Part shown: positions 1 through 64,000 of the stretch, piece by piece
Layout: each line of letters begins with the position of its first letter
How positions within the stretch are numbered: the stretch's first letter is position 1
Assembly: GCF_900188315.1 (NCBI RefSeq)
Contig: NZ_LT897781.1
Coordinates: forward strand, 1,612,001 to 1,676,000
From: Marinobacter sp. es.042
GTDB lineage: Bacteria > Pseudomonadota > Gammaproteobacteria > Pseudomonadales > Oleiphilaceae
Direction of reading: 5' to 3'
Length of the DNA: 64,000 nt
Made by a program: the position numbers and the translations under genes
Notes under the pieces: model-generated
What the model saw: only the letters and a program-made list of their open reading frames with translations
Databases searched by the model: none
Told to the model about the DNA's origin: nothing

Positions 1-60
1 GATCAGAGTGCGACGAACCAGCGGGCTGTCGCCAACGCGGCGATGTTTACGCGCAGCCAT
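1..60 (-). CDS. cysW: Sulfate/thiosulfate ABC transporter permease CysW, N-terminal fragment
   Basis: Only the first 20 codons lie in the window; the start is the ATG at 58-60 on the minus strand and the peptide begins MAARKHRRVGDSPLVRRTLI. The gene starts 3 bases after the stop of cysT and reads the same way, which is the usual cysP-cysT-cysW-cysA order. CysW is the second inner-membrane permease of the sulfate/thiosulfate importer. The assignment rests mostly on position, because the fragment is too short to show a membrane segment. Confidence 0.75.
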   Translation of the reverse strand, partial: MAARKHRRVGDSPLVRRTLI

Positions 61-63
61 ATC

Positions 64-936
64 CTAACCTCCGTGCAGGCGCTTGAGATAGCGCCCCTGC
101 CAGACGTTGATCGCCAGGAGCAGCAACAGCGATACCGTCATCACCACTGCGGCAATGGCACTGGCCGCCGGAAAATCGTATTCCTCCAGACGAACAAAGA
201 TCATCAGACTGATCACTTCACTGATGTAGGGTGAGTTGCCGGCAATAAAGATAACCGCGCCGTATTCCCCAAGGCTGCGGGCAAACGAAAGCGCACCACC
301 GGTCACCACAGCCGGCCAGAGTGTCGGGAACAGGATTTTCCGAAAGACCGTCATGTCCGAAGCACCCAGGCTCATGGCCGCTTCTTCATCCTCCGGCGCC
401 ATTTCCTCCAGTACCGGCTGAACCGTGCGCACCACAAACGGCACACTGGTGAAGGCCATCGCCACCACAATACCCAGCGGTGTGAATGCCACTTCAATAC
501 CCAGATCGGCGAGATACTGTCCATACCAGCCGTTCTCGGCAAACAGGGTTGCCAGTGTGATGCCGGCCACGGCGGTTGGCAGCGCAAACGGCAGATCCAT
601 GATCGCATCCAGCAGCCGCTTGCCGGGAAACTCGTAACGCACCAGCACCCAGGCCATCAGAAGGCCAAACACGCAATTGAACAGGGAAGCAGCCAGGGCC
701 GCCAGCGCGGTGACTTTATAGGACGCAACCACCCGCGGATCGGTGATCACAAACCAGAACTGCTCCCACCCCATGCCGGCGGCACGAATGAACAGGCCGC
801 TGATGGGCAGAAGCAGCACCAGGCTGATAAAGAAAAGCGAAATGCCGAGGCTCAGTCCGAACCCCGGCAAAACGCGTTTGGTGGCGGGAGCGCTCAGCCG
901 CTTTGACGGGCGCTCCGAAACGTCAGTGGTGGCCAT
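64..936 (-). CDS. cysT: Sulfate/thiosulfate ABC transporter permease CysT (CysU)
   Basis: A 290-residue inner-membrane permease, the normal length for CysT. After a short polar N-terminus there are about six hydrophobic helices. The cytoplasmic EAA loop that contacts the ATPase CysA is visible around residues 185-215 (EEAAMSLGASDMTVFRKIL). It pairs with CysW to carry sulfate or thiosulfate delivered by the periplasmic CysP. The upstream neighbour cysP ends 18 bases before this start, so the genes form one leftward operon. Confidence 0.95.
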   Translation of the reverse strand: MATTDVSERPSKRLSAPATKRVLPGFGLSLGISLFFISLVLLLPISGLFIRAAGMGWEQFWFVITDPRVVASYKVTALAALAASLFNCVFGLLMAWVLVRYEFPGKRLLDAIMDLPFALPTAVAGITLATLFAENGWYGQYLADLGIEVAFTPLGIVVAMAFTSVPFVVRTVQPVLEEMAPEDEEAAMSLGASDMTVFRKILFPTLWPAVVTGGALSFARSLGEYGAVIFIAGNSPYISEVISLMIFVRLEEYDFPAASAIAAVVMTVSLLLLLAINVWQGRYLKRLHGG

Positions 937-954
937 GAATCAGCTGCGCATCCG

Positions 955-1989
955 TTAGCGGCGACGCTGCAACTGGTCCAGTTTGCCGCCACTGGCAAAG
1001 TGGGTCTCCATGGCATTTTCCCAGCTGCCGGCGATGTCCTGAATCGGCATCAGCTTCAGTTCCGGGAACTTGTCAGCCACTTCCGCTTTCACGGTTTCGT
1101 TGTGCACCCGGTAGTTGAAGCCGGCCAGCATGCGCTGGGCTTCTTCGGAGTATAGATGCGTCAAGTAGGCCTGGGCCAGTTCTTCGGTGCCCTTCTTCTC
1201 GATGTTCTTGTCGATCCAGGTCACCGGGAACTCGGCCAGGAAGCTCACTTTCGGAACCACAACCTGGAAGTTCTTGTCCGGGTTCAGGACCGGGATGTTG
1301 TTCACTTCGGATTCGAAGGTCAGCAGCACATCACCCAGGCCCCGTTCCACGAACGTGGTGGTGGCGCCACGACCGCCGGAGTCGAATACCTTCACCTGGC
1401 CCAGCAGGTCGCTGAGGAAGGCATCGATCTTCTCCTGGTCGTCACCGAACTTGTCCTGGGCAAAACCCAGCGCCGCCAGGTAGGTGTAGCGGCCGTTACC
1501 GGAGGTTTTCGGATTCGGCATGATCAGTTCGACATCTTCGCGGATCAGATCATCCCAGTTCTGGATATTCTTGGGGTTACCCTCGCGCACCAGGAACGCC
1601 ATGGTGGAATAGTACGGCGAGCTGTTGTTTGGCAGGCGTGATGCCCAGTCCTCAGGAATCAGATTGCCGCGCTCGGCCAGAATGTTTACGTCGGTGACCT
1701 GGTTGTAGGTAACCACATCCGCACCCAACCCCTGCAGGATGGCGCGCGCCTGCTTGGAAGAGCCAGCGTGTGACTGCTGGATATCGACGGTTTCGCCAGT
1801 TTTTTCTTTCCAGTAGTCCTGGAACAGAACGTTGTATTCGGCAAACAGCTCGCGGGCAATATCGTAGGAGGAGTTCAAAATCTCCCGCTCCTGAGCGGAA
1901 GCTGGGCCAGTCAGCGAGAACGCCAGCGCCAGCGCACTGAACCACAGGCCCTTACGGGCTTTGGAACCAGAAAAAATCGAATTCGGCAT
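955..1989 (-). CDS. cysP: Thiosulfate/sulfate-binding periplasmic protein
   Basis: A 344-residue exported solute-binding protein. Residues 1-32 form a signal peptide ending at an ASA/Q-type cleavage site. Family signatures include [11 protein letters not shown] after the cleavage site, the [11 protein letters not shown] anion-binding loop, [25 protein letters not shown] and FESEVNN. The stretch [18 protein letters not shown] and the GRGATTTF loop resemble CysP more than Sbp, so CysP is preferred. It captures sulfate or thiosulfate for the CysT-CysW channel encoded just downstream. The AT-rich 1990-2090 region upstream would hold its promoter, presumably CysB-controlled, although I cannot place a CysB site. 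Confidence 0.92.
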
Positions 1990-2114
1990 AGTAGGCAGAG
2001 CTCCCTGTTGAGTCGGAATCTTTATATATCTAAAAAGAATAGATACCGCATTTATTTAGAACGCAAAGATAAGGTCAGAGCTAAAAAACAACAATGCCTG
2101 AACTAGATGTTTTA

Positions 2115-2143
2115 TTGCTGGCTTAGGAACTAAAAGTTATATA
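2115..2143 (+). promoter_or_regulatory. Candidate sigma-70 promoter for the GCS2-type ligase gene
   Basis: A TTGCTG hexamer at 2115-2120 and TATATA at 2138-2143 are separated by 17 bases, which is optimal spacing. It would start transcription near 2150, upstream of the gene whose likely start is the GTG at 2244. This is pattern matching only. Confidence 0.4.
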
Positions 2144-2243
2144 GGGCACCTCGCCATCTGACCGGGCAATTAATTGCGTCAGATTGGTGCCCAGCGCATC
2201 TTCCACTACTATCAAGATAAGTGAGTGCGAGGATGACGTTGAC

Positions 2244-3728
2244 GTGGGACTGTCGATCAAGACAACAGAGTTTGCGCCGGAAGAGTTTGAACGTTTTGCC
2301 GCCAAGGTCAGGACGGATCTCAAAGCACTTACTCGTCTTCTGAACCGGCCCGGCTTTGGCGAAGGCGCAATCTCCATCGGTGCCGAGGTAGAGTTCTACA
2401 TCGTAAACCCGGACCTGCGCGTTCAACCCATCAACACCGAAATCGCCGCCCGCGTTCAGGATCCTCAACTGACGGTTGAGCTTAACCGCTTCAATCTCGA
2501 ATACAATCTCAGCCCCCAGGCTTTCAAGGGCTCTCCCTTCGCCAGAACAGAGCAGGAGTTGCTCTCTGCGATCCAACGGATCAACCAGCACGCCGCATCA
2601 CTGGATGGAGAACTGGTGCCGATCGGCATCCTGCCCACACTTCGCCAGTCCGATATGGGTGCGAAGGCAATGACAGACGAGCCCCGCTATCATGCGTTAT
2701 CCAAGGCGCTGATCCAGCAACGGGGAGAGCCATTCAGCATTCATATTGGTGGCAACGACGTTATCAATCTGGAAGCTGACGACGTCTATATGGAAGGAGC
2801 AAACACCTCCTTCCAGCTTCACTGGCGGGTGCCCGCACATCGTTTTGCCGATTACTTCAATGCGGTCCAACTGGTCACGCCGGTTGTCCTCGCTCTGGCC
2901 AGCAATTCACCCAGCCTGTTTGGCCACCACCTGTGGGACGAAACCCGCATTGCCCTGTTCAAGCAATCCATTGACAGCCGATCGCCCAACCATAAAACCT
3001 GGCGCCATCCGCCACGGGTTTACTACGGCAACGGCTGGACACGCAGCGCCTGGGAACTCTTTGCTGCCTCGGCATCGCTCTATCCGCCCATCATTCCACT
3101 GATGTCGGAGGAAGACCCGATGGCGGTGATTGATCGCGGTGATGTGCCGAAACTGGCTGAACTGCGACTGCACCAGGGAACCACCTGGCCCTGGAACCGG
3201 GCCATCTACGACCATACCGAAGGCGGCCACCTGCGCATCGAGATTCGCTCAATGCCCGCAGGTCCTACGGCTGCTGACATGTGTGCGAACGGGCTGTTCA
3301 TAATTGGCGCTGCGCTGGCAGTCCTTGATGATATTCATCATCTGACGTCGATACTTCCCTTCCATTACACGGAACACAACTTCTACCGCGCCGCAAAATA
3401 TGGCGTTGGCGCAGAAATCATATGGCCACACAAAAAACAGGTTCAGTTGCAGGATACGCCGCTGTTAACCGTGGCCCGGGACCTGCTACCCCGCGCCCGG
3501 GACGCACTGGCACAAACAGCCGTGGACGAGTCGGAAATTCACCGCTTGCTGGGAATTATCGAAGGCCGCATTGAAACCGCCATGTCGGGCGCCCGGTGGC
3601 AACGCCACATCACCGAATCTCTGTTCGAATCCCTGAGCCCCGACGAGGCCTTCCAGACCATGCTCTCTCTGTACATGGCCAACCAGAAAACAAATACGCC
3701 GCTCCATGAATGGACATTGTCGCCGTGA
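2244..3728 (+). CDS. Glutamate-cysteine ligase family protein (GCS2-type)
   Basis: A 494-residue protein of the carboxylate-amine ligase family that includes YbdK-type gamma-glutamyl ligases. The acidic metal/substrate motif GAEVEFYI lies near the N-terminus, and LNRFNLEYNLSP and GGHLRIEIRSMPAGPTAAD are conserved-looking active-site segments. The open frame extends to a TTG at 2184, but the GTG at 2244 is preceded by GCGAGGA and is the better start. It is followed with a 19-base overlap by an AstE-like zinc amidohydrolase gene, so the two are co-expressed. A role making and hydrolysing an amide or gamma-glutamyl compound is inference; the true substrate is not visible. Confidence 0.82.
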   Translation: MGLSIKTTEFAPEEFERFAAKVRTDLKALTRLLNRPGFGEGAISIGAEVEFYIVNPDLRVQPINTEIAARVQDPQLTVELNRFNLEYNLSPQAFKGSPFARTEQELLSAIQRINQHAASLDGELVPIGILPTLRQSDMGAKAMTDEPRYHALSKALIQQRGEPFSIHIGGNDVINLEADDVYMEGANTSFQLHWRVPAHRFADYFNAVQLVTPVVLALASNSPSLFGHHLWDETRIALFKQSIDSRSPNHKTWRHPPRVYYGNGWTRSAWELFAASASLYPPIIPLMSEEDPMAVIDRGDVPKLAELRLHQGTTWPWNRAIYDHTEGGHLRIEIRSMPAGPTAADMCANGLFIIGAALAVLDDIHHLTSILPFHYTEHNFYRAAKYGVGAEIIWPHKKQVQLQDTPLLTVARDLLPRARDALAQTAVDESEIHRLLGIIEGRIETAMSGARWQRHITESLFESLSPDEAFQTMLSLYMANQKTNTPLHEWTLSP

Positions 3729-4765
3729 GTAACTCGAACGTCCTCGACTATTTGAATGATCCCTCACCCCGGACCCTGGGCCGCTCCGCCCTTGAGTGGC
3801 TGGACCAGCTACAAAAGCCCACGATTATTCGTGTTGCCGGTCGTGATCGCTCCCGTACCCGAGCCATGGCAACGCTGCTTCACGGCAATGAGCCTTCCGG
3901 CCTGCTTGCGCTTCATCGATGGCTGCTCGAACAGCACACCCCGGCAGTTAACATGCTGTTTCTTCTGGGCGGCATCTACCCTGCGAAGATTCCTCCCACA
4001 CTCTCATGGCGACAGCTTCCAGACGGACGTGACCTCAACCGATGTTTCAAAGAACCGTTCGAGGGAGAAGAAGGGGCGATTGCCAGGGCCATGCTTGCAG
4101 AGCTCCATAACGCGAAGCCCGAATGCCTGCTGGATGTTCACAACACCTCAGGTTCAGGCCCTGCGTTCGCCGTATCGATCACCAATGACGCGGCGCATCA
4201 GGCACTGACATCGCTCTTTACCGACCGCCTGATCATGACGGATCTACGCCTGGGGGCGCTGATGGAATATTCCGAGCAGGAGGTGCCCACGGTAACCATC
4301 GAGTGTGGTGGTTCCCAGGACGAGCAGGCGCACGAACTGGCCTATGAGGGACTCGTCCGGTATTGCTCAAGGTCAGATGTGTTGTCACTGGAAAAAGCGG
4401 ACTGGGACGTCACCGTGCTACGCAATCCGATCCGGGTGGAACTGGCGCCTGAAGCAACCATAGAATACCGCCTCGAACCCACCGGCCACGCCGACCTGAC
4501 CTTCCCCCCCGACATTGAACATCGTAATTTCGGAATCGTGTCCCCGGATGAGCCCCTGGGGTGGGTTGGCGACAAAGGCCTCGGCATACTCACCGCGATC
4601 GGCCACAACCGAAAAGAGAATATGACACAGGTTCTTCAGGTCAGGGATGGGAAGATCTACCCCGCCCAGGCCCTCAGGACCTTTATGATTACCACCAACC
4701 CGATTATTGCGAAAAGTGATTGTCTGTTCTATGCGGTCAAGGCAACGGGGGAGCCTATTTTTTGA
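3710..4765 (+). CDS. Succinylglutamate desuccinylase/aspartoacylase family zinc hydrolase
   Basis: A 351-residue M14-like amidohydrolase. The first zinc-ligand motif is HGNEPSG near residue 58, the arginine loop is DLNRCF near residue 109, the third ligand is in LLDVHNTSG near residue 143, and the catalytic-type glutamate is in VTIECGG near residue 197. The C-terminal part is a beta domain. The start overlaps the end of the GCS2-type ligase by 19 bases. The stop codon TGA (4763-4765) lies inside the degenerate outer core of the last attC site, so this gene is the first chromosomal gene beyond the integron. The substrate is unknown; N-acyl amino acid cleavage is the family activity. Confidence 0.85.
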   Translation: MDIVAVSNSNVLDYLNDPSPRTLGRSALEWLDQLQKPTIIRVAGRDRSRTRAMATLLHGNEPSGLLALHRWLLEQHTPAVNMLFLLGGIYPAKIPPTLSWRQLPDGRDLNRCFKEPFEGEEGAIARAMLAELHNAKPECLLDVHNTSGSGPAFAVSITNDAAHQALTSLFTDRLIMTDLRLGALMEYSEQEVPTVTIECGGSQDEQAHELAYEGLVRYCSRSDVLSLEKADWDVTVLRNPIRVELAPEATIEYRLEPTGHADLTFPPDIEHRNFGIVSPDEPLGWVGDKGLGILTAIGHNRKENMTQVLQVRDGKIYPAQALRTFMITTNPIIAKSDCLFYAVKATGEPIF

Positions 4766-4831
4766 CGCTTGGCTTTGCGGCGTGCCGGAGCGCCAGCGCA
4801 GGCACGTCCGACAACAGCCTCTGGTTAAGCT
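4763..4831 (-). repeat. attC site 16 (terminal, outer core degenerate)
   Basis: Inverted core sites bracket an imperfect hairpin. On the plus strand the right core is GGTTAAGC (4823-4830) and the left core has decayed to TTTGACGC, where GTTRRRY-type sites elsewhere read TTAACGC. The interior (GGCTTTGCGGCG, CCGGAGCGCCAGCG, CGTCCGACAACAGCC) is nearly the same as the attC at 9830-9901. The left core contains the stop codon of the flanking hydrolase gene and marks the distal end of the array. Confidence 0.85.
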
Positions 4832-5118
4832 GCGTCGAAATCCAGGCGATGAATACCATCCAGATTGACTGTGCCGCGAGCCACCCATAGGTCATACATA
4901 TCTTGCATCGCCAACCAGCTCTCAGGAGTACGCCCGAGAACCTTGGACAGCCGCAGAGACATTTCAGGGCTAATGCCACTATCCCCTTTGAGAAACCGAG
5001 ACAAAGTAGAAGGTGCAACGCCCAGACTGGAAGCAAGCTGACGAGAGCTGATGCCGAAAGGCTCCAGGTACACCTCGCGAATGAATTCACCAGGATGCGG
5101 CGGATTATGCATAGTCAT
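4825..5118 (-). CDS. higA: HigA-type antitoxin (cassette 16)
   Basis: A 97-residue HTH_3/VapI-type antitoxin. The N-terminal NPPHPGEFIRE motif is typical of HigA, followed by an XRE helix-turn-helix (SRQLASSLGVAPSTLSRFLKG, about residues 25-45). It neutralises the HigB ribonuclease and represses the operon. The ATG overlaps the higB stop codon by one base (TGATG), giving translational coupling in the higB-higA order. The TAA stop (4825-4827) is part of the attC core. Confidence 0.93.
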   Translation of the reverse strand: MTMHNPPHPGEFIREVYLEPFGISSRQLASSLGVAPSTLSRFLKGDSGISPEMSLRLSKVLGRTPESWLAMQDMYDLWVARGTVNLDGIHRLDFDAA

Positions 5119-5396
5119 CAGTGATAATCCTCATAATCAAGAATGTAGGCGTTGCCGTCCTGGAATTCGAACGTCATGCGCCAATTTCCGTTAACCCTAA
5201 TCGACCACCGGCCTTTGTCTTTGCCCTTCAATGGATGAAGCCAAAAACCAGGGATATCCATGTCTTCCACTGAAGTCGCCGTATCCAGAGCAGCCAGTTG
5301 CATACGCAACTTCTTGGCATGGCCGGGTTGTATGCCAGACGTGTGGCCGGTTGAATAGAACCGCTTCAGTCCTTTGTGGCGGAATGATTTAATCAT
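5118..5396 (-). CDS. higB: HigB-type toxin, RelE superfamily (cassette 16)
   Basis: A 92-residue ribosome-dependent mRNA endonuclease of the plasmid maintenance system killer family. Characteristic segments are IKSFRHKGLKRFY at the N-terminus, IPGFWLHPLKGKDKGRWSIRVNGNWR in the middle and a C-terminal aromatic-rich strand (YILDYEDYH). It precedes its antitoxin, as in other higBA loci. Such modules commonly carry their own promoter inside integron arrays and are thought to stabilise them. An inverted repeat at 5412-5430 just upstream is a likely autoregulatory operator. Confidence 0.93.
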   Translation of the reverse strand: MIKSFRHKGLKRFYSTGHTSGIQPGHAKKLRMQLAALDTATSVEDMDIPGFWLHPLKGKDKGRWSIRVNGNWRMTFEFQDGNAYILDYEDYH

Positions 5397-5411
5397 GGGG
5401 GAACAATAGCA

Positions 5412-5430
5412 TGTTGCGCATCACGCAACA
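5412..5430. promoter_or_regulatory. Inverted repeat, candidate higBA operator
   Basis: TGTTGCG (5412-5418) and CGCAACA (5424-5430) form a 7-bp inverted repeat with a 5-bp spacer, starting 15 bases upstream of the higB start. An AACAATAG direct repeat flanks it. Position and symmetry fit an operator bound by the HigA dimer. Confidence 0.5.
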
Positions 5431-5435
5431 ATAGA

Positions 5436-5513
5436 GCTTAACGCCGAAGCGCACCGGTGACTTTGACGCAGCGAAGCGAGACAAAGGCATCCGAGTGACG
5501 CGCCTGGTTAGCT
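5436..5513 (-). repeat. attC site 15
   Basis: A 78-bp site with terminal cores GCTTAAC (5436-5442) and GTTAGCT (5507-5513) on the plus strand. The interior contains the pairable arms CTTTGACGC and GAGACAAAGGC. It separates the ParE/Phd cassette from the higBA cassette. Confidence 0.88.
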
Positions 5514-5810
5514 GTTACCAAGCATGTACGCACGAAGCTGCCGCTCCTCTCGCATGACATAGAGCACGAGAACCCGCTGCTCATCCTCACGATAAAAAAT
5601 GCGGCACGGGGTAACCACTACCTCCCTGTATACCGAATTAGGGAGCTCAGGAGGAATCCGCCCGGATTGGGGAAAGTTTTCCAAACGCTCGGTTTTATCG
5701 AAAACTTCCTGGACCAGACGGCTTGCGGCAGCAGGGTTATCCAGAGCAATGTACTCTGCGATTGCGTTTAATTGTTGAAGAGCCGGCTCCGTCCAGATTA
5801 CTTCAGCCAT
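5508..5810 (-). CDS. ParE/RelE-family toxin (cassette 15)
   Basis: A 100-residue toxin of the RelE/ParE superfamily. Segments typical of ParE are WTEPALQQLNAIAEYIALDN at residues 6-25, FPQSGRIPPELPN and the C-terminal VTPCRIFYREDEQRVLVLYVMR. Whether it acts on ribosomes or gyrase cannot be told from sequence; the family name ParE suggests gyrase. It overlaps the Phd-type antitoxin gene by 13 bases. The TAA stop (5508-5510) is part of the attC core. Confidence 0.9.
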   Translation of the reverse strand: MAEVIWTEPALQQLNAIAEYIALDNPAAASRLVQEVFDKTERLENFPQSGRIPPELPNSVYREVVVTPCRIFYREDEQRVLVLYVMREERQLRAYMLGNS

Positions 5811-6055
5811 TTACTCATTTTCTCCCTGGCCTCACTTTGGCTGTACGTTCTTCCCTCAAGTACAGCACGCTCTCCTCGTGAGAGCCCCTCAAGCAGCTCA
5901 AGCCGACGCTGCATGAATTCGTAATCCTGCACATCAACAAGATAAGCGGATGGCTGGCCATGTTCAGTGATCAGTACCGGCTCTTTGGACAGATGCAGGT
6001 CTGCCAAGATTTTTGTGGCTTGGCGCTTAAGGTTTGTAACAAGCTCAACTTTCAT
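5798..6055 (-). CDS. Phd/YefM-family antitoxin (cassette 15)
   Basis: An 85-residue antitoxin. The N-terminal DNA-binding fold reads MKVELVTNLKRQATKILADL, followed by EPVLITEHGQPSAYLVDV, the Phd/YefM core. The C-terminal tail (YSQSEAREKMSKWLK) would wrap the toxin. The frame extends to a TTG at 6071-6073, but the ATG at 6055 matches the family start. A 20-bp perfect palindrome at 6080-6099 immediately upstream is the probable operator for autoregulation. Confidence 0.9.
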   Translation of the reverse strand: MKVELVTNLKRQATKILADLHLSKEPVLITEHGQPSAYLVDVQDYEFMQRRLELLEGLSRGERAVLEGRTYSQSEAREKMSKWLK

Positions 6056-6079
6056 GGGCCCACCCTGATACAAATAGAC

Positions 6080-6099
6080 AGTGATACTATAGTATCACT
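6080..6099. promoter_or_regulatory. 20-bp perfect palindrome, candidate toxin-antitoxin operator
   Basis: AGTGATACTATAGTATCACT is a perfect palindrome, 25 bases upstream of the Phd-type antitoxin start. Such symmetric sites upstream of phd/yefM-type operons are bound by the antitoxin dimer. The central ATACTATAGTAT could also supply a -10 element. Confidence 0.65.
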
Positions 6100-6118
6100 T
6101 TGCGGGTAAGGCAATCAT

Positions 6119-6193
6119 AGCTAACGCGAAGCACAGCGGCGGCTGAAAGCCGTCCGGTGGCCATAGGCCACGTACTGCTGCGCCTTGTTAAAA
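6119..6193 (-). repeat. attC site 14
   Basis: A 75-bp site with cores AGCTAAC (6119-6125) and GTTAAAA (6187-6193). The interior (GAAGCACAGCGGCGGC, GTCCGGTGGCC, TACTGCTGCGCCTT) closely resembles the attC sites at 9395 and 14323, forming one sequence subgroup. Confidence 0.88.
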
Positions 6194-6400
6194 CATTTCG
6201 ATGATCCGAAGACAGATCATCGTGCCAATACAAGCCACCATCACAATGGTAAAAATACTATCGTAAGAGTGCACCAAGGGCTGAATCTCTAATTCGAAAA
6301 ATGAGATAGCTAAATCGGAAAGCATTACAAGAAACCCAATGACAAGGTTTGCATAGAAAGCCCTCGTGACAAATTTGTCGATCAACTCTAGCTTGCTCAC
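6188..6400 (-). CDS. Small membrane protein of unknown function (cassette 14)
   Basis: A 70-residue protein with two predicted membrane helices, about residues 15-36 (FYANLVIGFLVMLSDLAISF) and 46-68 (DSIFTIVMVACIGTMICLRI). I do not recognise a family. It uses a GTG start with no strong ribosome-binding site, so the start is uncertain. The TAA stop (6188-6190) is in the attC core. Immediately upstream lies the IS element that split the neighbouring attC, so its expression may depend on the IS or on a promoter within 6400-6473. Confidence 0.6.
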   Translation of the reverse strand: MSKLELIDKFVTRAFYANLVIGFLVMLSDLAISFFELEIQPLVHSYDSIFTIVMVACIGTMICLRIIEMF

Positions 6401-6449
6401 TGATAGTTATACTCTGGAAGATTTGCAGATTTCTCCGCCGTGCCAAATG

Positions 6450-6473
6450 ATTTAACGCTTTTGTTTAGCGGCG
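6450..6473 (-). repeat. attC site 13, distal fragment (interrupted by IS)
   Basis: The core ATTTAAC (6450-6456) followed by GCTTTTGTTTAGCGGCG is the outer part of an attC of the 10548/10995/13368 subgroup. It stops at the IS end at 6474 and continues at 7780 after one copy of the GCG target duplication is removed. Confidence 0.85.
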
Positions 6474-6500
6474 TGATCTTGCACCACTTTGGTGGACACT

Positions 6501-7286
6501 TTAGGCACTGAGCTTTTCATAATCCTCCGGGGATTGGTAGCCCAGGCTCGAGTGCAATCGCTCGCTGTTATAGAACATCATGTAGTGAATGATTTCCGAG
6601 ACCGCCTGCACTTTTGTGTCGAACAGACGCTTGTGGACCAGCTCCGCTTTCAGGGTGTGGAAGTAGGACTCCATGACCGCGTTGTCCAATGGATTGCCTT
6701 TGCGGCTCATGCTGCGAACCATCCCGGCCTTCTCCAGCAGTTCCCGGTATTCGTGCGCGGCGTATTCGATTCCTTGATCAGAATGGAACAGGCAACCCTT
6801 TTCTGGCATTTCGTTCAGCAACGCCATGCGCAACGCACTCTTGGTCAGTTCACTATTGCGGCGACTGCTGAACGACCAGCCCACCACTTTGCGACTGAAC
6901 AGATCAATGATGGCTGCGTGGTACAGCCAGCCAGTGCGGGTTTTCAGATAAGTGAAATCCCCAGCCCACTGCTGACCGCAGCCGCTCGGTGCTTCACTGC
7001 CTTTGAGTTGATTGCCGGCGGAGCTGTAAAACGCGTGCTGCCCGGGCCGCCAAGCATACAGTCCAGTTGTAGAGGCTTTAATCTCTAGCGTCCTCATCAA
7101 CCGATTCACCCGTCGACGACTGCAAGGGAGGCCCTGCTGGCGCAACGCCTGATGCACTCTTGGTGCGCCATAGGCCCGACGATATCCCTGATGCAATTCG
7201 ATAATGGCGCCCTTGAGGACCTCATCCTGCTGTCGATGAAGGCTAACAGGGCGAGTGAGCCAGGCATAAAAGCCGCTGCGAGACAC
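6501..7286 (-). CDS. IS3-family transposase OrfB (DDE catalytic subunit)
   Basis: A 261-residue rve-type integrase domain protein. The catalytic triad is visible as WAGDFTYL (first Asp), FHSDQGIEY (second Asp) and NAVMESYFHTLKAEL (Glu). The HTH_21 segment (RRAYGAPRVHQALRQQG) lies at residues 35-52. The open frame continues upstream of this start towards orfA. Expression is expected mainly as the OrfAB fusion made by -1 frameshifting at 7385-7391. Confidence 0.93.
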   Translation of the reverse strand: MSRSGFYAWLTRPVSLHRQQDEVLKGAIIELHQGYRRAYGAPRVHQALRQQGLPCSRRRVNRLMRTLEIKASTTGLYAWRPGQHAFYSSAGNQLKGSEAPSGCGQQWAGDFTYLKTRTGWLYHAAIIDLFSRKVVGWSFSSRRNSELTKSALRMALLNEMPEKGCLFHSDQGIEYAAHEYRELLEKAGMVRSMSRKGNPLDNAVMESYFHTLKAELVHKRLFDTKVQAVSEIIHYMMFYNSERLHSSLGYQSPEDYEKLSA

Positions 7287-7351
7287 ACCGAAAAACAGGG
7301 AGAGGCGCTTGATACTGAACTGATCCCGGTTCTTCTCGATAAACGCAAAAA

Positions 7352-7723
7352 TCAGTGACGGTTTTTCTCGAAGAACCGGCGCGCCTTTTTTAGAAGGTCA
7401 ATTTCCTCCTGGCGCGCATTGAGCTGCTTTTCCAGATCCTTGATGCGCCTCTTCGCCTTGGAAAGTTCGTCTTCGGCGGCAGCCTCGGAATCCGGCGGAG
7501 GGTTAACGCGTTTCGGAGAGGGCTTCTGCTTTTTCATGTGTTTGTTGGCTACCAGCGTTCCGTTGCGATGCTCCATACACCAGCGGTACAGCATCACCGG
7601 GTGTATCCCCAGCCCCTCCGCAATATCTTTGGTTTTAACGTTAGGGTGATTAGCCAGTTTAACGGCCCTTAGCTTGAACGCCAGGGTATAACGATCGTAG
7701 TTTCTTTTGTGGGTGTGCCCCAT
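7352..7723 (-). CDS. IS3-family transposase OrfA
   Basis: A 123-residue DNA-binding subunit. It has an HTH_Tnp_1 domain (YTLAFKLRAVKLAN, then KTKDIAEGLGIHPVMLYRW) and a C-terminal leucine-zipper-like coiled coil (LSKAKRRIKDLEKQLNARQE). Near the end the codons CTA AAA AAG contain the slippery heptamer A-AAA-AAG (plus-strand 7385-7391). A -1 slip here joins the orfB frame without a stop, giving the full-length OrfAB transposase. OrfA alone usually represses transposition. Confidence 0.92.
   Translation of the reverse strand: MGHTHKRNYDRYTLAFKLRAVKLANHPNVKTKDIAEGLGIHPVMLYRWCMEHRNGTLVANKHMKKQKPSPKRVNPPPDSEAAAEDELSKAKRRIKDLEKQLNARQEEIDLLKKARRFFEKNRH
7385..7391 (-). promoter_or_regulatory. Programmed -1 ribosomal frameshift site in the IS
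   Basis: The minus strand reads CTAAAAAAGG, with the heptamer A-AAA-AAG in the orfA frame (Leu-Lys-Lys). Slipping back one base continues through K-G-A-P-V-L-R-E-K into the orfB frame. A6G is the standard slippery sequence in IS3-family elements. Confidence 0.85.
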
Positions 7724-7779
7724 GACAGGCCCCCTCTAGTGTCCGGTAAATGACCGTCCACTAAAGCGGTGCAAGATCA

Positions 7780-7845
7780 GCGCCCTGACAAGGGCGTCCG
7801 GTGGAGGGCCATCGGCCCGGAACAGACTTAATGGCCTTGTTATGA
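7780..7845 (-). repeat. attC site 13, proximal fragment (interrupted by IS)
   Basis: After the GCG duplication the sequence continues CCCTGACAAGGGCGTCCGGT and ends in the core GTTATGA (7839-7845). It matches the attC sites at 10548, 10995 and 13368 almost base for base, and joins the distal fragment at 6450-6473. Confidence 0.87.
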
Positions 7846-7848
7846 GTT

Positions 7849-8178
7849 TTAGGGGATTGGTACATGCTTGATCCAATACGGCGCAAGATAACCAAGAACC
7901 CCGCCCAATAAAGCCCCAAAACCTGCGGCTTCCGCCCCAACTCCAAATACCAACCCCAGCACCGCTCCTGCCAGAGCCCCAAAAATCAACTCATAAGCCC
8001 AGGCGTGCTTGAACACTTTTGGCTCAATGGTCGGTGCGGCAACCAAACCGACAAACACCCCAGCCGAACCAACCAAGGCCAGCCTTTGCCAGTCCCCAAA
8101 ATAGAAAATAAGGGAGACTGCCGAGAAAGCCACGCCGAAAAAGAGGATGGAAAAGGCGACTACTCGTAACTTGGGCAT
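7849..8178 (-). CDS. Small integral membrane protein, unknown function (cassette 13)
   Basis: A 109-residue hydrophobic protein with about four membrane helices: residues 6-27 (VVAFSILFFGVAFSAVSLIF), 32-48, 61-80 (YELIFGALAGAVLGLVFG) and 84-101 (GFGALLGGVLGYLAPYW). Glycine-rich helices suggest tight packing. No family is recognised. The TAA stop is four bases beyond the attC core. Its attC is the one split by the IS, so this cassette may no longer be excisable unless the IS leaves. Confidence 0.7.
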   Translation of the reverse strand: MPKLRVVAFSILFFGVAFSAVSLIFYFGDWQRLALVGSAGVFVGLVAAPTIEPKVFKHAWAYELIFGALAGAVLGLVFGVGAEAAGFGALLGGVLGYLAPYWIKHVPIP

Positions 8179-8193
8179 AAATCCATTTTCCCC

Positions 8194-8251
8194 TCATAAC
8201 GCTAAACGAAGCGGCGCGTCTCACGCGTCCGACTTCCGTGACTGGTTAGGA
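8194..8251 (-). repeat. attC site 12
   Basis: A short 58-bp site with cores TCATAAC (8194-8200) and GTTAGGA (8245-8251). The interior GCGGCGCGTCTCACGCGTCCG gives a self-pairing arm. Confidence 0.8.
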
Positions 8252-8739
8252 GCGTCGTACTCATAGAGATTCGATAACTCCTCCACCCCTTCTGCAGTAC
8301 CACTTAAATAGAAGCTAACACCCGGACAGAATCTCAACATCCAATTCTCAACGTCGGTGCTCAACAGCCCGCCGAAAAAGAGGGCGTCATCGACCAACAG
8401 CTTTTCAACTCCCAAAAGATCAGATTTTTTGTAAGTTCGGCTGGATCCGAAGAGTGGTTTGATTTGAATGCATCCATTTATCGACAACTCCCGGGCGACT
8501 CTTCGAGAGCGCCAAAGTATTCGTAAGGCTCTAAAGGCAATCCAGAGAAAAAATGCGCACGATGCGATACCGATAATAAAAACCAGGGTGCTTCGAGCTG
8601 ACTCAAATTGAAAGAAATCGGGACTGAAAATGGCAAAGAGTCCCTTGATAACAGTTATCAACGCCGCGAGAATTCCTAGCGGCAAAAAATAAAACCACAA
8701 TCCCCTTCGACCAAACCGTGTATCGGTAATCTTTATCAT
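8221..8739 (-). CDS. Two-helix membrane protein, unknown function (cassette 12)
   Basis: About 172 residues. It has two hydrophobic segments, roughly residues 14-38 (FYFLPLGILAALITVIKGLFAI) and 48-70 (LVFIIGIASCAFFLWIAFRAL), followed by a soluble domain resembling PH-like membrane-protein tails (IQIKPLFGSSRTYKKSDLLGVEKL); no family assignment is certain. I chose the ATG at 8739 because GGAAG lies 5 bases upstream; an ATG at 8751 is also possible. The reading frame runs deep into the attC, which encodes the last residues. Confidence 0.68.
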   Translation of the reverse strand: MIKITDTRFGRRGLWFYFLPLGILAALITVIKGLFAIFSPDFFQFESARSTLVFIIGIASCAFFLWIAFRALRILWRSRRVARELSINGCIQIKPLFGSSRTYKKSDLLGVEKLLVDDALFFGGLLSTDVENWMLRFCPGVSFYLSGTAEGVEELSNLYEYDAPNQSRKSDA

Positions 8740-8764
8740 CAGTGCTTCCATGCCGAAGTAAGGT

Positions 8765-8825
8765 TCCTAACGCCGTACATCAGCCGCGTGCGTCTTCGCA
8801 CGTCGGCTGGATGGATTTGTTAGGG
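8765..8825 (-). repeat. attC site 11
   Basis: A 61-bp site with cores TCCTAAC (8765-8771) and GTTAGGG (8819-8825). The interior has a strong hairpin, CAGCCGCGTGCG-TCTT-CGCACGTCGGCTG. The cassette 11 gene is read through it. Confidence 0.85.
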
Positions 8826-9379
8826 CTTTCGGTAGTCCCACACGCCAGTGCAACCTCAAGACCCTCGTTGTTGAAGAATTTTAAACCAAGGGGCCCAACA
8901 TAAATGGAAACTTGTTTCAGGTCGCTAGAGCAATCGCATGCCGAGTAGTTAGGTTGAAATTGGAAGTGCGTGATTTCTTGGCCGGGTGATGTTCTTACTT
9001 CGATTTCACCCTCACTCCTATCGATCGAGACGAGTCTCGCTTCTACAGGGCCATTTCGAATACCGAAAATGTAATTCACGCTCAGTAAGCAGAAGAGAAT
9101 CATGGTTGCCGCCAAAAGTGCCGCGGCCCAAAGCATGAAAAAAGCCTGAACCGTTGGAGTCTCCTGCCAAAAAGCGGACCACTTCGAGCGAGTGTACCTG
9201 TATAAAAGAAATAGAAGTGGAAATGAACCAGCCAATACTGCCAGGCCGGACCTCCATTCCTCTGCCGTATACAAGAAGCTCAGACCATATGACGGCGCAA
9301 TCAGAATCACACAGGTTATGACAAAGCGCCGCCCTGAATTTATCTCGGAGGCTGCATTTTGATCAGGTTGACTTGCCAT
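8780..9379 (-). CDS. Membrane protein with attC-encoded C-terminus (cassette 11)
   Basis: A 199-residue protein with about three or four helices in the first 110 residues (FVITCVILIAPSYGLSFLY, LAVLAGSFPLLFLLY, FFMLWAAALLAATMILFCLL), then a soluble domain with a Cys-x-Cys pair (YSACDCSSD). The last 14 residues (PNKSIQPTCEDARG) are encoded by the attC itself; NKSIQPT-type tails are a known mark of cassette proteins. No function is recognised. The ATG at 9379 has only a weak ribosome-binding site. Confidence 0.7.
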   Translation of the reverse strand: MASQPDQNAASEINSGRRFVITCVILIAPSYGLSFLYTAEEWRSGLAVLAGSFPLLFLLYRYTRSKWSAFWQETPTVQAFFMLWAAALLAATMILFCLLSVNYIFGIRNGPVEARLVSIDRSEGEIEVRTSPGQEITHFQFQPNYSACDCSSDLKQVSIYVGPLGLKFFNNEGLEVALACGTTESPNKSIQPTCEDARG

Positions 9380-9394
9380 CTCGGATTAATCTCG

Positions 9395-9473
9395 CCCTAA
9401 CGCCGAAGCACAGCGGCGCCACGACAGTGGCGTCCGGCGGCCTTCGGCCGCGTACTGCTGCGACTTGTTAAAA
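9395..9473 (-). repeat. attC site 10
   Basis: A 79-bp site with cores CCCTAAC (9395-9401) and GTTAAAA (9467-9473). The interior GCCGAAGCACAGCGGCG and GGCCTTCGGCC hairpin places it with the 6119 and 14323 sites. Confidence 0.88.
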
Positions 9474-9818
9474 ATTGGTCCAACTCCGAGGGTAGCGCAA
9501 ACGCCAGACCACCGACGTCACATCAGCTAACCTCAAGCGACCAAGTAAAACCAGAGAGAAAAAGACTCCCTGAACGCAAATAATCATCGACACTACCAAA
9601 AGCAAAACCATTGTGACCGCAAAGAGCCCAGTCGGATCGCCAGTTTGTGCGAAACCAGCGACATCGATACCGAGCGAGGCGGCTAAGAGGGGAACCAAAG
9701 TGAAGTACCAAAGTCCGATACCGATCACCACGCCCAGCCCCGTAGCCACATTTGAACAGACTCTGTAGTAGGGCTTTAGCCTTGCAGCGTCATGAAAGAA
9801 TTTACGTATGCGGCCCAT
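9468..9818 (-). CDS. Small membrane protein, unknown function (cassette 10)
   Basis: A 116-residue protein starting MGRIRKFFHDAARLKPYYR. Two or three hydrophobic segments follow: about residues 24-50 (NVATGLGVVIGIGLWYFTLV) and 67-95 (LFAVTMVLLLVVSMIICVQG, FFSLVLLG). The open frame continues upstream through the neighbouring attC to 9935, but a gene should begin inside its own cassette; the ATG at 9818 is the first after the attC and has CAGG upstream. The TAA stop (9468-9470) is in the attC core. Confidence 0.7.
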   Translation of the reverse strand: MGRIRKFFHDAARLKPYYRVCSNVATGLGVVIGIGLWYFTLVPLLAASLGIDVAGFAQTGDPTGLFAVTMVLLLVVSMIICVQGVFFSLVLLGRLRLADVTSVVWRLRYPRSWTNF

Positions 9819-9829
9819 GTTTACCTGAT

Positions 9830-9901
9830 TTTTAACGCTCTGGCTTTGCGGCGCACCGGAGCGCCAGCGTAGGTGCGTCCGACAACAGCCAATTGTTAGC
9901 T
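9830..9901 (-). repeat. attC site 9
   Basis: A 72-bp site with cores TTTTAAC (9830-9836) and GTTAGCT (9895-9901). The interior GGCTTTGCGGCGCACCGGAG and CGTCCGACAACAGCC are almost identical to the terminal attC at 4763-4831. Confidence 0.88.
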
Positions 9902-10531
9902 TTAGACGACCGGACGCTTGGCCAGCAAGGCCCAAGCGCCTGCTGCGGAAAGTAGAGCACCACCCGCAAAATGAAATCTACGCTGCGCCTTGGGCGACAC
10001 AAGCAGCCGACGAGCGGAGGATGCGAAAATCGTGTAAAGCGTGGCATTGATGGTCGCCAGAGCAACAAAGGTGACCGCAAGCAACCACATTTGAAACACT
10101 CCGTTTTCACCTGGTGTAATGAATTGCGGTAAAAAGGCCATGAAAAAAACAATACCCTTCGGATTCAGCGCAGTTACTAAATATGTGTTGGCGAACAACT
10201 TCAAACGTGATGAATCAGACGCAGGCTCAACCAATTCGGTGGGCGATAGGCCTGCCCGAAACAACTTGATGCCAAGGTAAAGCAGGTACAAGCCGCCCGC
10301 CACTTTCACCACGGTAAACCAAAAAGCAGACACTGCAAGCAACGCACCCAAACCCACGAGAGAAGCGAACAATGCTGTAGAGTCACCAAGCGCTACGGCA
10401 GCCACCAGAGGAGTATTCGCACGACGACCGTGAGCAGCTGAATAGCTGATGACGGCCAAAATTGTCGGGCCAGGAATCACTAATAGAACCGCCGATGCAA
10501 CGACAAACGCAAACCAGGATTCAATTGCCAT
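9902..10531 (-). CDS. LysE/RhtB-family amino acid exporter (cassette 9)
   Basis: A 209-residue inner-membrane exporter. The family hallmarks are present: VIPGPTILAVISYSAAHGRR near residues 18-37, GGLYLLYLGIKLFR near residues 79-92, and ALNPKGIVFFMAFLPQF near residues 121-137. Six helices are expected. Members export amino acids or homoserine lactone-type compounds; the substrate here is unknown. A GAGGAG ribosome-binding site precedes the ATG. It is the only cassette with a clear metabolic transport function, and it begins and ends within one cassette. Confidence 0.92.
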   Translation of the reverse strand: MAIESWFAFVVASAVLLVIPGPTILAVISYSAAHGRRANTPLVAAVALGDSTALFASLVGLGALLAVSAFWFTVVKVAGGLYLLYLGIKLFRAGLSPTELVEPASDSSRLKLFANTYLVTALNPKGIVFFMAFLPQFITPGENGVFQMWLLAVTFVALATINATLYTIFASSARRLLVSPKAQRRFHFAGGALLSAAGAWALLAKRPVV

Positions 10532-10547
10532 GCGACGTTCTCCTCAA

Positions 10548-10634
10548 AGCTAACGCCGGCCATAAGCGGCGCCCTGACAAGGGCGTCCGGTGGAGGGCCA
10601 TCGGCCCGGAACAGACTTAATGGCATTGTTAACT
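10548..10634 (-). repeat. attC site 8
   Basis: An 87-bp site with cores AGCTAAC (10548-10554) and GTTAACT (10628-10634). The interior CCCTGACAAGGGCGTCCGGT is shared with sites 13, 7 and 3. Confidence 0.9.
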
Positions 10635-10979
10635 GGCATGAGGCACGTAACCCTCGAACTCCCACCCAAGGGTTCGGGATAATTTACTGGAAACCTCGCC
10701 CCAGTCCGAACCCGTACATTGGGTAACCAGCTTATTAACTGCTTCCTCTATACCTGCCCAAGAAAACTCTGGAAGAAGTAAGTAGCCTCTCAGCCACGCC
10801 GGAGCGGGCAAAGATTTGACGGCAGCTGGTGTAACCACCTCGAAAGAGAAAACCTCAGCCCCTTCACTTTCAGAGGGTCCGACTTCCACCTCTATCAAGA
10901 CACAACAATTTTCGGGATTGTCCGGAAGTGAACCGTAGTCCAAATCCGGGCTCATGATACTTTTGACCCGAGCGTACAT
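10629..10979 (-). CDS. Imm8-like immunity protein (cassette 8)
   Basis: A 116-residue soluble protein resembling the Imm8 family of polymorphic-toxin immunity proteins: N-terminal MYARVKSIMSPDLDYGSLPD, then PENCCVLIEVEVGPSESEG, FSFEVVTPAAVKS and a closing segment LGWEFEGY. I chose the ATG at 10979 because AAAGGA lies 8 bases upstream; the longer frame starts in the preceding attC. The TAA stop (10629-10631) is in the attC core. No cognate toxin is visible in the window, so it would be an orphan immunity gene protecting against neighbours. The family call is by pattern and needs a profile search. Confidence 0.72.
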   Translation of the reverse strand: MYARVKSIMSPDLDYGSLPDNPENCCVLIEVEVGPSESEGAEVFSFEVVTPAAVKSLPAPAWLRGYLLLPEFSWAGIEEAVNKLVTQCTGSDWGEVSSKLSRTLGWEFEGYVPHAS

Positions 10980-10994
10980 TGCTGATCCTTTGCT

Positions 10995-11078
10995 AGTTAA
11001 CGCCAAGCTAAGCGGCGCCCTGACAAGGGCGTCCGGTGGAGGCCAAAGGCCGGAACAAACTTAAGCGCCTTGTTAAAT
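10995..11078 (-). repeat. attC site 7
   Basis: An 84-bp site with cores AGTTAAC (10995-11001) and GTTAAAT (11072-11078). The interior CCCTGACAAGGGCGTCCGGT and GGCCAAAGGCC mark the same subgroup as sites 3, 8 and 13. Confidence 0.9.
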
Positions 11079-11363
11079 TCAGCCTGACTCATTGCCATAG
11101 AGCCTGGCCCCGTAAACGATGTGCAAATAGAAAAGAAGCGGAACAAAAATGAGCAACGCTAAACCAACGATCCCCTGATGCTCTAGGGATTGCCTATATG
11201 TCGGTTTGATAGCTCCAAGGGAAACCGCGTAAAACACTAGTCTCGATACTGCAATGAAGGGCCAAGCCACAAGCAGAAATAGTATCCACAACACTGAAGC
11301 CACAACAAAAGCTTGGGCAAGCGACTCCAGAGTGCTGATGAGTCCCGAACTAGTGTCTTGCAT
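11079..11363 (-). CDS. Small membrane protein, unknown function (cassette 7)
   Basis: A 94-residue protein with two long hydrophobic stretches, about residues 17-50 (FVVASVLWILFLLVAWPFIA) and 66-88 (GIVGLALLIFVPLLFYLHIV). The start is the ATG at 11363 with AGGGA upstream; the longer frame begins inside the neighbouring attC. The stop is a TGA just after the attC core. No family is recognised. Confidence 0.68.
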   Translation of the reverse strand: MQDTSSGLISTLESLAQAFVVASVLWILFLLVAWPFIAVSRLVFYAVSLGAIKPTYRQSLEHQGIVGLALLIFVPLLFYLHIVYGARLYGNESG

Positions 11364-11375
11364 AAGATCCCTAAA

Positions 11376-11459
11376 ATTTAACGCTTGCAGCATGCGCGGC
11401 TACGAAATGAAGCCGAAGGCGCAATGTAGTAGGCGTCGCCGTGCCTGCATTTGTTAGAG
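11376..11459 (-). repeat. attC site 6
   Basis: An 84-bp site with cores ATTTAAC (11376-11382) and GTTAGAG (11453-11459). The interior is divergent from the three main subgroups (GCGCGGCTACGAAATGAAGC, GGCGTCGCCGTGCC). Confidence 0.8.
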
Positions 11460-12038
11460 TTGATCTTTATTGTATGTAAGACCTTTAACCACATATCCAA
11501 GCTCAGATCTCTTAACTCGCAACTCAACTTCTATTCCTCGATCAGGAAGAAAATTATACTCTCGCTCAGATATACAGTAAAAAAACAAATGACGGCTAAA
11601 TGCCTCAAATTCTAGTCGATGAGTACAACTCCATCCCCGCCGACTAATCCCCGATTGTTTTTTTACTTCACTGGTCAAAGTTGCATCTTCGCCAAAAATC
11701 TCCGTAAACAACTTGGGAACCAAAAACGCCGAATTCATCCACATCAACCAAAAAAAGAACACGGGCCCTCCCAGAAATAAAAGGACTTCTTTAAAACCTC
11801 TTGGGTAAAGGCTAGATTCACGAAACGGACAAAAAATTCCCTTTATATAAAAGCACAAAAAAATCAAGTACAAAAATATGACTAAAAATAACGCTATATA
11901 TATGGATATCTCAAAAGTCACAGGATCGACCACAAAATCATGTGAAAACAACGCAAAAAATAATCCAATACTTGATACTGCTGTAATCCATCCTAAAACT
12001 TTATGATCTAATGAATAGCTCTCTCTCGCTATAGTCAT
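11454..12038 (-). CDS. Membrane protein, unknown function (cassette 6)
   Basis: A 194-residue protein starting MTIARESYSLDHK with AAGGA 7 bases upstream of the ATG at 12038. It has three or four helices (WITAVSSIGLFFALF, ISIYIALFLVIFLYLIFLCF, VLLFLGGPVFFFWLMWM), then a soluble C-terminal domain (HRLEFEAFSRHLFFYC, EVELRVKRSELGYVVKG). The TAA stop (11454-11456) lies in the attC core. Base composition is markedly AT-rich compared with the flanking chromosome, indicating foreign origin. The function is unknown. Confidence 0.72.
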   Translation of the reverse strand: MTIARESYSLDHKVLGWITAVSSIGLFFALFSHDFVVDPVTFEISIYIALFLVIFLYLIFLCFYIKGIFCPFRESSLYPRGFKEVLLFLGGPVFFFWLMWMNSAFLVPKLFTEIFGEDATLTSEVKKQSGISRRGWSCTHRLEFEAFSRHLFFYCISEREYNFLPDRGIEVELRVKRSELGYVVKGLTYNKDQL

Positions 12039-12055
12039 CACCGATCCTTCTTGAA

Positions 12056-12115
12056 CTCTAACGCCAGCGGCAGGGGCGCGACGTAAGGAGCGTCCCTTGA
12101 CCGCATTTGTTATGA
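12056..12115 (-). repeat. attC site 5
   Basis: A short 60-bp site with cores CTCTAAC (12056-12062) and GTTATGA (12109-12115), and the interior GCCAGCGGCAGGGGCGCGAC, GGAGCGTCCC. Confidence 0.8.
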
Positions 12116-12213
12116 GTGCGCCGTAATTAAAATTGGGCACGGAAATCGCAATCGACTTCCAAACAGACCATACAACTAATAGCCATTAATCGAATCAGAT
12201 GACCCGTAAAATA

Positions 12214-12915
12214 CTAAAAGGCTCTCGTACAGTCTTGCGCGGTAACATTTTCCAGACTGGTAGTTTGTCCACGATCCATCAGATACTGCATAAAGGACTC
12301 ACCATTTGGACCGATCTCCAAACAAGGATTGGCTCCATGCTCCAGAAGGACCTCTACACATTTAAGACCACATTTCCCCCGCTCATAGGCCAGAAATAGC
12401 GCTGACAGGCCATTTTCAGGCCTAAAATTAACATCCGCGTTTGAATTACTGATAACGAATTTGAGAGTGCCTTCACTTATGGAGCGGAGCATACCTGTGA
12501 AAGCGGTAAATTGGTTAACGTACATCAATCTATTCAAGTCAGGATTCTGCGCCAGCACTGGTTTAAGAAATTGCAGATCATTTTTGAGTGAGACGTAAGT
12601 GGCAAAATACATGTTGTCTTTCAGTTTATGGTCAACATTTCCGCCAGCTTGAATAAGATCTTCCAAGATTGCAGCCCTCCCGAAACCAACCGAAAGGCGC
12701 ATCAAATTTCGAGGCTCACCAAGTTTATAATTGGGATCCAGGCCTTGGCTCAACAATTCCTGCACTCTTGGCCTATTACCTTCCTTAATTGCGGCGAAAG
12801 CTTCTTTACTCAGTTGCTCTTGAATATTTTTCGCATAGGTTGTCGTCGGGGACACAAATGTCCCAAATAAAATAAGAATTGTTGCCGCGAATCCCAGAGA
12901 CCTATCCGATAGCAC
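12214..12915 (-). CDS. Exported ankyrin-repeat protein (cassette 5)
   Basis: A 233-residue protein with a signal peptide (residues 1-28, LGFAATILILFGTFVSPTTTYA). Ankyrin-type repeats follow, for example AAIKEGNRPRVQELLSQGLD, AILEDLIQAGGNVDHKL, and GLSALFLAYERGKCGLKCVEVLLEHGANPCLE. Ankyrin repeats bind other proteins; the partner is unknown. The start is a GTG at 12915 with AGGAG 8 bases upstream. The stop is about 100 bases before the attC, and I see no gene in that 12116-12213 spacer. The gene is AT-rich compared with the chromosome. Confidence 0.8.
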   Translation of the reverse strand: MLSDRSLGFAATILILFGTFVSPTTTYAKNIQEQLSKEAFAAIKEGNRPRVQELLSQGLDPNYKLGEPRNLMRLSVGFGRAAILEDLIQAGGNVDHKLKDNMYFATYVSLKNDLQFLKPVLAQNPDLNRLMYVNQFTAFTGMLRSISEGTLKFVISNSNADVNFRPENGLSALFLAYERGKCGLKCVEVLLEHGANPCLEIGPNGESFMQYLMDRGQTTSLENVTAQDCTRAF

Positions 12916-12939
12916 AGTATCAAACTCCTGACTCTATAT

Positions 12940-13257
12940 TTACTCATAACGAAATATGTTCACGTGCCGGAGCGAAGCGCAGGTCGCGTGCAACGTGTTG
13001 TTAAACGGAACGTCCAGAAAGACTGTCATATTGCTCTTAGTCACAGGCCACTCCATACCCTGAAGACACCCCTGGGAAGCTCTCAGGCCAATCGTCAGCG
13101 CGGGCAACCAAGACGAGAAGGCACTCAACAAAGGCGACCACGATCGAGGATTGATCGGCTTTCCCTCAAGAACCAGAGCAGACGCATCAAGCCGCGACTT
13201 ATGCGTCTGCTCTGGTTCTTGAGGGTAGCAAGGAGAGCGCTCAACGGCGATCCGCAT
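12940..13257 (-). CDS. Doubtful 105-codon ORF in the hairpin cassette (cassette 4)
   Basis: An open frame starting ATG at 13257, 40 bases after a LexA-type box. The first third is encoded across the perfect hairpin at 13163-13225. The middle reads SWSPLLSAFSSWLPALTIG and MEWPVTKSNMTVFLDVPF. The frame runs through the whole attC (NNTLHATCASLRHVN) and stops beyond it, unlike the other cassette genes. There is no clear ribosome-binding site. Either the product has an attC-encoded tail or the cassette works as RNA. No family is recognised. Confidence 0.35.
   Translation of the reverse strand: MRIAVERSPCYPQEPEQTHKSRLDASALVLEGKPINPRSWSPLLSAFSSWLPALTIGLRASQGCLQGMEWPVTKSNMTVFLDVPFNNTLHATCASLRHVNIFRYE
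12944..13006 (-). repeat. attC site 4
   Basis: A 63-bp site with cores TCATAAC (12944-12950) and GTTAAAC (13000-13006), and the interior CACGTGCCGGAGCGAAGCGC, GGTCGCGTGCAACG. It closes the hairpin cassette. Confidence 0.83.
13163..13225. repeat. 25-bp perfect inverted repeat with 13-nt loop (cassette 4)
   Basis: The left arm 13163-13187 begins CCCTCAAGAACCAGAG and ends CAGACGCAT; the right arm 13201-13225 is its exact reverse complement. The loop is 13188-13200. There is no run of T after either arm, so it is not an intrinsic terminator. Transcribed from either strand it would form a 25-bp RNA duplex. Confidence 0.9.
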
Positions 13258-13297
13258 TATTTGTTTTCTTGCACTCGATTCCAGATTGAAAATAATG

Positions 13298-13313
13298 CTG
13301 TTTATCTATACAG
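13298..13313 (-). promoter_or_regulatory. LexA-type SOS box in cassette 4
   Basis: The minus strand reads CTGTATAGATAAACAG, an exact CTGT-N8-ACAG match and very similar to the box before intI (both continue ACAGCATT). It lies 40 bases upstream of the ATG at 13257 and 73 bases before the hairpin, in the direction of cassette transcription. Confidence 0.75.
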
Positions 13314-13367
13314 TTATTTACTCTAACCTACGGTGATTCGGCAAGAAAACTTTGCACCTCACCCACC

Positions 13368-13453
13368 GCTTTAACGCCAGTAATAAACGGCGCCCTGACA
13401 AGGGCGTCCGGTGGAGGCCGAAGGCCGGAACGAATTTGATTGCCTTGTTATAA
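13368..13453 (-). repeat. attC site 3
   Basis: An 86-bp site with core GCTTTAAC (13368-13375) and core GTTATAA (13447-13453). The interior CCCTGACAAGGGCGTCCGGT and GGCCGAAGGCC place it with sites 7, 8 and 13. Confidence 0.9.
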
Positions 13454-13759
13454 GCCGCCCGGCCAAACGCATGAAATTTTCGGCTCCTTCAAATGCCAAC
13501 AAACCAGATCATCTCTTCCCACTGCATAGCTGACGGTGGCACCCGAGGCTCCAACAACCGGGATACTGAAAAGTAATTTACCCGCACAGTAGGCATCTAT
13601 CACGTTGCGAGGGCTACTGAATTGGAGAAACTTCGCCTCTCCAATCTCTCTCGCCAACTCCCAAATTGATGAGTCTTCAGGTAGATCAATTTGAAGATTC
13701 AAAGGCCCCAACTGATCGTCCTGGGAGCAACAGGCTTCACGGGTAACTTCGATTCTCAT
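13448..13759 (-). CDS. Hypothetical soluble protein (cassette 3)
   Basis: A 103-residue protein starting MRIEVTREACCSQDDQLGPL. There are no membrane segments. Alternating hydrophobic strands and a short helix (SSIWELAREIGEAKFLQF) suggest a small alpha/beta fold. The longer frame begins in the neighbouring attC, so the ATG at 13759 is preferred. The TAA stop (13448-13450) is in the attC core. No family is recognised. Confidence 0.68.
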   Translation of the reverse strand: MRIEVTREACCSQDDQLGPLNLQIDLPEDSSIWELAREIGEAKFLQFSSPRNVIDAYCAGKLLFSIPVVGASGATVSYAVGRDDLVCWHLKEPKISCVWPGGL

Positions 13760-13766
13760 GTTTGCC

Positions 13767-13838
13767 TTATAACGCCAGTGGTAATGGGCGGCAACGGAGC
13801 GCAGCGCAGTTGGCGTCCCGTTGACCACATTGTTAACC
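13767..13838 (-). repeat. attC site 2
   Basis: A 72-bp site with cores TTATAAC (13767-13773) and GTTAACC (13832-13838), and the interior GCCAGTGGTAATGGGCGGCA, GGAGCGCAGCGCAGTTGGCG. Confidence 0.85.
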
Positions 13839-14306
13839 TCTGATCACAAAATGTTTGAGTTTCAAAAAGCCCAATCGGCTTAAAACCGCCAAAGCTAAAC
13901 AGACCGGAATCACGAGAGTTTGACCAGGTATGGCGGGAACGAAATCAATAAGATGCGAGCCGAAACTCCAAGCCAAGAATACGCCAGCCCAAAAAATGCA
14001 AACCTTAGAAATCACTGCACCAGTTACGTTGAAGAATTTCCCAACCAGGTTTTGTTCGTGGCGAGGGATCTCCTGCGTTTTCAATATCGCCACGACCAGA
14101 AAACTAAGCAGCACGCTCATGAGTAAGATTAGAAAAAAGCCATCGGCGGAATAACGCCAATCGAGTGCCTTCATTAGAAATGGGGGAAGTTCGGATTCCG
14201 CCGTAACGGCACCGGTAGATGTCGTTATGACAAGCACTAGCATCAAAATCGGTGTGAAAACAAAACAAACCATCCCTGATTTCAAAGTGTTCCAAGTGAA
14301 TCTCAA
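13833..14306 (-). CDS. Four-helix membrane protein, unknown function (cassette 2)
   Basis: A 157-residue protein with four hydrophobic segments: about residues 12-30 (MVCFVFTPILMLVLVITTS), 57-75 (FFLILLMSVLLSFLVVAIL), 103-120 (VCIFWAGVFLAWSFGSHL) and 128-148 (GQTLVIPVCLALAVLSRLG). It uses a TTG start at 14306; GAGGAG six bases upstream supports that unusual start. The TAA stop (13833-13835) is in the attC core. No family is recognised. Confidence 0.72.
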   Translation of the reverse strand: MRFTWNTLKSGMVCFVFTPILMLVLVITTSTGAVTAESELPPFLMKALDWRYSADGFFLILLMSVLLSFLVVAILKTQEIPRHEQNLVGKFFNVTGAVISKVCIFWAGVFLAWSFGSHLIDFVPAIPGQTLVIPVCLALAVLSRLGFLKLKHFVIRG

Positions 14307-14322
14307 TTTTTGCTCCTCAAAT

Positions 14323-14424
14323 GGTTAACGCCGAAGCACAGCGGCGACCTTGGAGTGGCGACGAAGGAGCCACGTAAAGGGCGTCCGGCGGCCACAGGCC
14401 GCGAACTGCTGCGCCTTGTTAAAG
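14323..14424 (-). repeat. attC site 1 (first in array)
   Basis: The longest site, 102 bp, with cores GGTTAAC (14323-14329) and GTTAAAG (14418-14424). The interior GCCGAAGCACAGCGGCG, GTCCGGCGGCC and CTGCTGCGCCTT matches sites 10 and 14 apart from an extra pairable arm. Confidence 0.9.
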
Positions 14425-14844
14425 GTTATTGAGGACAGCTCTCGACCTATGAGCCTGTAAAAATTGAAATACACCGAACCCAACCAATAAAGCGACCGGC
14501 AAGTTCGAGCTGTCCATATCTGTGTGTAAAAAGCTGGCAACCGCCATGCAAAATGCTGCGCCTAGAATGTACTCGTGAGGCCCATAGCTGTAGTTGAACC
14601 TCAATGACTTTCCAAAAAGCTTTGAGCCAAAATCGACGGGAATCTTCCACTCTTCGGCTTGGTTGATAGCGAACCGGTTTACTTTGGCACGCAAAAATGA
14701 CCAATAGACGATTTCCTCACCCGGTAATGCAATAACTCGAAAAGCCCTGCCTGTTCCTGCTGTGACTTGATCTATACGCAGGCCAGTGACCTCCGAGAGA
14801 TCGCCAATTCTCATTGTTCCGTCCAAGAATTGCTTCCGTGCCAT
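14419..14844 (-). CDS. Hypothetical protein of the attI-proximal cassette (cassette 1)
   Basis: A 141-residue protein. The N-terminal 95 residues look soluble (IGDLSEVTGLRIDQVTAGTG, FRVIALPGEEIVYWSFLRAK), and two weakly hydrophobic segments follow (YILGAAFCMAVASFLHT, LPVALLVGFGVFQFLQ). The ATG at 14844 has CAGGA just upstream. The TAA stop (14419-14421) lies in the attC core. As first cassette it should be the most strongly expressed from the cassette promoter. No family is recognised. Confidence 0.7.
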   Translation of the reverse strand: MARKQFLDGTMRIGDLSEVTGLRIDQVTAGTGRAFRVIALPGEEIVYWSFLRAKVNRFAINQAEEWKIPVDFGSKLFGKSLRFNYSYGPHEYILGAAFCMAVASFLHTDMDSSNLPVALLVGFGVFQFLQAHRSRAVLNNL

Positions 14845-14869
14845 AGTTCCTGTCTACCTTTAACAGCTA

Positions 14870-14875
14870 ATTATA
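14870..14875 (-). promoter_or_regulatory. Candidate -10 element of the cassette promoter Pc
   Basis: The minus strand reads TATAAT, a perfect -10, six bases before the attI crossover point and reading into cassette 1. No good -35 hexamer lies 16-18 bases upstream. The hexamer overlaps the 20-bp palindrome at 14872-14891, so a protein on the palindrome would block it. Confidence 0.4.
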
Positions 14876-14891
14876 CGAACGCGTTCGTATA
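14872..14891. repeat. 20-bp perfect palindrome beside the attI crossover
   Basis: TATACGAACGCGTTCGTATA is perfectly self-complementary. Its 12-bp centre CGAACGCGTTCG recurs at 15118-15129, just upstream of the intI promoter. It may be an operator or part of attI. Confidence 0.85.
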
Positions 14892-14989
14892 TCACCCGTT
14901 CGTAAAACTCCATTCAAACGCGCTCAAGAAAAAACAAACTTCTCTATTAAAAACAATTACTTGAGCATCATTCACCACGGCTACCGCCA

Positions 14990-15043
14990 GAGTTATACGC
15001 CCTCTCCCGAGCCACTCCTGCTCCCGCCATAGGCGTATAACTC
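14990..15043. repeat. 12-bp inverted repeat between attI and intI
   Basis: GAGTTATACGCC (14990-15001) and GGCGTATAACTC (15032-15043) are exact inverse copies separated by 30 bases. The right arm continues as CGTATAACTCCGCCA (15034-15048), which is repeated exactly at 15127-15141. The meaning is unknown; integrase or regulator binding is possible. Confidence 0.8.
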
Positions 15044-15152
15044 CGCCATTACTTTTCTAAGTTATCAACCCTATCAGATAGTTACCGTCATTTCTCATGT
15101 GATTTTTGGAATTTTGCGAACGCGTTCGTATAACTCCGCCAACATCACTCTC

Positions 15153-15180
15153 TTGACTTCAACCCAAACCGATGTACTGT
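15153..15180 (+). promoter_or_regulatory. Candidate intI promoter
   Basis: TTGACT (15153-15158) and TACTGT (15175-15180) are separated by 16 bases. The -10 overlaps the LexA box, which would give SOS repression. Confidence 0.5.
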
Positions 15181-15192
15181 ATATAAAAACAG
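15177..15192 (+). promoter_or_regulatory. LexA SOS box of intI
   Basis: CTGTATATAAAAACAG is an exact CTGT-N8-ACAG match, 13 bases before the first ATG of intI. LexA control of integron integrases is established for other integrons. Confidence 0.88.
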
Positions 15193-15205
15193 CATTCAAG
15201 GATGA

Positions 15206-16198
15206 ATGGATATGGATATCCCCACCCCGTTACCTGCACAACCAACCCGTTTTTTGGACAAGGTTCGGAGTTTCATACGTTTGCGGGGCATGGCGTATAA
15301 AACAGAGAAAACCTATCTGTTCTGGATTAAACGCTTCATCCGTTTCCATGGCCTCCAGCACCCTGAAACCATGGGCTCTATGGAAGTCGAATCGTTTCTG
15401 TCTCATCTGGTTTTGCAGGCGAATGCGAGCGCCTCTACCCAGAGAGTCGCTTTGAACGCATTGGTGTTTTTATACCGGGAATTCCTTGGCAAACCTTTGG
15501 ACGACCTGAAGTTCGAACAGTCCAGAAAGCCGGTAAAGCTCCCAACGGTATTCAGTAAGGAAGAAGCCAGCTCTGTAATTCGCAACCTGAGCGGAGATTA
15601 CAAGCTTGTTGCCATGCTCCTCTATGGTTCTGGTCTGCGTATCAACGAAGCCCTGCGCCTAAGAGTCAAAGATGTTGATTTTGATATGCAACAGTTGATT
15701 GTTCGAGGCGGCAAAGGCTCTAAAGATCGAATTACACTGCTACCGGATCGCCTCGTCGAACCGTTAAAGCAACAGATCGATTCCGCGCTGTATTTACATC
15801 AGGCGGATCTCTTGAAGGGGTTCGGCTCGGTTTATCTTCCAGCAGGCTTGGAACGCAAATATCCAAGCGCCAGCCAAGAGCCCGCCTGGCAGTATATCTT
15901 TCCAGCGCAGGAACTATCGCGAGATCCTCGCTCCGGCATTCACCGGCGCCATCACTTGCTCGACAGGACGGTCCAGAAGCATTTTCGCCGCGCTATTCAG
16001 GCAGCAGGTATCCGCAAACTCGCGGGCAGTCATACCTTTCGTCACAGTTTTGCCACACGTTTGCTTGAGGCCGGCTATGATCTCCGAACTATCCAGAAGC
16101 TTCTCGGCCACTCGGATTTGCGCACCACAGAGATCTACACCCATGTCGTTCGCAAGGGCGGTTTTGGCGTTCGCAGCCCGGTTGACGAAGGCTTCTAA
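15206..16198 (+). CDS. intI: Integron integrase IntI
   Basis: A 330-residue tyrosine recombinase that exchanges cassettes between attI and attC sites. Catalytic residues are visible as R145 (GSGLRINEAL), H276 and R279 (SHTFRHSF), H302 (LLGHSD) and Y311 (EIYTHV). The integron-specific insert that holds extrahelical attC bases is present at about 213-234 (AGLERKYPSASQEPAWQYIF), which separates it from XerC/D. The length and residue spacing match IntI1 closely, so it looks intact. The ATG at 15206 or the in-frame ATG at 15212 (AAGGA 9 bases upstream) may start it. It is transcribed away from the array, as in all integrons, behind a LexA box. Confidence 0.97.
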   Translation: MDMDIPTPLPAQPTRFLDKVRSFIRLRGMAYKTEKTYLFWIKRFIRFHGLQHPETMGSMEVESFLSHLVLQANASASTQRVALNALVFLYREFLGKPLDDLKFEQSRKPVKLPTVFSKEEASSVIRNLSGDYKLVAMLLYGSGLRINEALRLRVKDVDFDMQQLIVRGGKGSKDRITLLPDRLVEPLKQQIDSALYLHQADLLKGFGSVYLPAGLERKYPSASQEPAWQYIFPAQELSRDPRSGIHRRHHLLDRTVQKHFRRAIQAAGIRKLAGSHTFRHSFATRLLEAGYDLRTIQKLLGHSDLRTTEIYTHVVRKGGFGVRSPVDEGF

Positions 16199-16290
16199 CT
16201 CTCCCAGTTACTGGCTGGAATTCGCTTAACGTGAATGTGGCTGATAAGCCGGATGGTGGGGCGGATCAGGAACTGGAAGCCAGTAAGGAG

Positions 16291-16316
16291 CGCGGCGGAA
16301 ACCGGGTTCCGCCGCG
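16291..16316. terminator. Hairpin between intI and phhB, possible terminator
   Basis: CGCGGCGGAA (16291-16300) and TTCCGCCGCG (16307-16316) form a perfect 10-bp GC-rich stem with a 6-base loop, just beyond the phhB stop and between convergent genes. There is no good T run on either side, so termination is uncertain. Confidence 0.45.
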
Positions 16317-16323
16317 ATTGGGA

Positions 16324-16671
16324 TTATTGCATGTCGTTGAAAGCAGCGTCGGTTCTCGCTGCCAGGATAAAGTCGTTCTTGTGCAGGCCGCCGATTTCGT
16401 GGCTCCACCAGCTTACTGCAACTTTGCCGTATTCCAGAACAACCACCGGATGGTGGTCTTCTTCTTCGGCAAGTTCGCCAATCTTGTTGGTGAGTTCCAG
16501 GGCCTTCACAAAGTTTTTAAGTTTGTAGACCTTATGAAGCTGTTCTTCCCCGTCAATTTCCAGAATTTCCCAGTCTGGAACCTCTTTATGCAGCTGCTGC
16601 TTTTCTTCCTCGGTCGCCTTGGGTGCGTTCGGGCTGCAGGCTTCACAGCTGTGTGCTTTCAGGTCACTCAT
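16324..16671 (-). CDS. phhB: Pterin-4a-carbinolamine dehydratase
   Basis: A 115-residue cytosolic enzyme that dehydrates 4a-hydroxytetrahydropterin to regenerate the pterin cofactor of aromatic hydroxylases. The PCD signature DHHPVVVLEYGKVAVSWWSHE is near residues 71-91. The N-terminal SCEACSPNAPKATEEE is common in gammaproteobacterial copies. The ATG at 16671 has GGAGG six bases upstream; longer starts lack that. No phhA (phenylalanine hydroxylase) is adjacent. It is divergent from imuA and may share the intergenic region, but the LexA box is closer to imuA. Confidence 0.93.
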   Translation of the reverse strand: MSDLKAHSCEACSPNAPKATEEEKQQLHKEVPDWEILEIDGEEQLHKVYKLKNFVKALELTNKIGELAEEEDHHPVVVLEYGKVAVSWWSHEIGGLHKNDFILAARTDAAFNDMQ

Positions 16672-16764
16672 TTCAACCTCCATGGTTGATGGCTGTACTA
16701 CAAGCGTGGGTCGTGCCCTTCGCTTTATCAACCCTTCCCTTGAAATCTGGCCGCTTTCAGAATA

Positions 16765-16780
16765 CTGTATATTTAAACAG
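16765..16780 (+). promoter_or_regulatory. LexA SOS box of imuA-imuB-dnaE2
   Basis: CTGTATATTTAAACAG matches CTGT-N8-ACAG exactly within the near-palindrome TACTGTATATTTAAACAGTA, 19 bases before the imuA ATG. Such boxes control the mutasome operon in many proteobacteria. Confidence 0.92.
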
Positions 16781-16799
16781 TATTTCGAGAGTTTTCATC

Positions 16800-17489
16800 A
16801 TGAGCGAGCTTCTGAACACGCTGATGCAGGATGCCCGTGTCTGGCAGGGGCACCGCCACACCCAGACCACACAGCCGGCGGAGCCAACCGGGTATCAGGT
16901 TCTGGATAACCAGCTTGGAGGCCTGGGCTGGCCCCGGGGTGCCCTGAGCGAATGCCTGCTGGATGCGCCGGGCATTGGTGAGCTGCATTTGCTGCTGCCC
17001 CTAATGCAACGGGTGTGCGGAGAAGGTAAAAGCGTGTTCTGGCTGAACCCGCCGCATACGCCCTATGCCCCTGCCCTGGCCCGGGAAGGCGTCAATCTGG
17101 ATCAAGTAGTACTGATCCATACCGAAGATGAGGGCGACTTTCTGTGGACACTGGAGAACTGTCTGCGTTCACCAGTAACAGGCCTGGTGATGGCCTGGCC
17201 GGGCAAGCTGGCTTCCCGTGAAGTCCGCCGCATGCAGCTGGCCGCCGAAGCCGGGAGCAATGTGTGTGTGCTGTTCCGGGAACGACGTTACGCCGGGCAG
17301 AATTCTCCGGCTGCCCTGCGGCTGGAGCTGGAACCGGGGGAGCAGCAGGATCTCAAGGTGAATGTGCTCAAGCGCCGGGGTAGCTGGCCCGGGCAGCGCT
17401 GTTCATTGGCCATGGCCCAGAGGGCCGATCTCTCCTTCCGTGAAACCACCCGGGTTGTCCGGGGCCCCTGGTCGGGTTCAACCGGGTAA
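16800..17489 (+). CDS. imuA: Translesion synthesis accessory protein ImuA
   Basis: A 229-residue RecA/SulA-like protein of the SOS mutasome. Family features are the N-terminal VWQGHRHTQTTQPAEPTGYQ and the degenerate RecA-like core (LDNQLGGLGWPRGALSECLL, HLLLPLMQRVCGEGKSVFWL, SREVRRMQLAAEAG). ImuA regulates ImuB-DnaE2 lesion bypass. The start is the ATG at 16800, just after the LexA box; the frame upstream would cross the box and is not used. It lies 9 bases before imuB in one operon. Confidence 0.92.
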   Translation: MSELLNTLMQDARVWQGHRHTQTTQPAEPTGYQVLDNQLGGLGWPRGALSECLLDAPGIGELHLLLPLMQRVCGEGKSVFWLNPPHTPYAPALAREGVNLDQVVLIHTEDEGDFLWTLENCLRSPVTGLVMAWPGKLASREVRRMQLAAEAGSNVCVLFRERRYAGQNSPAALRLELEPGEQQDLKVNVLKRRGSWPGQRCSLAMAQRADLSFRETTRVVRGPWSGSTG

Positions 17490-17498
17490 TAACGCTCC

Positions 17499-18917
17499 AT
17501 GCTCTGGCTGTATCTGCATTTCCCGCACCTGGTGCTGGACCATATTCGGCGCACCCGTGAAGATGAGGGCGCCCTGGTGGTGGTTGAAGGCTCTGGCCAG
17601 AAGGTGATCCAGGCCTGCCCCGACGCCAGGAGCCAGGGTATTCGTAGCGGCATGCGCCTGAAAACCGCCATCAGCCTGGCGCCGGATCTGGGCATGGTGC
17701 GGGCCGATGAAACCCAGGAGGCCAGGATTCTGGAAGATCAGGCCCGCTGGCTGTACCGCTATGCTGCCCATATCGTGCTGGTGCCGCCCGATGGCCTGCT
17801 GGCCGAAATTGGCAGCCTTCAAAAACTGTATGGCGGGCTGCCCGCCGTTTGGCAAACCGTGGAACAGGGGCTGAATGAGCGCCAGCTGAATGCCTGGATC
17901 GGTATTGGCTATACCCCTCTGGCGGCCCGGCTGATTGCCCGCGCCGGCAAGGGGGAATGCACGGCAGACAAGGGCCACATTCTTCGAAGCCTGAGCCAGA
18001 TGCCCCTGTTGGCAGCGGAATTCAACGAGAAAGCCTGTACCCGGCTACAGCGCCTGGGGCTGAACACGCTGGGAGAGGTGTTTGATTTACCGCCCGGCGA
18101 ACTGGCACGGCGTCTGTCTCCAGAACTTCTGGCTTATATACAGAAAATCCAGGGCACCCGGCCAGATCCCCGCACGCCCTGGCAGCCGCCCCACTCGTTC
18201 CGGCAACAGGCGGATTTTGTGCAGGAAATAGAACACACCCAGGGGCTGCTGTTTCCGCTCCAGCGCATGCTTGCCGAACTGGAAGAGGATCTGTGCTGGC
18301 GCCAGCAGGATACCGACAGCCTGCGGCTGGTTCTGAAGCACAGGCATGCGGAACCAACCCGGCTGCAGATTCGCACATCCGGGCCGGAGCACCGTGCCGA
18401 TCATTTCCTGAACCTGGTTCGTCTGCGGCTGGAGCAGCATACCCTGAGCGCCCCGGTTATCTCCATGGTTTTGCTGGTGAAGCGTTTCCTGTCACGGGAA
18501 GCACCCTCCGGGCAGGATCTGCTGGGTGAAACCCAGGATCTGAATGAAGCCTGGCATACCCTGATCAGCCGGCTGCAGGCGCGTCTGGGCGATCAGGCTC
18601 TCAGGCAACTCTCGCCCCAGGCGGATCATCGTCCCGAACGGGCCTGGTCGGCCTCGGAAGTTCTGCGTAAAACCGGAACGCCGCTAGTACCGGCAGCAGA
18701 ACTGCCCAGGCGGCCGCTCTGGTTGTTGAAAGGCCCACAACCGCTGACCGAGGCGCCCGTTACCTGGTTTTCCGGGCCTGAGCGCATCAGCGGTGGCTGG
18801 TGGGATGGCCAGCGCGTGCACCGGGATTATTACATTGCCCAGTTGAGCAGCGGCCAGTTGGCCTGGGTCTTCCGGGATGCCCGGGAAGGCTGGTTTGTGC
18901 ATGGGTGGTTTGGCTGA
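17499..18917 (+). CDS. imuB: Y-family polymerase-like protein ImuB
   Basis: A 472-residue protein related to DinB/UmuC but lacking a normal polymerase active site. It begins MLWLYLHFPHLVLDHI, where active Y-family enzymes have a metal-binding Asp-containing strand, so it is likely catalytically dead. Helix-hairpin-helix and little-finger regions follow (LQRLGLNTLGEVFDLPPGEL; IEHTQGLLFPLQRMLAELEE). In other bacteria ImuB bridges DnaE2 to the beta clamp. Its stop overlaps the dnaE2 start (TGATG), giving translational coupling. Confidence 0.94.
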   Translation: MLWLYLHFPHLVLDHIRRTREDEGALVVVEGSGQKVIQACPDARSQGIRSGMRLKTAISLAPDLGMVRADETQEARILEDQARWLYRYAAHIVLVPPDGLLAEIGSLQKLYGGLPAVWQTVEQGLNERQLNAWIGIGYTPLAARLIARAGKGECTADKGHILRSLSQMPLLAAEFNEKACTRLQRLGLNTLGEVFDLPPGELARRLSPELLAYIQKIQGTRPDPRTPWQPPHSFRQQADFVQEIEHTQGLLFPLQRMLAELEEDLCWRQQDTDSLRLVLKHRHAEPTRLQIRTSGPEHRADHFLNLVRLRLEQHTLSAPVISMVLLVKRFLSREAPSGQDLLGETQDLNEAWHTLISRLQARLGDQALRQLSPQADHRPERAWSASEVLRKTGTPLVPAAELPRRPLWLLKGPQPLTEAPVTWFSGPERISGGWWDGQRVHRDYYIAQLSSGQLAWVFRDAREGWFVHGWFG

Positions 18918-21900
18918 TGTCCGGGCAGCAGTATGCGGAGCTGTTCTGCTTCAGCAATTTCACCTTCCTCACCGGGGCCTCTCATCCCCACGAACTGGCT
19001 AAGCGAGCGCATGATCTGGGCTACACCGCCCTGGCCATCACCGATGCCTGCTCCGTTGCCGGCATTCCCCGGGCCTGGGCGGCGCTGGCAGAAAGCCCGG
19101 TAAAACTCATTACCGGCAGCTGGTTTGAGTTGTCGGATGCCCCCGCCGGCGCCACTCAGCCCCGCTTTATCCTTCTGGCCCGCACGCGCAAAGGCTATGG
19201 CCAGCTTTGCCAGTTGATCACTACCGGTCGTCGCCGGGCTGAAAAAGGCCATTACCAGCTGTTTTACCGGGACATCGAAACCCACATCCTGGATGACTGC
19301 CTGTGCCTGTGGCTGCCCCCATCGCCTACCGAAGCGGATTCCGATCAGGCGCTGGCCTGCGGCGAGTGGCTGGCCCGCCTGTTTGATCCCCGGATCTGGA
19401 TTGCCGCGGCCCGCACCCTGGAATCCGGCGAGGAGCAGCGGCTGGCGCGGATACACTGGCTGACCGATCATTTGCGCATTCCCGTGGCTGCCGTGGGCGA
19501 AGTGCACATGCACAGCCGCGAGCGCCAGCCGCTGCAGGATGTACTGACAGCACTGCGCAATCACACCAATCTGGAGAATGCCGGCCACTGCCTGTTCCAG
19601 AATGGCGAGCGATACCTGCGCCCCCTGCCCGTCCTGCAACGGCTGTTTCCGGAAGCCTGGCTGCATGAAACCCTGGCCATTGCCAGCCAGTGCACCTTCG
19701 AGCCCGGCAGCCTGCGCTATGAATACCCGCCAGACCTGGTGCCGGAGGGCGAAACTCCGGCCGGCTACCTGAAACGGCTGACCCGCGAAGGCGAGCGCCG
19801 GCGTTACCCGGATGGCACACCGCTGCAGGTTCAGAGCCTGATCCGCAAGGAGCTGGGCCTGATCTCGGAGATGAACTACGAGCATTACTTCCTCACCATC
19901 CACGATATCGTGGACTTTGCCCGCAGCCGGGGGATTCTCTGCCAGGGCCGGGGTTCAGCCGCCAACTCTGCGGTTTGCTATTGCCTGGGCATCACCGAGG
20001 TAAACCCGGCCCGGGTGGAACTGCTGTTCGAGCGTTTTATTTCCAAGGATCGGAACGAGCCGCCCGATATCGATGTGGATTTCGAGCACGAGCGGCGTGA
20101 AGAGGTTATCCAGTATATCTACCGGCGCTATACCCGTGAGCGGGCCGCCCTGGCGGCTACCGTGATCCGTTACCGGCCCAAGAGCGCCATTCGTGATGTT
20201 GGCAAGGCCCTGGGATTTGATCCGGCTCTGGTGGAGCAACTGCTGGAGGGCATCGACTGGCGGGACAAGGCCACCAACTGGCGCCAGCAGATTCTGGACA
20301 AGAAAATCACCCGCAACCCACAGGTGGCGGACCAGTTCTTCACCCTGGTCAATACCCTGCTGGGCTTCCCCCGGCACCTGTCCCAGCACGTGGGCGGTTT
20401 CGTGATCAGCGCCGGGCCACTGGCCGAACTGGTGCCGGTGGAGAACGCTGCCATGGCCGACCGCACCGTAATCCAGTGGGACAAGGACGACCTTGAGAGC
20501 CTGGGGCTGATGAAGGTGGATGTGCTGGCCCTTGGCATGCTCTCCGCCATTCGAAAAGCGCTGGAACTGATCAGCGAGGAAAAAGGCCAGACGTTCCGGA
20601 TACAGGACATTCCCCAGGAAGACCGTGACACCTACGCCATGCTTCAGACCGGCGACAGCATCGGCGTATTCCAGGTGGAATCCCGGGCCCAGATCAACAT
20701 GCTGCCCCGCCTGAAACCGGAAACCTATTACGACCTGGTGATTGAGGTGGCTATCGTTCGGCCGGGCCCCATCCAGGGTGACATGGTGCACCCGTACCTG
20801 CGCCGCAAGCACGGCCTGGAGCCGGTGGACTATCCGAACGATGCCGTGCGCAAGGTGCTGGAGCGCACGCTTGGCGTGCCCATCTTCCAGGAGCAGGTGA
20901 TCAAACTGGCCATGGTGGCGGCCGGCTTCTCCGCCGGCGAAGCCGACCAGTTGCGCCGGGCCATGGCGGCCTGGAAATCCCACGGCGACCTGACCCCGTT
21001 CCGGGAAAAGCTGGTCACCGGTATGCTCGAGCGTGGTCACGATGCCGACTTCGCCGAACGGCTGTACCAGCAGATCTGCGGCTTTGGCGGCTATGGCTTC
21101 CCCGAATCCCACGCCGCCAGCTTTGCTCTGCTGGTGTATGTCTCCGCCTGGATCAAGCGTCATTACCCTGCAGCCTTCTACTGCGCCCTGCTGAACAGCC
21201 AGCCCATGGGGTTCTATTCTCCCTCACAACTGGTGCAGGACGCCCGCCGGCACGATGTCACGGTGCTGCCGCCGGATGTAAACGCCAGCCAGTGGGACCA
21301 CACCCTGCAAGGCGAAGACCGCCACCTGCGCCTGGGCCTGAGAATCATCCAGGGCCTGTCCGTTAACGGCGCCGAGCGTATCCACCAGAACCGGCCAGCA
21401 GAGGGCTACCGCTCTGCCAGCGAACTTCGCCGCCTGGCCACCCTGAACCAGCGGGATATGGAACTGCTGGCCGGCGCCAACGCCATGCCGGCATTCACCG
21501 CCAACCGCCACCAGGCGTACTGGCAGCTGCTCGACCACGAACAGCCCACGGAACTGTTCGTTGAAGAGACCGCTGTCGACTATCAGGCGGAGTATTGCCA
21601 ACAATTGCCGGAACCCTCGGAAGGCCAGAACGTGCTGGCCGACTACGCCAGCCAGGGCCTCACCCTGCAGCGCCACCCGCTGGCGCTACTCCGGGAACAG
21701 GGCCACCTGAAGTTCTGCCTCAGTGCCGAACAACTGAAAAGTACCAAAGCCGGTATTCCGGTTCAGGTCGCCGGTCTTGTCACGGGCCGCCAGCGACCCG
21801 GTTCCGCCTCCGGCGTCACCTTCGTCACCCTGGAAGACGAAACCGGTAACGTGAACGTGGTGGTGTGGCTGGAAACGGCACGGCGACAGCGCAAGCCGTT

Positions 21901-22036
21901 ACTCACTGCCCGATTGCTGCATGTGAAGGGAGTGCTGGAGCGACAGGGGGACATTGTGCATGTGATGGCAGGTCGGCTTTCGGACCTCAGCCACCTGATT
22001 CAGTCGTTACCCGTGAATTCCAGGAATTTTCATTAG
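18917..22036 (+). CDS. dnaE2: Error-prone DNA polymerase DnaE2 (ImuC)
   Basis: A 1039-residue C-family polymerase for SOS lesion bypass. It has an N-terminal PHP domain (LTGASHPHELAKRAHDLG, ITDACSVAGI), palm-domain catalytic aspartates in PPDIDVDFEHERREEVIQYI, the GRGSAANSAVCYCLGI motif and a C-terminal OB fold (VAGLVTGRQRPGSASGVTF). The ATG at 18917 overlaps the imuB stop. The length (about 1040, shorter than DnaE1) and the imuA-imuB context identify DnaE2. The operon closes at a strong bidirectional terminator. Confidence 0.96.
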   Translation: MSGQQYAELFCFSNFTFLTGASHPHELAKRAHDLGYTALAITDACSVAGIPRAWAALAESPVKLITGSWFELSDAPAGATQPRFILLARTRKGYGQLCQLITTGRRRAEKGHYQLFYRDIETHILDDCLCLWLPPSPTEADSDQALACGEWLARLFDPRIWIAAARTLESGEEQRLARIHWLTDHLRIPVAAVGEVHMHSRERQPLQDVLTALRNHTNLENAGHCLFQNGERYLRPLPVLQRLFPEAWLHETLAIASQCTFEPGSLRYEYPPDLVPEGETPAGYLKRLTREGERRRYPDGTPLQVQSLIRKELGLISEMNYEHYFLTIHDIVDFARSRGILCQGRGSAANSAVCYCLGITEVNPARVELLFERFISKDRNEPPDIDVDFEHERREEVIQYIYRRYTRERAALAATVIRYRPKSAIRDVGKALGFDPALVEQLLEGIDWRDKATNWRQQILDKKITRNPQVADQFFTLVNTLLGFPRHLSQHVGGFVISAGPLAELVPVENAAMADRTVIQWDKDDLESLGLMKVDVLALGMLSAIRKALELISEEKGQTFRIQDIPQEDRDTYAMLQTGDSIGVFQVESRAQINMLPRLKPETYYDLVIEVAIVRPGPIQGDMVHPYLRRKHGLEPVDYPNDAVRKVLERTLGVPIFQEQVIKLAMVAAGFSAGEADQLRRAMAAWKSHGDLTPFREKLVTGMLERGHDADFAERLYQQICGFGGYGFPESHAASFALLVYVSAWIKRHYPAAFYCALLNSQPMGFYSPSQLVQDARRHDVTVLPPDVNASQWDHTLQGEDRHLRLGLRIIQGLSVNGAERIHQNRPAEGYRSASELRRLATLNQRDMELLAGANAMPAFTANRHQAYWQLLDHEQPTELFVEETAVDYQAEYCQQLPEPSEGQNVLADYASQGLTLQRHPLALLREQGHLKFCLSAEQLKSTKAGIPVQVAGLVTGRQRPGSASGVTFVTLEDETGNVNVVVWLETARRQRKPLLTARLLHVKGVLERQGDIVHVMAGRLSDLSHLIQSLPVNSRNFH

Positions 22037-22040
22037 ACAC

Positions 22041-22071
22041 AAAAAACCCCGCGCAGAGGCGGGGTTTTTTG
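22041..22071. terminator. Bidirectional intrinsic terminator, dnaE2/oadB
   Basis: AAAAAACCCCGC and GCGGGGTTTTTT flank a short loop. The A run and T run allow termination from both sides, which fits the convergent dnaE2 and oadB. Confidence 0.93.
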
Positions 22072-22087
22072 TACTGCGGTGAACAAA

Positions 22088-23422
22088 TCAGCCAAGAAGC
22101 TTGATCATTACACCCGCAGCAACCGCAGAGCCGATAACGCCGGCCACGTTCGGACCCATGGCGTGCATCAACAGGAAGTTCTGCGGGTTGGCTTCCAGGC
22201 CCACCTTGTTGGAGACCCGCGCGGCCATCGGCACCGCAGATACACCGGCAGAACCGATCAGCGGGTTGATCTGCTCTTTGCTCAGCTTGTTCATCAGCTT
22301 CGCCATCAGAACACCCGAGGCAGTACCCACACCGAAGGCCACGATACCCAGGCCAAGGATACCCAGGGTCTGGGCGTCCAGGAACTTGTCTGCCATCAGC
22401 TTGGAACCAACGGACAGGCCAAGGAAAATGGTCACGATGTTAATCAGCGCGTTCTGGGCCGTGTCGCTCAAACGCTCTACCACGCCACATTCACGCATCA
22501 GGTTACCGAAGGTGAACATACCCAGCAGCGGCGCTGCATCCGGCAGGAACAGAACGACCGCAATCAGAACCACCAGCGGGAAAATGATCTTTTCCTGCTT
22601 GCTGACAGGACGCAGCTGCGTCATCTTGATCTTGCGCTCTTCAGCGGAGGTCAGTGCTTTCATGATCGGCGGCTGGATCATCGGCACCAGTGCCATGTAA
22701 GCGTAGGCAGAGACCGCAATAGCACCCAGCAGATGCGGGGCCAGAACACTGGAAACATAGATGGAGGTTGGTCCATCTGCACCACCAATGATACCGATAG
22801 CGGCGGCTTCCAGAATGTTGAACTCCAGAACACCGGTCCAGTCCAGCAGCGCAGCACCAATTACGGTACCGAAGATACCGAACTGGGCAGCAGCACCCAG
22901 AAGCAGAGTTTTGGGGTTAGCCAGCAACGGACCGAAATCGGTCATGGCGCCCACACCCATGAAGATCAACAGCGGACCAACCGTACTGCCAATGATCACG
23001 GAGTAGAAGTTATAGAGCATGCCATTGCCGTAACCGAAATCCTGGGCCAGGGAGTTGGCCATCGCCATTTCGGAGTAGCTGGCCTCTTTTACGGCCACCT
23101 TGAAGGCGTCTTTCAACTCTGGCGTCACCGCCTGCCCGACCTGGTAGGCCACATCCAGAGGTGCGGCCAGAGCAGCCAGAATCTGAGTTGACTCTTCCTT
23201 CAGAGCAAAATGGATGGCATTTTCCGCCGCAGTCAGGGCAAGGCCTGCCTCCGGAATATTCGCCAGGATGCCGCCGAACCCGATGGGTACCAGAAGCAAC
23301 GGCTCGAATTTCTTGTTGATCGCAAGATAGAGAAGACCGAGGCCGATGGCGATCATGATCACCTGGCCGATCTCGATGTTGAACAAGCCGCTGCCTGTCC
23401 AGAGTGTCATTAATTTTTCCAT
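22088..23422 (-). CDS. oadB: Na+-pumping oxaloacetate decarboxylase, beta subunit
   Basis: A 444-residue polytopic inner-membrane protein that couples decarboxylation of carboxybiotin to outward Na+ transport. Conserved OadB segments are visible: [57 protein letters not shown] and the C-terminal [20 protein letters not shown]. It lies 13 bases downstream of oadA. The complex recovers energy from oxaloacetate and contributes to the sodium gradient typical of marine bacteria. Confidence 0.96.
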
Positions 23423-23435
23423 GGAATGCTGGCCC

Positions 23436-25223
23436 TTATGCGATTGTCAGCATTTCGTCATCAGGGGAGACGGCATCACCGACCTTGATGAAGACTTCGC
23501 CGATTGTGCCGGCTTTTGGCGCGCGAACCTCGGTTTCCATTTTCATGGCCTCGAGGATAATCATCACATCGCCCTCTTCCACGGTGTCACCCGGAGAAAC
23601 CAGAACCTTGAAGATGTTGCCGCCCAGCGGTGCAACCACAGGCTCGCCTTCACCCGCTGCGGGTGCCGGAGCCGAGGAAGCAGCCGGTGCGGAAGCAGCA
23701 CCGCCCTCGCCCTGGATCTGGCTGATCTCGCCACCTTCGGAAACGGCAACCACAAACTTCTTGCCATTCACTTCAACGGTGTAGGTCTCAGGGCCTTCAG
23801 ACTTCGCGGCCGGAGCAGCGCTTTCAGCAGTCGGAACCGGCTCGAACGCATCCGGATTCTCACGGTTTTCCAGGAACTTCAGGCCGATCTGCGGGAACAG
23901 CGCGTAGGTGAGAACGTCATCTTCAACGTTGTCAGCCAGCTTGATGCCCTTCTCGTCGGCCAGCTTCTTGAGTTCGTCAGTCAGCTTGTCCATTTCCGGT
24001 TCAAGCAGATCCGCCGGACGACAGGTCACAGGCTCTTTGCCATCCAGAACACGCTCCTGCAGTTCCTTGTTCATCGGCGCCGGTGCAGCACCGTACTCGC
24101 CTTTCAGAATCGCAGAGGTTTCTTTGGAGATAGACTTGTAGCGCTCGCCGGTCAGAACGTTCAGTACCGCCTGGGTACCGACGATCTGGGAAGTCGGGGT
24201 TACCAGCGGGATGAAGCCCAGGTCTTCGCGAACCTTGGGAATCTCGTCCAGAACCTGGTCGAACTTGTCGCTGGCGTTCTGCTCACGCAGCTGGTTTTCC
24301 ATGTTGGTGAGCATGCCACCCGGTACCTGGGCGATCAGGATGCGGGAATCGGTGCCACGCAGGCTGCCTTCGAATTTCGCGTACTTCTTGCGCACCTGGC
24401 GGAAGTAGCTGGCGATTTCTTCCAGCAGGTTGAGGTCCAGGCCGGTGTCACGGTCAGTGCCCTCCAGGATCGCAACCACGGCCTCTGTGGGCGAGTGACC
24501 GTAGGTCATGCTCATGGAGGAGATGGCCGTATCCACGTTATCGATACCGGCTTCCGCAGCCTTGATGGCGGTAGCGGTCGACATGCCAGTGGTGGCGTGA
24601 CACTGCATGTGGATCGGAATATCCAGTTCTTTCTTCAGACGGCTGACCAGATCATAGGCCACGTACGGCTTGAGGATACCGGCCATGTCCTTGATCGCAA
24701 TGGAGTCCGCACCCATATCGGCAACTTCTTTCGCAAGCTCTACCCACATCTCGATGGTGTGCACCGGGCTGGTGGTGTAGGCAATGGTGCCCTGGGCATG
24801 CTTGCCGGTCTTGCGAACGGCCTTAATGGCACGATCCAGGTTACGGGGATCGTTCATCGCATCGAAAATACGGAATACGTCAACGCCATTTTCAGCGGCA
24901 CGTTCACAGAAACGGTCCACCACATCATCCGCATAATGACGATAGCCCAGCAGGTTCTGACCGCGTAGCAGCATCTGCTGCTGGGTGTTGGGCATGGCTT
25001 TTTTCAGCTCGCGGATGCGCTCCCAGGGATCTTCGCCCAGGTAGCGAATGCAGGAATCAAAGGTAGCGCCGCCCCAGGATTCCAGGGACCAGAAACCGAC
25101 CTTGTCGAGTTTCTCGGCAATTGGCAGCATGTCATCCAGCCGCATACGGGTGGCAAGCAGGGACTGGTGGGCGTCACGCAGGATAACGTCCGTAATCCCC
25201 AGCGGTTTCTTTGTGTCAGTCAT
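23436..25223 (-). CDS. oadA: Oxaloacetate decarboxylase, alpha subunit (biotin protein)
   Basis: A 595-residue cytosolic carboxyltransferase. The N-terminal HMGL-like barrel begins [20 protein letters not shown] and contains the metal-ligand region [14 protein letters not shown] conserved middle domain follows, then an Ala/Pro-rich linker ([16 protein letters not shown]), and a biotinyl domain with the biotin lysine in [11 protein letters not shown] (K561). It transfers CO2 from oxaloacetate to biotin. It lies between oadG (41 bases upstream) and oadB in one operon. Confidence 0.96.
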
Positions 25224-25264
25224 CGTGTCAGCCTTCTGTTTAAAGGTTCTAGTCTTTTACCGGT

Positions 25265-25516
25265 TCACTTCTTGTGGCGGGACCGGAATTGTGCAATCGC
25301 CTTCTTGATGGCCTCGGCGGTGTCAGGGTCAACCGACGCGGGCGCCTTCGGCTTGGCACGTGGCGTTTTGGCCGGGGTTGCCGGCTCTGGCGGCGCAAAC
25401 CGTCCTATGAGCTTGGACATGAGGAGTGTCGCGAACACCAGAATAATGAGGAACACGAATACAAACCCCATTCCGGCAATCATCAGATCGACGGCTTGTG
25501 ACATCAGGTCATTCAT
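25265..25516 (-). CDS. oadG: Oxaloacetate decarboxylase, gamma subunit
   Basis: An 83-residue small membrane subunit with one helix at residues 11-35 (LMIAGMGFVFVFLIILVFAT), then a Pro/Ala/Lys-rich cytoplasmic tail (PEPATPAKTPRAKPKAPASV) and a basic end (IAQFRSRHKK). OadG anchors OadA to OadB. It is first in the oadGAB operon; the promoter must lie in 25517-25739, where I see no gene. Confidence 0.9.
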   Translation of the reverse strand: MNDLMSQAVDLMIAGMGFVFVFLIILVFATLLMSKLIGRFAPPEPATPAKTPRAKPKAPASVDPDTAEAIKKAIAQFRSRHKK

Positions 25517-25739
25517 ATCGAACAGCTACCTGTATTGATTTATATTTCTCCCGATCTGTGTCCGGACTGACCAGTTAGACTAAGGTCTAACATGCTTCCG
25601 CGACAATTCGGGGGGCAAAATCCTGCGTAATTTACCGTTTTCAAGGTGCTTGGGCAACCTGAATGCAAAAATCTATACGGGGTTTCCGAGCGTCGCGGCT
25701 CGAAAAGACACGCATTTATACAAACGAAGCAATTCTCAT

Positions 25740-27113
25740 TCAGGCATATCGAACGCGTATTTTCCGACCCTTGACCTTGCCACTTTCGAGCCTGGCCAAT
25801 GCCTTAGCTGCAAGCGACTTCTCTACCGCGACAAAACACTGATGATCAAACAGATCAATCTTACCGACAGCCTTGCCAGGCAGGCCTGCTTCGCCCGTCA
25901 GGGCACCCAGGACATCGCCAGGACGAACCTTGTCTTTGCGACCACCGGCAATGCACAGGGTCTTCATGGCGGGCACGACCGGTTTCAGCGGCGTCGCCAG
26001 GAGTTTCTCTGTGTCTCCCCATGTCACGCTGCGGCCTCTTTCGGACTCAATGCGGGTAATCTTGTGCCCCTGGGCTGGCGTGCAAAAGGTAACGGCATGC
26101 CCCTGCTCCCCTGCCCGGCCGGTGCGCCCGATCCGATGGGTATGAACTTCGGGATCCCGCGCGGGCTCAGCATTGATGACCAAAGGTAGGGACTTGATAT
26201 CAAGGCCACGGGCAGCCACGTCGGTGGCAACCAGGATGGAGCAGCTCTGATTGCCAAAGCGCACGAGCACGCTGTCTCGATCCCGTTGCTCCAGATCGCC
26301 ATGCAAAGGCAGCGCAGAGAAACCCCGCTCACCGAGTTCCGCCGCCATGTCGTCACACTGCTGCTTGGTGGTACAGAAAACGATACAGGACTCGGGCTGT
26401 CGCTGGGAAAGCAGCGCCACGATGGCATCCGATTTGGACTGTGGCGACACTTCGTAGAACAGCTCTTCAATGTCCGGGTTGTCACCGGTGTCCTCGGCCC
26501 GAACGTCTACCGGGCTTTTCTGGTACTGCTTGCTCAATTCACGGATGGGCGCCGGCCAGGTCGCCGAAAACATCATGGTCTGGCGTGATGGCGGAGTCTG
26601 GGACAGGATGTCTTCCATCGCTTCCTGAAAGCCCATATCCAGCATTCGGTCCGCCTCATCAAGCACCACGGTTTTAAGCCGCGCCAGCGAGAGGGTCTGC
26701 TTGCGCAGGTGGTCCTGAATCCTGCCCGGGGTACCCACAACAATATGGGCGCCATGGCTCAGGGACCCGATCTGGGGACCGATGGCAACACCCCCACACA
26801 GAGTCAGCACCTTGATATTGTCCCGGGCCCGCGCCAGCTCACGGATAGCTTTAGCGACCTGGTCTGCCAGCTCACGGGTCGGGCACAGCACGAGCGCCTG
26901 AACCGCAAACAGTCGGGGATTGAGCCGCTCAACCAGGCTGATGCCGAACGCCGCCGTTTTTCCGCTACCGGTTTTGGCCATGGCAATGATGTCTTTTCCC
27001 GCAAGCCCCGGGGCAATGGCCTTCGCCTGAATCTCTGTGGGTTGGGCAAACCCGAGCTGGTCGAGGTTCGAGCACATGGCGGTAGACAGGCCAAAGTCGT
27101 TAAAAGAAGACAT
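25740..27113 (-). CDS. dbpA: ATP-dependent RNA helicase DbpA
   Basis: A 457-residue DEAD-box helicase for 50S ribosome assembly. The Q motif (FAQPTEIQAKAIAPGLAGKD), Walker A (AKTGSGKT), PTRELA, VVGTPGR, DEAD, SAT and HRIGRTGR are all present. The last about 75 residues form the DbpA-type RNA-binding domain (DVLGALTGEAGLPGKAVGKI) that recognises 23S rRNA hairpin 92. I start at MSSFNDFG (27113); the frame extends 29 codons further but without family similarity. Confidence 0.93.
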   Translation of the reverse strand: MSSFNDFGLSTAMCSNLDQLGFAQPTEIQAKAIAPGLAGKDIIAMAKTGSGKTAAFGISLVERLNPRLFAVQALVLCPTRELADQVAKAIRELARARDNIKVLTLCGGVAIGPQIGSLSHGAHIVVGTPGRIQDHLRKQTLSLARLKTVVLDEADRMLDMGFQEAMEDILSQTPPSRQTMMFSATWPAPIRELSKQYQKSPVDVRAEDTGDNPDIEELFYEVSPQSKSDAIVALLSQRQPESCIVFCTTKQQCDDMAAELGERGFSALPLHGDLEQRDRDSVLVRFGNQSCSILVATDVAARGLDIKSLPLVINAEPARDPEVHTHRIGRTGRAGEQGHAVTFCTPAQGHKITRIESERGRSVTWGDTEKLLATPLKPVVPAMKTLCIAGGRKDKVRPGDVLGALTGEAGLPGKAVGKIDLFDHQCFVAVEKSLAAKALARLESGKVKGRKIRVRYA

Positions 27114-27219
27114 AGAAGAAAATCCCGGATTCAGCGGAAGCTGGTTATGAAGGCAATAATGAGGGCGTATACTAGGCCGGAATGATACCAGAATCTGCAA
27201 CGAAAGAACGGAGTTACTG

Positions 27220-27756
27220 ATGGCATCCCTGCAGGATCAATTGCTGAAGGCCGGCCTTGCCGACGAGAAAAAAGCCAAGGCCATTCGCAGCGAAAAACGG
27301 AAGAAAAGAAAGCAGCAACCCAAGGGTGCTGTGGAAGTTAACGAGGCCGAGATCCGTGCACGCGAGGCCCGTGAGGAAAAAGCAGAGCGGGATCGCCAAC
27401 TCAACCTGGAGCGCCAGCGCGCTGCCGAAAAGAAATCCATCCAAGCCCAGATCCGGCAACTGGTAGAAACCAACCGACTGGACCGGAGCCGCGGCGAAAC
27501 CTCCTATCAGTTTGTTCATGACAAGAAGATCAAGAAGCTCTTCGTGGACGACACTATGGTCGATCAGCTATCCCGAGGCCGCCTGGCAATTGTTTTCGTG
27601 AACGATAACTACGAGATTGTGGCGGAAGGTGTTGCCCGAAAAATCATGGAGCGGGATGAGAACGCTGTGGTGGTGCTGCATGACCGCAAGCAAGATGACA
27701 TAGGAGAGGATGATCCTTACGCAGGCTACGAAATCCCTGATGATCTGATGTGGTGA
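27220..27756 (+). CDS. DUF2058 protein (YaiL-like)
   Basis: A 178-residue highly charged cytosolic protein. Residues 1-85 are Lys/Arg/Glu-rich with coiled-coil character (SLQDQLLKAGLADEKKAKAI, AREAREEKAERDRQLNLERQ). The C-terminal part (YQFVHDKKIKKLFVDDTMVD, GRLAIVFVNDNYEIVAEGV) is the conserved DUF2058 core. Its E. coli relative YaiL is described as nucleoprotein- or polynucleotide-associated; the biochemical role is unknown. It is divergent from dbpA, sharing the 27114-27219 interval. Confidence 0.88.
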   Translation: MASLQDQLLKAGLADEKKAKAIRSEKRKKRKQQPKGAVEVNEAEIRAREAREEKAERDRQLNLERQRAAEKKSIQAQIRQLVETNRLDRSRGETSYQFVHDKKIKKLFVDDTMVDQLSRGRLAIVFVNDNYEIVAEGVARKIMERDENAVVVLHDRKQDDIGEDDPYAGYEIPDDLMW

Positions 27757-27892
27757 ACCATCGTTCGCCCAAGAGTCACCTCCTTTAAGAGCGACCTGGT
27801 GCTCGGAGAAAAGATACGTACTTCTCATAACCCCAAAGTTCCTCACTTGGCCTATACTTTAGTTATATCCATAGAACGAAAGGGGATTAATT

Positions 27893-28321
27893 ATGAGACT
27901 GAAAAATTCATTGAGCTTGATTGCTGGTGCCACGTTGCTGGTGTCTTTGGCCAGTATGCCGGTTGCCGCCCAGTCAGACGATCAGGTTTTCGGACGGGAA
28001 CTGATGACCCAGCAAGAGCTGCAGCAGCACCGGGAAACCATGGGCAACCTGAATACCGACTCCGAGCGGGCGCAATATCGCCAGCTGCACCATGAGCGGA
28101 TGATGGAACGAGCCAGAGAGCGTGGCGTGGAACTCAGGAACGGCATGGGACAGGGTTCCGGGCAAGGAATGGGCAAAGGCCAGGGCATGGGTCAGAAAAA
28201 CGGCCAAGGCATGGGCATGCAGAATGGCCAAGGGATGGGCCAGAAAAATGGACAGGGCGCCGGAGGTGGCGGTAACGGCAAGAATCAGCAGTATAAGATG
28301 AAAGGCTCGAACAGCCAGTAG
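27893..28321 (+). CDS. Exported Gly/Gln/Met-rich low-complexity protein
   Basis: A 142-residue protein with a signal peptide (residues 1-26, ending SMPVAAQ). A charged helical region follows (QELQQHRETMGNLNTDSERA, RQLHHERMMERARERGVELR), then a tail of repeats such as GQGMGKGQGMGQKNGQG from residue 83 on. Similar periplasmic His/Met/Gln-rich proteins sometimes bind metals, but nothing here proves it. It is monocistronic, ending at a strong terminator. Confidence 0.75.
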   Translation: MRLKNSLSLIAGATLLVSLASMPVAAQSDDQVFGRELMTQQELQQHRETMGNLNTDSERAQYRQLHHERMMERARERGVELRNGMGQGSGQGMGKGQGMGQKNGQGMGMQNGQGMGQKNGQGAGGGGNGKNQQYKMKGSNSQ

Positions 28322-28347
28322 TCGGAAGTTTCTGTTCCGGACCACAT

Positions 28348-28379
28348 AAAAACGGGGCTGATTTTCAGCCCCGTTTTTT
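28348..28379. terminator. Intrinsic terminator
   Basis: AAAACGGGGCTGA and TCAGCCCCGTTTTTT form a 13-bp stem with a short loop and a T run, after the Gly-rich gene; the A run serves the opposite strand too. Confidence 0.93.
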
Positions 28380-28405
28380 ATTTGCGCCTTTTACCAACAG
28401 GCTAT

Positions 28406-30148
28406 TCAGGGATTGCTTAGACGCTTACGCATCCACAAGCCGCCCAACGCCATCAGAACCAGGCCTGGCAGAACTGGATCGAACGGAGCACCCGGCTTGC
28501 CTGCTGTACAACCAAAGATGGTACCGCCGCCACTACTGGGAGCTACAGTAGGCTCCTCCGGTTCGGGTTCAACCGGAGTATCCGGAATCATCGGCTCATC
28601 AACTGCACCATTCAGACCAGAAACCCTGAACGTGAAGCTACAAGTGGTACTCACACCATCACCAGTACAGGTTGGCCAATTGGCAGCCGCGCCCACCGAA
28701 ATCGTGGGGTTGATATTGACGTTAGCAAGATCTTCAATCGGACCTTGAACGTAACCGGCAACGCGTTCATATGCAGCTTCATCAGCGAGAATCGTTGCGT
28801 TTACAGTTTCAAGGGTTTCGAATGAGCCGTCCGCCAACTCATACAACCCATCCTCACCCTCATCAGACCTCCATGTGGCATAGAGGGAATCGTCTGAAGT
28901 ATTGAGGACTTTCGGAGGGTTATTAGCCCATTCGGCGAAGGCATCAACGGTTACCGCCTCGCCATCGATCAGAACCTTGAACGTGCCGTCATACAGGTCA
29001 TCCGCAGCCCTCTCCACAAGCGAGAGCGCATCATCAACAGTTCCTGCTGCATCACCCTCGCCCAGGGTTTCCACGATCGGCAGAACATCACTCACATCAA
29101 TTACAGTCGGATTTCCTCCTTCATTGAGCACCGTAGCAAAAGGCACAACGTTTGGATCGTAATCCTGAGCGTTGATGTCGATCTCGGGGGTGGCAGGATC
29201 ACCATCAAGATCTCGGCTTTCTACCACTACGTTTTCGAAAACCTTCTCATATGTCTGCCAGTTCGGCGCGTCCACCGTACCAGCATTCCAAGCCAGGAGA
29301 ATCGAATCATTAGCCGGGTTGCCGTCATCATCAATAAACCAGCCGTTGGGCGTTTCGCTCAACGTCCGCCAATCATCAAACAAAGAACTGTACTGCGTGG
29401 CAATGGTGCCATTGGTTTCGAGCACATCCCCATCATCAGCCGTAGCAAGCGACTCAATAAATGGGGCAACCTCGGTGCTGAAGAAAGGTAATCCCTCAAC
29501 TTTACTACCACCGAAAAGGCCGCCGGGGTATTTACCAACCGGCCCGATGCTAAGCTTGTCATTACCATCGAAACCAAAGCCCAGCCCATCACCAACAGAT
29601 GACCGCATAAACTCGCTTCCAACCCCAAAACCGAGCTCGAAACGAATCGCATTCAAATCACCGCCAACTGAATTGGAGGCGTCGGTGAGATTGGAAAACT
29701 TGCCAATCACACGATAGAGACTTATCGAATCATCGGCTGACACATCGACAACGATGTCGATGGGACCATTGGTTTCGGTTGTTTTCAGCTTGAAACGCTT
29801 TCCGGAATCAGGCGGAGCTGTACAGTTGTCGCCGGGGTCACGATCCGGCTGGGCCATCAGGCACCCTGCAAAATCGTATATTTCCTGAGCGGTGAACGGC
29901 TCGTTATAGACCTTGATCCCCAACCCTACATTGCCAAAATCGTTAACCGGATCAAGCCACCCAAAGCTGGCAGTTCCCTCTGTATCGGTATACACCAGGG
30001 TTTTTCCTTCAACCGGTGGAACCGCAAGGTTCTCTTCGTTCACTCCGTCCATCGTTGCCGCAACAGCCACATACGGCAGGCCAATCATGGAACAAAGCAC
30101 AGCGCTGGCGAGTCGATTTCTCGCAAAATATCTTTTTGTAATTGTCAT
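28406..30148 (-). CDS. Large exported protein with Gly/Cys C-terminal sorting-type tail (choice-of-anchor F-like)
   Basis: A 580-residue exported acidic protein. Signal peptide residues 1-30 end in YVAVAA. The body is rich in Asp, Asn and Gly and beta-strand-like, with calcium-binding-like stretches (DDDGNPANDS, DLDGDPATPEIDINAQ). The C-terminus has a Pro/Glu linker (EPEPEEP), GGGTIFGCTAGKPGAPFDPV, a hydrophobic helix (LPGLVLMALGGLWM) and basic RKR. That architecture resembles JDVT- or GlyGly-CTERM sorting signals, so it is probably surface-anchored. The family name is by resemblance; the function is unknown. Confidence 0.72.
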   Translation of the reverse strand: MTITKRYFARNRLASAVLCSMIGLPYVAVAATMDGVNEENLAVPPVEGKTLVYTDTEGTASFGWLDPVNDFGNVGLGIKVYNEPFTAQEIYDFAGCLMAQPDRDPGDNCTAPPDSGKRFKLKTTETNGPIDIVVDVSADDSISLYRVIGKFSNLTDASNSVGGDLNAIRFELGFGVGSEFMRSSVGDGLGFGFDGNDKLSIGPVGKYPGGLFGGSKVEGLPFFSTEVAPFIESLATADDGDVLETNGTIATQYSSLFDDWRTLSETPNGWFIDDDGNPANDSILLAWNAGTVDAPNWQTYEKVFENVVVESRDLDGDPATPEIDINAQDYDPNVVPFATVLNEGGNPTVIDVSDVLPIVETLGEGDAAGTVDDALSLVERAADDLYDGTFKVLIDGEAVTVDAFAEWANNPPKVLNTSDDSLYATWRSDEGEDGLYELADGSFETLETVNATILADEAAYERVAGYVQGPIEDLANVNINPTISVGAAANWPTCTGDGVSTTCSFTFRVSGLNGAVDEPMIPDTPVEPEPEEPTVAPSSGGGTIFGCTAGKPGAPFDPVLPGLVLMALGGLWMRKRLSNP

Positions 30149-30773
30149 AACCTTTCCCTTTGCTTATCTCAGAGAGTCCAGAACCAAAGCTGTTTTGGTT
30201 TACTGCTCACTTACAAGACTAAATCACGAATAACGATAAGCAAATTTCTTTTGGGTCTATATGGCAAGGCAATCTAGAATGAAACATTCTAAATGCTTTT
30301 ACTTGGTGCACAGACCCTGAAATCGCAATAAGTCAGCTCTCAGCTCACAAAACCAACATCCATTAGAGTTATCTCAAGAACTCAGCCAGTTAAGACAAAA
30401 TCAATTACCAGAGTTCTTTCTATTTCTGCCAATCCTTGTGCACACCCCTCAATTCACGGGTGCGACGTTTTGTCACAGCTTTTGAACCGACCACAGTTAA
30501 AACCCCTTCAAACACGATTCATCTTTCGGCACCCGTTGACTCGCTACTTAATGATTTTATTTTTCAGCGAAAAGCTGAATTTCCGAATCAAATCCGCCCC
30601 CTCCAGAAACTAACTGTTACGGTATGCCTCTGGATTATTGCGAGAAAAACGGCGTTAATAGCTGCAAATAAAAGATTTGAAATCGCCTGGGTGTATCAAT
30701 TGCATTTCCTGCCCTGCGAAGAAAGTGAGGCGAAACCATTCTTTGATACAGCCCTCAAGAAACAAGGACAACC
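30149..30773. other. Intergenic region, no convincing gene
   Basis: 625 bases between the divergent surface-protein and chemoreceptor genes. It must contain their promoters. A small hairpin, AACCAAAGCTGTTTTGGTT, lies near 30182-30200. A plus-strand frame at 30436-30777 has no ribosome-binding site, family likeness or codon bias that I can recognise. I see no tRNA or recognisable riboswitch. Confidence 0.6.
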
Positions 30774-32630
30774 ATGACACTGTCGAGCTTCTTCACCAAC
30801 ATGACCATCCGGACCAGATTAGCTGGAGGTTTTTCGGTTCTGCTATTGCTGACCATTGTGGTGGGACTGGTGGGCGATCGGGCCCTTGAGAGCTATGGCC
30901 AGCGCTCAAATATCGTCGCCATGCTCGGGCAAGTGAACACCAACCTGACCGAAGCCCGGGTTGAAGAAAAGAACTTCCTTCTGACCGGTGAAACTGAGGC
31001 TGTCTCCCGGACACAGGCCCAGGGCGACCGGGTTCTGGAGTTGATCAGTAACATCAAACCATTGCTTCACGTTCCTGAAGATATCGACACACTCGGCGGA
31101 ATTCAGGCGGATGTAAAAGACTACCAGCAGCTGATGGGTGATGTTGAGGCAAACATTAGTGGACGGGAAGAAGCGCTCGAACGGCTTGAGACCAGTGCAC
31201 GCATCTTCGGCTCATCCCTCAAGGCCCACAGCTCCCTTTTCTTTGCCTCGGCCATATTCGAGGATATGCGTCGCTCTGAGCGCAAGTTCCTTATTGAGAA
31301 GGACGAGGCCAGTGTTAAGGCATATCTCGAAGATGCGCAAAGGGTCCAGGGTCCAATCAAATCGGGTGCGATCACCGCAGAAGAAAAAGAACAGATCAAT
31401 GCGGCGCTCGAAACCTATGTCAGCGAATTTCGAACAGTCGTTGATCTGACCAACGCAGGAGAGCAGCTGTCGAATGACATGGTCAACACCGCAAGGAGTG
31501 CCATCGAATCGGCAAACAGCCTCCGGACACATCAGGCCGAGAAGATGGAAGCTGACAGCCGGCAGGCATCCTGGCTGATTTTCACTGCCACCGTTATCGC
31601 TTTGTTACTCGGCATTCTGATGGCTTTTCTGATTACTCGCGCGATTGTTTCCCCGGTCAATCAGGCGGTAAATATTGCCTCCGAAGTTGCCTCTGGCAAT
31701 CTGACAGTGGACATCAAGGCCAGTGGCACCAACGAAATTGGTCGACTGATGGCCGCCCTGGCGACAATGGTAACCAGTCTCAGGGAATTGGTCAGAAGCA
31801 TTGAATCAGGCGCCTCCAACATCGCCGCCTCTGCTGAGGAACTTTCAACCGTTACCAGCCAGACCAGCGATGGCATCAGTCGTCAGAAGCAGGAAACCGA
31901 TCAGGTTGCCACGGCCATGAACGAAATGACCGCAACCGTTGGCGAAATCGCCCGCAGCGCCGAACAGGCCTTTTCGGTGGCCACCAATGCGGCCAGCCAG
32001 GCAAGCGACGGTGAGCGGGAAGTCCGCGCGACCGTGGATCAGGTCAACAACCTGGCGCGAGAAGTCAGCCAGAGCATGGAAACCATCCAGGGGCTCCAGA
32101 AAGAGACGGCCAACATCGGCACCGTTCTGGATGTCATCAAATCCGTCGCCGAGCAGACCAACCTGCTGGCGCTGAATGCCGCGATCGAGGCAGCCCGGGC
32201 TGGCGAGCAGGGTCGCGGCTTTGCCGTGGTGGCCGACGAGGTGCGCTCGCTCGCACAGCGGACACAATCATCGGCCCGGGAAATCGAGACTCTGGTAACG
32301 TCACTTCAGAACAGCGCCGGTGACTCGGTGTCCGCCATGGAGTCCAGCACCAGCATGGCCTCGAACACCCTTAAACGTGCGACGGCAACCGGAACGACCA
32401 TTGAGCGCATTGCCCGTGCTGTAGAGGAGATCAAACAGTACAACAGTCAGATTGCTACGGCATCCGAGCAACAAACATCCGTGGCTGAGGAAATCAATCA
32501 GAACATCACCAGCATTCGGGATGTTACCGATCAGTCCGCCGCTTCATCGAACCAGACCGCCAGCTCCAGTAGCGAGCTGGCCAGGCTTGGGAGCGATTTG
32601 CAGAATCTGGTCGCGCGGTTCCGTTTGTAA
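30774..32630 (+). CDS. Methyl-accepting chemotaxis protein
   Basis: A 618-residue chemoreceptor. TM1 is about residues 17-37 ([20 protein letters not shown]) and TM2 about 263-287 ([20 protein letters not shown]). Between them is a 225-residue helical periplasmic sensor of helical-bundle type. A HAMP domain follows ([20 protein letters not shown]), then the signalling hairpin with the conserved tip [20 protein letters not shown]. No CheR/CheB pentapeptide is visible at the C-terminus. The ligand is unknown. It stands alone and ends at a strong terminator. Confidence 0.95.
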
Positions 32631-32643
32631 GTTCTTGTTAACG

Positions 32644-32685
32644 AAAAAGGGGCGGGCAACCCTTCCTGGTTGCCCGCCCCTTTTT
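32644..32685. terminator. Bidirectional intrinsic terminator
   Basis: An 18-bp perfect stem (AAAAAGGGGCGGGCAACC and its complement) with a 6-base loop, flanked by A and T runs. It serves the chemoreceptor gene and the convergent small gene. Confidence 0.95.
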
Positions 32686-32699
32686 CGGATCCGCTCGCG

Positions 32700-32891
32700 T
32701 CAGTGGAGCTGGTGCCGCTCAAATATCTCCAGAATTTCCCTTTCACTTTCTGCAGGCACGCTCACCTTGACCACCTTGGCCTCCTCGTCAATGAAGATGT
32801 TGTCTCGAGGAATGCCCGTTGCAATCAGGTCGTCCCAGGTATTCTTGGCCTGGTCGTGATCTTTGTATCTACCATTGAGTGTCTTGTTCAT
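32700..32891 (-). CDS. Small protein, possible stress-protein-like domain
   Basis: A 63-residue soluble protein (MNKTLNGRYKDHDQAKNTWD...). The pattern of a short strand, a helix with alternating charge, a GIPRDNI turn and a second strand resembles the DUF1269/GsiB-17M type ferredoxin-like domains of stress proteins. The family is not certain. A very good ribosome-binding site (AGGAGG) seven bases before the ATG shows it is real and well translated. Confidence 0.75.
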   Translation of the reverse strand: MNKTLNGRYKDHDQAKNTWDDLIATGIPRDNIFIDEEAKVVKVSVPAESEREILEIFERHQLH

Positions 32892-33061
32892 GGTTGGACC
32901 TCCTTTCTGAAATTAGATTTCCATGCATCCTTGAGGTTAGGCTCGGAGAAGAGGGTTGCGCAAATACTGATCAACTATAAATTGACGCACAGCAAGTGAC
33001 TGCCTGTCTCGTCGCTATCCATGAGCTTGGCCCCCCTTGCACTATGGCATTGGCCAGCAAA

Positions 33062-34456
33062 CTAAAGGGAATACGCCTCGTGTAGGCCTGGCATGATGAC
33101 CTCCGTGTTACTCAACTGCGCAGCAAACGATTCCATCGTATCTTGCTCTCCGTGGACCAGAAAAGTTCGCCCCGGACTCCCGGTGCGTCGGTGCCAGGCC
33201 AACAGCTCATCGCGGTCTGCATGGGCGGAGAATCCTCCAATAGTATAGATGTTGGCTTGTACCGGAATTTCCTCACCAAACAATCGAATCTGTTGGGCAC
33301 CATCCACAATAAGCCTTGCCAGCGTGCCTCTGGCGGCAAATCCGACGAACACGATACTGGAGTCTCTGCGCCACAAGTGGTGCTTGAGATGATGACGAAC
33401 CCGGCCACCAGTGCACATTCCTGAACCCGCCATTATGACGGCGCCCCCTCCCAGCCGATTCAGAGCCATCGACTCGGACGTCTGACGCACGAAGTGGAGG
33501 CCGGGAAAATTAAAAGGGTCCTGCCCTTCACCGAACAGTTCGCAGGCGTCTTTGTCATAGCACTCCGGGTGACGTCGGAAGATCTCTGTCGCAGAGATCG
33601 CCATCGGGGAATCCAGAAACACCTGAATTGATCCAGAAAGGCTTCCAGCCTTGATGCCCTCCCGAAGGTAATAAAGGATTTCCTGAGCTCGCTCCAGGGC
33701 GAAGGTAGGGATGATGACATTTCCGCCAGCTGCGAACGTGCTGTTGATTGCCTCATAGAGCTCTTCGACGGATGGCTTAAGCGACTTGTGCAGACGATCG
33801 CCGTAGGTTGTTTCCATCACGACCACATCCACATCTGAAGGCGGATTCGGATCCCGCAGTATAGCGCGCCCCTGGTAGCCAAGATCCCCGGAAAACAACA
33901 CCCGCTTCTTTCTTCCTTCCTCTTCAAGTTCCAGCAAAACAGATGCGGAACCCAGAATATGCCCGGCATCAGAAAAAGTCGCCTGAACGCCCTTTCCAAG
34001 AGCTATAGCCTCCCCATACGTCGCTGTGCGGCCAAAATGATCGAGGCTGTTGAGCGCGTCCAGCGTTGTGTATAGCGGGCCAGTCAGCTCTTCTTTGCTG
34101 CGCCCATGTCGAGCATGTCTTCGGGCCTGTCTCTCAGCCTCTTCTTCCTGAAGTCCTGCCGCGTCCAGCATAACCAGCTTGGCCAACTCCCTGCTCGCCG
34201 CGGTTGTGATGATTTCGCCGCGAAAGCCTCGATTCACCAGAAGCGGTATTCTTCCGCAATGATCGAGGTGGGCGTGAGTGAGCAAAAGGTAATCTATATC
34301 AGCCGGATCAAAACCAAGCGGCGCCCGATTTTCTTCATTCAGTTCGTGCCCTCCCTGGTAAAGGCCGCAATCAATCAATATCTTCTGGCCGCCGCATTGG
34401 ACCAGATGGCATGATCCGGTTACGCCCAGATCGGCCCCGTGAAATGAAATCTCCAT
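33062..34456 (-). CDS. MBL-fold beta-CASP exonuclease/RNA-processing-type protein
   Basis: A 464-residue metallo-beta-lactamase fold protein of the beta-CASP class. Zinc motifs are THAHLDHCG near residue 56, AGHILGSAS, FSGDLGYQG and FSAHADRDELLAW. The beta-CASP middle domain contains ETTYGDR, PTFALERAQEILYYL and AGSGMCTGGRVRHHLKHHLW. Relatives (YSH1/CPSF-like) cut RNA, but the bacterial substrate is unknown. I start at 34456 with AAGGA upstream; a longer frame reaches 34567. It follows the LOG-family gene by 13 bases in one operon. Confidence 0.9.
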   Translation of the reverse strand: MEISFHGADLGVTGSCHLVQCGGQKILIDCGLYQGGHELNEENRAPLGFDPADIDYLLLTHAHLDHCGRIPLLVNRGFRGEIITTAASRELAKLVMLDAAGLQEEEAERQARRHARHGRSKEELTGPLYTTLDALNSLDHFGRTATYGEAIALGKGVQATFSDAGHILGSASVLLELEEEGRKKRVLFSGDLGYQGRAILRDPNPPSDVDVVVMETTYGDRLHKSLKPSVEELYEAINSTFAAGGNVIIPTFALERAQEILYYLREGIKAGSLSGSIQVFLDSPMAISATEIFRRHPECYDKDACELFGEGQDPFNFPGLHFVRQTSESMALNRLGGGAVIMAGSGMCTGGRVRHHLKHHLWRRDSSIVFVGFAARGTLARLIVDGAQQIRLFGEEIPVQANIYTIGGFSAHADRDELLAWHRRTGSPGRTFLVHGEQDTMESFAAQLSNTEVIMPGLHEAYSL

Positions 34457-34469
34457 CAGCCTGATTCCT

Positions 34470-35432
34470 TTAGTTGGTGTTCGGCAGTGGACTGCCGCTG
34501 ACCCGATGCCAGTGTCGGATTCCGTCCCAAATTTCCTCGGCGGTTTCCGCATACCAGAACAGTTCACGATCCTCTTCGTCGATCACACCCTCAGCGACAA
34601 GGAAATCGACATTTACCGCCTCGCGCCAAAACGATTCTCCAACCAACACAATCGGTAATGGCGCAATGGTTCGGGTCTGAACGAGCGTCAGAGTTTCGAA
34701 CAGCTCATCCAACGTGCCATAGCCTCCCGGAAAGGCAACGAGTGCTTTCGCCCGCTTCAAAAAGTGGAGTTTACGCATGGCAAAATAGTGAAACCGGAGA
34801 CACAGGTCCGGAGTAATGTAGGGATTCGGAAACTGCTCGTGGGGCAGCGTAATGTTAAGACCGACGGATTTGGCTCCCACGTCAAAGGCGCCTCGGTTTG
34901 CCGCCTCCATGATGCCCGGCCCACCGCCCGTAACCATCGTCACACGAGAATCCTCGGGGCCCTCCCCGCATTCCGCAACCAACCTTCCCAATCTCCTCGC
35001 TTCCTCGTAGTAACGGCTTTTCGATTCAATCGCCTTTGCCACTTGCAGACGACGCCGGAGGTCCTCGTTTTCAGGGCTGCCCGCCGATGCCTCCTCGAGA
35101 GCTGCAACTTTACGGCGTGCCGCCTCGGGTTGATGCAGGCGAGTGCTACCAAACACTACGATGGTGTGCTCGATTCCATGCTTCTTCAGCAACAGTTCGG
35201 GCTTCAGATAGTCAATCTGCAGGCGTACACCACGAGTGTCGTTCTCGTTCAGAAATTCAACATCGCGGTCAGCCTGACGATAACCCGGGCTCGCAATCAG
35301 TGCCTGAACCCGCTCGAGTGCTTCCGGGTCGTCCTCCGCCGCTTTTGGCGTTTGCCAGGGCAAAGGTTCCTTTCGCTCAACTCGATGAACGGGGGGCGGT
35401 ACGGACTTGTGGGGATCCCAATCTTTGGACAT
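34470..35432 (-). CDS. LOG-family (TIGR00730-type) nucleotide hydrolase-like protein
   Basis: A 320-residue Rossmann-fold protein. It contains both LOG/lysine-decarboxylase-like motifs, GGGPGIMEAANRGA near residue 171 and PGGYGTLDELFETLT near residue 239. The family includes cytokinin-activating phosphoribohydrolases and PpnN-like nucleosidases that act on nucleoside monophosphates. The N-terminal about 90 residues are an extension. It is co-directional with the beta-CASP gene just downstream; a link to nucleotide or RNA turnover is inference. Confidence 0.88.
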   Translation of the reverse strand: MSKDWDPHKSVPPPVHRVERKEPLPWQTPKAAEDDPEALERVQALIASPGYRQADRDVEFLNENDTRGVRLQIDYLKPELLLKKHGIEHTIVVFGSTRLHQPEAARRKVAALEEASAGSPENEDLRRRLQVAKAIESKSRYYEEARRLGRLVAECGEGPEDSRVTMVTGGGPGIMEAANRGAFDVGAKSVGLNITLPHEQFPNPYITPDLCLRFHYFAMRKLHFLKRAKALVAFPGGYGTLDELFETLTLVQTRTIAPLPIVLVGESFWREAVNVDFLVAEGVIDEEDRELFWYAETAEEIWDGIRHWHRVSGSPLPNTN

Positions 35433-35588
35433 AAATCCAGTCAGCCAATCAGGGACTCATTGAATCAAAAGCCGCTCAAAAGGCCTCTCAAAACGCAAAT
35501 ACCGAGAGGTTGATGGGCAACGAGGCTTTAATAAATAAAAGTAGTCAGGCGGGGTTATGCTGTCCATCGGCCAGCAGGAGATGCAAAC

Positions 35589-35617
35589 AAAAAACCCCGC
35601 ACAGGGCGGGGGTTTTT
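35589..35617. terminator. Intrinsic terminator of the tRNA operon
   Basis: AAAAACCCCGC and GCGGGGGTTTTT pair around a short loop. It lies past the tRNA-derived element, in the leftward direction of the tRNA operon. Confidence 0.9.
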
Positions 35618-35625
35618 GTTTGATA

Positions 35626-35756
35626 TGGCGCGGCTGGGAGGATTATTCGGGCCTTTGGCCCTCACCCCTTCGGGGTCGCCGTCGCATTGCTCCGGCGTTC
35701 CTCAACCCACTGCGTGGGTTTCGGTCGAACCTCTTATCGGTTCAAATCCTCCCAGC
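35626..35756. repeat. tRNA-Arg-derived foldback element
   Basis: The left end copies the CCA end, acceptor and T-arm side of the neighbouring tRNA-Arg (TGGCGCGGCTGGGAGGATT). The right end carries the inverse (GGTTCAAATCCTCCCAGC). The exact 12-bp inverted repeat is GCTGGGAGGATT (35633-35644) against AATCCTCCCAGC (35745-35756). Between them are small hairpins, GGGCCTTTGGCCC, CCCCTTCGGGG and AACCCACTGCGTGGGTT. It is not a functional tRNA. Confidence 0.7.
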
Positions 35757-35817
35757 TATACAAAGCAAAACGCCCCAGCCTGTGGGGTGCACAAACTGAG
35801 GCGCTTTGGTCTTTATA

Positions 35818-35894
35818 TGGCGCGGCTGGGAGGATTCGAACCTCCGACCGCCTGGTTCGTAGCCAGGTACTCTATCCAGCTGAGCTACAGCCGC
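35818..35894 (-). tRNA. tRNA-Arg (anticodon ACG), copy 2
   Basis: A 77-nt cloverleaf including the encoded CCA. The acceptor is GCGGCTG/CAGCCGC, the anticodon loop CTACGAA gives ACG, and the T loop is GGTTCGAATCC. It is identical in its mature part to the next copy. Confidence 0.97.
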
Positions 35895-35919
35895 TTAAAA
35901 CTAGTGGCAAGTTGATCGA

Positions 35920-35996
35920 TGGCGCGGCTGGGAGGATTCGAACCTCCGACCGCCTGGTTCGTAGCCAGGTACTCTATCCAGCTGAGCTACAGCCGC
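35920..35996 (-). tRNA. tRNA-Arg (anticodon ACG), copy 1
   Basis: A 77-nt cloverleaf including CCA, with the same anticodon loop (CTACGAA) and arms as its tandem copy 25 bases downstream. The csrA-serV-argV order of enterics is reproduced. Confidence 0.97.
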
Positions 35997-36058
35997 ACAT
36001 TGATCACTTGCTGTGGTTGAGTGCTACTTCAACCTGTCTCGCTTTCCTCAAAAAAGGA

Positions 36059-36150
<92 letters not shown>

Positions 36151-36165
36151 TTGAGAACGGGGCGT

Positions 36166-36171
36166 ATACTA
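36166..36171 (-). promoter_or_regulatory. Candidate -10 of the tRNA operon promoter
   Basis: The minus strand has TAGTAT followed by a GC-rich discriminator (ACGCCCC), typical of stable-RNA promoters, about 15 bases before tRNA-Ser. No clear -35 was found. Confidence 0.35.
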
Positions 36172-36235
36172 CCATAATTTTTCTGTTTTCATAGGGTTGA
36201 CACGAGATTTTTCAGGCCCGTTTCCTCACACCATC

Positions 36236-36267
36236 AAAAAAGCCGTTCAGGTTTCCCATGAACGGCT
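36236..36267 (-). terminator. Intrinsic terminator of csrA
   Basis: On the minus strand AGCCGTTCA and TGAACGGCT form a 9-bp stem followed by TTTTTT, 10 bases after the csrA stop. Confidence 0.92.
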
Positions 36268-36276
36268 TTCTGTCTC

Positions 36277-36474
36277 TCAGCTGTTGCCGGGCTCGGGCTC
36301 TTCAGAGCCTTTTTCCGACTGAATCCGCTGGTAGATTTCTTCACGGTGAACCGCAACTTCCTTCGGGGCATTGACGCCAATGCGCACCTGATTGCCTTTC
36401 ACTCCCAGGACGGTGACGGTGATATCGTCGCCGACCATCAGAGTTTCGCCCACGCGGCGAGTCAAAATCAACAT
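36277..36474 (-). CDS. csrA: Carbon storage regulator CsrA (RsmA)
   Basis: A 65-residue RNA-binding global regulator that blocks or alters translation at GGA motifs. It begins with the canonical [20 protein letters not shown], contains [20 protein letters not shown] with the RNA-binding arginine, and ends with a variable acidic tail. Its place between lysC and tRNA-Ser is the conserved gammaproteobacterial arrangement. Confidence 0.98.
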
Positions 36475-36663
36475 ATCCCTTACTCCCTATCCAGAGCTAC
36501 CTGTTCCGATAAATGGTTTTTTGATCTATTTATTGCTTTTATAGTTGGATCACTTACTGATCTAGAGACACACATCCCCTTATACGGTGCACGTTTGCCA
36601 TAGGCTCAGTATATGATGCCCTTTTTTCGGAGGCCCCGCAGACCGACCTTTTATCTGCGGTTT

Positions 36664-37902
36664 TCACGCCTCTTCCGCTACCGCGGGCTTGTCCAGTTCA
36701 AATGCACTGTGTAGCGCGCGAACCGCAAGCTCAAGGTATTTTTCGTCGATCACCACGGAAATCTTGATTTCTGATGTGGAGATCATCTGGATATTGATTC
36801 CCTCGTTGGACAGCGCCTCGAACATCTGAGTTGCCACACCAGCGTGCGAACGCATACCGACACCCACGATGCTGACTTTGGCAATCTTGCTGTCGCCGGC
36901 CACTTCACGAGCGCCCAGTTCGTCAGCAACTCGCTGCAGCACTTCTTTCGCACGCTTGAAATCATTGCGATGGACGGTGAACGTGAAGGCTGTGCGGTTG
37001 TCCTCACCCACGTTCTGCACGATCATATCCACTTCTATATTGGCGTCACTCACCGGCTTCAGAATGCGCAGCGCGCTGCCCGGGGTATCCGGTACGCCGG
37101 CAATGGTCAGTTTGGCTTCATCACGGTTAAAAGCTATGCCGGAAACAACCGGTTGTTCCATGGCGTTTTCATCCTCAAGAGTAATCAGGGTGCCCTCGCC
37201 TTCCTGGAAGCTGGAAAGAACCCTTAATGGAACGTTGTATTTACCTGCAAATTCTACCGAGCGGATCTGGAGCACTTTCGAACCCAGACTCGCCATTTCA
37301 AGCATTTCCTCGAACGTAATCCGTTCAAGCCTGCGCGCAGTGTCTACAACTCTGGGATCGGTTGTATAGACACCATCCACGTCAGTATATATCTGGCATT
37401 CATCTGCCCTGAGTGCGGCAGCCAACGCGACGGCCGTGGTGTCAGACCCACCCCGTCCCAGCGTGGTGATGTTTCCACTCTCGTCGATGCCCTGGAATCC
37501 GGCAACCACCACCACTCGACCCGCATCCAGATCTTCGCGCATACGCTGCTCATCAATCTGTTTGATCCGCGCCTTGGTATGGCTGCTGTCGGTCAGGATG
37601 CGCACCTGTGAACCGGTGTAGGACCGCGCTTCACAGCCGCGCTTCTGCAGCGCCATGGACAGGAGCGCGATGGTTACCTGCTCACCGGTGGATACCAGCA
37701 CATCCATCTCACGGGGCGTCGGCTCCTCCATGATGTTGTTGGCCAGGGCGATCAGCCGGTTGGTTTCACCGCTCATGGCGGAAACCACGACAACAACATC
37801 ATGACCTTCCTTCCGAAAACGGCTCACCTTCTCGGCTACCGCTTCAATACGCTCGGTTGTTCCAACCGAGGTGCCACCAAATTTCTGAACCAACAGAGCC
37901 AT
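36664..37902 (-). CDS. lysC: Aspartate kinase
   Basis: A 412-residue monofunctional aspartokinase, the first step to lysine, threonine and methionine. The N-terminal kinase domain starts [18 protein letters not shown] and has [19 protein letters not shown] near residue 147. Two ACT domains follow from about residue 265 ([36 protein letters not shown]), typical of a feedback-inhibited enzyme. An internal alternative start for the beta subunit is common in this family but I did not verify one. Confidence 0.96.
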
Positions 37903-38007
37903 TATTTTCCCAATATCCGAAACGGGGACTCACAGCGGAGTGATGCTCCGCCACTTAGAAGAAACGGGCGGGATTATAAACCCCAGCCCGCTCACAAAAA
38001 CAGTTGC

Positions 38008-40638
<2,631 letters not shown>

Positions 40639-40779
40639 AGCCCTTTGATACCTTTCCAGAAACCCGGCGGAAATGCCGCCCGGTCCGCGATTGAATACGG
40701 ATACTTACATGCTTGTGCAAATCGGCTACTCTAGCACACGCCGAGAACAGGAAAAACGTGAAACATCACAGGAGATTCC

Positions 40780-41319
40780 ATGCCCCGACGCTTCCATGAC
40801 GCCGAGGAACTATTCCCACCAGCCACTGCCCTCAAACGTGCCCTTGCCATTATTTACGACGGGTTGATCAGCATCGCTGTACTGCTTGTTGCTACCTGGG
40901 GCTACACCGTGGTGGCCGGCTGGATCACTGGCTGGGACAGGTACGAACAGATGGCCGAGGCAGGCCAGCTTTCCGGGGACCCGGGGCTGACGTTCACGTT
41001 GTTCCTGATTCTTTACCTGTTCTTTGCCTATTTCTGGACGCGCATTGGCCAGACCCTGGGGATGCAGGTCTGGCGGATTCGCATTGAAAACATCGATGGC
41101 ACTTCGGTGAGCTGGAGCAAGGCGCTCAGGCGTTACGTGACGGCGGCGGTTGTGATCTTCCTGACACTTCTGGGCAGCTACTATATCGGTGCAGCCACTC
41201 TGTTTTTGAGCATTCCTGCTATCGTTGCGCTGTTCTATCCGATCAATGGTCTTTCCATTACCGACCGCCTCTCTGACAGCGTGGTTGTATCCGTACCGCA
41301 AGAAGCGACGAAAAAGTAA
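40780..41319 (+). CDS. RDD-family membrane protein
   Basis: A 179-residue protein with about four hydrophobic segments. The RDD signature is recognisable as ALKRALAIIYDGLISIAVLL at residues 17-36 (the R and D in helix 1) and GQTLGMQVWRIRIENIDG near residues 90-107. RDD proteins are proposed ion or solute transporters; the function is unknown here. It is divergent from alaS and convergent with lptG. Confidence 0.88.
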   Translation: MPRRFHDAEELFPPATALKRALAIIYDGLISIAVLLVATWGYTVVAGWITGWDRYEQMAEAGQLSGDPGLTFTLFLILYLFFAYFWTRIGQTLGMQVWRIRIENIDGTSVSWSKALRRYVTAAVVIFLTLLGSYYIGAATLFLSIPAIVALFYPINGLSITDRLSDSVVVSVPQEATKK

Positions 41320-41348
41320 TGGTTGAGCCGGCGGGATAGCAGGGCCGG

Positions 41349-42422
41349 TCAACCAGCCCGCCGCATCAGGATGCCACCAGCCACGGCGCTAACCGCGATG
41401 GGCACCAGCACCGCAAGCATTGGATTGAACCCGTATACAAGGCTCATTGGCCCAAGAAAATCCTGCATATATTTGAACAGAAGCCCCACCAACAGCCCGG
41501 TAAAAACCCGGAAGCCCATGGTAACCGAGCGCAATGGCCCAAATATGAAGGAAATTGCCACCAGCACCATGACCGCCGTTCCCAGAGGCATGAGCGCCTT
41601 CTTCCAGAACGCCAGCCAATAGCGGGAGGCGCTCAGGCTTTGCTCGCCAAGATAGGTGGCGTATGTGTAGAGTCCGGTCATCGAAAGATTCTCGGGCTTC
41701 ACGATCAACACGCTGAGAACGCCGGGCGAGAGGCCGGTTTCCCAGCGCAGGGTCCGGTCGTCAACCCTTACTGTCCGATCATCCTCGAAGCTCGTGGTGC
41801 GAACATTCTGCAGCAACCAGTGGTCGCCCTGATAAATCGCGCGCTCCGCAAAACTTGCGGCCAGCAGCTGCCGATCATCATCAAACTGGAAACGCGACAC
41901 CCCATGCAGGACGCCATTCGGTTGCACGGCATTCAGATGGATGTATGAATCCCCTTCCTTGTGCCAGACCCCCGAAGCCGACGCCACGTTGCTACCGGCG
42001 CCCAACGCCACCGCCTTGTAACTCTGGGCCACGCGCTCGGCAGGCGGAGCCAGATATTCGCCTATCAATACACCCAGAACCACGATAACCAGCGCCGGCT
42101 TCATCGCGGACCAGACAATACGCTTGAGCGATACGCCGGCAGCCCGTACAACCGTCAACTCCGACGAGCTGGCCATAGAACCCAGGCCCACCAGGCAACC
42201 CATGAAGGCACCCAGCGGCAAATAATCGTAGATTCGTCTTGGCAGGGTCAGAAAGACATACCAGAGTGCGTCCAGTATCTGATAGTTGTTGCGGATATCA
42301 TCCAGTTCAGCGATGACCGCAAAAATGAGATCAAGGGACAACACCACCATCATCACGAGGAACATCGCGCCGCCAACCGTGCGCATCACATACCCGTCAA
42401 TCTTACGCACGAGCACCCCCAT
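41349..42422 (-). CDS. lptG: LPS export ABC transporter permease LptG
   Basis: A 357-residue inner-membrane permease of the LptB2FG extractor. It has helices at the N-terminus (VMRTVGGAMFLVMMVVLSLD, YLPLGAFMGCLVGLGSMASS), a periplasmic beta-jellyroll in the middle, and C-terminal helices (LGTAVMVLVAISFIFGPL, MLAVLVPIAVSAVAGGILM). It overlaps the end of lptF by 20 bases. Confidence 0.95.
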   Translation of the reverse strand: MGVLVRKIDGYVMRTVGGAMFLVMMVVLSLDLIFAVIAELDDIRNNYQILDALWYVFLTLPRRIYDYLPLGAFMGCLVGLGSMASSSELTVVRAAGVSLKRIVWSAMKPALVIVVLGVLIGEYLAPPAERVAQSYKAVALGAGSNVASASGVWHKEGDSYIHLNAVQPNGVLHGVSRFQFDDDRQLLAASFAERAIYQGDHWLLQNVRTTSFEDDRTVRVDDRTLRWETGLSPGVLSVLIVKPENLSMTGLYTYATYLGEQSLSASRYWLAFWKKALMPLGTAVMVLVAISFIFGPLRSVTMGFRVFTGLLVGLLFKYMQDFLGPMSLVYGFNPMLAVLVPIAVSAVAGGILMRRAG

Positions 42423-43506
42423 CCCGAATCAGACGGCGCCGGTACAACCAGGCAGGGCCGAACTGAAGCCATAAGCCAAAGCCGAGGAACAGCGCATGAA
42501 CCCAGAGCATGCCCAGCCATTCCGGGACCTTACCGGCCGCCAGCCAGTCCCGGGCCACGATGAGCAGGCCAAGATAAGTAATGTAGACAAGCATTGCCGG
42601 CAACAGATGAAAAAACCGGCCCTGGCGTGGATTCACGCGGCTCAGCCTCACAGCCAGCAACGTTACGATTGGCACGATCAGCGGCAGCGAAAATCGCCAG
42701 TGCAGCAACGCACGATCTTCCAGGCGGTCTGACTGCATCAGGCTCCAGGTACTGGCGCCCTCTTCCCGCTGCTTGGTGCCAGCCTCGCCGCCCTCGATCT
42801 TCAGACCGTAGGCTTCGAAATCGATCACATTGTAATTCAGCTGGCCCGCGGCGCCCTCAAAGCGACCGCCGTTTTCCAGTATGAGAAAACGGCTGCCGGT
42901 TTCCGGATCGATCAGCTGGGAGCCGGAATCTGCGGTTATGATTGTCAGGCCACGCCCGTCCGGTGCGTACTCGGCGATAAAAACGCCCTGTAACTGGCGC
43001 TTGTCTTCACTCAAAGCCTCGGTATAGGTCACCCGTCCGCCAGAGGAAAAATCCTGGAAGCGCCCGGGCGCAAGCATTTCAAACTCGGTTGCCTTTCGTT
43101 GTTCGTTCAGAATTTCCTGAACCTGATTCATTCCCCAGGGCGACACGTAGAGACTCATGGCACCGACAATGAGCATCACTGGCAGACTGCCCAGAAGCGT
43201 TTTTCCCAACAGTGCCTTGTCACTCACCCCACAGGCGGACAGAACCGTCATTTCGCTTTCGAGATACATACGCCCATAGGCGAGCAGAATGCCGATGAAC
43301 AGCCCGAGGGGCAGAATCAGCTCAAGAAAACCCGGAAACCGGAAGGCCATGATTTCCAGCAGCACACCGGCCGAAATGCTGCCCTGGGCCGCACTGTCGA
43401 GATATTTCAGGAAACGGCCGCTCATGAACACCAGCAGCAGGATGCCCGAAACGGCAACCATGCTGATCATGATCTGGCGTATGAGGTAACGGAAAATGAT
43501 GCTCAA
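42403..43506 (-). CDS. lptF: LPS export ABC transporter permease LptF
   Basis: A 367-residue permease, partner of LptG in moving LPS from the inner membrane to LptC/LptA. It begins LSIIFRYLIRQIMISMVAVS and has the family motif MAFRFPGFLELILPLGLFIG. The longer frame to 43674 lacks family similarity at its start; the TTG at 43506 gives the usual N-terminus, so I choose it. It is divergent from pepA. Confidence 0.93.
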   Translation of the reverse strand: MSIIFRYLIRQIMISMVAVSGILLLVFMSGRFLKYLDSAAQGSISAGVLLEIMAFRFPGFLELILPLGLFIGILLAYGRMYLESEMTVLSACGVSDKALLGKTLLGSLPVMLIVGAMSLYVSPWGMNQVQEILNEQRKATEFEMLAPGRFQDFSSGGRVTYTEALSEDKRQLQGVFIAEYAPDGRGLTIITADSGSQLIDPETGSRFLILENGGRFEGAAGQLNYNVIDFEAYGLKIEGGEAGTKQREEGASTWSLMQSDRLEDRALLHWRFSLPLIVPIVTLLAVRLSRVNPRQGRFFHLLPAMLVYITYLGLLIVARDWLAAGKVPEWLGMLWVHALFLGFGLWLQFGPAWLYRRRLIRDGGARA

Positions 43507-43748
43507 ATCGGTCTCTCTGGCGGTATCCGCTGAAACGTGGAGGTCGCTGGGAACTGCGCGTATTCTATGTAACCTTGGTGCCGAATGACAGAGTAGCGAT
43601 ATTACACCGGCATGAAGGCACAGACAGGCACGGAAGCGGCGCCAATCGCTTGATAATTTCCCCGCAAGCCCCAATGCTAGACTAGATCATAATCAAGAAC
43701 GATTCCCGCCGCCGGCGGGAGCCTCGTGAACAATCAACAGGAGTTGCC

Positions 43749-45242
43749 ATGAATTTCAGCCTGAGCAGTAAAGCCATCGCCAGCACCAAAGCAGACTGTC
43801 TCGTAGTTGGCTTGCCTGAGAAAGGCACCTGGCCCGATTCGACGAATCAGGCCGATGAGGCTCTGGGTGGGATGATCAAGACACTCCAGAAGGCCGGTGA
43901 CCTGTCAGGCAAAAATGCGACTACTCTGTCTGTTCCCCTGACCGATCAGCCCTGGACTCGCCTGCTTGTGGTTGGCACTGGCAAGGATGAAGATCGCAGC
44001 CCTGCCAACTACCGTAAAGCGTTGATCGCGATGATGACCGCGCTCAAGGACGGTCCGTCCAAAAGCGTCGCGATCGCCCTCGCAGATACCCCTGTAACTG
44101 GCGAAGAAGCTGTGAGTTCTGAAGCAGCCCGTCTCAGCCTGATTGGCCGGACCCTTGAAGATCAGCTTTACACCTTCAGCGACTTCAAGAGCGAAAAACC
44201 CGCCGCCCGGAAGCTCAACAAAGCCATTGTGCATGCCTCCAGTGCCGGCAAGGCCCTCAAGGACGCCTTCAACCTCGGTCTGGCCACCGGCCGTGGTATG
44301 AATCTCACCCGGGATCTGGGCAACACGCCGCCCAACATCTGCCACCCGGAATGGCTGGCTCAGCAAGCCAAGAAGCTGGCCAAGGATTACGACTGCATCA
44401 AGACCGAAGTGCTTGACGAAAAGCAGATGGAAAAGATGGGCATGAACACCATCCTGGCCGTGGGCAAAGGCAGCACCCAACCGCCGCGACTGATCGTGAT
44501 GGAATACCGCGGTGGCAAGGCCAAGGACAAGCCCCACGTACTTGTGGGCAAAGGTATCACCTTCGACACCGGCGGTATCAGCCTCAAGCCCGGCGAGGGC
44601 ATGGATGAAATGAAGTACGACATGGGCGGCTCCGCCAGTGTCTTCGGCGCCATGAAAGTGCTCGCCGAAACCCAACCCAAGATCAACGTGGTGGCTGTGA
44701 TTGCCGCAGCAGAGAACATGCCGGATGGCGGCGCTTCCCGCCCTGGCGATATCGTGACCACGCTCTCCGGCATGACTGTTGAAATCCTCAACACCGACGC
44801 CGAGGGGCGCCTGGTATTGTGCGATGCCCTCACCTACGTGAAGAAGTTTGACCCGGCCGCCGTCATCGATCTGGCAACCCTGACCGGCGCCTGTATCATT
44901 GCCCTTGGCAATCACGCCACCGGCCTGCTGGCCAACAACGATGAGCTGGCCAACGAGCTTCTTGCCGCCGGCGAGCGTGCCGGTGACCGGGCATGGCGCC
45001 TGCCGCTCTGGGACGAATACCAGAGCCAGCTCGACAGCAACTTTGCCGACATGGCCAACATTGGTGGCCGCCCTGCAGGGACCATAACAGCGGCCTGTTT
45101 CCTTTCCCGCTTTGCCAAGGACTATCGCTGGGCGCACCTGGACATCGCCGGCACCGCCTGGCACTCCGGCAAAGCCAAGGGCTCATCCGGTCGCCCGGTG
45201 CCCATGCTGGTCGACTACCTGATGTCCCATGCAGGAAAGTAA
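43749..45242 (+). CDS. pepA: Leucyl aminopeptidase (M17)
   Basis: A 497-residue hexameric cytosolic aminopeptidase with two metal ions. The C-terminal catalytic domain carries VGKGITFDTGGISLKPGEGM, KYDMGGSASVFGAMK and the M17 signature NTDAEGRLVL. The N-terminal about 160 residues form the macro-like domain, which in E. coli PepA also binds DNA for Xer recombination. It overlaps holC by 14 bases. Confidence 0.97.
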   Translation: MNFSLSSKAIASTKADCLVVGLPEKGTWPDSTNQADEALGGMIKTLQKAGDLSGKNATTLSVPLTDQPWTRLLVVGTGKDEDRSPANYRKALIAMMTALKDGPSKSVAIALADTPVTGEEAVSSEAARLSLIGRTLEDQLYTFSDFKSEKPAARKLNKAIVHASSAGKALKDAFNLGLATGRGMNLTRDLGNTPPNICHPEWLAQQAKKLAKDYDCIKTEVLDEKQMEKMGMNTILAVGKGSTQPPRLIVMEYRGGKAKDKPHVLVGKGITFDTGGISLKPGEGMDEMKYDMGGSASVFGAMKVLAETQPKINVVAVIAAAENMPDGGASRPGDIVTTLSGMTVEILNTDAEGRLVLCDALTYVKKFDPAAVIDLATLTGACIIALGNHATGLLANNDELANELLAAGERAGDRAWRLPLWDEYQSQLDSNFADMANIGGRPAGTITAACFLSRFAKDYRWAHLDIAGTAWHSGKAKGSSGRPVPMLVDYLMSHAGK

Positions 45243-45741
45243 GCCCTCCAGCTCTTCGGAGACCGGCAGCCCAGCTGCCGGCCACTCCGGACAGGAAGAC
45301 CGGAACCAGCGCTACTGGTTTCACATCCTTGCCCAGAACACGCCCGCCGCCCGCAATCTCCACGCTGCAAAACTCGTGGACAAAGCCTGGCAGCAGGGCG
45401 ACCGCGTGTGCGTCGTGTGCGATACCATGCAACACGCAGATGAGCTGGACGACCTGCTCTGGAACTTCAGCCCGGACGCATTCATCCCCCATAGCGTTGT
45501 TCCGGACTCTGCCACAACCTGCTCCGACCCCGTTGGCATTCTGCTTTGCCCGCCGGCGCCAGAGGATTGGGATACCGTGATCATTCTCTCCGCAACCTTG
45601 CCGGCGGATGCCGACCGGTTCAAGCGACTGGCCCTGGTTGCCCATAACGACCCGAATGTTCTTAATCAGGCGCGGTCACACTTCAAGCAATTGCGGGCAC
45701 TGGGGATTGAACCCCGGGTGCATGATCAGAGGAAGCGTTAG
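45229..45741 (+). CDS. holC: DNA polymerase III chi subunit HolC
   Basis: A 170-residue clamp-loader accessory protein that links the polymerase to SSB. After a Ser/Gly-rich N-terminal extension of about 25 residues, the core reads YWFHILAQNTPAARNLHAAK, VCVVCDTMQHADELDDLLWN and FIPHSVV, ending FKQLRALGIEPRVHD. The pepA-holC-valS order is highly conserved. Confidence 0.94.
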   Translation: MQESKPSSSSETGSPAAGHSGQEDRNQRYWFHILAQNTPAARNLHAAKLVDKAWQQGDRVCVVCDTMQHADELDDLLWNFSPDAFIPHSVVPDSATTCSDPVGILLCPPAPEDWDTVIILSATLPADADRFKRLALVAHNDPNVLNQARSHFKQLRALGIEPRVHDQRKR

Positions 45742-45824
45742 GTTCGCCGCAAACAGGGCGACCATGTATAATCGTGCGTCTCAATTTTCCCTTGTGAATC
45801 AACCAACGGTCACTGCAGAACCCC

Positions 45825-48677
45825 ATGGAAAAAACCTACCAGCCAGAAAACATCGAGCGCCAGTGGTACGAAAACTGGGAATCCAAAGGGTACTTCCGCC
45901 CCAGCGGTGAAGGCCAGTCCTACAGCATCGCTATCCCGCCGCCCAACGTAACCGGCAGCCTGCACATGGGCCATGCGTTCCAGCACACCATCATGGACAC
46001 CCTCACCCGCTTCAAGCGCATGCAGGGCCGTAACGCACTGTGGACGGTTGGTACCGACCACGCCGGCATTGCCACCCAGATGGTGGTTGAGCGCAAACTC
46101 GCTGCGGAAGAGGACAAGACCCGCCACGATCTAGGCCGGGAAGAATTCATCAAGCGCATCTGGGACTGGAAAGAGCACTCCGGGGGCACCATCACCCGCC
46201 AGATCCGCCGCCTTGGCAATTCCGTGGACTGGGACAACGAACGCTTCACCATGGACGACGGCTTCTACAAAGCCGTTCAGGAAGTGTTTATCCGCCTGTA
46301 CGACGAGGGACTTGTCTATCGCGGCAAGCGGTTGGTGAACTGGGACCCGAAACTGCACACCGCCATCTCCGATCTGGAAGTGGAAAACAAGGAAGAAAAA
46401 GGCTTTTTCTGGCACCTGCGTTACCCGCTGGCTGACGGCACGCAAACCCAGGATGGCAAGGATTACCTGATCGTAGCCACTACCCGGCCGGAAACCATGC
46501 TCGGTGACACGGCCGTGGCCGTGCATCCGGAAGACGAGCGTTATCAGCACCTGATTGGCAAGCACGTGATGCTGCCGCTGGTGAACCGCCGTATCCCCAT
46601 CGTTGCCGACCATCACGCCGATCCGGAGAAAGGCTCCGGTTGCGTGAAGATCACCCCGGCCCACGACTTCAACGACTATGCCGTGGGCAAGCGCAACAAC
46701 CTGCCGATGATTAACGTCATGACCCAGGACGCCAACATCCGGGACGTGGCCGAGGTGTTCAATGCCGACGGCACCGAAAACACCGAACTCGACGGCACCA
46801 TGCCGGGCGCCTACGCTGGCCTGACCCGCGAAGCGGCGCGCAAGCAAATTGTTGCCGATATGGAGGCCGAGGGGCTGGTCGAGAATATCGAGGACCATGT
46901 GCTCAGCGTCCCCCGCGGTGACCGGTCGGGCCTGATTATCGAGCCCATGCTCACCGACCAGTGGTTTGCCGATGCCAAGACCCTGGCCAAGCCGGCCATT
47001 GAAGCGGTGGAAGACGGTCGTATCCAGTTCGTACCCAAGCAGTACGAGAATATGTACTTCGCCTGGATGCGCGATATCCAGGATTGGTGTATCTCGCGCC
47101 AGCTCTGGTGGGGCCACCGCATTCCGGCCTGGTACGACGCCGACGGCAATATCTACGTGGGCCGCAGCGAAGATGAAGTGCGCCAGAAGCACAACCTGGA
47201 CGCCAATGTCGCCCTCGAGCAGGATGAAGACGTTCTTGATACGTGGTTCAGCTCTGCCCTGTGGACGTTCGGCACCCTGGGCTGGCCAGAGATCACCGAG
47301 CGCCTGAAAACCTTCCATCCGACCGACGTGCTGGTCACCGGCTTCGACATCATCTTCTTCTGGGTAGCCCGGATGATCATGATGACCATGCACTTCATGA
47401 AGAACGAAGACGGCAGTCCCCAGGTACCCTTCCATACCGTCTATGTCACTGGCCTTATCCGTGATGAGCACGGGGACAAGATGTCCAAGTCCAAGGGTAA
47501 CGTGATCGACCCGCTGGACATGATCGACGGCATCAGCCTGGATGACCTGCTGGAGAAACGAACCGGCAACCTGATGCAGCCCAAGCTGGCCGAGAAAATC
47601 GGCAAGCGCACGAAGAAGGAATTCCCGGAGGGCATCACCGCCCACGGCACCGATGCCCTGCGCTTCACCCTTGCCGCCATGGCAACGACCGGCCGCGACA
47701 TCAACTGGGATATGAAGCGCCTGGAAGGCTACCGCAACTTCTGCAACAAGCTCTGGAACGCAGCCCGCTACGTGTTGATGAACACGGAAGGCGAAGACTG
47801 TGGTGTGAATGACGAGCCCGTGGAACTGTCTCTGGCAGACCGCTGGATCATCAGCGAGCTGCAGAGCTGCGAGCAGGACGTGATCCGTCACCTGGACCAG
47901 TACCGCTTCGATCTGGCGGCCTACGCGCTCTATGAGTTTATCTGGAACGAATACTGCGACTGGTATCTGGAACTGTCCAAGCCTGTGCTCAGTGATGAAG
48001 ACGCCAGTGCCGAAGCCAAACGTGGCACCCGTCGCACCCTGGTGCGCGTACTGGAATCCGTTCTGCGCCTGGCGCACCCGATGATGCCGTTTATCACCGA
48101 GGAAATCTGGCAGCGGATTGCCCCCCTGGCCGGCAAGGCCGGCGACAGCATCATGCTGCAGGCCTACCCGCAACCGGATGCCACCAAGCAGGATTCAGCG
48201 GTTACCGCTGATATTGAATGGCTCAAGGGCGTGATCGTTGCCGTGCGAAACATCCGGGGCGAAATGAACATCTCGCCGGCGAAAAAGATTCCGGTATTGC
48301 TGCGTGGCAAAGACGCCGAGGATCAGCGTCGCATGAATGACAATCGCCAGTTCCTGAGTTCCCTGGCGAAGCTGGAGAGCCTGGACTGGTTTGAGGGTGA
48401 CAAAGCCCCCATGTCTGCCACCCAACTGGTGGGAGACATGGAAGTATTGGTTCCCATGGCCGGCCTGATTGACAAGGATGCCGAACTCAAGCGTCTGGAC
48501 AAGGAGCTGGAGCGCCTGCAGAAAGAGATCGGTCGCCTGGAGGGTAAACTGGGTAACGAGAAGTTCACGGCCAAGGCTCCGGCCGAGGTGGTCGAGAAGG
48601 AACAGGAAAAACTCCGGGACGCCCAAAGCAGCCAGGCCCGCCTGAGCCAGCAAAGGGCCGATATCGAGGCCATGTAA
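45825..48677 (+). CDS. valS: Valyl-tRNA synthetase
   Basis: A 950-residue class I synthetase. The HIGH motif is [15 protein letters not shown] near residues 38-52 and the KMSKS motif is [13 protein letters not shown] near residue 553. The editing domain is in between ([19 protein letters not shown]). The C-terminus forms the tRNA-binding coiled coil ([20 protein letters not shown]). It charges tRNA-Val and edits Thr. Confidence 0.98.
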
Positions 48678-48682
48678 CCGGC

Positions 48683-49576
48683 ATGATCGGTATTCTCGGT
48701 GCAGGCTCTCTGGGCAGGCTCTGGGGCGCAATGCTACCCAACGGTTGCGTTGCCTTCATGGCCAGACCGGGCGAGCCCATCGACGCAAGCGTCGATTACC
48801 GTTTCCGGCCCTTTGAGGGGCCGGAAACCTCCATACAGATTCCCTTCCTCAGGGCCAGTGACACGCCGGACCTGATGCTGGTGACAACCAAGGCCGGTGA
48901 TACCCTGAACGCCGTGGCAGGCGTGATCGACCAATTACCCGTTGAAACCCCCATCCTGCTTTTCCAGAACGGACTGGGCAGCCAGCAAGCTGTCGCCCAA
49001 CGTTGGCCGGAGCGCCCGATCCTGGCCGCAAGCACTACCGAGGGTGCGAATCGACCTGAACCGGGACTTCTCGTCCATGCCGGTACCGGCGATACCTGGG
49101 TGGGTCCGCTGACGAAGCCGGCCAGATTCGCCGTGGACCGCGCGGTCGCCATGCTGGAAGACTCCGGCCTGGCCATTCATCCAGAGCCGGCCATCCTCCA
49201 ACGACTCTGGCAGAAACTGATCATCAATGCGGGCATCAATCCTTACACCGCGATCCTGAACTGCCCCAATGGCGAAATCCTGTCTGCAGGGCTATATCAG
49301 AACACCATCGACGAGCTTTGCCGGGAATTGTCAGAGCTGATGAGCGCCGCCGTCCAGATCACGGAAACACCGGATACCCTGCGCCAACGCATTGAACAGG
49401 TCGCTCAAAACACCGCCGGCAACACATCGTCCATGCGTGCCGATGTTCTCCGGAAACGCCAAACCGAGATAGACTTTATCAACGGGTATCTGGCAAAACT
49501 CGGAAACGAACTCGGTATCGACACGCCGGTGAACCAAATGCTGACCGAACGGGTACAACAACTGTCGTCACATTAA
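48683..49576 (+). CDS. 2-dehydropantoate 2-reductase family (ApbA/PanE)
   Basis: A 297-residue NADPH-dependent reductase. The N-terminal dinucleotide site is MIGILGAGSLGRLWGAM. The substrate-domain signatures are WQKLIINAGINPYTAILNCP and SSMRADVLRKRQTEIDFING. It fits PanE of pantothenate (vitamin B5) synthesis, though the family has other ketoacid reductases. It starts 6 bases after valS. Confidence 0.88.
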   Translation: MIGILGAGSLGRLWGAMLPNGCVAFMARPGEPIDASVDYRFRPFEGPETSIQIPFLRASDTPDLMLVTTKAGDTLNAVAGVIDQLPVETPILLFQNGLGSQQAVAQRWPERPILAASTTEGANRPEPGLLVHAGTGDTWVGPLTKPARFAVDRAVAMLEDSGLAIHPEPAILQRLWQKLIINAGINPYTAILNCPNGEILSAGLYQNTIDELCRELSELMSAAVQITETPDTLRQRIEQVAQNTAGNTSSMRADVLRKRQTEIDFINGYLAKLGNELGIDTPVNQMLTERVQQLSSH

Positions 49577-49589
49577 CAGGAGCAGACTG

Positions 49590-50147
49590 ATGGGCAACCG
49601 CCTTTCCAAGATTTACACCCGCACCGGAGACGATGGCTCCACGGGCCTGGCCGATGGCAACCGGATTGCCAAGAATGCCCAGCGAGTTGAAGCCATGGGC
49701 ACCGCTGATGAACTCAACTGCCATATCGGGTTGCTAATCGAAACCCTGGACAGCGACGACGAACTGGTGGAGAGCCTGCGCCGCATTCAGCACCATCTGT
49801 TTGACCTGGGGGGCGAATTTGCCATCCCTGGCAGCCGTGTCATCGGTGACGAGCACATCGAATGGCTGGAAGGCACCCTGGACCGGCACAACGAAGGCCT
49901 GCCACCGCTGAAGAATTTTGTCCTGCCCGGCGGCAGCCCCGGCGCCGCCCAATGTCACCTTGCCCGGGCGGTCTGCCGTCGTGCAGAGCGGGTTGTCGTC
50001 GCCCTCGGCCATGAGGACTCCATCAACACCGCTTCACGGCACTACCTGAACCGACTCTCGGATCTGTTGTTTGTCATCGCCCGCGTGCTGGCCCGGCGCG
50101 AGGGTGGCGAAGAGATTCTCTGGGAACAAAAAAAATCCGGCCTCTGA
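49590..50147 (+). CDS. Cob(I)yrinic acid a,c-diamide adenosyltransferase, PduO type
   Basis: A 185-residue ATP:cob(I)alamin adenosyltransferase. The PduO-type N-terminal motif IYTRTGDDGSTGLADGNRI and the C-terminal CRRAERVVVALGHED and NRLSDLLFVIARVLA are clear. It makes adenosylcobalamin. It is probably co-transcribed with the panE-like gene 13 bases upstream, and ends at a terminator. Confidence 0.94.
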   Translation: MGNRLSKIYTRTGDDGSTGLADGNRIAKNAQRVEAMGTADELNCHIGLLIETLDSDDELVESLRRIQHHLFDLGGEFAIPGSRVIGDEHIEWLEGTLDRHNEGLPPLKNFVLPGGSPGAAQCHLARAVCRRAERVVVALGHEDSINTASRHYLNRLSDLLFVIARVLARREGGEEILWEQKKSGL

Positions 50148-50161
50148 GGGCCGGATTTTTT
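50131..50161. terminator. Bidirectional intrinsic terminator
   Basis: AAAATCCGGCC and GGCCGGATTTT stem between convergent genes with A/T runs on both sides; it overlaps the last codons of the adenosyltransferase gene. Confidence 0.9.
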
Positions 50162-50193
50162 ATGCGCCTGATCGCGCGTGAAGGTCGCACCGA

Positions 50194-52224
50194 TCAGACC
50201 TTGAAGGCTTCCACCAGACGCTGAAGCGACGCTGTCAGTTGAGACATTTCTCGGGAAGAACCCAGGGTTTCTTCAGCATTGGCGGCGGTTTTCTGGCCCA
50301 GCTCGCCAATCTGCTCGACGTTCGAGTTCACGTTTTTCGCGACGGCAGACTGCTCTTCGGCGGCCTGGGCGATCTGGTGACTCATATCCACGATCACGGA
50401 GATGCCCTTGGCGATTCTGTCCAGGGCCTCTGTCACCTCTCCGGACTTCTGCACCGTTGCCTCGGTCACGTCCCTGCTGTTGGTCATGGCCGACACCGCG
50501 TCTTTGACGCCGCTCTGGAGACGGGAAATCATGCCTTCGATTTCTTCCGTCGATTTGTGCGTGCGCTGTGACAGCGAACGGACCTCATCGGCAACCACCG
50601 CGAATCCACGCCCCTGTTCCCCGGCCCGGGCCGCCTCGATCGCGGCGTTCAGGGCGAGCAGATTGGTCTGCTCGGCGATGGCCTTGATCTCGACCAGCAC
50701 CTGACTGATGTTGTCACTGTCCTTGCTGACCCGGTTGATCACTTCCACCGCACCTGAGATTTCACCCGCCAGCTTGTTGATAGTTTCAACCGTGTCGGCC
50801 ACCACGCCCCGGCCGGTTTCTGTGTCCTGTTCGGCATTGCTCGCGCTGTCCGCAACCCGGTGCGCGCTTTCGGTGACTTCATGAACCGCCTCAACCATCT
50901 GGTTCATGGCTTCATTGATCTGGCCGCTTTCTTCCATCTGACGCGCCACGGCTTCGCTGTTGGCCGCAGCGGTGTCATTGACACGGGTTGCCTGCTGGTC
51001 GACGTCCGACGTGGTTCGACTGACGGAGCGAATCAGCTCTGCAATCCGGTCGGTCATGTTATTGAATTCCGTCGTCAACTCGCCCAACTCATCGCGGTTG
51101 CGCAAACTGATGTGCGTGGTCATGTCGCCGGCGGCAACGTTCCGCGCGGCTTCGCTGAAGCGGTTGATGGCGGTACGTACCGACATGAAGAAGCCGATGT
51201 AGAGATAGACAACCACAAGCAGCACGGCGATCAGGGCGACCACGATCAGGCGACGCTGGTTGATTTCACTCTCGAGCCTTGCGCGCAGGTTCGACTCGAC
51301 CACGCTGAACGCTGCCGTCTTGACGTCATCGTAATGGGCCAACTGCGCGGAAATCAGATCGTCGTATTCGGTCCACGGCATTTCCAGACGCATGGGCGTT
51401 ATCACGTTCAGATCCAGATGATCCCGAACCACCATCAAACTCTCGTCAACCCGTTGAATCGCGTTGCCTGCCCGATTGACGAGGGCCGGCGACGATTCAG
51501 AAGCAAGAGCCAAGGCCGGCGAAAGCAAGGAGGTGCGATTGGTCAACTGGTCATAGATTTCGTTCAGGGTTTCGCTCAGAGCGTAACCTACCTGCCCCTC
51601 AACCAGTGCGAAGATTCCGTAGGATTTTGCCCGACCGATCACGGTGCGTGCAGCCGGGAGCGAGTCTTGGATCAGGCCCAGAATCAACTGGTTTTCTCTT
51701 GAGGCTCCCTGCCCCAAACTAGAGATTTCAATGGTGGCCGAAAGCAGCGCCTGTGCCTTCTGGACGAACTCCTGATAATATTTGAACTGAGGATCGAAGC
51801 GGCCCTGATAATTGTCATCGGCCCGCAATGCTTCCCACTCCTGGCGAAGGCCTTCAACCTGATCGGCCCAGGAGCCAGTCGTATCGAACGAGCGCTCTTC
51901 TGCGGTCAGAGCCGCCAGCAGGTTATCAATCTCACTGGCCGCTTCTTCGGAAACTGCGGTAATGGCACTCTCATCCTTGATGATCGCCGGTGAGCGATAG
52001 TCTCGATAATCCATCGCCGCATCCACCAGCCGATCCACTTGCTGGAGTTGCTCCAGCCCCTCGACACCCCGGGTCATGGTCTGAACCGAGCGATTCAGCT
52101 CGGAAATGGCAAGCCAGGACAGCCCGCCAATTGGTAAAAGGAACAGAATGCTGATGAGACTGAACTTGTAGACCATCGGCAGCCGGTTCATCAGGGCAAT
52201 GGCAGGATTAATGAGTTGCTTCAC
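50194..52224 (-). CDS. Methyl-accepting chemotaxis protein
   Basis: A 676-residue chemoreceptor. TM1 is at residues 20-42 ([20 protein letters not shown]), a roughly 300-residue periplasmic region follows, and TM2 is about 325-347 ([20 protein letters not shown]). Then come a HAMP domain and the signalling hairpin with tip [20 protein letters not shown]. The periplasmic domain is longer than in the 30774 receptor and unlike it. A sigma-28-type promoter lies 52 bases upstream, linking it to flagellar gene control. Confidence 0.95.
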
Positions 52225-52275
52225 AGGGACCCTCGTGCTGGCAAATAACCACTGAACGTTAATTCTTTTCTTCTA

Positions 52276-52302
52276 TTGTCGCCTAAAGTCTTAAAAACTT
52301 AA
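52276..52302 (-). promoter_or_regulatory. Sigma-28 (FliA) type promoter of the chemoreceptor gene
   Basis: The minus strand reads TTAAGTTT, 11 bases, then GGCGACAA. Compared with the flagellar consensus TAAAGTTT-N11-GCCGATAA, seven and six of eight bases match and the spacing is exact. It directs transcription into the 50194-52224 chemoreceptor. Confidence 0.72.
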
Positions 52303-52344
52303 GCTTTATTTGTTGTTAAACTGTAATGTTTTATAAAATCCGGG

Positions 52345-53232
52345 CTAAACGACGCCGGAAATAACCAGCAGGGCGAGTATGCATATCCATACCAGCATGC
52401 TTCTGTTCAGCAGATCCCTTACCGCTCGCAGACTCCTTCCCCCAAACGCTGTCCACTCATCCGGGTGAATCCGGGAAAACCTCGCTGGATCCAGTGCATA
52501 CCCGGTTAACGACCCGTTGGCCGAAATCATGAGTACCTCACCCGCTTTTTTGGAGATTCCGGTCAGAGTCTGGCGAGTTTGACGCAGCCACCCGGCCAGA
52601 TCTCCGGCAATTCCGAACGTTAACGACAAAAGCCTGGCAGGAATCCAGCCGGCAAGGTCGGACATTTTTGCAAACCTGGGCCTCGCCGGCGCCTGCGGCC
52701 ATTGCTCGGCGAGCGCTACCAGCCCACGCGCCAGGACCGCGAGACCGATACCGCCAACCACATACCAGAAAGCCACCAGAAAAAAGCGCTGGAACACCGA
52801 AACCATCAGTGCCTTGGACAGGGAGAGGTGCATGGCCTCGGGAGACACTGCGGCTCCCCGTTCATCGGCCGGAAGAAGGTCTTTCACATGATGCCAGGCC
52901 GACTGCATGTCTCCCCGATGCCACGCCTCCGCATAGGCCCGCAGTACCTGTCGCCAGCCCGGCGTTCCCATAAGGACGACCAGCACCAGGAACTCCAGCG
53001 GGTAAGCCGCCATTCTCCAGCCAGAAGACACCAGCAGGTATTCCGCAAGCCCCAGTATCAGGGCCGGCAACAGGACCAGTGCCAACCCGGTCGCTATCCC
53101 CGATTCATGGCCCGCCCTGACCCGGCTGCCGTAGCGGAACCAACGGCGCCAGACCTCATCGCCAGACAGCATGTCCAGGGAATCCAGACGCCTGCGCACC
53201 ATGTAGGCCAGAAGAAACACAACAAATACCAT
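52345..53232 (-). CDS. ampE: AmpE-like inner-membrane protein
   Basis: A 295-residue membrane protein with several helices (LALVLLPALILGLAEYLLVS, YPLEFLVLVVLMG, FLVAFWYVVGGIGLAVLARG, C-terminal MLVWICILALLVISGVV). Its conserved NG-containing segment (ISKKAGEVLMISANGSLTGY) and its position directly after ampD identify AmpE, implicated in AmpD-linked peptidoglycan recycling and beta-lactamase control. It starts on the base just after the ampD stop. Confidence 0.9.
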   Translation of the reverse strand: MVFVVFLLAYMVRRRLDSLDMLSGDEVWRRWFRYGSRVRAGHESGIATGLALVLLPALILGLAEYLLVSSGWRMAAYPLEFLVLVVLMGTPGWRQVLRAYAEAWHRGDMQSAWHHVKDLLPADERGAAVSPEAMHLSLSKALMVSVFQRFFLVAFWYVVGGIGLAVLARGLVALAEQWPQAPARPRFAKMSDLAGWIPARLLSLTFGIAGDLAGWLRQTRQTLTGISKKAGEVLMISANGSLTGYALDPARFSRIHPDEWTAFGGRSLRAVRDLLNRSMLVWICILALLVISGVV

Positions 53233-53859
53233 TCAGACGTTCCTCCCCGATCCTCGGACTATTTCCAGGGCTGACCGAAAATACCGCCAGTCAAAAGCCG
53301 GGCCGGGATCGCTCTTCCTGCCGGGCGCAATGTCGCAGTGCCCGGTAATCCGATTGGCCGTGACATCCGGCCAGGCCGTCATAATCAGGTCCGCCACTTT
53401 CGCCAGCATGCGATATTGTTCGGTGGTGTAAGGGGTGTCGTCGGTCCCCTCCAGTTCAATCCCGATGGAAAAATCATTGCATTCCTCCTGCCCTTCAAAA
53501 CACGATCGGCCGGCATGCCAGGCCCGATCAAGCAGGCTGACAAACTGCACCAGCGCGCCATCGCGGCGAATCAGCAGGTGCGCAGACACCTGGACGCCCT
53601 CGATAGTCTTGAAGTAGGGGTGCGCAGAATGGTCGAGTTGGTTGCAGAAGAAGTCTTCTATTTCGCGGCCACCAAACTGGCCCGGAGGCAGGCTGATATT
53701 GTGGACGACCAGAAGAGAGATGCCCGCTCCATCCGGACGAGGCCCGAAATTCGGCGAAGGGGTCCAGCGGGCGAAGGAAATCCGCCCGGTTTCGCGAAGC
53801 GAATTTCCATCGGTACCAGAGGCTGAGGGGCGTTCGGAAAAAACGTCTGAATCGGGCAA
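53233..53859 (-). CDS. ampD: 1,6-anhydro-N-acetylmuramyl-L-alanine amidase AmpD
   Basis: A 208-residue cytosolic zinc amidase that cleaves anhydromuropeptides during wall recycling. The Amidase_2 zinc ligands lie in LLVVHNISLPPGQFGG, KTIEGVQVSAHLLIRRDG and TGHCDIAPGRKSDPGPAFDW. The N-terminal about 25 residues are variable and the true start could be slightly later. Loss of AmpD raises AmpC in other species; no ampC or ampR is in this window. Confidence 0.95.
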   Translation of the reverse strand: MPDSDVFSERPSASGTDGNSLRETGRISFARWTPSPNFGPRPDGAGISLLVVHNISLPPGQFGGREIEDFFCNQLDHSAHPYFKTIEGVQVSAHLLIRRDGALVQFVSLLDRAWHAGRSCFEGQEECNDFSIGIELEGTDDTPYTTEQYRMLAKVADLIMTAWPDVTANRITGHCDIAPGRKSDPGPAFDWRYFRSALEIVRGSGRNV

Positions 53860-53928
53860 AGTAATTCCAAAAGTTTCAGAGCATTACAGCCTCTGATTGA
53901 ATCACAAAGTTGCCACGGTTGCTACGAA

Positions 53929-56235
53929 TCAGTCCTTGCGGCTGCTGCGTAGGTTGTCGATGATCGACTCCAGTGCCCGGTCGAAGATCAGGCCATCATC
54001 CAGCATGCTGATTTTCCCGGATTCCATGTCGGCGGCCAGTTCCTGACGCAGATACTCTGCCACCTTCGCACCACTGCGATTCACAAAGATATATTTGCCA
54101 GTGGCCTTGATAAAGGCCGCGAGCTTGCAGCGCACCCGGGTTTCGTCGCGGGTGAGTTCAATCCAGGAACCCACACGCAGGCTTTCGGCCTTTGTCAGCC
54201 ACTCTGGAGATACTGAGGCAGTCTGCGCATCAGCGTCCGCCTGTGAGGCCTGAGAGGCAGTCTCGCTGACCACAGAAACAGGCTCTTCGGGCTCGGCCGG
54301 CGCGGGCGTTGCTCTGACAGCGTCTTCGGCCGCCGGCTCAGGGGGCTCGACGGGCTGCTCAGCAGCGGGTTCCGGAACGAGCAGATCCCCTGGCTCCGAA
54401 GGTGATTCCGGCCTGGACGGAGCCGTCACCAATCGCTGGAAAACGTCCACGTGGGCAAGTTCAAGGTCGCGAATGGCCGCATCGGTGGCAAACGGGTCCC
54501 AGGAAATATCCTGCAGTGCCTTGCGAAGGTCGTCCACAATGGCCGGTATTGCCCTCAGCAGATCTGACCTGGTGGTATCAGTGACCGGGCGCGGATCCAC
54601 ACTCCAGACCAGCTGCTCGGTCAGGTTCCGGGCGTGCTGCCACCGGTCGCTGTCCTCGCCCTCCCGGAGGACAACCCATTGCAGGTACCGGGTCCAGGCT
54701 TCGCTCAGGAGGCCGGCAACCGGTTCGGGTACGTCCCGCTGTTCTGTCAGCTCCTGAACCAGGCCTTCCGCCGCCTGGGACGCCCGCTCCTGACGAGCAC
54801 GCCCTTCTTCAGCATCCCGAAGACGTTGTTCGACGAGCTCACGACGCCGGCGATCGAGATCCATGAAGTGGCTGAAATCTTTCAGCAACTCCTCGAACAG
54901 AGAGACGTTGGTAGTGAACTCAGTCAGAACCCGATCTACCACCGATTCGATTTTATCCCGAAGCGGGTCTCTTTGCCCGGCCTTCTTCTCGGTCCAGCCA
55001 ATGGCCGAGAGTGCCAGCTCGTTAAGCAGTTTTCGAACCGGATGGCCGCCCCGATTGAAAAAGTTCTTGTCACTAAGCGCCACTTTCAGCACCGGAATCT
55101 GCAGGCGCCCGATCAATGCTTTCATCACCGGATGCAGTTGGCGATCTTCCAGAATAAAGTCGAACAGCATGGAAACCAGATTGATCACGTCACTGTCGAC
55201 CTGCCCAACGCTGAGGCTGTTGCCATCGCCGGAACGCAGGATGGGTTGAAGCTGTTCGTCCAGAGGTACAACGGTACCTTCACCCCATTGCCTGCTGCTC
55301 GACTGCGCTTCAGTCAAACGGGCCATGAGCCTGTCGGTATCAATGTAGCTTTCGCCCACCGGAGATCCGCCAGTGACCGCATTAGACTCGCCGCGGTGCA
55401 ACAGCGCGCTGAGCTCCGAGAAAGTGGCCTGTGACTGAGACATACCCTGACTCTCGCTGGCGGAATCCGCCCGCCCGCTGGCACTTGGCGGCCCTGAACT
55501 CTCTGCTGACCCACGTTGACCGGAGCGGGAGGGCACCTTGCCGGTGGGCGGTCGTTTCATGTCAGGCATTACGCCTTCACTGATCAAGGTGCGATTGGCT
55601 TCTTTGTAGAAATCACCGAGGGTATCGGCAAGCAGGCGATCAAACAGTTTCAGAACCACCAGCTTGGCCCGGATATCAATGTCGAGGTCGGCACAGGCCT
55701 CGGCAACACCGCCGCAGATGATCTCAGGGCTCAGTGGCATTTGCGCGTCTTTCAGCTCAATACCCGGCACCAGATGCCCAACCCGGACGGTAAGCAGACG
55801 GATCTGTTCGGTATAACGGTTCCGGAGTTTATTTATGAGATTGTCGACTGCCACCTGCTGCTCAAGCTGGGAATGGTCAACGAGGCTGAGAGAGTCCTCG
55901 TCAACTTCATCCAGGGACTTGGCGCTTTGCTGGGGCTGGAACCTGCCGATCTCATTGAACGCCTGGCTGACATACTGGAGGATCGAGACCACCATGGCCT
56001 TGCGACGAAGCCTGAGCTCCCGCATGGCATCAAAGTAGGCGGTCTGGTCGAGGTTGGAGCCGGCTCTGTCGGCGAGTTCAAACAGGGCATCATCGGCACG
56101 ATCGAAAAAACTGGCAAGAACGGACTTGAGGGACTGACCCGATGCGTCACGAAGGCGCACGAGGGACGCAGGCAAAGAAAACCGGGCGGGCGGTTTCTGG
56201 CCTGAAAAGCTGACAACCTTGTTATCGTGCACCAT
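53929..56235 (-). CDS. DUF1631 protein, PilZ-like C-terminal domain
   Basis: About 768 residues, a large soluble protein of the DUF1631 family (sometimes misnamed thymidine phosphorylase). The body is helical and rich in acidic and Ser/Gly linkers (SGQRGSAESSGPPSASGRAD). The last about 100 residues (VGSWIELTRDETRVRCKLAA, FVNRSGAKVAEYL) look like a PilZ-type beta barrel, but I cannot see a clear RxxxR...DxSxxG c-di-GMP motif. I start at the ATG 56235; an ATG at 56262 is also in frame. The function is unknown. Confidence 0.85.
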   Translation of the reverse strand: MVHDNKVVSFSGQKPPARFSLPASLVRLRDASGQSLKSVLASFFDRADDALFELADRAGSNLDQTAYFDAMRELRLRRKAMVVSILQYVSQAFNEIGRFQPQQSAKSLDEVDEDSLSLVDHSQLEQQVAVDNLINKLRNRYTEQIRLLTVRVGHLVPGIELKDAQMPLSPEIICGGVAEACADLDIDIRAKLVVLKLFDRLLADTLGDFYKEANRTLISEGVMPDMKRPPTGKVPSRSGQRGSAESSGPPSASGRADSASESQGMSQSQATFSELSALLHRGESNAVTGGSPVGESYIDTDRLMARLTEAQSSSRQWGEGTVVPLDEQLQPILRSGDGNSLSVGQVDSDVINLVSMLFDFILEDRQLHPVMKALIGRLQIPVLKVALSDKNFFNRGGHPVRKLLNELALSAIGWTEKKAGQRDPLRDKIESVVDRVLTEFTTNVSLFEELLKDFSHFMDLDRRRRELVEQRLRDAEEGRARQERASQAAEGLVQELTEQRDVPEPVAGLLSEAWTRYLQWVVLREGEDSDRWQHARNLTEQLVWSVDPRPVTDTTRSDLLRAIPAIVDDLRKALQDISWDPFATDAAIRDLELAHVDVFQRLVTAPSRPESPSEPGDLLVPEPAAEQPVEPPEPAAEDAVRATPAPAEPEEPVSVVSETASQASQADADAQTASVSPEWLTKAESLRVGSWIELTRDETRVRCKLAAFIKATGKYIFVNRSGAKVAEYLRQELAADMESGKISMLDDGLIFDRALESIIDNLRSSRKD

Positions 56236-56458
56236 CTCGCTGCTCCGCCTTGTATTACACAATTGCCTGTTTATTTCTCCACTTCACATGATACGAGCTG
56301 CCCACGTCAGGTTGTGTCAGATTTTGTCACCTTTTGTGTAGACCTGACGTGCATCACAGTTTAGCAGCCCTGCCCCAAGAGTTTGGCGATTCACCAGCGG
56401 CGCTTTAGAATTGGCAGCCTGAAACGCCGACAACCCACTGCACCGGACTTTTTGCCCT

Positions 56459-57298
56459 ATGATCCCCCCTGAACTCCTCCGCCAGGCCAGAATTGAAAAT
56501 GTTGCCCAGAGTCTGCGGGAGGACATCGGCGATGGCGACATCACGGCCAGACTGATACCCGCCAACAAACAGGCAACAGGGCGGGTAATTACGCGGGAAA
56601 CCGCCACCATCGCGGGCAGGGAGTGGGTGGACGAGGTTTTCCGACAGGTGGATCCGGCCGTTGAGCTCAACTGGCAGGTTGCCGATGGCGAGACCGTGTC
56701 ACCGGATCAGGTGTTGTTTACCATGCAGGGTTCGGCACGAAGCCTGCTGAGCTCCGAACGCGCGGCTCTGAACTGGCTCCAGTCCCTGTCTGGCGTTGCG
56801 ACCGCCTGCGCCGGCTATGCCGCCCGGGTTGCGCACACCGGTGTTCGACTGCTGGATACCCGTAAAACCCTGCCGGGTCTGCGCCTGGCCCAGAAATACG
56901 CTGTAACCTGTGGCGGCTGCTTCAATCATCGGATCGGGCTGTGGGATGCTTTCCTGATCAAAGAAAATCACATTGCCGCCTGCGGCTCCATTGCCCAGGC
57001 CATTGAAGCCGCCCACCGGATTGCGCCAGGCAAACCGGTGGAGGTGGAAACCGAGAACCTTGACGAGCTGGAACAAGCCCTTCGAGCGGGTGCAGACATC
57101 ATCATGCTGGATGAGTTCTCACTTGAAGACATGCGGACCGCGGTCGCTACCACGGGTGGCAAAGCAAAGCTGGAGGCATCCGGGGGAATCAATGCCGACA
57201 CCCTGGTGCCGATCGCCGAAACCGGCGTGGACTTCATCTCGATTGGCGCGCTGACCAAGGATTTAAAGGCTGTCGACCTGTCAATGAGACTGGACTGA
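56459..57298 (+). CDS. nadC: Nicotinate-nucleotide pyrophosphorylase (quinolinate PRTase)
   Basis: A 279-residue enzyme converting quinolinate and PRPP to nicotinate mononucleotide in NAD synthesis. Conserved segments are [70 protein letters not shown] and [12 protein letters not shown]. It is divergent from the DUF1631 gene and abuts the convergent yqcC-like gene. Confidence 0.97.
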
Positions 57299-57634
57299 TC
57301 ACTCCCCGCTAAGCAGGCGGTCGATCACCTCCAGCTCCCGAACCAGCCTGTTACCGGACTCCGGTCGCCCCCGGAAATGCTCTTCGGCCATCGGCGCTAT
57401 GCCGGAGGCCGAGGGCAACGGGTGGTCGTTTTCGATGATGATCTTCATTCTTTCCACAAAAACAAATTGCAGCCACTGGGTAAATTCCAGCGTATCGATG
57501 CAAAAGGGCTGCGCACTCTGGAACGCCTCGTCCGGTGGCGGCTCTGACTCCCAGAGCCCCAGCTGCCGCAACTCCATCTCAATGTTCAGAAGGCAGTCCG
57601 CAACCTGCCCGACCGGGTTACCGGATTCGGTCAT
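57299..57634 (-). CDS. YqcC-family protein (DUF446)
   Basis: A 111-residue helical soluble protein. The family pattern is IEMELRQLGLWESEPPPDEA, then PFCIDTLEFTQWLQFVFVER. The E. coli relative YqcC lies with truC, but the function is not known. It follows the parA-like gene by 12 bases. Confidence 0.87.
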   Translation of the reverse strand: MTESGNPVGQVADCLLNIEMELRQLGLWESEPPPDEAFQSAQPFCIDTLEFTQWLQFVFVERMKIIIENDHPLPSASGIAPMAEEHFRGRPESGNRLVRELEVIDRLLSGE

Positions 57635-57646
57635 ATCAGTCTCGCT

Positions 57647-58444
57647 TCAATCGTTAAGCGGCTCAAGCTCCACGGTTTCGCCATGCAGAACCCGGAACAG
57701 GTCCTCGTACTGGCGCGTCAGTGGGTGCTTGGGTGCCATGTGAATCAGGGGCTGCCGGCTCTGGTGGGACTCTTTCATCTTCACGGAACTCGAGAGACGC
57801 ACAGGCAGAACCGGCAAGCCCTCCTCGGTAAGCTCCCTGACCAGCTGTTTGGGCAGGCTGGCCCGCGGCTGGAACTGGTTGGCAACAATCCCTTCGACAA
57901 CAAGATCCTCGTTGTGGTCTTCCTGCAGATCACGAATTTCGTTGAGGATGTTATACAGCGCCTGACGGGAAAAATCGTCACAGTCGAAGGGTATCAGGCA
58001 GCGCTGGGCTGCAATCAGGGCAGACCGGGTATAAAAATTGAGCGCCGGCGCGGTATCGATGTAGATCGCATCGAAGGATTCACCCAGTTTTTTCAGGGCT
58101 TCCCTCAGCTTGTATATCTTGTGCTTGGCCTCCAGCTTGCGCTCGAGAAAATCCAGCTCCGGGCTGGAGGGCATCACAAACAGGTTCTTGAACGGTGAGG
58201 CATGGACAAATTCGTCCGGACGGCGATTGAACACGGTAAAGGCCACCGTCTGCTCCAGCATATCCGCCACGGTGTCCTTGAGCTCGCTGGCAGGCTTGCC
58301 CAGCAGGTAGTGGGTGGAGTTTCCCTGCGGATCAAGATCCACGACCAGGGTTCGCTTTCCACGAGCGGCGCTGATAGCTGCGAGATTGCACGTGATACTG
58401 GACTTACCGACACCGCCTTTCTGGTTGAATACCACCCGTCTCAT
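57647..58444 (-). CDS. ParA-family ATPase
   Basis: A 265-residue deviant Walker ATPase. Walker A is FNQKGGVGKSSIT, Walker A' is VVDLDPQGNST and Walker B is AIYIDTAPALNF. No parB partner is next to it, so it is probably an orphan ParA that positions a cell component rather than the chromosome partition gene itself. Downstream are the yqcC-like gene and convergent nadC. Confidence 0.9.
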   Translation of the reverse strand: MRRVVFNQKGGVGKSSITCNLAAISAARGKRTLVVDLDPQGNSTHYLLGKPASELKDTVADMLEQTVAFTVFNRRPDEFVHASPFKNLFVMPSSPELDFLERKLEAKHKIYKLREALKKLGESFDAIYIDTAPALNFYTRSALIAAQRCLIPFDCDDFSRQALYNILNEIRDLQEDHNEDLVVEGIVANQFQPRASLPKQLVRELTEEGLPVLPVRLSSSVKMKESHQSRQPLIHMAPKHPLTRQYEDLFRVLHGETVELEPLND

Positions 58445-58504
58445 TTTGCCTCTCCCTTGATGAATCCGTTATCGATTTCTGCCCTGCGATGAACCCATTC
58501 CAAC

Positions 58505-59203
58505 TCACCACCCCATCACTGTCTTCACAAACGGGATAGTAAGCCGTCTCTGTGCCTGAAGTGAATTTTCATCCAGTATATCCAGAATCCCCAGCAAATC
58601 ACCGAGCCTTCGGGGCGCCCGGCGCATTATATAGCTGGCCACATCATCCGCCATCACCAGGCCACGCTTCTCGGCACGGGCCCTAAGAATGGTCAGGCGA
58701 TCCTCATCCCGGTAGATACCCAACTGGATGACCAGCCCGTGACTGAATCTGGAGATCAGATCCGGCAACTCAAAAGGCAGACTGGCCGGCAAATCGGCCA
58801 GACTCACCAGCAAAAGGCCGCCTCGATCGAGAATCCGGTTATAGAGATGAAAAATGGCCTCTTCCCATACCCGCTGGCCTGCAATGCGGTCGACATCGTC
58901 AAGACAGACGATCTCATGGGTCTCAAGCCCCGACAAGGCATCGGGACCAAAAGGCTCGAGCTCTGCGATGCTGATACACACCGCTGCCCTGCCCTGCTTT
59001 TCGCCCAGGTGGCACACTGCCTGTAGAAGATGGCTCTTGCCGGTATCGGCATCACCGCACAGAACAACGACAGGCATATCATGAGGTTGCTGACAAACGC
59101 TTTCAAGACGCTGGGCTGCGCCCGTGTTCCGGTCGCCATGGAAATTGTCGAATCGGGCGTCGTCACGCAGCTTAACCCCGAGCACCAACTGGGATGCGGT
59201 CAT
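58505..59203 (-). CDS. hda: DnaA regulatory inactivator Hda
   Basis: A 232-residue AAA+ protein that with the beta clamp stimulates ATP hydrolysis by DnaA. The N-terminal clamp-binding motif is ASQLVLGVKL. Walker A is CGDADTGKSHLL, Walker B is IVCLDDVDRI, and sensor/arginine-finger segments follow (PDLISRFSHGL). The ATG at 59203 overlaps the upstream gene's TGA as ATGA and gives the normal Hda N-terminus; a longer frame to 59236 is rejected. Confidence 0.94.
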   Translation of the reverse strand: MTASQLVLGVKLRDDARFDNFHGDRNTGAAQRLESVCQQPHDMPVVVLCGDADTGKSHLLQAVCHLGEKQGRAAVCISIAELEPFGPDALSGLETHEIVCLDDVDRIAGQRVWEEAIFHLYNRILDRGGLLLVSLADLPASLPFELPDLISRFSHGLVIQLGIYRDEDRLTILRARAEKRGLVMADDVASYIMRRAPRRLGDLLGILDILDENSLQAQRRLTIPFVKTVMGW

Positions 59204-59760
59204 GGCCGGGTAGCCCTCCAGGCCCGCAAGCCCCACACAAACAGGTAATGCCCCCCGCTGAACACGGTGGAAACAGCCACCAGGATAATGCCGGCATCAA
59301 CCACCCAAGGCTGCATCGGCAGGTCCGCCAGAAGCACGATGATGGCCAGGGCCACAAGAATCTGGATAAACGTATTGATCTTGCCGGGAATGCTGGGCTC
59401 CATATCGTATCGACCAACCTTGTAGTGGTAGGCCAGAGCGCCGACTACAATCAGCAGATCACGCCCCAACACCAGCAGAAACAGCCACACGGGCAGCACA
59501 GCGGTGAGAGTAAGCATCAGGTACGCGGTGATCAACAAGGCCTTGTCGGCGAGAGGATCTGCAATTGCACCAAGCCTGGAACGCCAATTGAAATGGCGGG
59601 CAAGGAAGCCGTCAACCGCGTCTGTGCCGGCGGCCAGAAAGAATATCAGCAACGCTCGGCGATAATCTCCGATCAGTAACGCTCCCGCGAAGGGAGCGAT
59701 CAGAAGAATGCGCAGGAACGTCAGGGCATTGGGAATCCAGCGCCAGCGGTGCAAATTCAA
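59200..59760 (-). CDS. CDP-alcohol phosphatidyltransferase (PgsA-like)
   Basis: A 186-residue integral membrane enzyme. The family signature D-x2-D-G-x2-A-R-x8-G-x3-D-x3-D is visible as DAVDGFLARHFNWRSRLGAI followed by ADPLADK. Six helices surround it. It probably makes phosphatidylglycerophosphate or a related lipid. It overlaps hda by 4 bases. Confidence 0.9.
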   Translation of the reverse strand: MNLHRWRWIPNALTFLRILLIAPFAGALLIGDYRRALLIFFLAAGTDAVDGFLARHFNWRSRLGAIADPLADKALLITAYLMLTLTAVLPVWLFLLVLGRDLLIVVGALAYHYKVGRYDMEPSIPGKINTFIQILVALAIIVLLADLPMQPWVVDAGIILVAVSTVFSGGHYLFVWGLRAWRATRP

Positions 59761-59781
59761 AAGACTCCCTCCGGTTACACC

Positions 59782-61119
59782 TTATTCGCCGCCATCGCTC
59801 CCGATGACAGAAGACGGTTGCCAACGATAATACAGAACCTGGTACAGGGATTCGAACGCCTCCCTGGCATCTTCCTCATCGACGGGCACCGGCTGATAGG
59901 TAAACAGGGCAGTCTCTTCAGACGCCTCAGCAGAGGTTTGCTGATCCGGGCCAGCCGGCTGCGATACCTCGCTCTCGGGCACCTCTTGCGGGTTCGACCC
60001 AGACGACGCCACCTGGCCCTCTGCTGTACGGGCGGTAACCGGAGGTTCTGCCGGAACATCGGCTTCCATTGGAACGAAGCGCGGATCCAGGGCGATGTAC
60101 TCCCGCAGCTGGTCCAGCTCACCGGAGAAAGCCACCCGCAGGGTCAGTTGTTCGTCCCGTACCCGATGGGCACCAACGCTAACCACGGGGGTCAGTCCTT
60201 CCAGCACCTTATTGGCGCCGGCATAGTCTTCAAGCGACGTAACGCCACGCAGCACAATGTCCACCTGGGGCGAATCGCCCACTTCCGATGCAGCAACCGC
60301 GTATCGGCTGGCGTATAGCTCCGCCCAGCGGTTTATCGTCGCCTCCGCCAGTGCTTCCGGGGTATCGGCGGTTACCGACTCTTCCCCGGCATTCATGGCC
60401 ATACCATCGAAGACCCAGCCGGCACGCCATTGCCCGCCAGCACGGCTGACCCGCACCAAAGCGAGCACATCATGGTCCAGATTCCCGGACGCAGACTTCA
60501 CCCGACCAATAAACTGCCCCCAGATATCCGAGAGCAATTCACGGTCGGAGCTGAAATCTGACGGGGGCAGCGCCACGGGCAAGCCACGCTTTCTGGCCGC
60601 CTCATCGAACGCAGCCCTCCAGGTTCCCGCGTCTTCCTGACCAGAGCCGTCCCCAAGCCGTGTTACGAGTGTTCTCGAGCCACGATCCTCGGCAGCAATC
60701 CAGGCCAGCGTGAGCGGTCTGTTGGCACCCCACACAGGCGCATCAATTGCAGCCAGCGCGCGGTTCACGCCAACCGCTCCGAAGGACATGCTCAGAACAC
60801 TCTGGCCGGACTCGCCACGGGCAACCTGATAGGAAAGCAGTAACGACTCGGCATCGGACAGCAGGGCTTCAACGCCCTCCATCGCCAGTACGTCTCGGGT
60901 ACCGGAAACCCTTACCAGTACCTGGCTCAGCCCGTCTGCATACCCCTGGGCGAGTTGACCCGGCGAGGACCCTTCCACTGGCACCTTTACCGAATAGAGA
61001 CCGGAAACCGTCACCGCGGTCGCCTGGGCGGAAAACCCAGACAGCAGAACGGTGAACAACGCAACTACCCACGCCCCGGATACAGACCTGTGTGCCGGAT
61101 TTTGCCCTGATACTGACAT
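59782..61119 (-). CDS. DUF2066 exported protein
   Basis: 445 residues with a signal peptide ([20 protein letters not shown]). The DUF2066 core begins [20 protein letters not shown] and includes [17 protein letters not shown]. The C-terminal third is a Ser/Glu/Pro-rich linker ([20 protein letters not shown]) and a short conserved end. It sits before pgsA-like and hda, as in other gammaproteobacteria, and divergent from purM. The start may be the ATG at 61119 (AGGGTG upstream) or 61140; the open frame runs to 62019 opposite purM, which is spurious. Confidence 0.85.
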
Positions 61120-61278
61120 GAAACACCCTGCAATTCGCATGAATGGCGCATAGGATACACCATGCCCCAAGGTGTGAGTAGCGGCCCCGGATTTCGGAAA
61201 AGCAATATACATTTGGAGCGCCACACCGCACCTGTTAAAATCCGCCGCCTGACCCACTGGCCAACGGTTAAGTACAAC

Positions 61279-62343
61279 ATGAGCGAACAGAAGCCCTCCC
61301 TGACCTACCGCGATGCTGGCGTAGATATTGATGCCGGCAATGAACTCGTCAGCCGAATCAAGGACACCGCCGCGCGCACCCGCCGCCCCGAGGTTCTTGG
61401 CGGTCTCGGCGGCTTCGGCGCCATGGTCTCCATCCCCGCCGGATATAACGAACCGGTTCTGGTTTCCGGCACCGACGGAGTGGGCACAAAGCTCAGGCTG
61501 GCCATGCAACTGGACAAGCACGACAGCATCGGGATCGATCTGGTCGCCATGTGCGTGAACGATCTGGTTGTCGGCGGCGCTGAACCGCTTTTCTTCCTCG
61601 ACTACTACGCGACCGGCAAGCTGAACGTAGACGTTGCCACTCAGGTGGTTGCCGGGATCGGCGAGGGCTGCGAGCAGGCTGGCTGTGCGCTGGTCGGCGG
61701 TGAAACCGCTGAAATGCCGGGCATGTACGAAGGCGACGACTACGATCTGGCTGGCTTCTGTGTAGGCGTTGCCGAACGCAGCGAAATCATTGACGGCGGC
61801 CGCGTCCAGGCCGGAGACGTGCTGATTGCCCTGGGCTCTTCCGGCCCCCACTCCAACGGCTACTCCCTGATCCGGAAAATTCTGGAAGTCAGCAACGCCG
61901 ACCTCGAGCAGCCAATGGGCGACACCACCCTGGCCAACGCTTTGATGGCACCGACTCGAATCTACGTAAAGAATCTTCTGCAGCTGATCCGGGAAGTCGA
62001 CGTCCGTGCCCTCTCCCACATCACTGGTGGTGGCCTGCCGGAAAATATTCCCAGGGTGCTGCCGAACGGCACCATCGCTGCCATCGATACCAACAGCTGG
62101 TCATTGCCCCCGGTATTCCAGTGGCTCAAGGACAACGGCGGCGTTGCCAGTGAAGAGATGTACCGCACCTTTAACTGTGGTATCGGCATGATTGTTTGCG
62201 TGCCTGCCAACCAGAAGGAGCTGGCCCTGGATACTCTGAAAGCACTGGGCGAGCATGCCTGGCAGGTAGGCCTGATCGAACGTGCCGATGACGAACAGGC
62301 AGATGCCTGCGTTCGCTACGCACCGGGGCTGCTGTCGGCATGA
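61279..62343 (+). CDS. purM: Phosphoribosylformylglycinamidine cyclo-ligase
   Basis: A 354-residue AIR synthase of de novo purine synthesis. Signatures are [55 protein letters not shown] and [17 protein letters not shown]. The start is the ATG at 61279; the upstream frame is non-homologous. It overlaps purN by 4 bases (ATGA). Confidence 0.98.
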
Positions 62344-63002
62344 AGGCAGATCAGACCCCGTTACCGAAAATCCTGGTGCTCGCCTCCGGAAGCGGCACCA
62401 ACCTTCAGGCACTGATTGACGCCAGCCGGGAGCGGGATTTTCCCGGGCAGATCATTGCCGTTGGCTGCAACCAGCCCGGCGCGTTTGCCCTTGAGCGCGC
62501 GGCCCAGGCCAATATCGAGACCTTTGTGGTAAACCACAAGAATTTCGAGTCCCGGGATGAGTTTGATGCCTCCCTGATGGCGGAAATCCTCCGATACAAT
62601 CCGGATCTGATTGTCCTGGCAGGCTTCATGCGCATTCTGACCACGGATTTTGTTCGGGCATTCCGGGGTAAGATGCTGAACATTCACCCGTCCCTGTTAC
62701 CAAAGTACACCGGACTGAATACTCACCGTCGTGCACTGGAAGCGGGCGATACCGTACATGGCGTTTCCATCCACTTCGTTACCGAAGAGCTGGATGGTGG
62801 CCCCGTGATTGCCCAGGCAGAAGTGGCGATTGTTTCCGATGACACGCCAGAAAGCCTCGCGGAGAAGGTACAGGCCAAGGAACACATCCTCTACCCCATT
62901 GTTGTACGCTGGTTCTGTGAGGGCCGGATTCAACTTGGTAGCGATTATGTGTTGTTCGACGGCGAACCCTTGAACGCTCCGATGCGCCTGCCGGACAACT
63001 GA
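62340..63002 (+). CDS. purN: Phosphoribosylglycinamide formyltransferase
   Basis: A 220-residue 10-formyl-THF-dependent GAR transformylase. The substrate loop is [15 protein letters not shown]. Active-site residues are in [18 protein letters not shown] and [18 protein letters not shown]. It is coupled to purM; the pair is a standard gammaproteobacterial operon. Confidence 0.97.
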
Positions 63003-63092
63003 GGCATCGCCTGAACGAATTGTCATCCCCGCATCCTGCCCGAGCAGCTACACTGTCGCCATTGATGACGGTAATTGTTCGGGTTTAACAAG

Positions 63093-63827
63093 ATGCTTTC
63101 ACGACGTCTCATCAGATTTGGTTGCGCGGCCCTGCTGGCCTGTCTCGGCATTCTCGCCGGACCGGTCACACTGCATGCCGAGACCGAAGCGGACCTGACC
63201 CCTTTCGAGGCCAGCTATACCGCAGCCATGGAGAAGGGTCTCTCTCTCAATGGCACCGCAAAACGCACACTCTCCTCCCAGGGCAACGATGTCTGGCTGT
63301 ACCGCACGGATGTCGACTCGTTCATTGTCAGCATCGATGAATCGCTGGTATTCCGCTGGGAGGACGGGCAAGTCATACCCATGCGATACCGGTACCGCTT
63401 ATCCGGTTTCCTGATCAGCGACCGCAAGAACTCTATCGACTTCGACTGGTCCGCAGGCGTGGCGACCGGGGAATACAAAAGAAAGCCCTTCGAACTGGCG
63501 CTGGAAGAAGGCCTGCTGGATCCGCTGGGCTACCAGCTTCAGCTGCACCAGGACATCAAGAACGGCAAGCGGGAAATGACCTATCGGGTGCTCGACGGTA
63601 ACTCTATCGACACCGATCGCTTCGCGGTGATCAATGGTGAAAACATGAGTACTGGCAGCAAACAGAGCGCCACCCTGAAGGCGGAGAAGGTTCGCGAGGA
63701 CTCGAAGCGTCAGACGCTGATGTGGTTCTCGCCGGAGCAGAATTTCCTGCTCGTCCGCCTCAGGCAAGTTGAGCCGGACGGCAGCACCTACGAATTGAAA
63801 CTCAAGGAAGCAGAGTTCGAGCGCTAG
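63093..63827 (+). CDS. DUF3108 exported protein
   Basis: A 244-residue protein with a signal peptide ([20 protein letters not shown], cleaved near LHAE). The DUF3108 beta-rich body includes [20 protein letters not shown] and [20 protein letters not shown]. Its role is unknown; it is usually found after purMN. I use the ATG at 63093, since the frame's TTG at 63075 has no ribosome-binding site. Its stop overlaps the convergent avtA stop. Confidence 0.86.
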
Positions 63828-64000
63828 ACCTCGCGCCCGGCCTCGCGCCACACGGCCTTGACCTCATTGGCAATGATCCGGAGGCCCTCGGCAACCCGGT
63901 CGTCGTCCTGGGAGTAGGTCACGCGCAGACACTCATGCCGGTGCCTCCAGCCATCTTCCGGCAATCCGGGAAAGAAATAGTGCCCGGAAACGACCAGAAC
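63824..64000 (-). CDS. avtA: Valine-pyruvate transaminase AvtA, C-terminal fragment
   Basis: The last 58 residues of a gene that continues past the window. The peptide [20 protein letters not shown] followed by [13 protein letters not shown] matches the C-terminal active-site region of AvtA (the GHYFFPGL motif). AvtA makes alanine from pyruvate and valine. The gene is convergent with the DUF3108 gene, sharing two bases at their stops. Confidence 0.85.

Follow-up and report, generated by a model that had tools for sequence, protein, structure and literature searches.

An integron is usually described as one integrase, one attI site and one array. In the closest described relatives of the locus analyzed here, the Vibrio cholerae superintegron and the Xanthomonas ilvD integron, intI is divergent from the cassettes and is accompanied by attI and an attC array; most cassettes are of unknown function, toxin-antitoxin cassettes occur among them, and the intI promoter carries a LexA-type box. 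All of these features are present in the window, the whole 64,000-nucleotide stretch of Marinobacter DNA analyzed here, and its reading as a complete sedentary chromosomal integron is supported. The integron itself is ordinary; the new aspect is the network of platforms to which it belongs. Clusters of attC sites of the CALIN type, which according to parts of PMC12444791 can be mobilized in trans, offer a further comparison.

The intI gene (15206-16198, plus strand) encodes an intact integron integrase of 330 residues. It matched the NCBIfam model TIGR02249 (integron integrase) with 427.8 bits (cut-off 265), and its residues 14-326 aligned with V. cholerae IntI (2a3v) with an E-value of 1.8e-87. 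By eye, this alignment showed conservation of the R, K, H, R, H and Y positions, which we take to be the expected residues in their presumed roles, and of the IntI-specific insert, in agreement with the initial annotation, which had reported an intact IntI with catalytic residues and insert. The 3.94-Mb genome (hereafter G000) yielded no other full-length IntI; at 2.74 Mb it has a decayed fragment of one, interrupted by two stops. The intI promoter contains a LexA-type box, CTGTATATAAAAACAG (15177-15192, plus strand), suggesting that intI expression should rise upon DNA damage and that the gene is under SOS control. A box at comparable spacing is found in most intI-adjacent attI copies and is absent in three (L120, L127 and L222). 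A search for a Pc promoter revealed no sigma-70 consensus in 14840-15260. Another LexA-type box (16765-16780, plus strand) lies near the start of three genes that we take to be imuA (ORF 16623-17489), imuB (17499-18917) and dnaE2 (18800-22036). Among 17 loci compared, imuA is a neighbor of intI in 11 and pcd in 13. The comparison of cassette content proposed in the initial annotation was carried out, and among the related genomes compared the cassettes adjoining intI were almost wholly different between species.

The initial annotation had counted 16 attC sites in a row. Fourteen of these are intact, but what was listed at 7780 is only the right half of an attC that an IS3-family element interrupts, and the terminal site has a degenerate core. 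With the core pairs enforced, the plus strand of the window, which is the attC bottom strand for leftward-read cassettes, folds more stably at all 14 intact sites; in a plain fold with flanks the plus strand is more stable at 13 of 15 sites (exceptions 9390 and 13365). TAACG..GTTA pairs number 20 in the array, some of them spurious or with alternative partners, versus 5 in the other 53.8 kb, and 20 shuffles gave a mean of 3.85 and a maximum of 6 per 64 kb. The attC sites thus held up when examined as the annotation had suggested, and together with the IntI match they place the annotated integron beyond chance. Since a multiple alignment of 15 attC sites was too ragged to yield a useful structural model, a stricter folding-based detector was used instead; it recovered 10 of the 14 intact sites and gave no matches on either strand of a 47-kb control, so the attC counts it gives are lower bounds. 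The three attC subgroups with near-identical interiors were confirmed, but members of several subgroups recur in other Marinobacter species, and the subgroups are therefore no demonstration that the attC sites were built by this integron itself.

All protein-coding cassette genes are on the minus strand, in line with the single orientation that had been stated. Cassette 4 has no conserved protein gene. The coordinates that follow all refer to the minus strand. Cassette 1 (539 bp, 14326-14864; attC 14323-14424) contains a gene for 141 residues (14419-14844) and cassette 2 (attC 13767-13838) one for 157 residues (13833-14306), neither with a Pfam family. For cassettes 3 (13448-13759; attC 13369-13453), 6 (11454-12038; attC 11376-11459) and 10 (9468-9818; attC 9395-9473) the gene was taken from the first ATG past the neighboring attC; the listed ORF start lies inside that attC in cassette 3 (13828) and beyond it in cassettes 6 (12140) and 10 (9935), whose genes are of unknown function. 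Cassette 5 encodes ankyrin repeats (12214-12915; PF12796, 4.4e-10; attC 12056-12115), cassette 8 an Imm8 protein (10629-11006; PF15586, 2e-24; attC 10548-10634) and cassette 9 a LysE-type translocator (9902-10531; PF01810, 5.4e-29; attC 9830-9901). The genes of cassettes 7 (11079-11393; attC 10995-11078), 11 (8780-9379; attC 8765-8825), 12 (8221-8751; attC 8194-8251) and 14 (70 residues, 6188-6400; attC 6119-6193) are of unknown function, and that of cassette 13 (7849-8178) has a weak glycine-zipper match below the curated cut-off. The attC of cassette 13 (6451-7845) is divided into a left half (about 6451-6473) and a right half (from 7780) by the IS3-family element (6474-7779; orfA 7352-7723, orfB 6501-7286, target site duplication GCG, NF033516), the sole copy found in the genome, to which PLSDB plasmids offered only distant relatives, all in the 60-80% band. 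Cassette 15 (5508-6073; attC 5436-5513) encodes a Phd/YefM antitoxin and a ParE toxin (PF02604, 3e-14; PF05016, 3.7e-20), and cassette 16 (4825-5396) encodes HigBA (PF05015, 3e-27; PF01381, 1.7e-10), followed by the terminal attC (4758-4833) with GTC where GTT is expected. Proteins 97-98% identical to this HigBA are present in genome G007, and a 714-bp stretch of the cassette DNA, 91% identical, in the primary array of genome G093. A defence island found no support, as the only PADLOC matches among 10 proteins were weak HTH ones, to the HigA-like antitoxin.

Two aspects go beyond the interpretation of the initial annotation, namely the integrase-less attI platforms and cassette 4 as a recurrent non-coding element. 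Cassette 4 (12947-13375; attC 12944-13006; minus strand, as are its features below), 429-431 bp long, was found in 16 of 124 Marinobacter genomes by DNA and in 16 of 124 by covariance model (19 in union). It contains a LexA-type box, CTGTATAGATAAACAG (13298-13313), flanked by the inverted repeat GCAAGAAAAC / GTTTTCTTGC (13263-13272 and 13341-13350), which is invariant in 11 of 11 aligned copies, and a perfect 25-bp hairpin (13163-13225). The helix comprises 31 pairs, with 341 of 341 cells paired and changes on both sides in 7 pairs. The ORF 12940-13257 was rejected as a cassette 4 protein, as 3 of 11 copies lack its ATG and the frame is broken by 1-nt indels in A2; Rfam matches to eukaryotic microRNAs were below gathering scores and reflect the long hairpin. 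The lone promoter-like match is on the opposite strand. Judged from these sequence features, the most probable role of cassette 4, which is often located at attI, is SOS-responsive regulation, exerted either as a promoter followed by a structured leader or as a small RNA.

The candidate attI of the initial annotation was substantiated: cassette 1 ends beside intI at the junction TTTAAC|AGCTAAT (14859-14871, minus strand), where the identity of two cassette 1 copies also ends, and cassettes presumably enter there. The attI platform unit of 276 bp (14863-15138) recurs as dispersed copies. Its profile matches its own reverse complement as well, making it an imperfect inverted repeat, with a cassette-side palindrome TTATACGAACGCGTTCGTATA (14871-14891), an inner inverted repeat GAGTTATACGCC / GGCGTATAACTC (14990-15043) and a distal palindrome GCGAACGCGTTCGTATAACTCC (15116-15137), at which most orphan copies end. 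Matches to the unit were found in 76 of 124 Marinobacter genomes, and a hand count among the matches listed gave at least two near-full-length units in at least 24 of the 124. In an order-level sample, with two candidates scored per genome, 8 of 293 genomes and 1 of 118 genera had matches, Marinobacter only. Eight of 43 attI loci checked had a full-length IntI, 3 had intI fragments and 32 had no homologue above 29% identity (no match at 29; only 28-29% identity at L208, L209 and L212). The tyrosine recombinase beside attI in L208 and L209 was considered as a mover of attI and dismissed: in L208 it adjoins a transposase gene, presumably of the IS91-like family, and is therefore read as part of an inserted element. 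Orphan units were also present in genomes with an IntI of another type or no intact IntI (G058, G108, G111, G131 and G135).

The second attI copy of G000, at 2.01 Mb and without intI, stands at the head of an array that extends over at least 17 kb (satellite array A), with 12 attC matches in 10 kb on its cassette side and 14 in the next 8.5 kb. The cassette sides of other orphan units had 13 (L215), 8 (L223), 13 (L327) and 8 (L325) matches; none was detected at L209, L214, L330 and the partial match L174, or within the 107 bp of sequence present at L177. Most of the orphan units scanned have an attC array on this side. L330 has one attC match on its non-cassette side. No IntI matches were found near the attC clusters L161, L215, L223, L327 and others, as in CALINs; however, the satellite arrays begin at a full attI unit, whereas a CALIN, in our own wording, has no attI platform heading the array. 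Cassette 1 has a 100% identical copy in satellite A (L213:2720-3258), and the match does not extend by a single base past either end. Three satellite copies of cassette 4 in G000, one of them at an orphan attI, show 0, 0 and 1 mismatches (99.8-100%), and cassette 7 has an 85% identical stretch in satellite A. The edges of the shared cassettes in G000 are recombination cores, and the orphan unit joins its cassette at the same core as the primary one (TTTAAC|AGCTAAT). In G096, a 434-bp cassette is 100% identical at the primary and orphan attI, the two units being 93% identical; in G114, a 434-bp cassette is 100% identical between the primary array and an orphan attI, and a second one (370 bp) is 99.7% identical. 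G000, G096 and G114 are single-contig genomes. With about 7-16 kb per array compared, platforms of five other multi-platform genomes (G034, G058, G093, G104 and G131) shared no stretch of at least 120 bp, and in G108 only one of six platform pairs did share stretches (87-95%). Cassettes identical from core to core elsewhere in the genome indicate recent activity of the integron, which had been annotated as apparently active.

Dispersed attI units without intI, attC arrays beside most of those scanned, one full-length intI in G000 and core-to-core identical cassettes in three genomes together suggest that one IntI acts in trans. We therefore consider it quite probable that a sedentary chromosomal integron of Marinobacter is distributed over several attI platforms served by one IntI, and that this locus is the platform bearing the integrase. 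IntI would capture and excise cassettes at the adjacent attI, DNA damage would raise its expression through the promoter LexA-type box, and the same enzyme would act on the integrase-less chromosomal attI units, so that cassettes would be exchanged among several arrays that depend on one enzyme. We infer this role of IntI in trans from sequence comparison. Homologous recombination at cassette edges is a less likely cause of the identity. Weighing against the proposal are the genomes whose platforms share no stretches, the orphan units with no attC match on their cassette side, the few orphan flanks that resemble the intI side or tie with shuffled sequence, the orphan units in genomes whose intact IntI is of another type or absent, and the decayed IntI fragment of G000.

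The orphan attI units could instead be remains of integrons that lost intI, their arrays being fossils and the identical cassettes predating the loss or arising by homologous recombination. The intI fragments in L185, L218 and L326 fit such a history, as do the relic-like orphan flanks of L206, L207, L216 and L323, and the orphan unit of G027 and G034 is 99.6% identical, indicating that some orphans are inherited. Traces of the intI side are, however, scarce: for 25 of 31 orphan units, the 60 bases past the distal palindrome resemble intI-side flanks no more than shuffled sequence does, and a second attI type has the same boundary; L191, L198, L206 and L329 merely tie with the best shuffle, and a trace is retained in L207, which exceeds all shuffles, and L323. 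Moreover, in G000 and G096 platforms that are themselves only 90-93% identical share cassettes of 430-539 bp at 100% identity, the edges of which lie at the cores, and G114 shows like sharing; loss of intI is thus an unlikely explanation.

A rather doubtful proposal, though a somewhat better one, is that the attI unit is a small mobile or gene-converting element, recognized by an enzyme at its terminal palindromes and spreading attI function. The unit ends in 17-nt perfect terminal inverted repeats, and its right boundary is sharp with unrelated flanks. The satellite A unit of G000 is also 90.4% identical to its own primary but only 83-84% to the orthologous-locus units of G097, G058 and G131. 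Nevertheless, neither a target duplication nor a clean empty site was found. Among the 24 genomes in which the flanking gene at locus A is at least 75% identical, 6 have an attI unit at most 1.5 kb upstream of it, in one case at a distance of about 850 bp; no simple junction could be recognized upstream of this gene in the other 18. Least probable of all, in our view, is an ordinary sedentary integron with ordinary CALINs, the attI-like unit being a regulatory repeat that takes no part in recombination. Parts of PMC12444791 report that Xanthomonas has CALINs at fixed secondary loci, and the palindromes could be operators; yet cassettes abut the orphan unit at the primary core TTTAAC|AGCTAAT, and orphan units of G000, G096 and G114 carry cassettes identical to ones elsewhere.

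If one enzyme does serve several capture sites, it would be separated from its stores, each chromosome would have several first positions for expression, the origin of some integrase-less attC clusters would be easier to explain, and the role of attI in trans would be directly testable. A LexA-type box within a cassette would extend the reach of the SOS response from recombination to the expression of cassettes. We give an even chance to the wider proposal that Marinobacter has a distributed integron, in which one SOS-controlled IntI acts in trans on co-evolving attI platforms and the first position is often taken by a mobile cassette that acts as an SOS-responsive RNA or promoter, so that DNA damage would couple exchange with array transcription.

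The portion of the open-access literature covered yielded no description of orphan attI sites, of integrons in Marinobacter or of a LexA box inside a cassette; Marinobacter is unnamed in the main text of Cambray et al. 2011 (PMC3108266), and "LexA" is absent from that of Blanco et al. 2024 (PMC11014356). Unlike the sedentary integrons of V. cholerae and Xanthomonas, the present one is accompanied by further attI platforms without intI on the same chromosome and combines several distinct attC classes in one array. Its satellite attC arrays resemble CALINs in lying away from intI at recurring loci, but they are headed by a copy of a specific 276-bp attI unit and have whole cassettes in common, at full identity, with the intI-bearing array. 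Cassette 4 resembles the gene-less promoter cassettes described by Blanco et al. 2024 in having no conserved protein and a possible downstream effect, and differs from them in its LexA-type box, long covarying hairpin, multiple copies and frequent location at attI, its promoter role being putative. As in the SOS-controlled integron integrases of Cambray et al. 2011, a LexA box is located in the intI promoter, but here a LexA-type box lies inside a mobile cassette too.

The genome of Marinobacter sp. es.042 (G000) is a single contig of 3.94 Mb. Its intI gene is intact, as the initial annotation had proposed, and both a family match and an alignment with the solved V. cholerae enzyme identify the product as an integron integrase. 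The cassettes point leftward on the - strand, away from intI. The 16 attC sites in a row, also proposed there, hold as 16 cassettes with 14 intact attC sites; the terminal attC has a degenerate core, and another is split by an IS3-family element (6474-7779; target duplication GCG) inserted inside its interior. This single-copy element has one full-length distant relative (65%), on a Candidatus Tenderia electrophaga plasmid. With core pairs enforced, the bottom-strand fold was the stabler for all 14 intact attC sites; plain folding including flanks favored it in 13 of 15 sites. HigBA, Phd/ParE, LysE, Imm8 and ankyrin repeats were identified among the cassette genes, and none of the remaining cassette proteins scanned had a Pfam match above the curated cut-offs.

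The integron adjoins genes that we take to be imuA-imuB-dnaE2 (16765-22036), a cluster with a LexA-type box of its own. The box in the intI promoter, CTGTATATAAAAACAG (15177-15192), ends 14 bases ahead of the intI start codon, and a second one lies near the imuA start (16765-16780). Exact CTGT-N8-ACAG occurs four times in the window, where base composition alone would predict 0.9: in the intI promoter, near the imuA start, in cassette 4 and inside imuB. The IntI of M. algicola DG893 is 76% identical to that of the window, and its pcd-imuA-imuB-dnaE2 neighbors match. Seventeen loci were compared, namely 16 stretches from related genomes and this M. algicola locus. imuA lies near intI in 11 of them and pcd in 13; neither was seen in L114, L116, L123 and L125, and L126 and L127 had no imuA within the stretch searched, although some stretches end at contig ends. 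intI is truncated or broken in G003, G005 (perhaps through a contig end), G007, G016, G022 and G028. Comparison of cassette content between related genomes, which the initial annotation had suggested, showed nearly all cassettes to differ. The clear matches among the cassette proteins searched were those of cassette 1 (58%, L117), cassette 7 (78%, L119), LysE (37%, L114) and HigBA of cassette 16 (97-98%, L128 9002-9570, although intI of that genome, G007, is broken); anything else was a weak match to toxin-antitoxin proteins or a short piece overlapping an attC. The HigBA cassette also has a 714-bp DNA match (91%) in the primary array of G093, and cassette 4 is common to several species. Several attC classes of the window recur across Marinobacter species (L114-L128) with different genes attached, which may aid the study of how genes acquire attC sites.

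The region from intI to cassette 1 is conserved over ~276 bp (14863-15138). This attI unit is an imperfect inverted repeat whose own profile matches both strands. Matches to its DNA were found in 76 of 124 Marinobacter genomes (at most five candidates scored per genome), and by a hand count among the matches listed at least 24 of the 124 carry two or more near-full-length copies. An order sample of 293 genomes from 118 genera, with two candidates scored per genome, yielded eight matches, all in Marinobacter. Of 43 attI loci searched for IntI, eight had a full-length copy and three had fragments; in the other 32, no homologue exceeded 29% identity, and in L208 and L209, which belong to this last group, the recombinase of an inserted element adjoins attI. 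In L208 (9524-11541), a tyrosine recombinase gene followed by a transposase gene, presumably IS91-like, adjoins the attI core TAGTTC/AACAG; this altered core is also present in L209, which has a similar recombinase, and in L225. G000 itself has a third, strongly diverged unit (L212 7448-7719; G000:C1:3407447-3407718) with two attC matches alongside.

Copies beside intI (primary copies) run on into its promoter, whereas copies without intI (orphans) end after the distal palindrome. As a control, the 60 bases past the palindrome of 31 orphan units were aligned to intI-side flanks, with 60 shuffles each. Twenty-five scored below the highest shuffle, four tied with it (L191, L198, L206 and L329) and two exceeded it (L207 and L323); intI-bearing copies scored 22-50 among themselves (31-33 for a second attI type), orphans 6-16. 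The boundary is thus supported for most orphans and weakened for two to six. The second attI type accompanies an IntI ~68% identical to that of the window, is altered at both unit ends and has the palindromes CGACAATTGTCG in place of CGAACGCGTTCG (L121 3991-4335, L323-L334), which suggests that the unit co-diverged with its integrase. It is also dispersed, its orphans stopping at the same relative position; G108 and G111 carry it, and no intact IntI of the matching kind was found there.

Orphan units can head arrays. An attC detector that gave no matches on either strand of a 47-kb control, and whose counts are lower bounds, found at least 12 attC sites in 10 kb and a further 14 or more in the following 8.5 kb on the cassette side of satellite array A, the G000 array headed by an orphan attI at 2.01 Mb (locus A). 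L215 and L327 had at least 13 each, and L223 and L325 at least eight each; none was detected on this side of L209, L214, L330, L174 (a partial match) or L177 (107 bp of sequence only). On the opposite side, the first scan found no attC at any of the attI loci it listed, and a later scan found one match in L330 and two in L326.

Judged from their protein fragments, some orphans (L185, L218 and L326) are relics of intI deletion, and their flanks place L206, L207, L216 and perhaps L323 with them. Other orphans occupy orthologous places across species. At locus A, beside a Tle1-like phospholipase gene, G000, G058, G097, G131 and G133 have an attI unit and G074 has one ~850 bp away, that is, at or near the locus in six of 24 genomes examined there. 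The G000 unit is 90.4% identical to the G000 primary unit versus 83-84% to those of G097, G058 and G131 at the same locus (tree support, 98/86), which suggests conversion or repeated movement. G034 and G027 have a common orphan unit at 99.6% identity; therefore, inheritance occurs too.

Platforms within a genome also share cassettes. About 15 kb into satellite array A lies a cassette that matches cassette 1 of the primary array (14326-14864) at every one of its 539 bp; on both sides, the identity ends at the very first base outside the cassette. The attI units of the two arrays are 90-91% identical. Cassette 4 (429-431 bp) has three further copies in that satellite, with 0, 0 and 1 mismatches, one of them directly at the orphan attI. 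G096 has a 434-bp cassette at both a primary and an orphan attI, the two copies being 100% identical; G114, with the second attI type, likewise has a 434-bp cassette 100% identical between the primary array and the orphan attI, and a 370-bp cassette shared at 99.7%. Besides a decayed fragment interrupted by two stops, G000 encodes a single full-length IntI, and G096 and G114 have one IntI match each at E <= 1e-60 (weaker fragments fall outside this listing). No common stretch of at least 120 bp was found between platforms of G034, G058, G093, G104 and G131, and G108 has shared stretches in one of six platform pairs, at 87-95% only. Homologous recombination could also have spread such cassettes, but is the less likely explanation; since the edges of the shared cassettes are recombination cores, site-specific exchange by IntI acting in trans would best account for the sharing.

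Cassette 4 (12947-13375, - strand) carries its LexA-type box (13298-13313) within a 10-nt inverted repeat that is invariant in all 11 aligned copies. The box is exact in 18 of 19 near-full-length copies; the G007 copy, which directly adjoins the broken intI, has one mismatch. Seven of the 19 lie directly at an attI core. A DNA search found the cassette, complete or partial, in 16 of the 124 genus genomes; a covariance model also found 16 (union, 19), five of which (G062, G087, G093, G112 and G137) were recognized by a divergent form that the model does not include. In a class sample, only its own genome was positive (1/369). The long hairpin has 31 pairs, with 341 of 341 cells paired and seven pairs changed on both sides. 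Its covariation score was reached by none of 500 shuffles and its number of doubly changed pairs by nine, and its number of further pair types was no higher than in shuffles (468/500). Cassette 4 thus holds a conserved hairpin, which does not necessarily imply RNA, because DNA-level correction can also keep the arms perfect. A divergent subfamily (L175 8949-9093, L176 8853-8997, L279, L280 and L282) differs entirely in its arm sequences, which still pair, and its LexA-like box reads CTGTATATTCAACCAG or nearly so. Among six divergent copies inspected, the box is exact in G087 and has one mismatch in G112, G093, G062 and one G137 copy; none was seen by inspection in the other G137 copy. No terminator was found after the conserved hairpin. 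In the rows scored, the box lies 110-114 nt ahead of the hairpin loop. We prefer to regard cassette 4 as a putative SOS-responsive promoter with a structured leader; a putative small RNA is the rival reading.

Searches of open-access papers turned up no account of attI platforms that lack an integrase, nor of a cassette with a LexA-type box inside it. Integrons are already known, as are SOS control of intI (PMC3108266), gene-less promoter cassettes (PMC11014356) and CALINs (PMC12444791); the last of these papers, on Xanthomonas, states that CALINs can be mobilized in trans.
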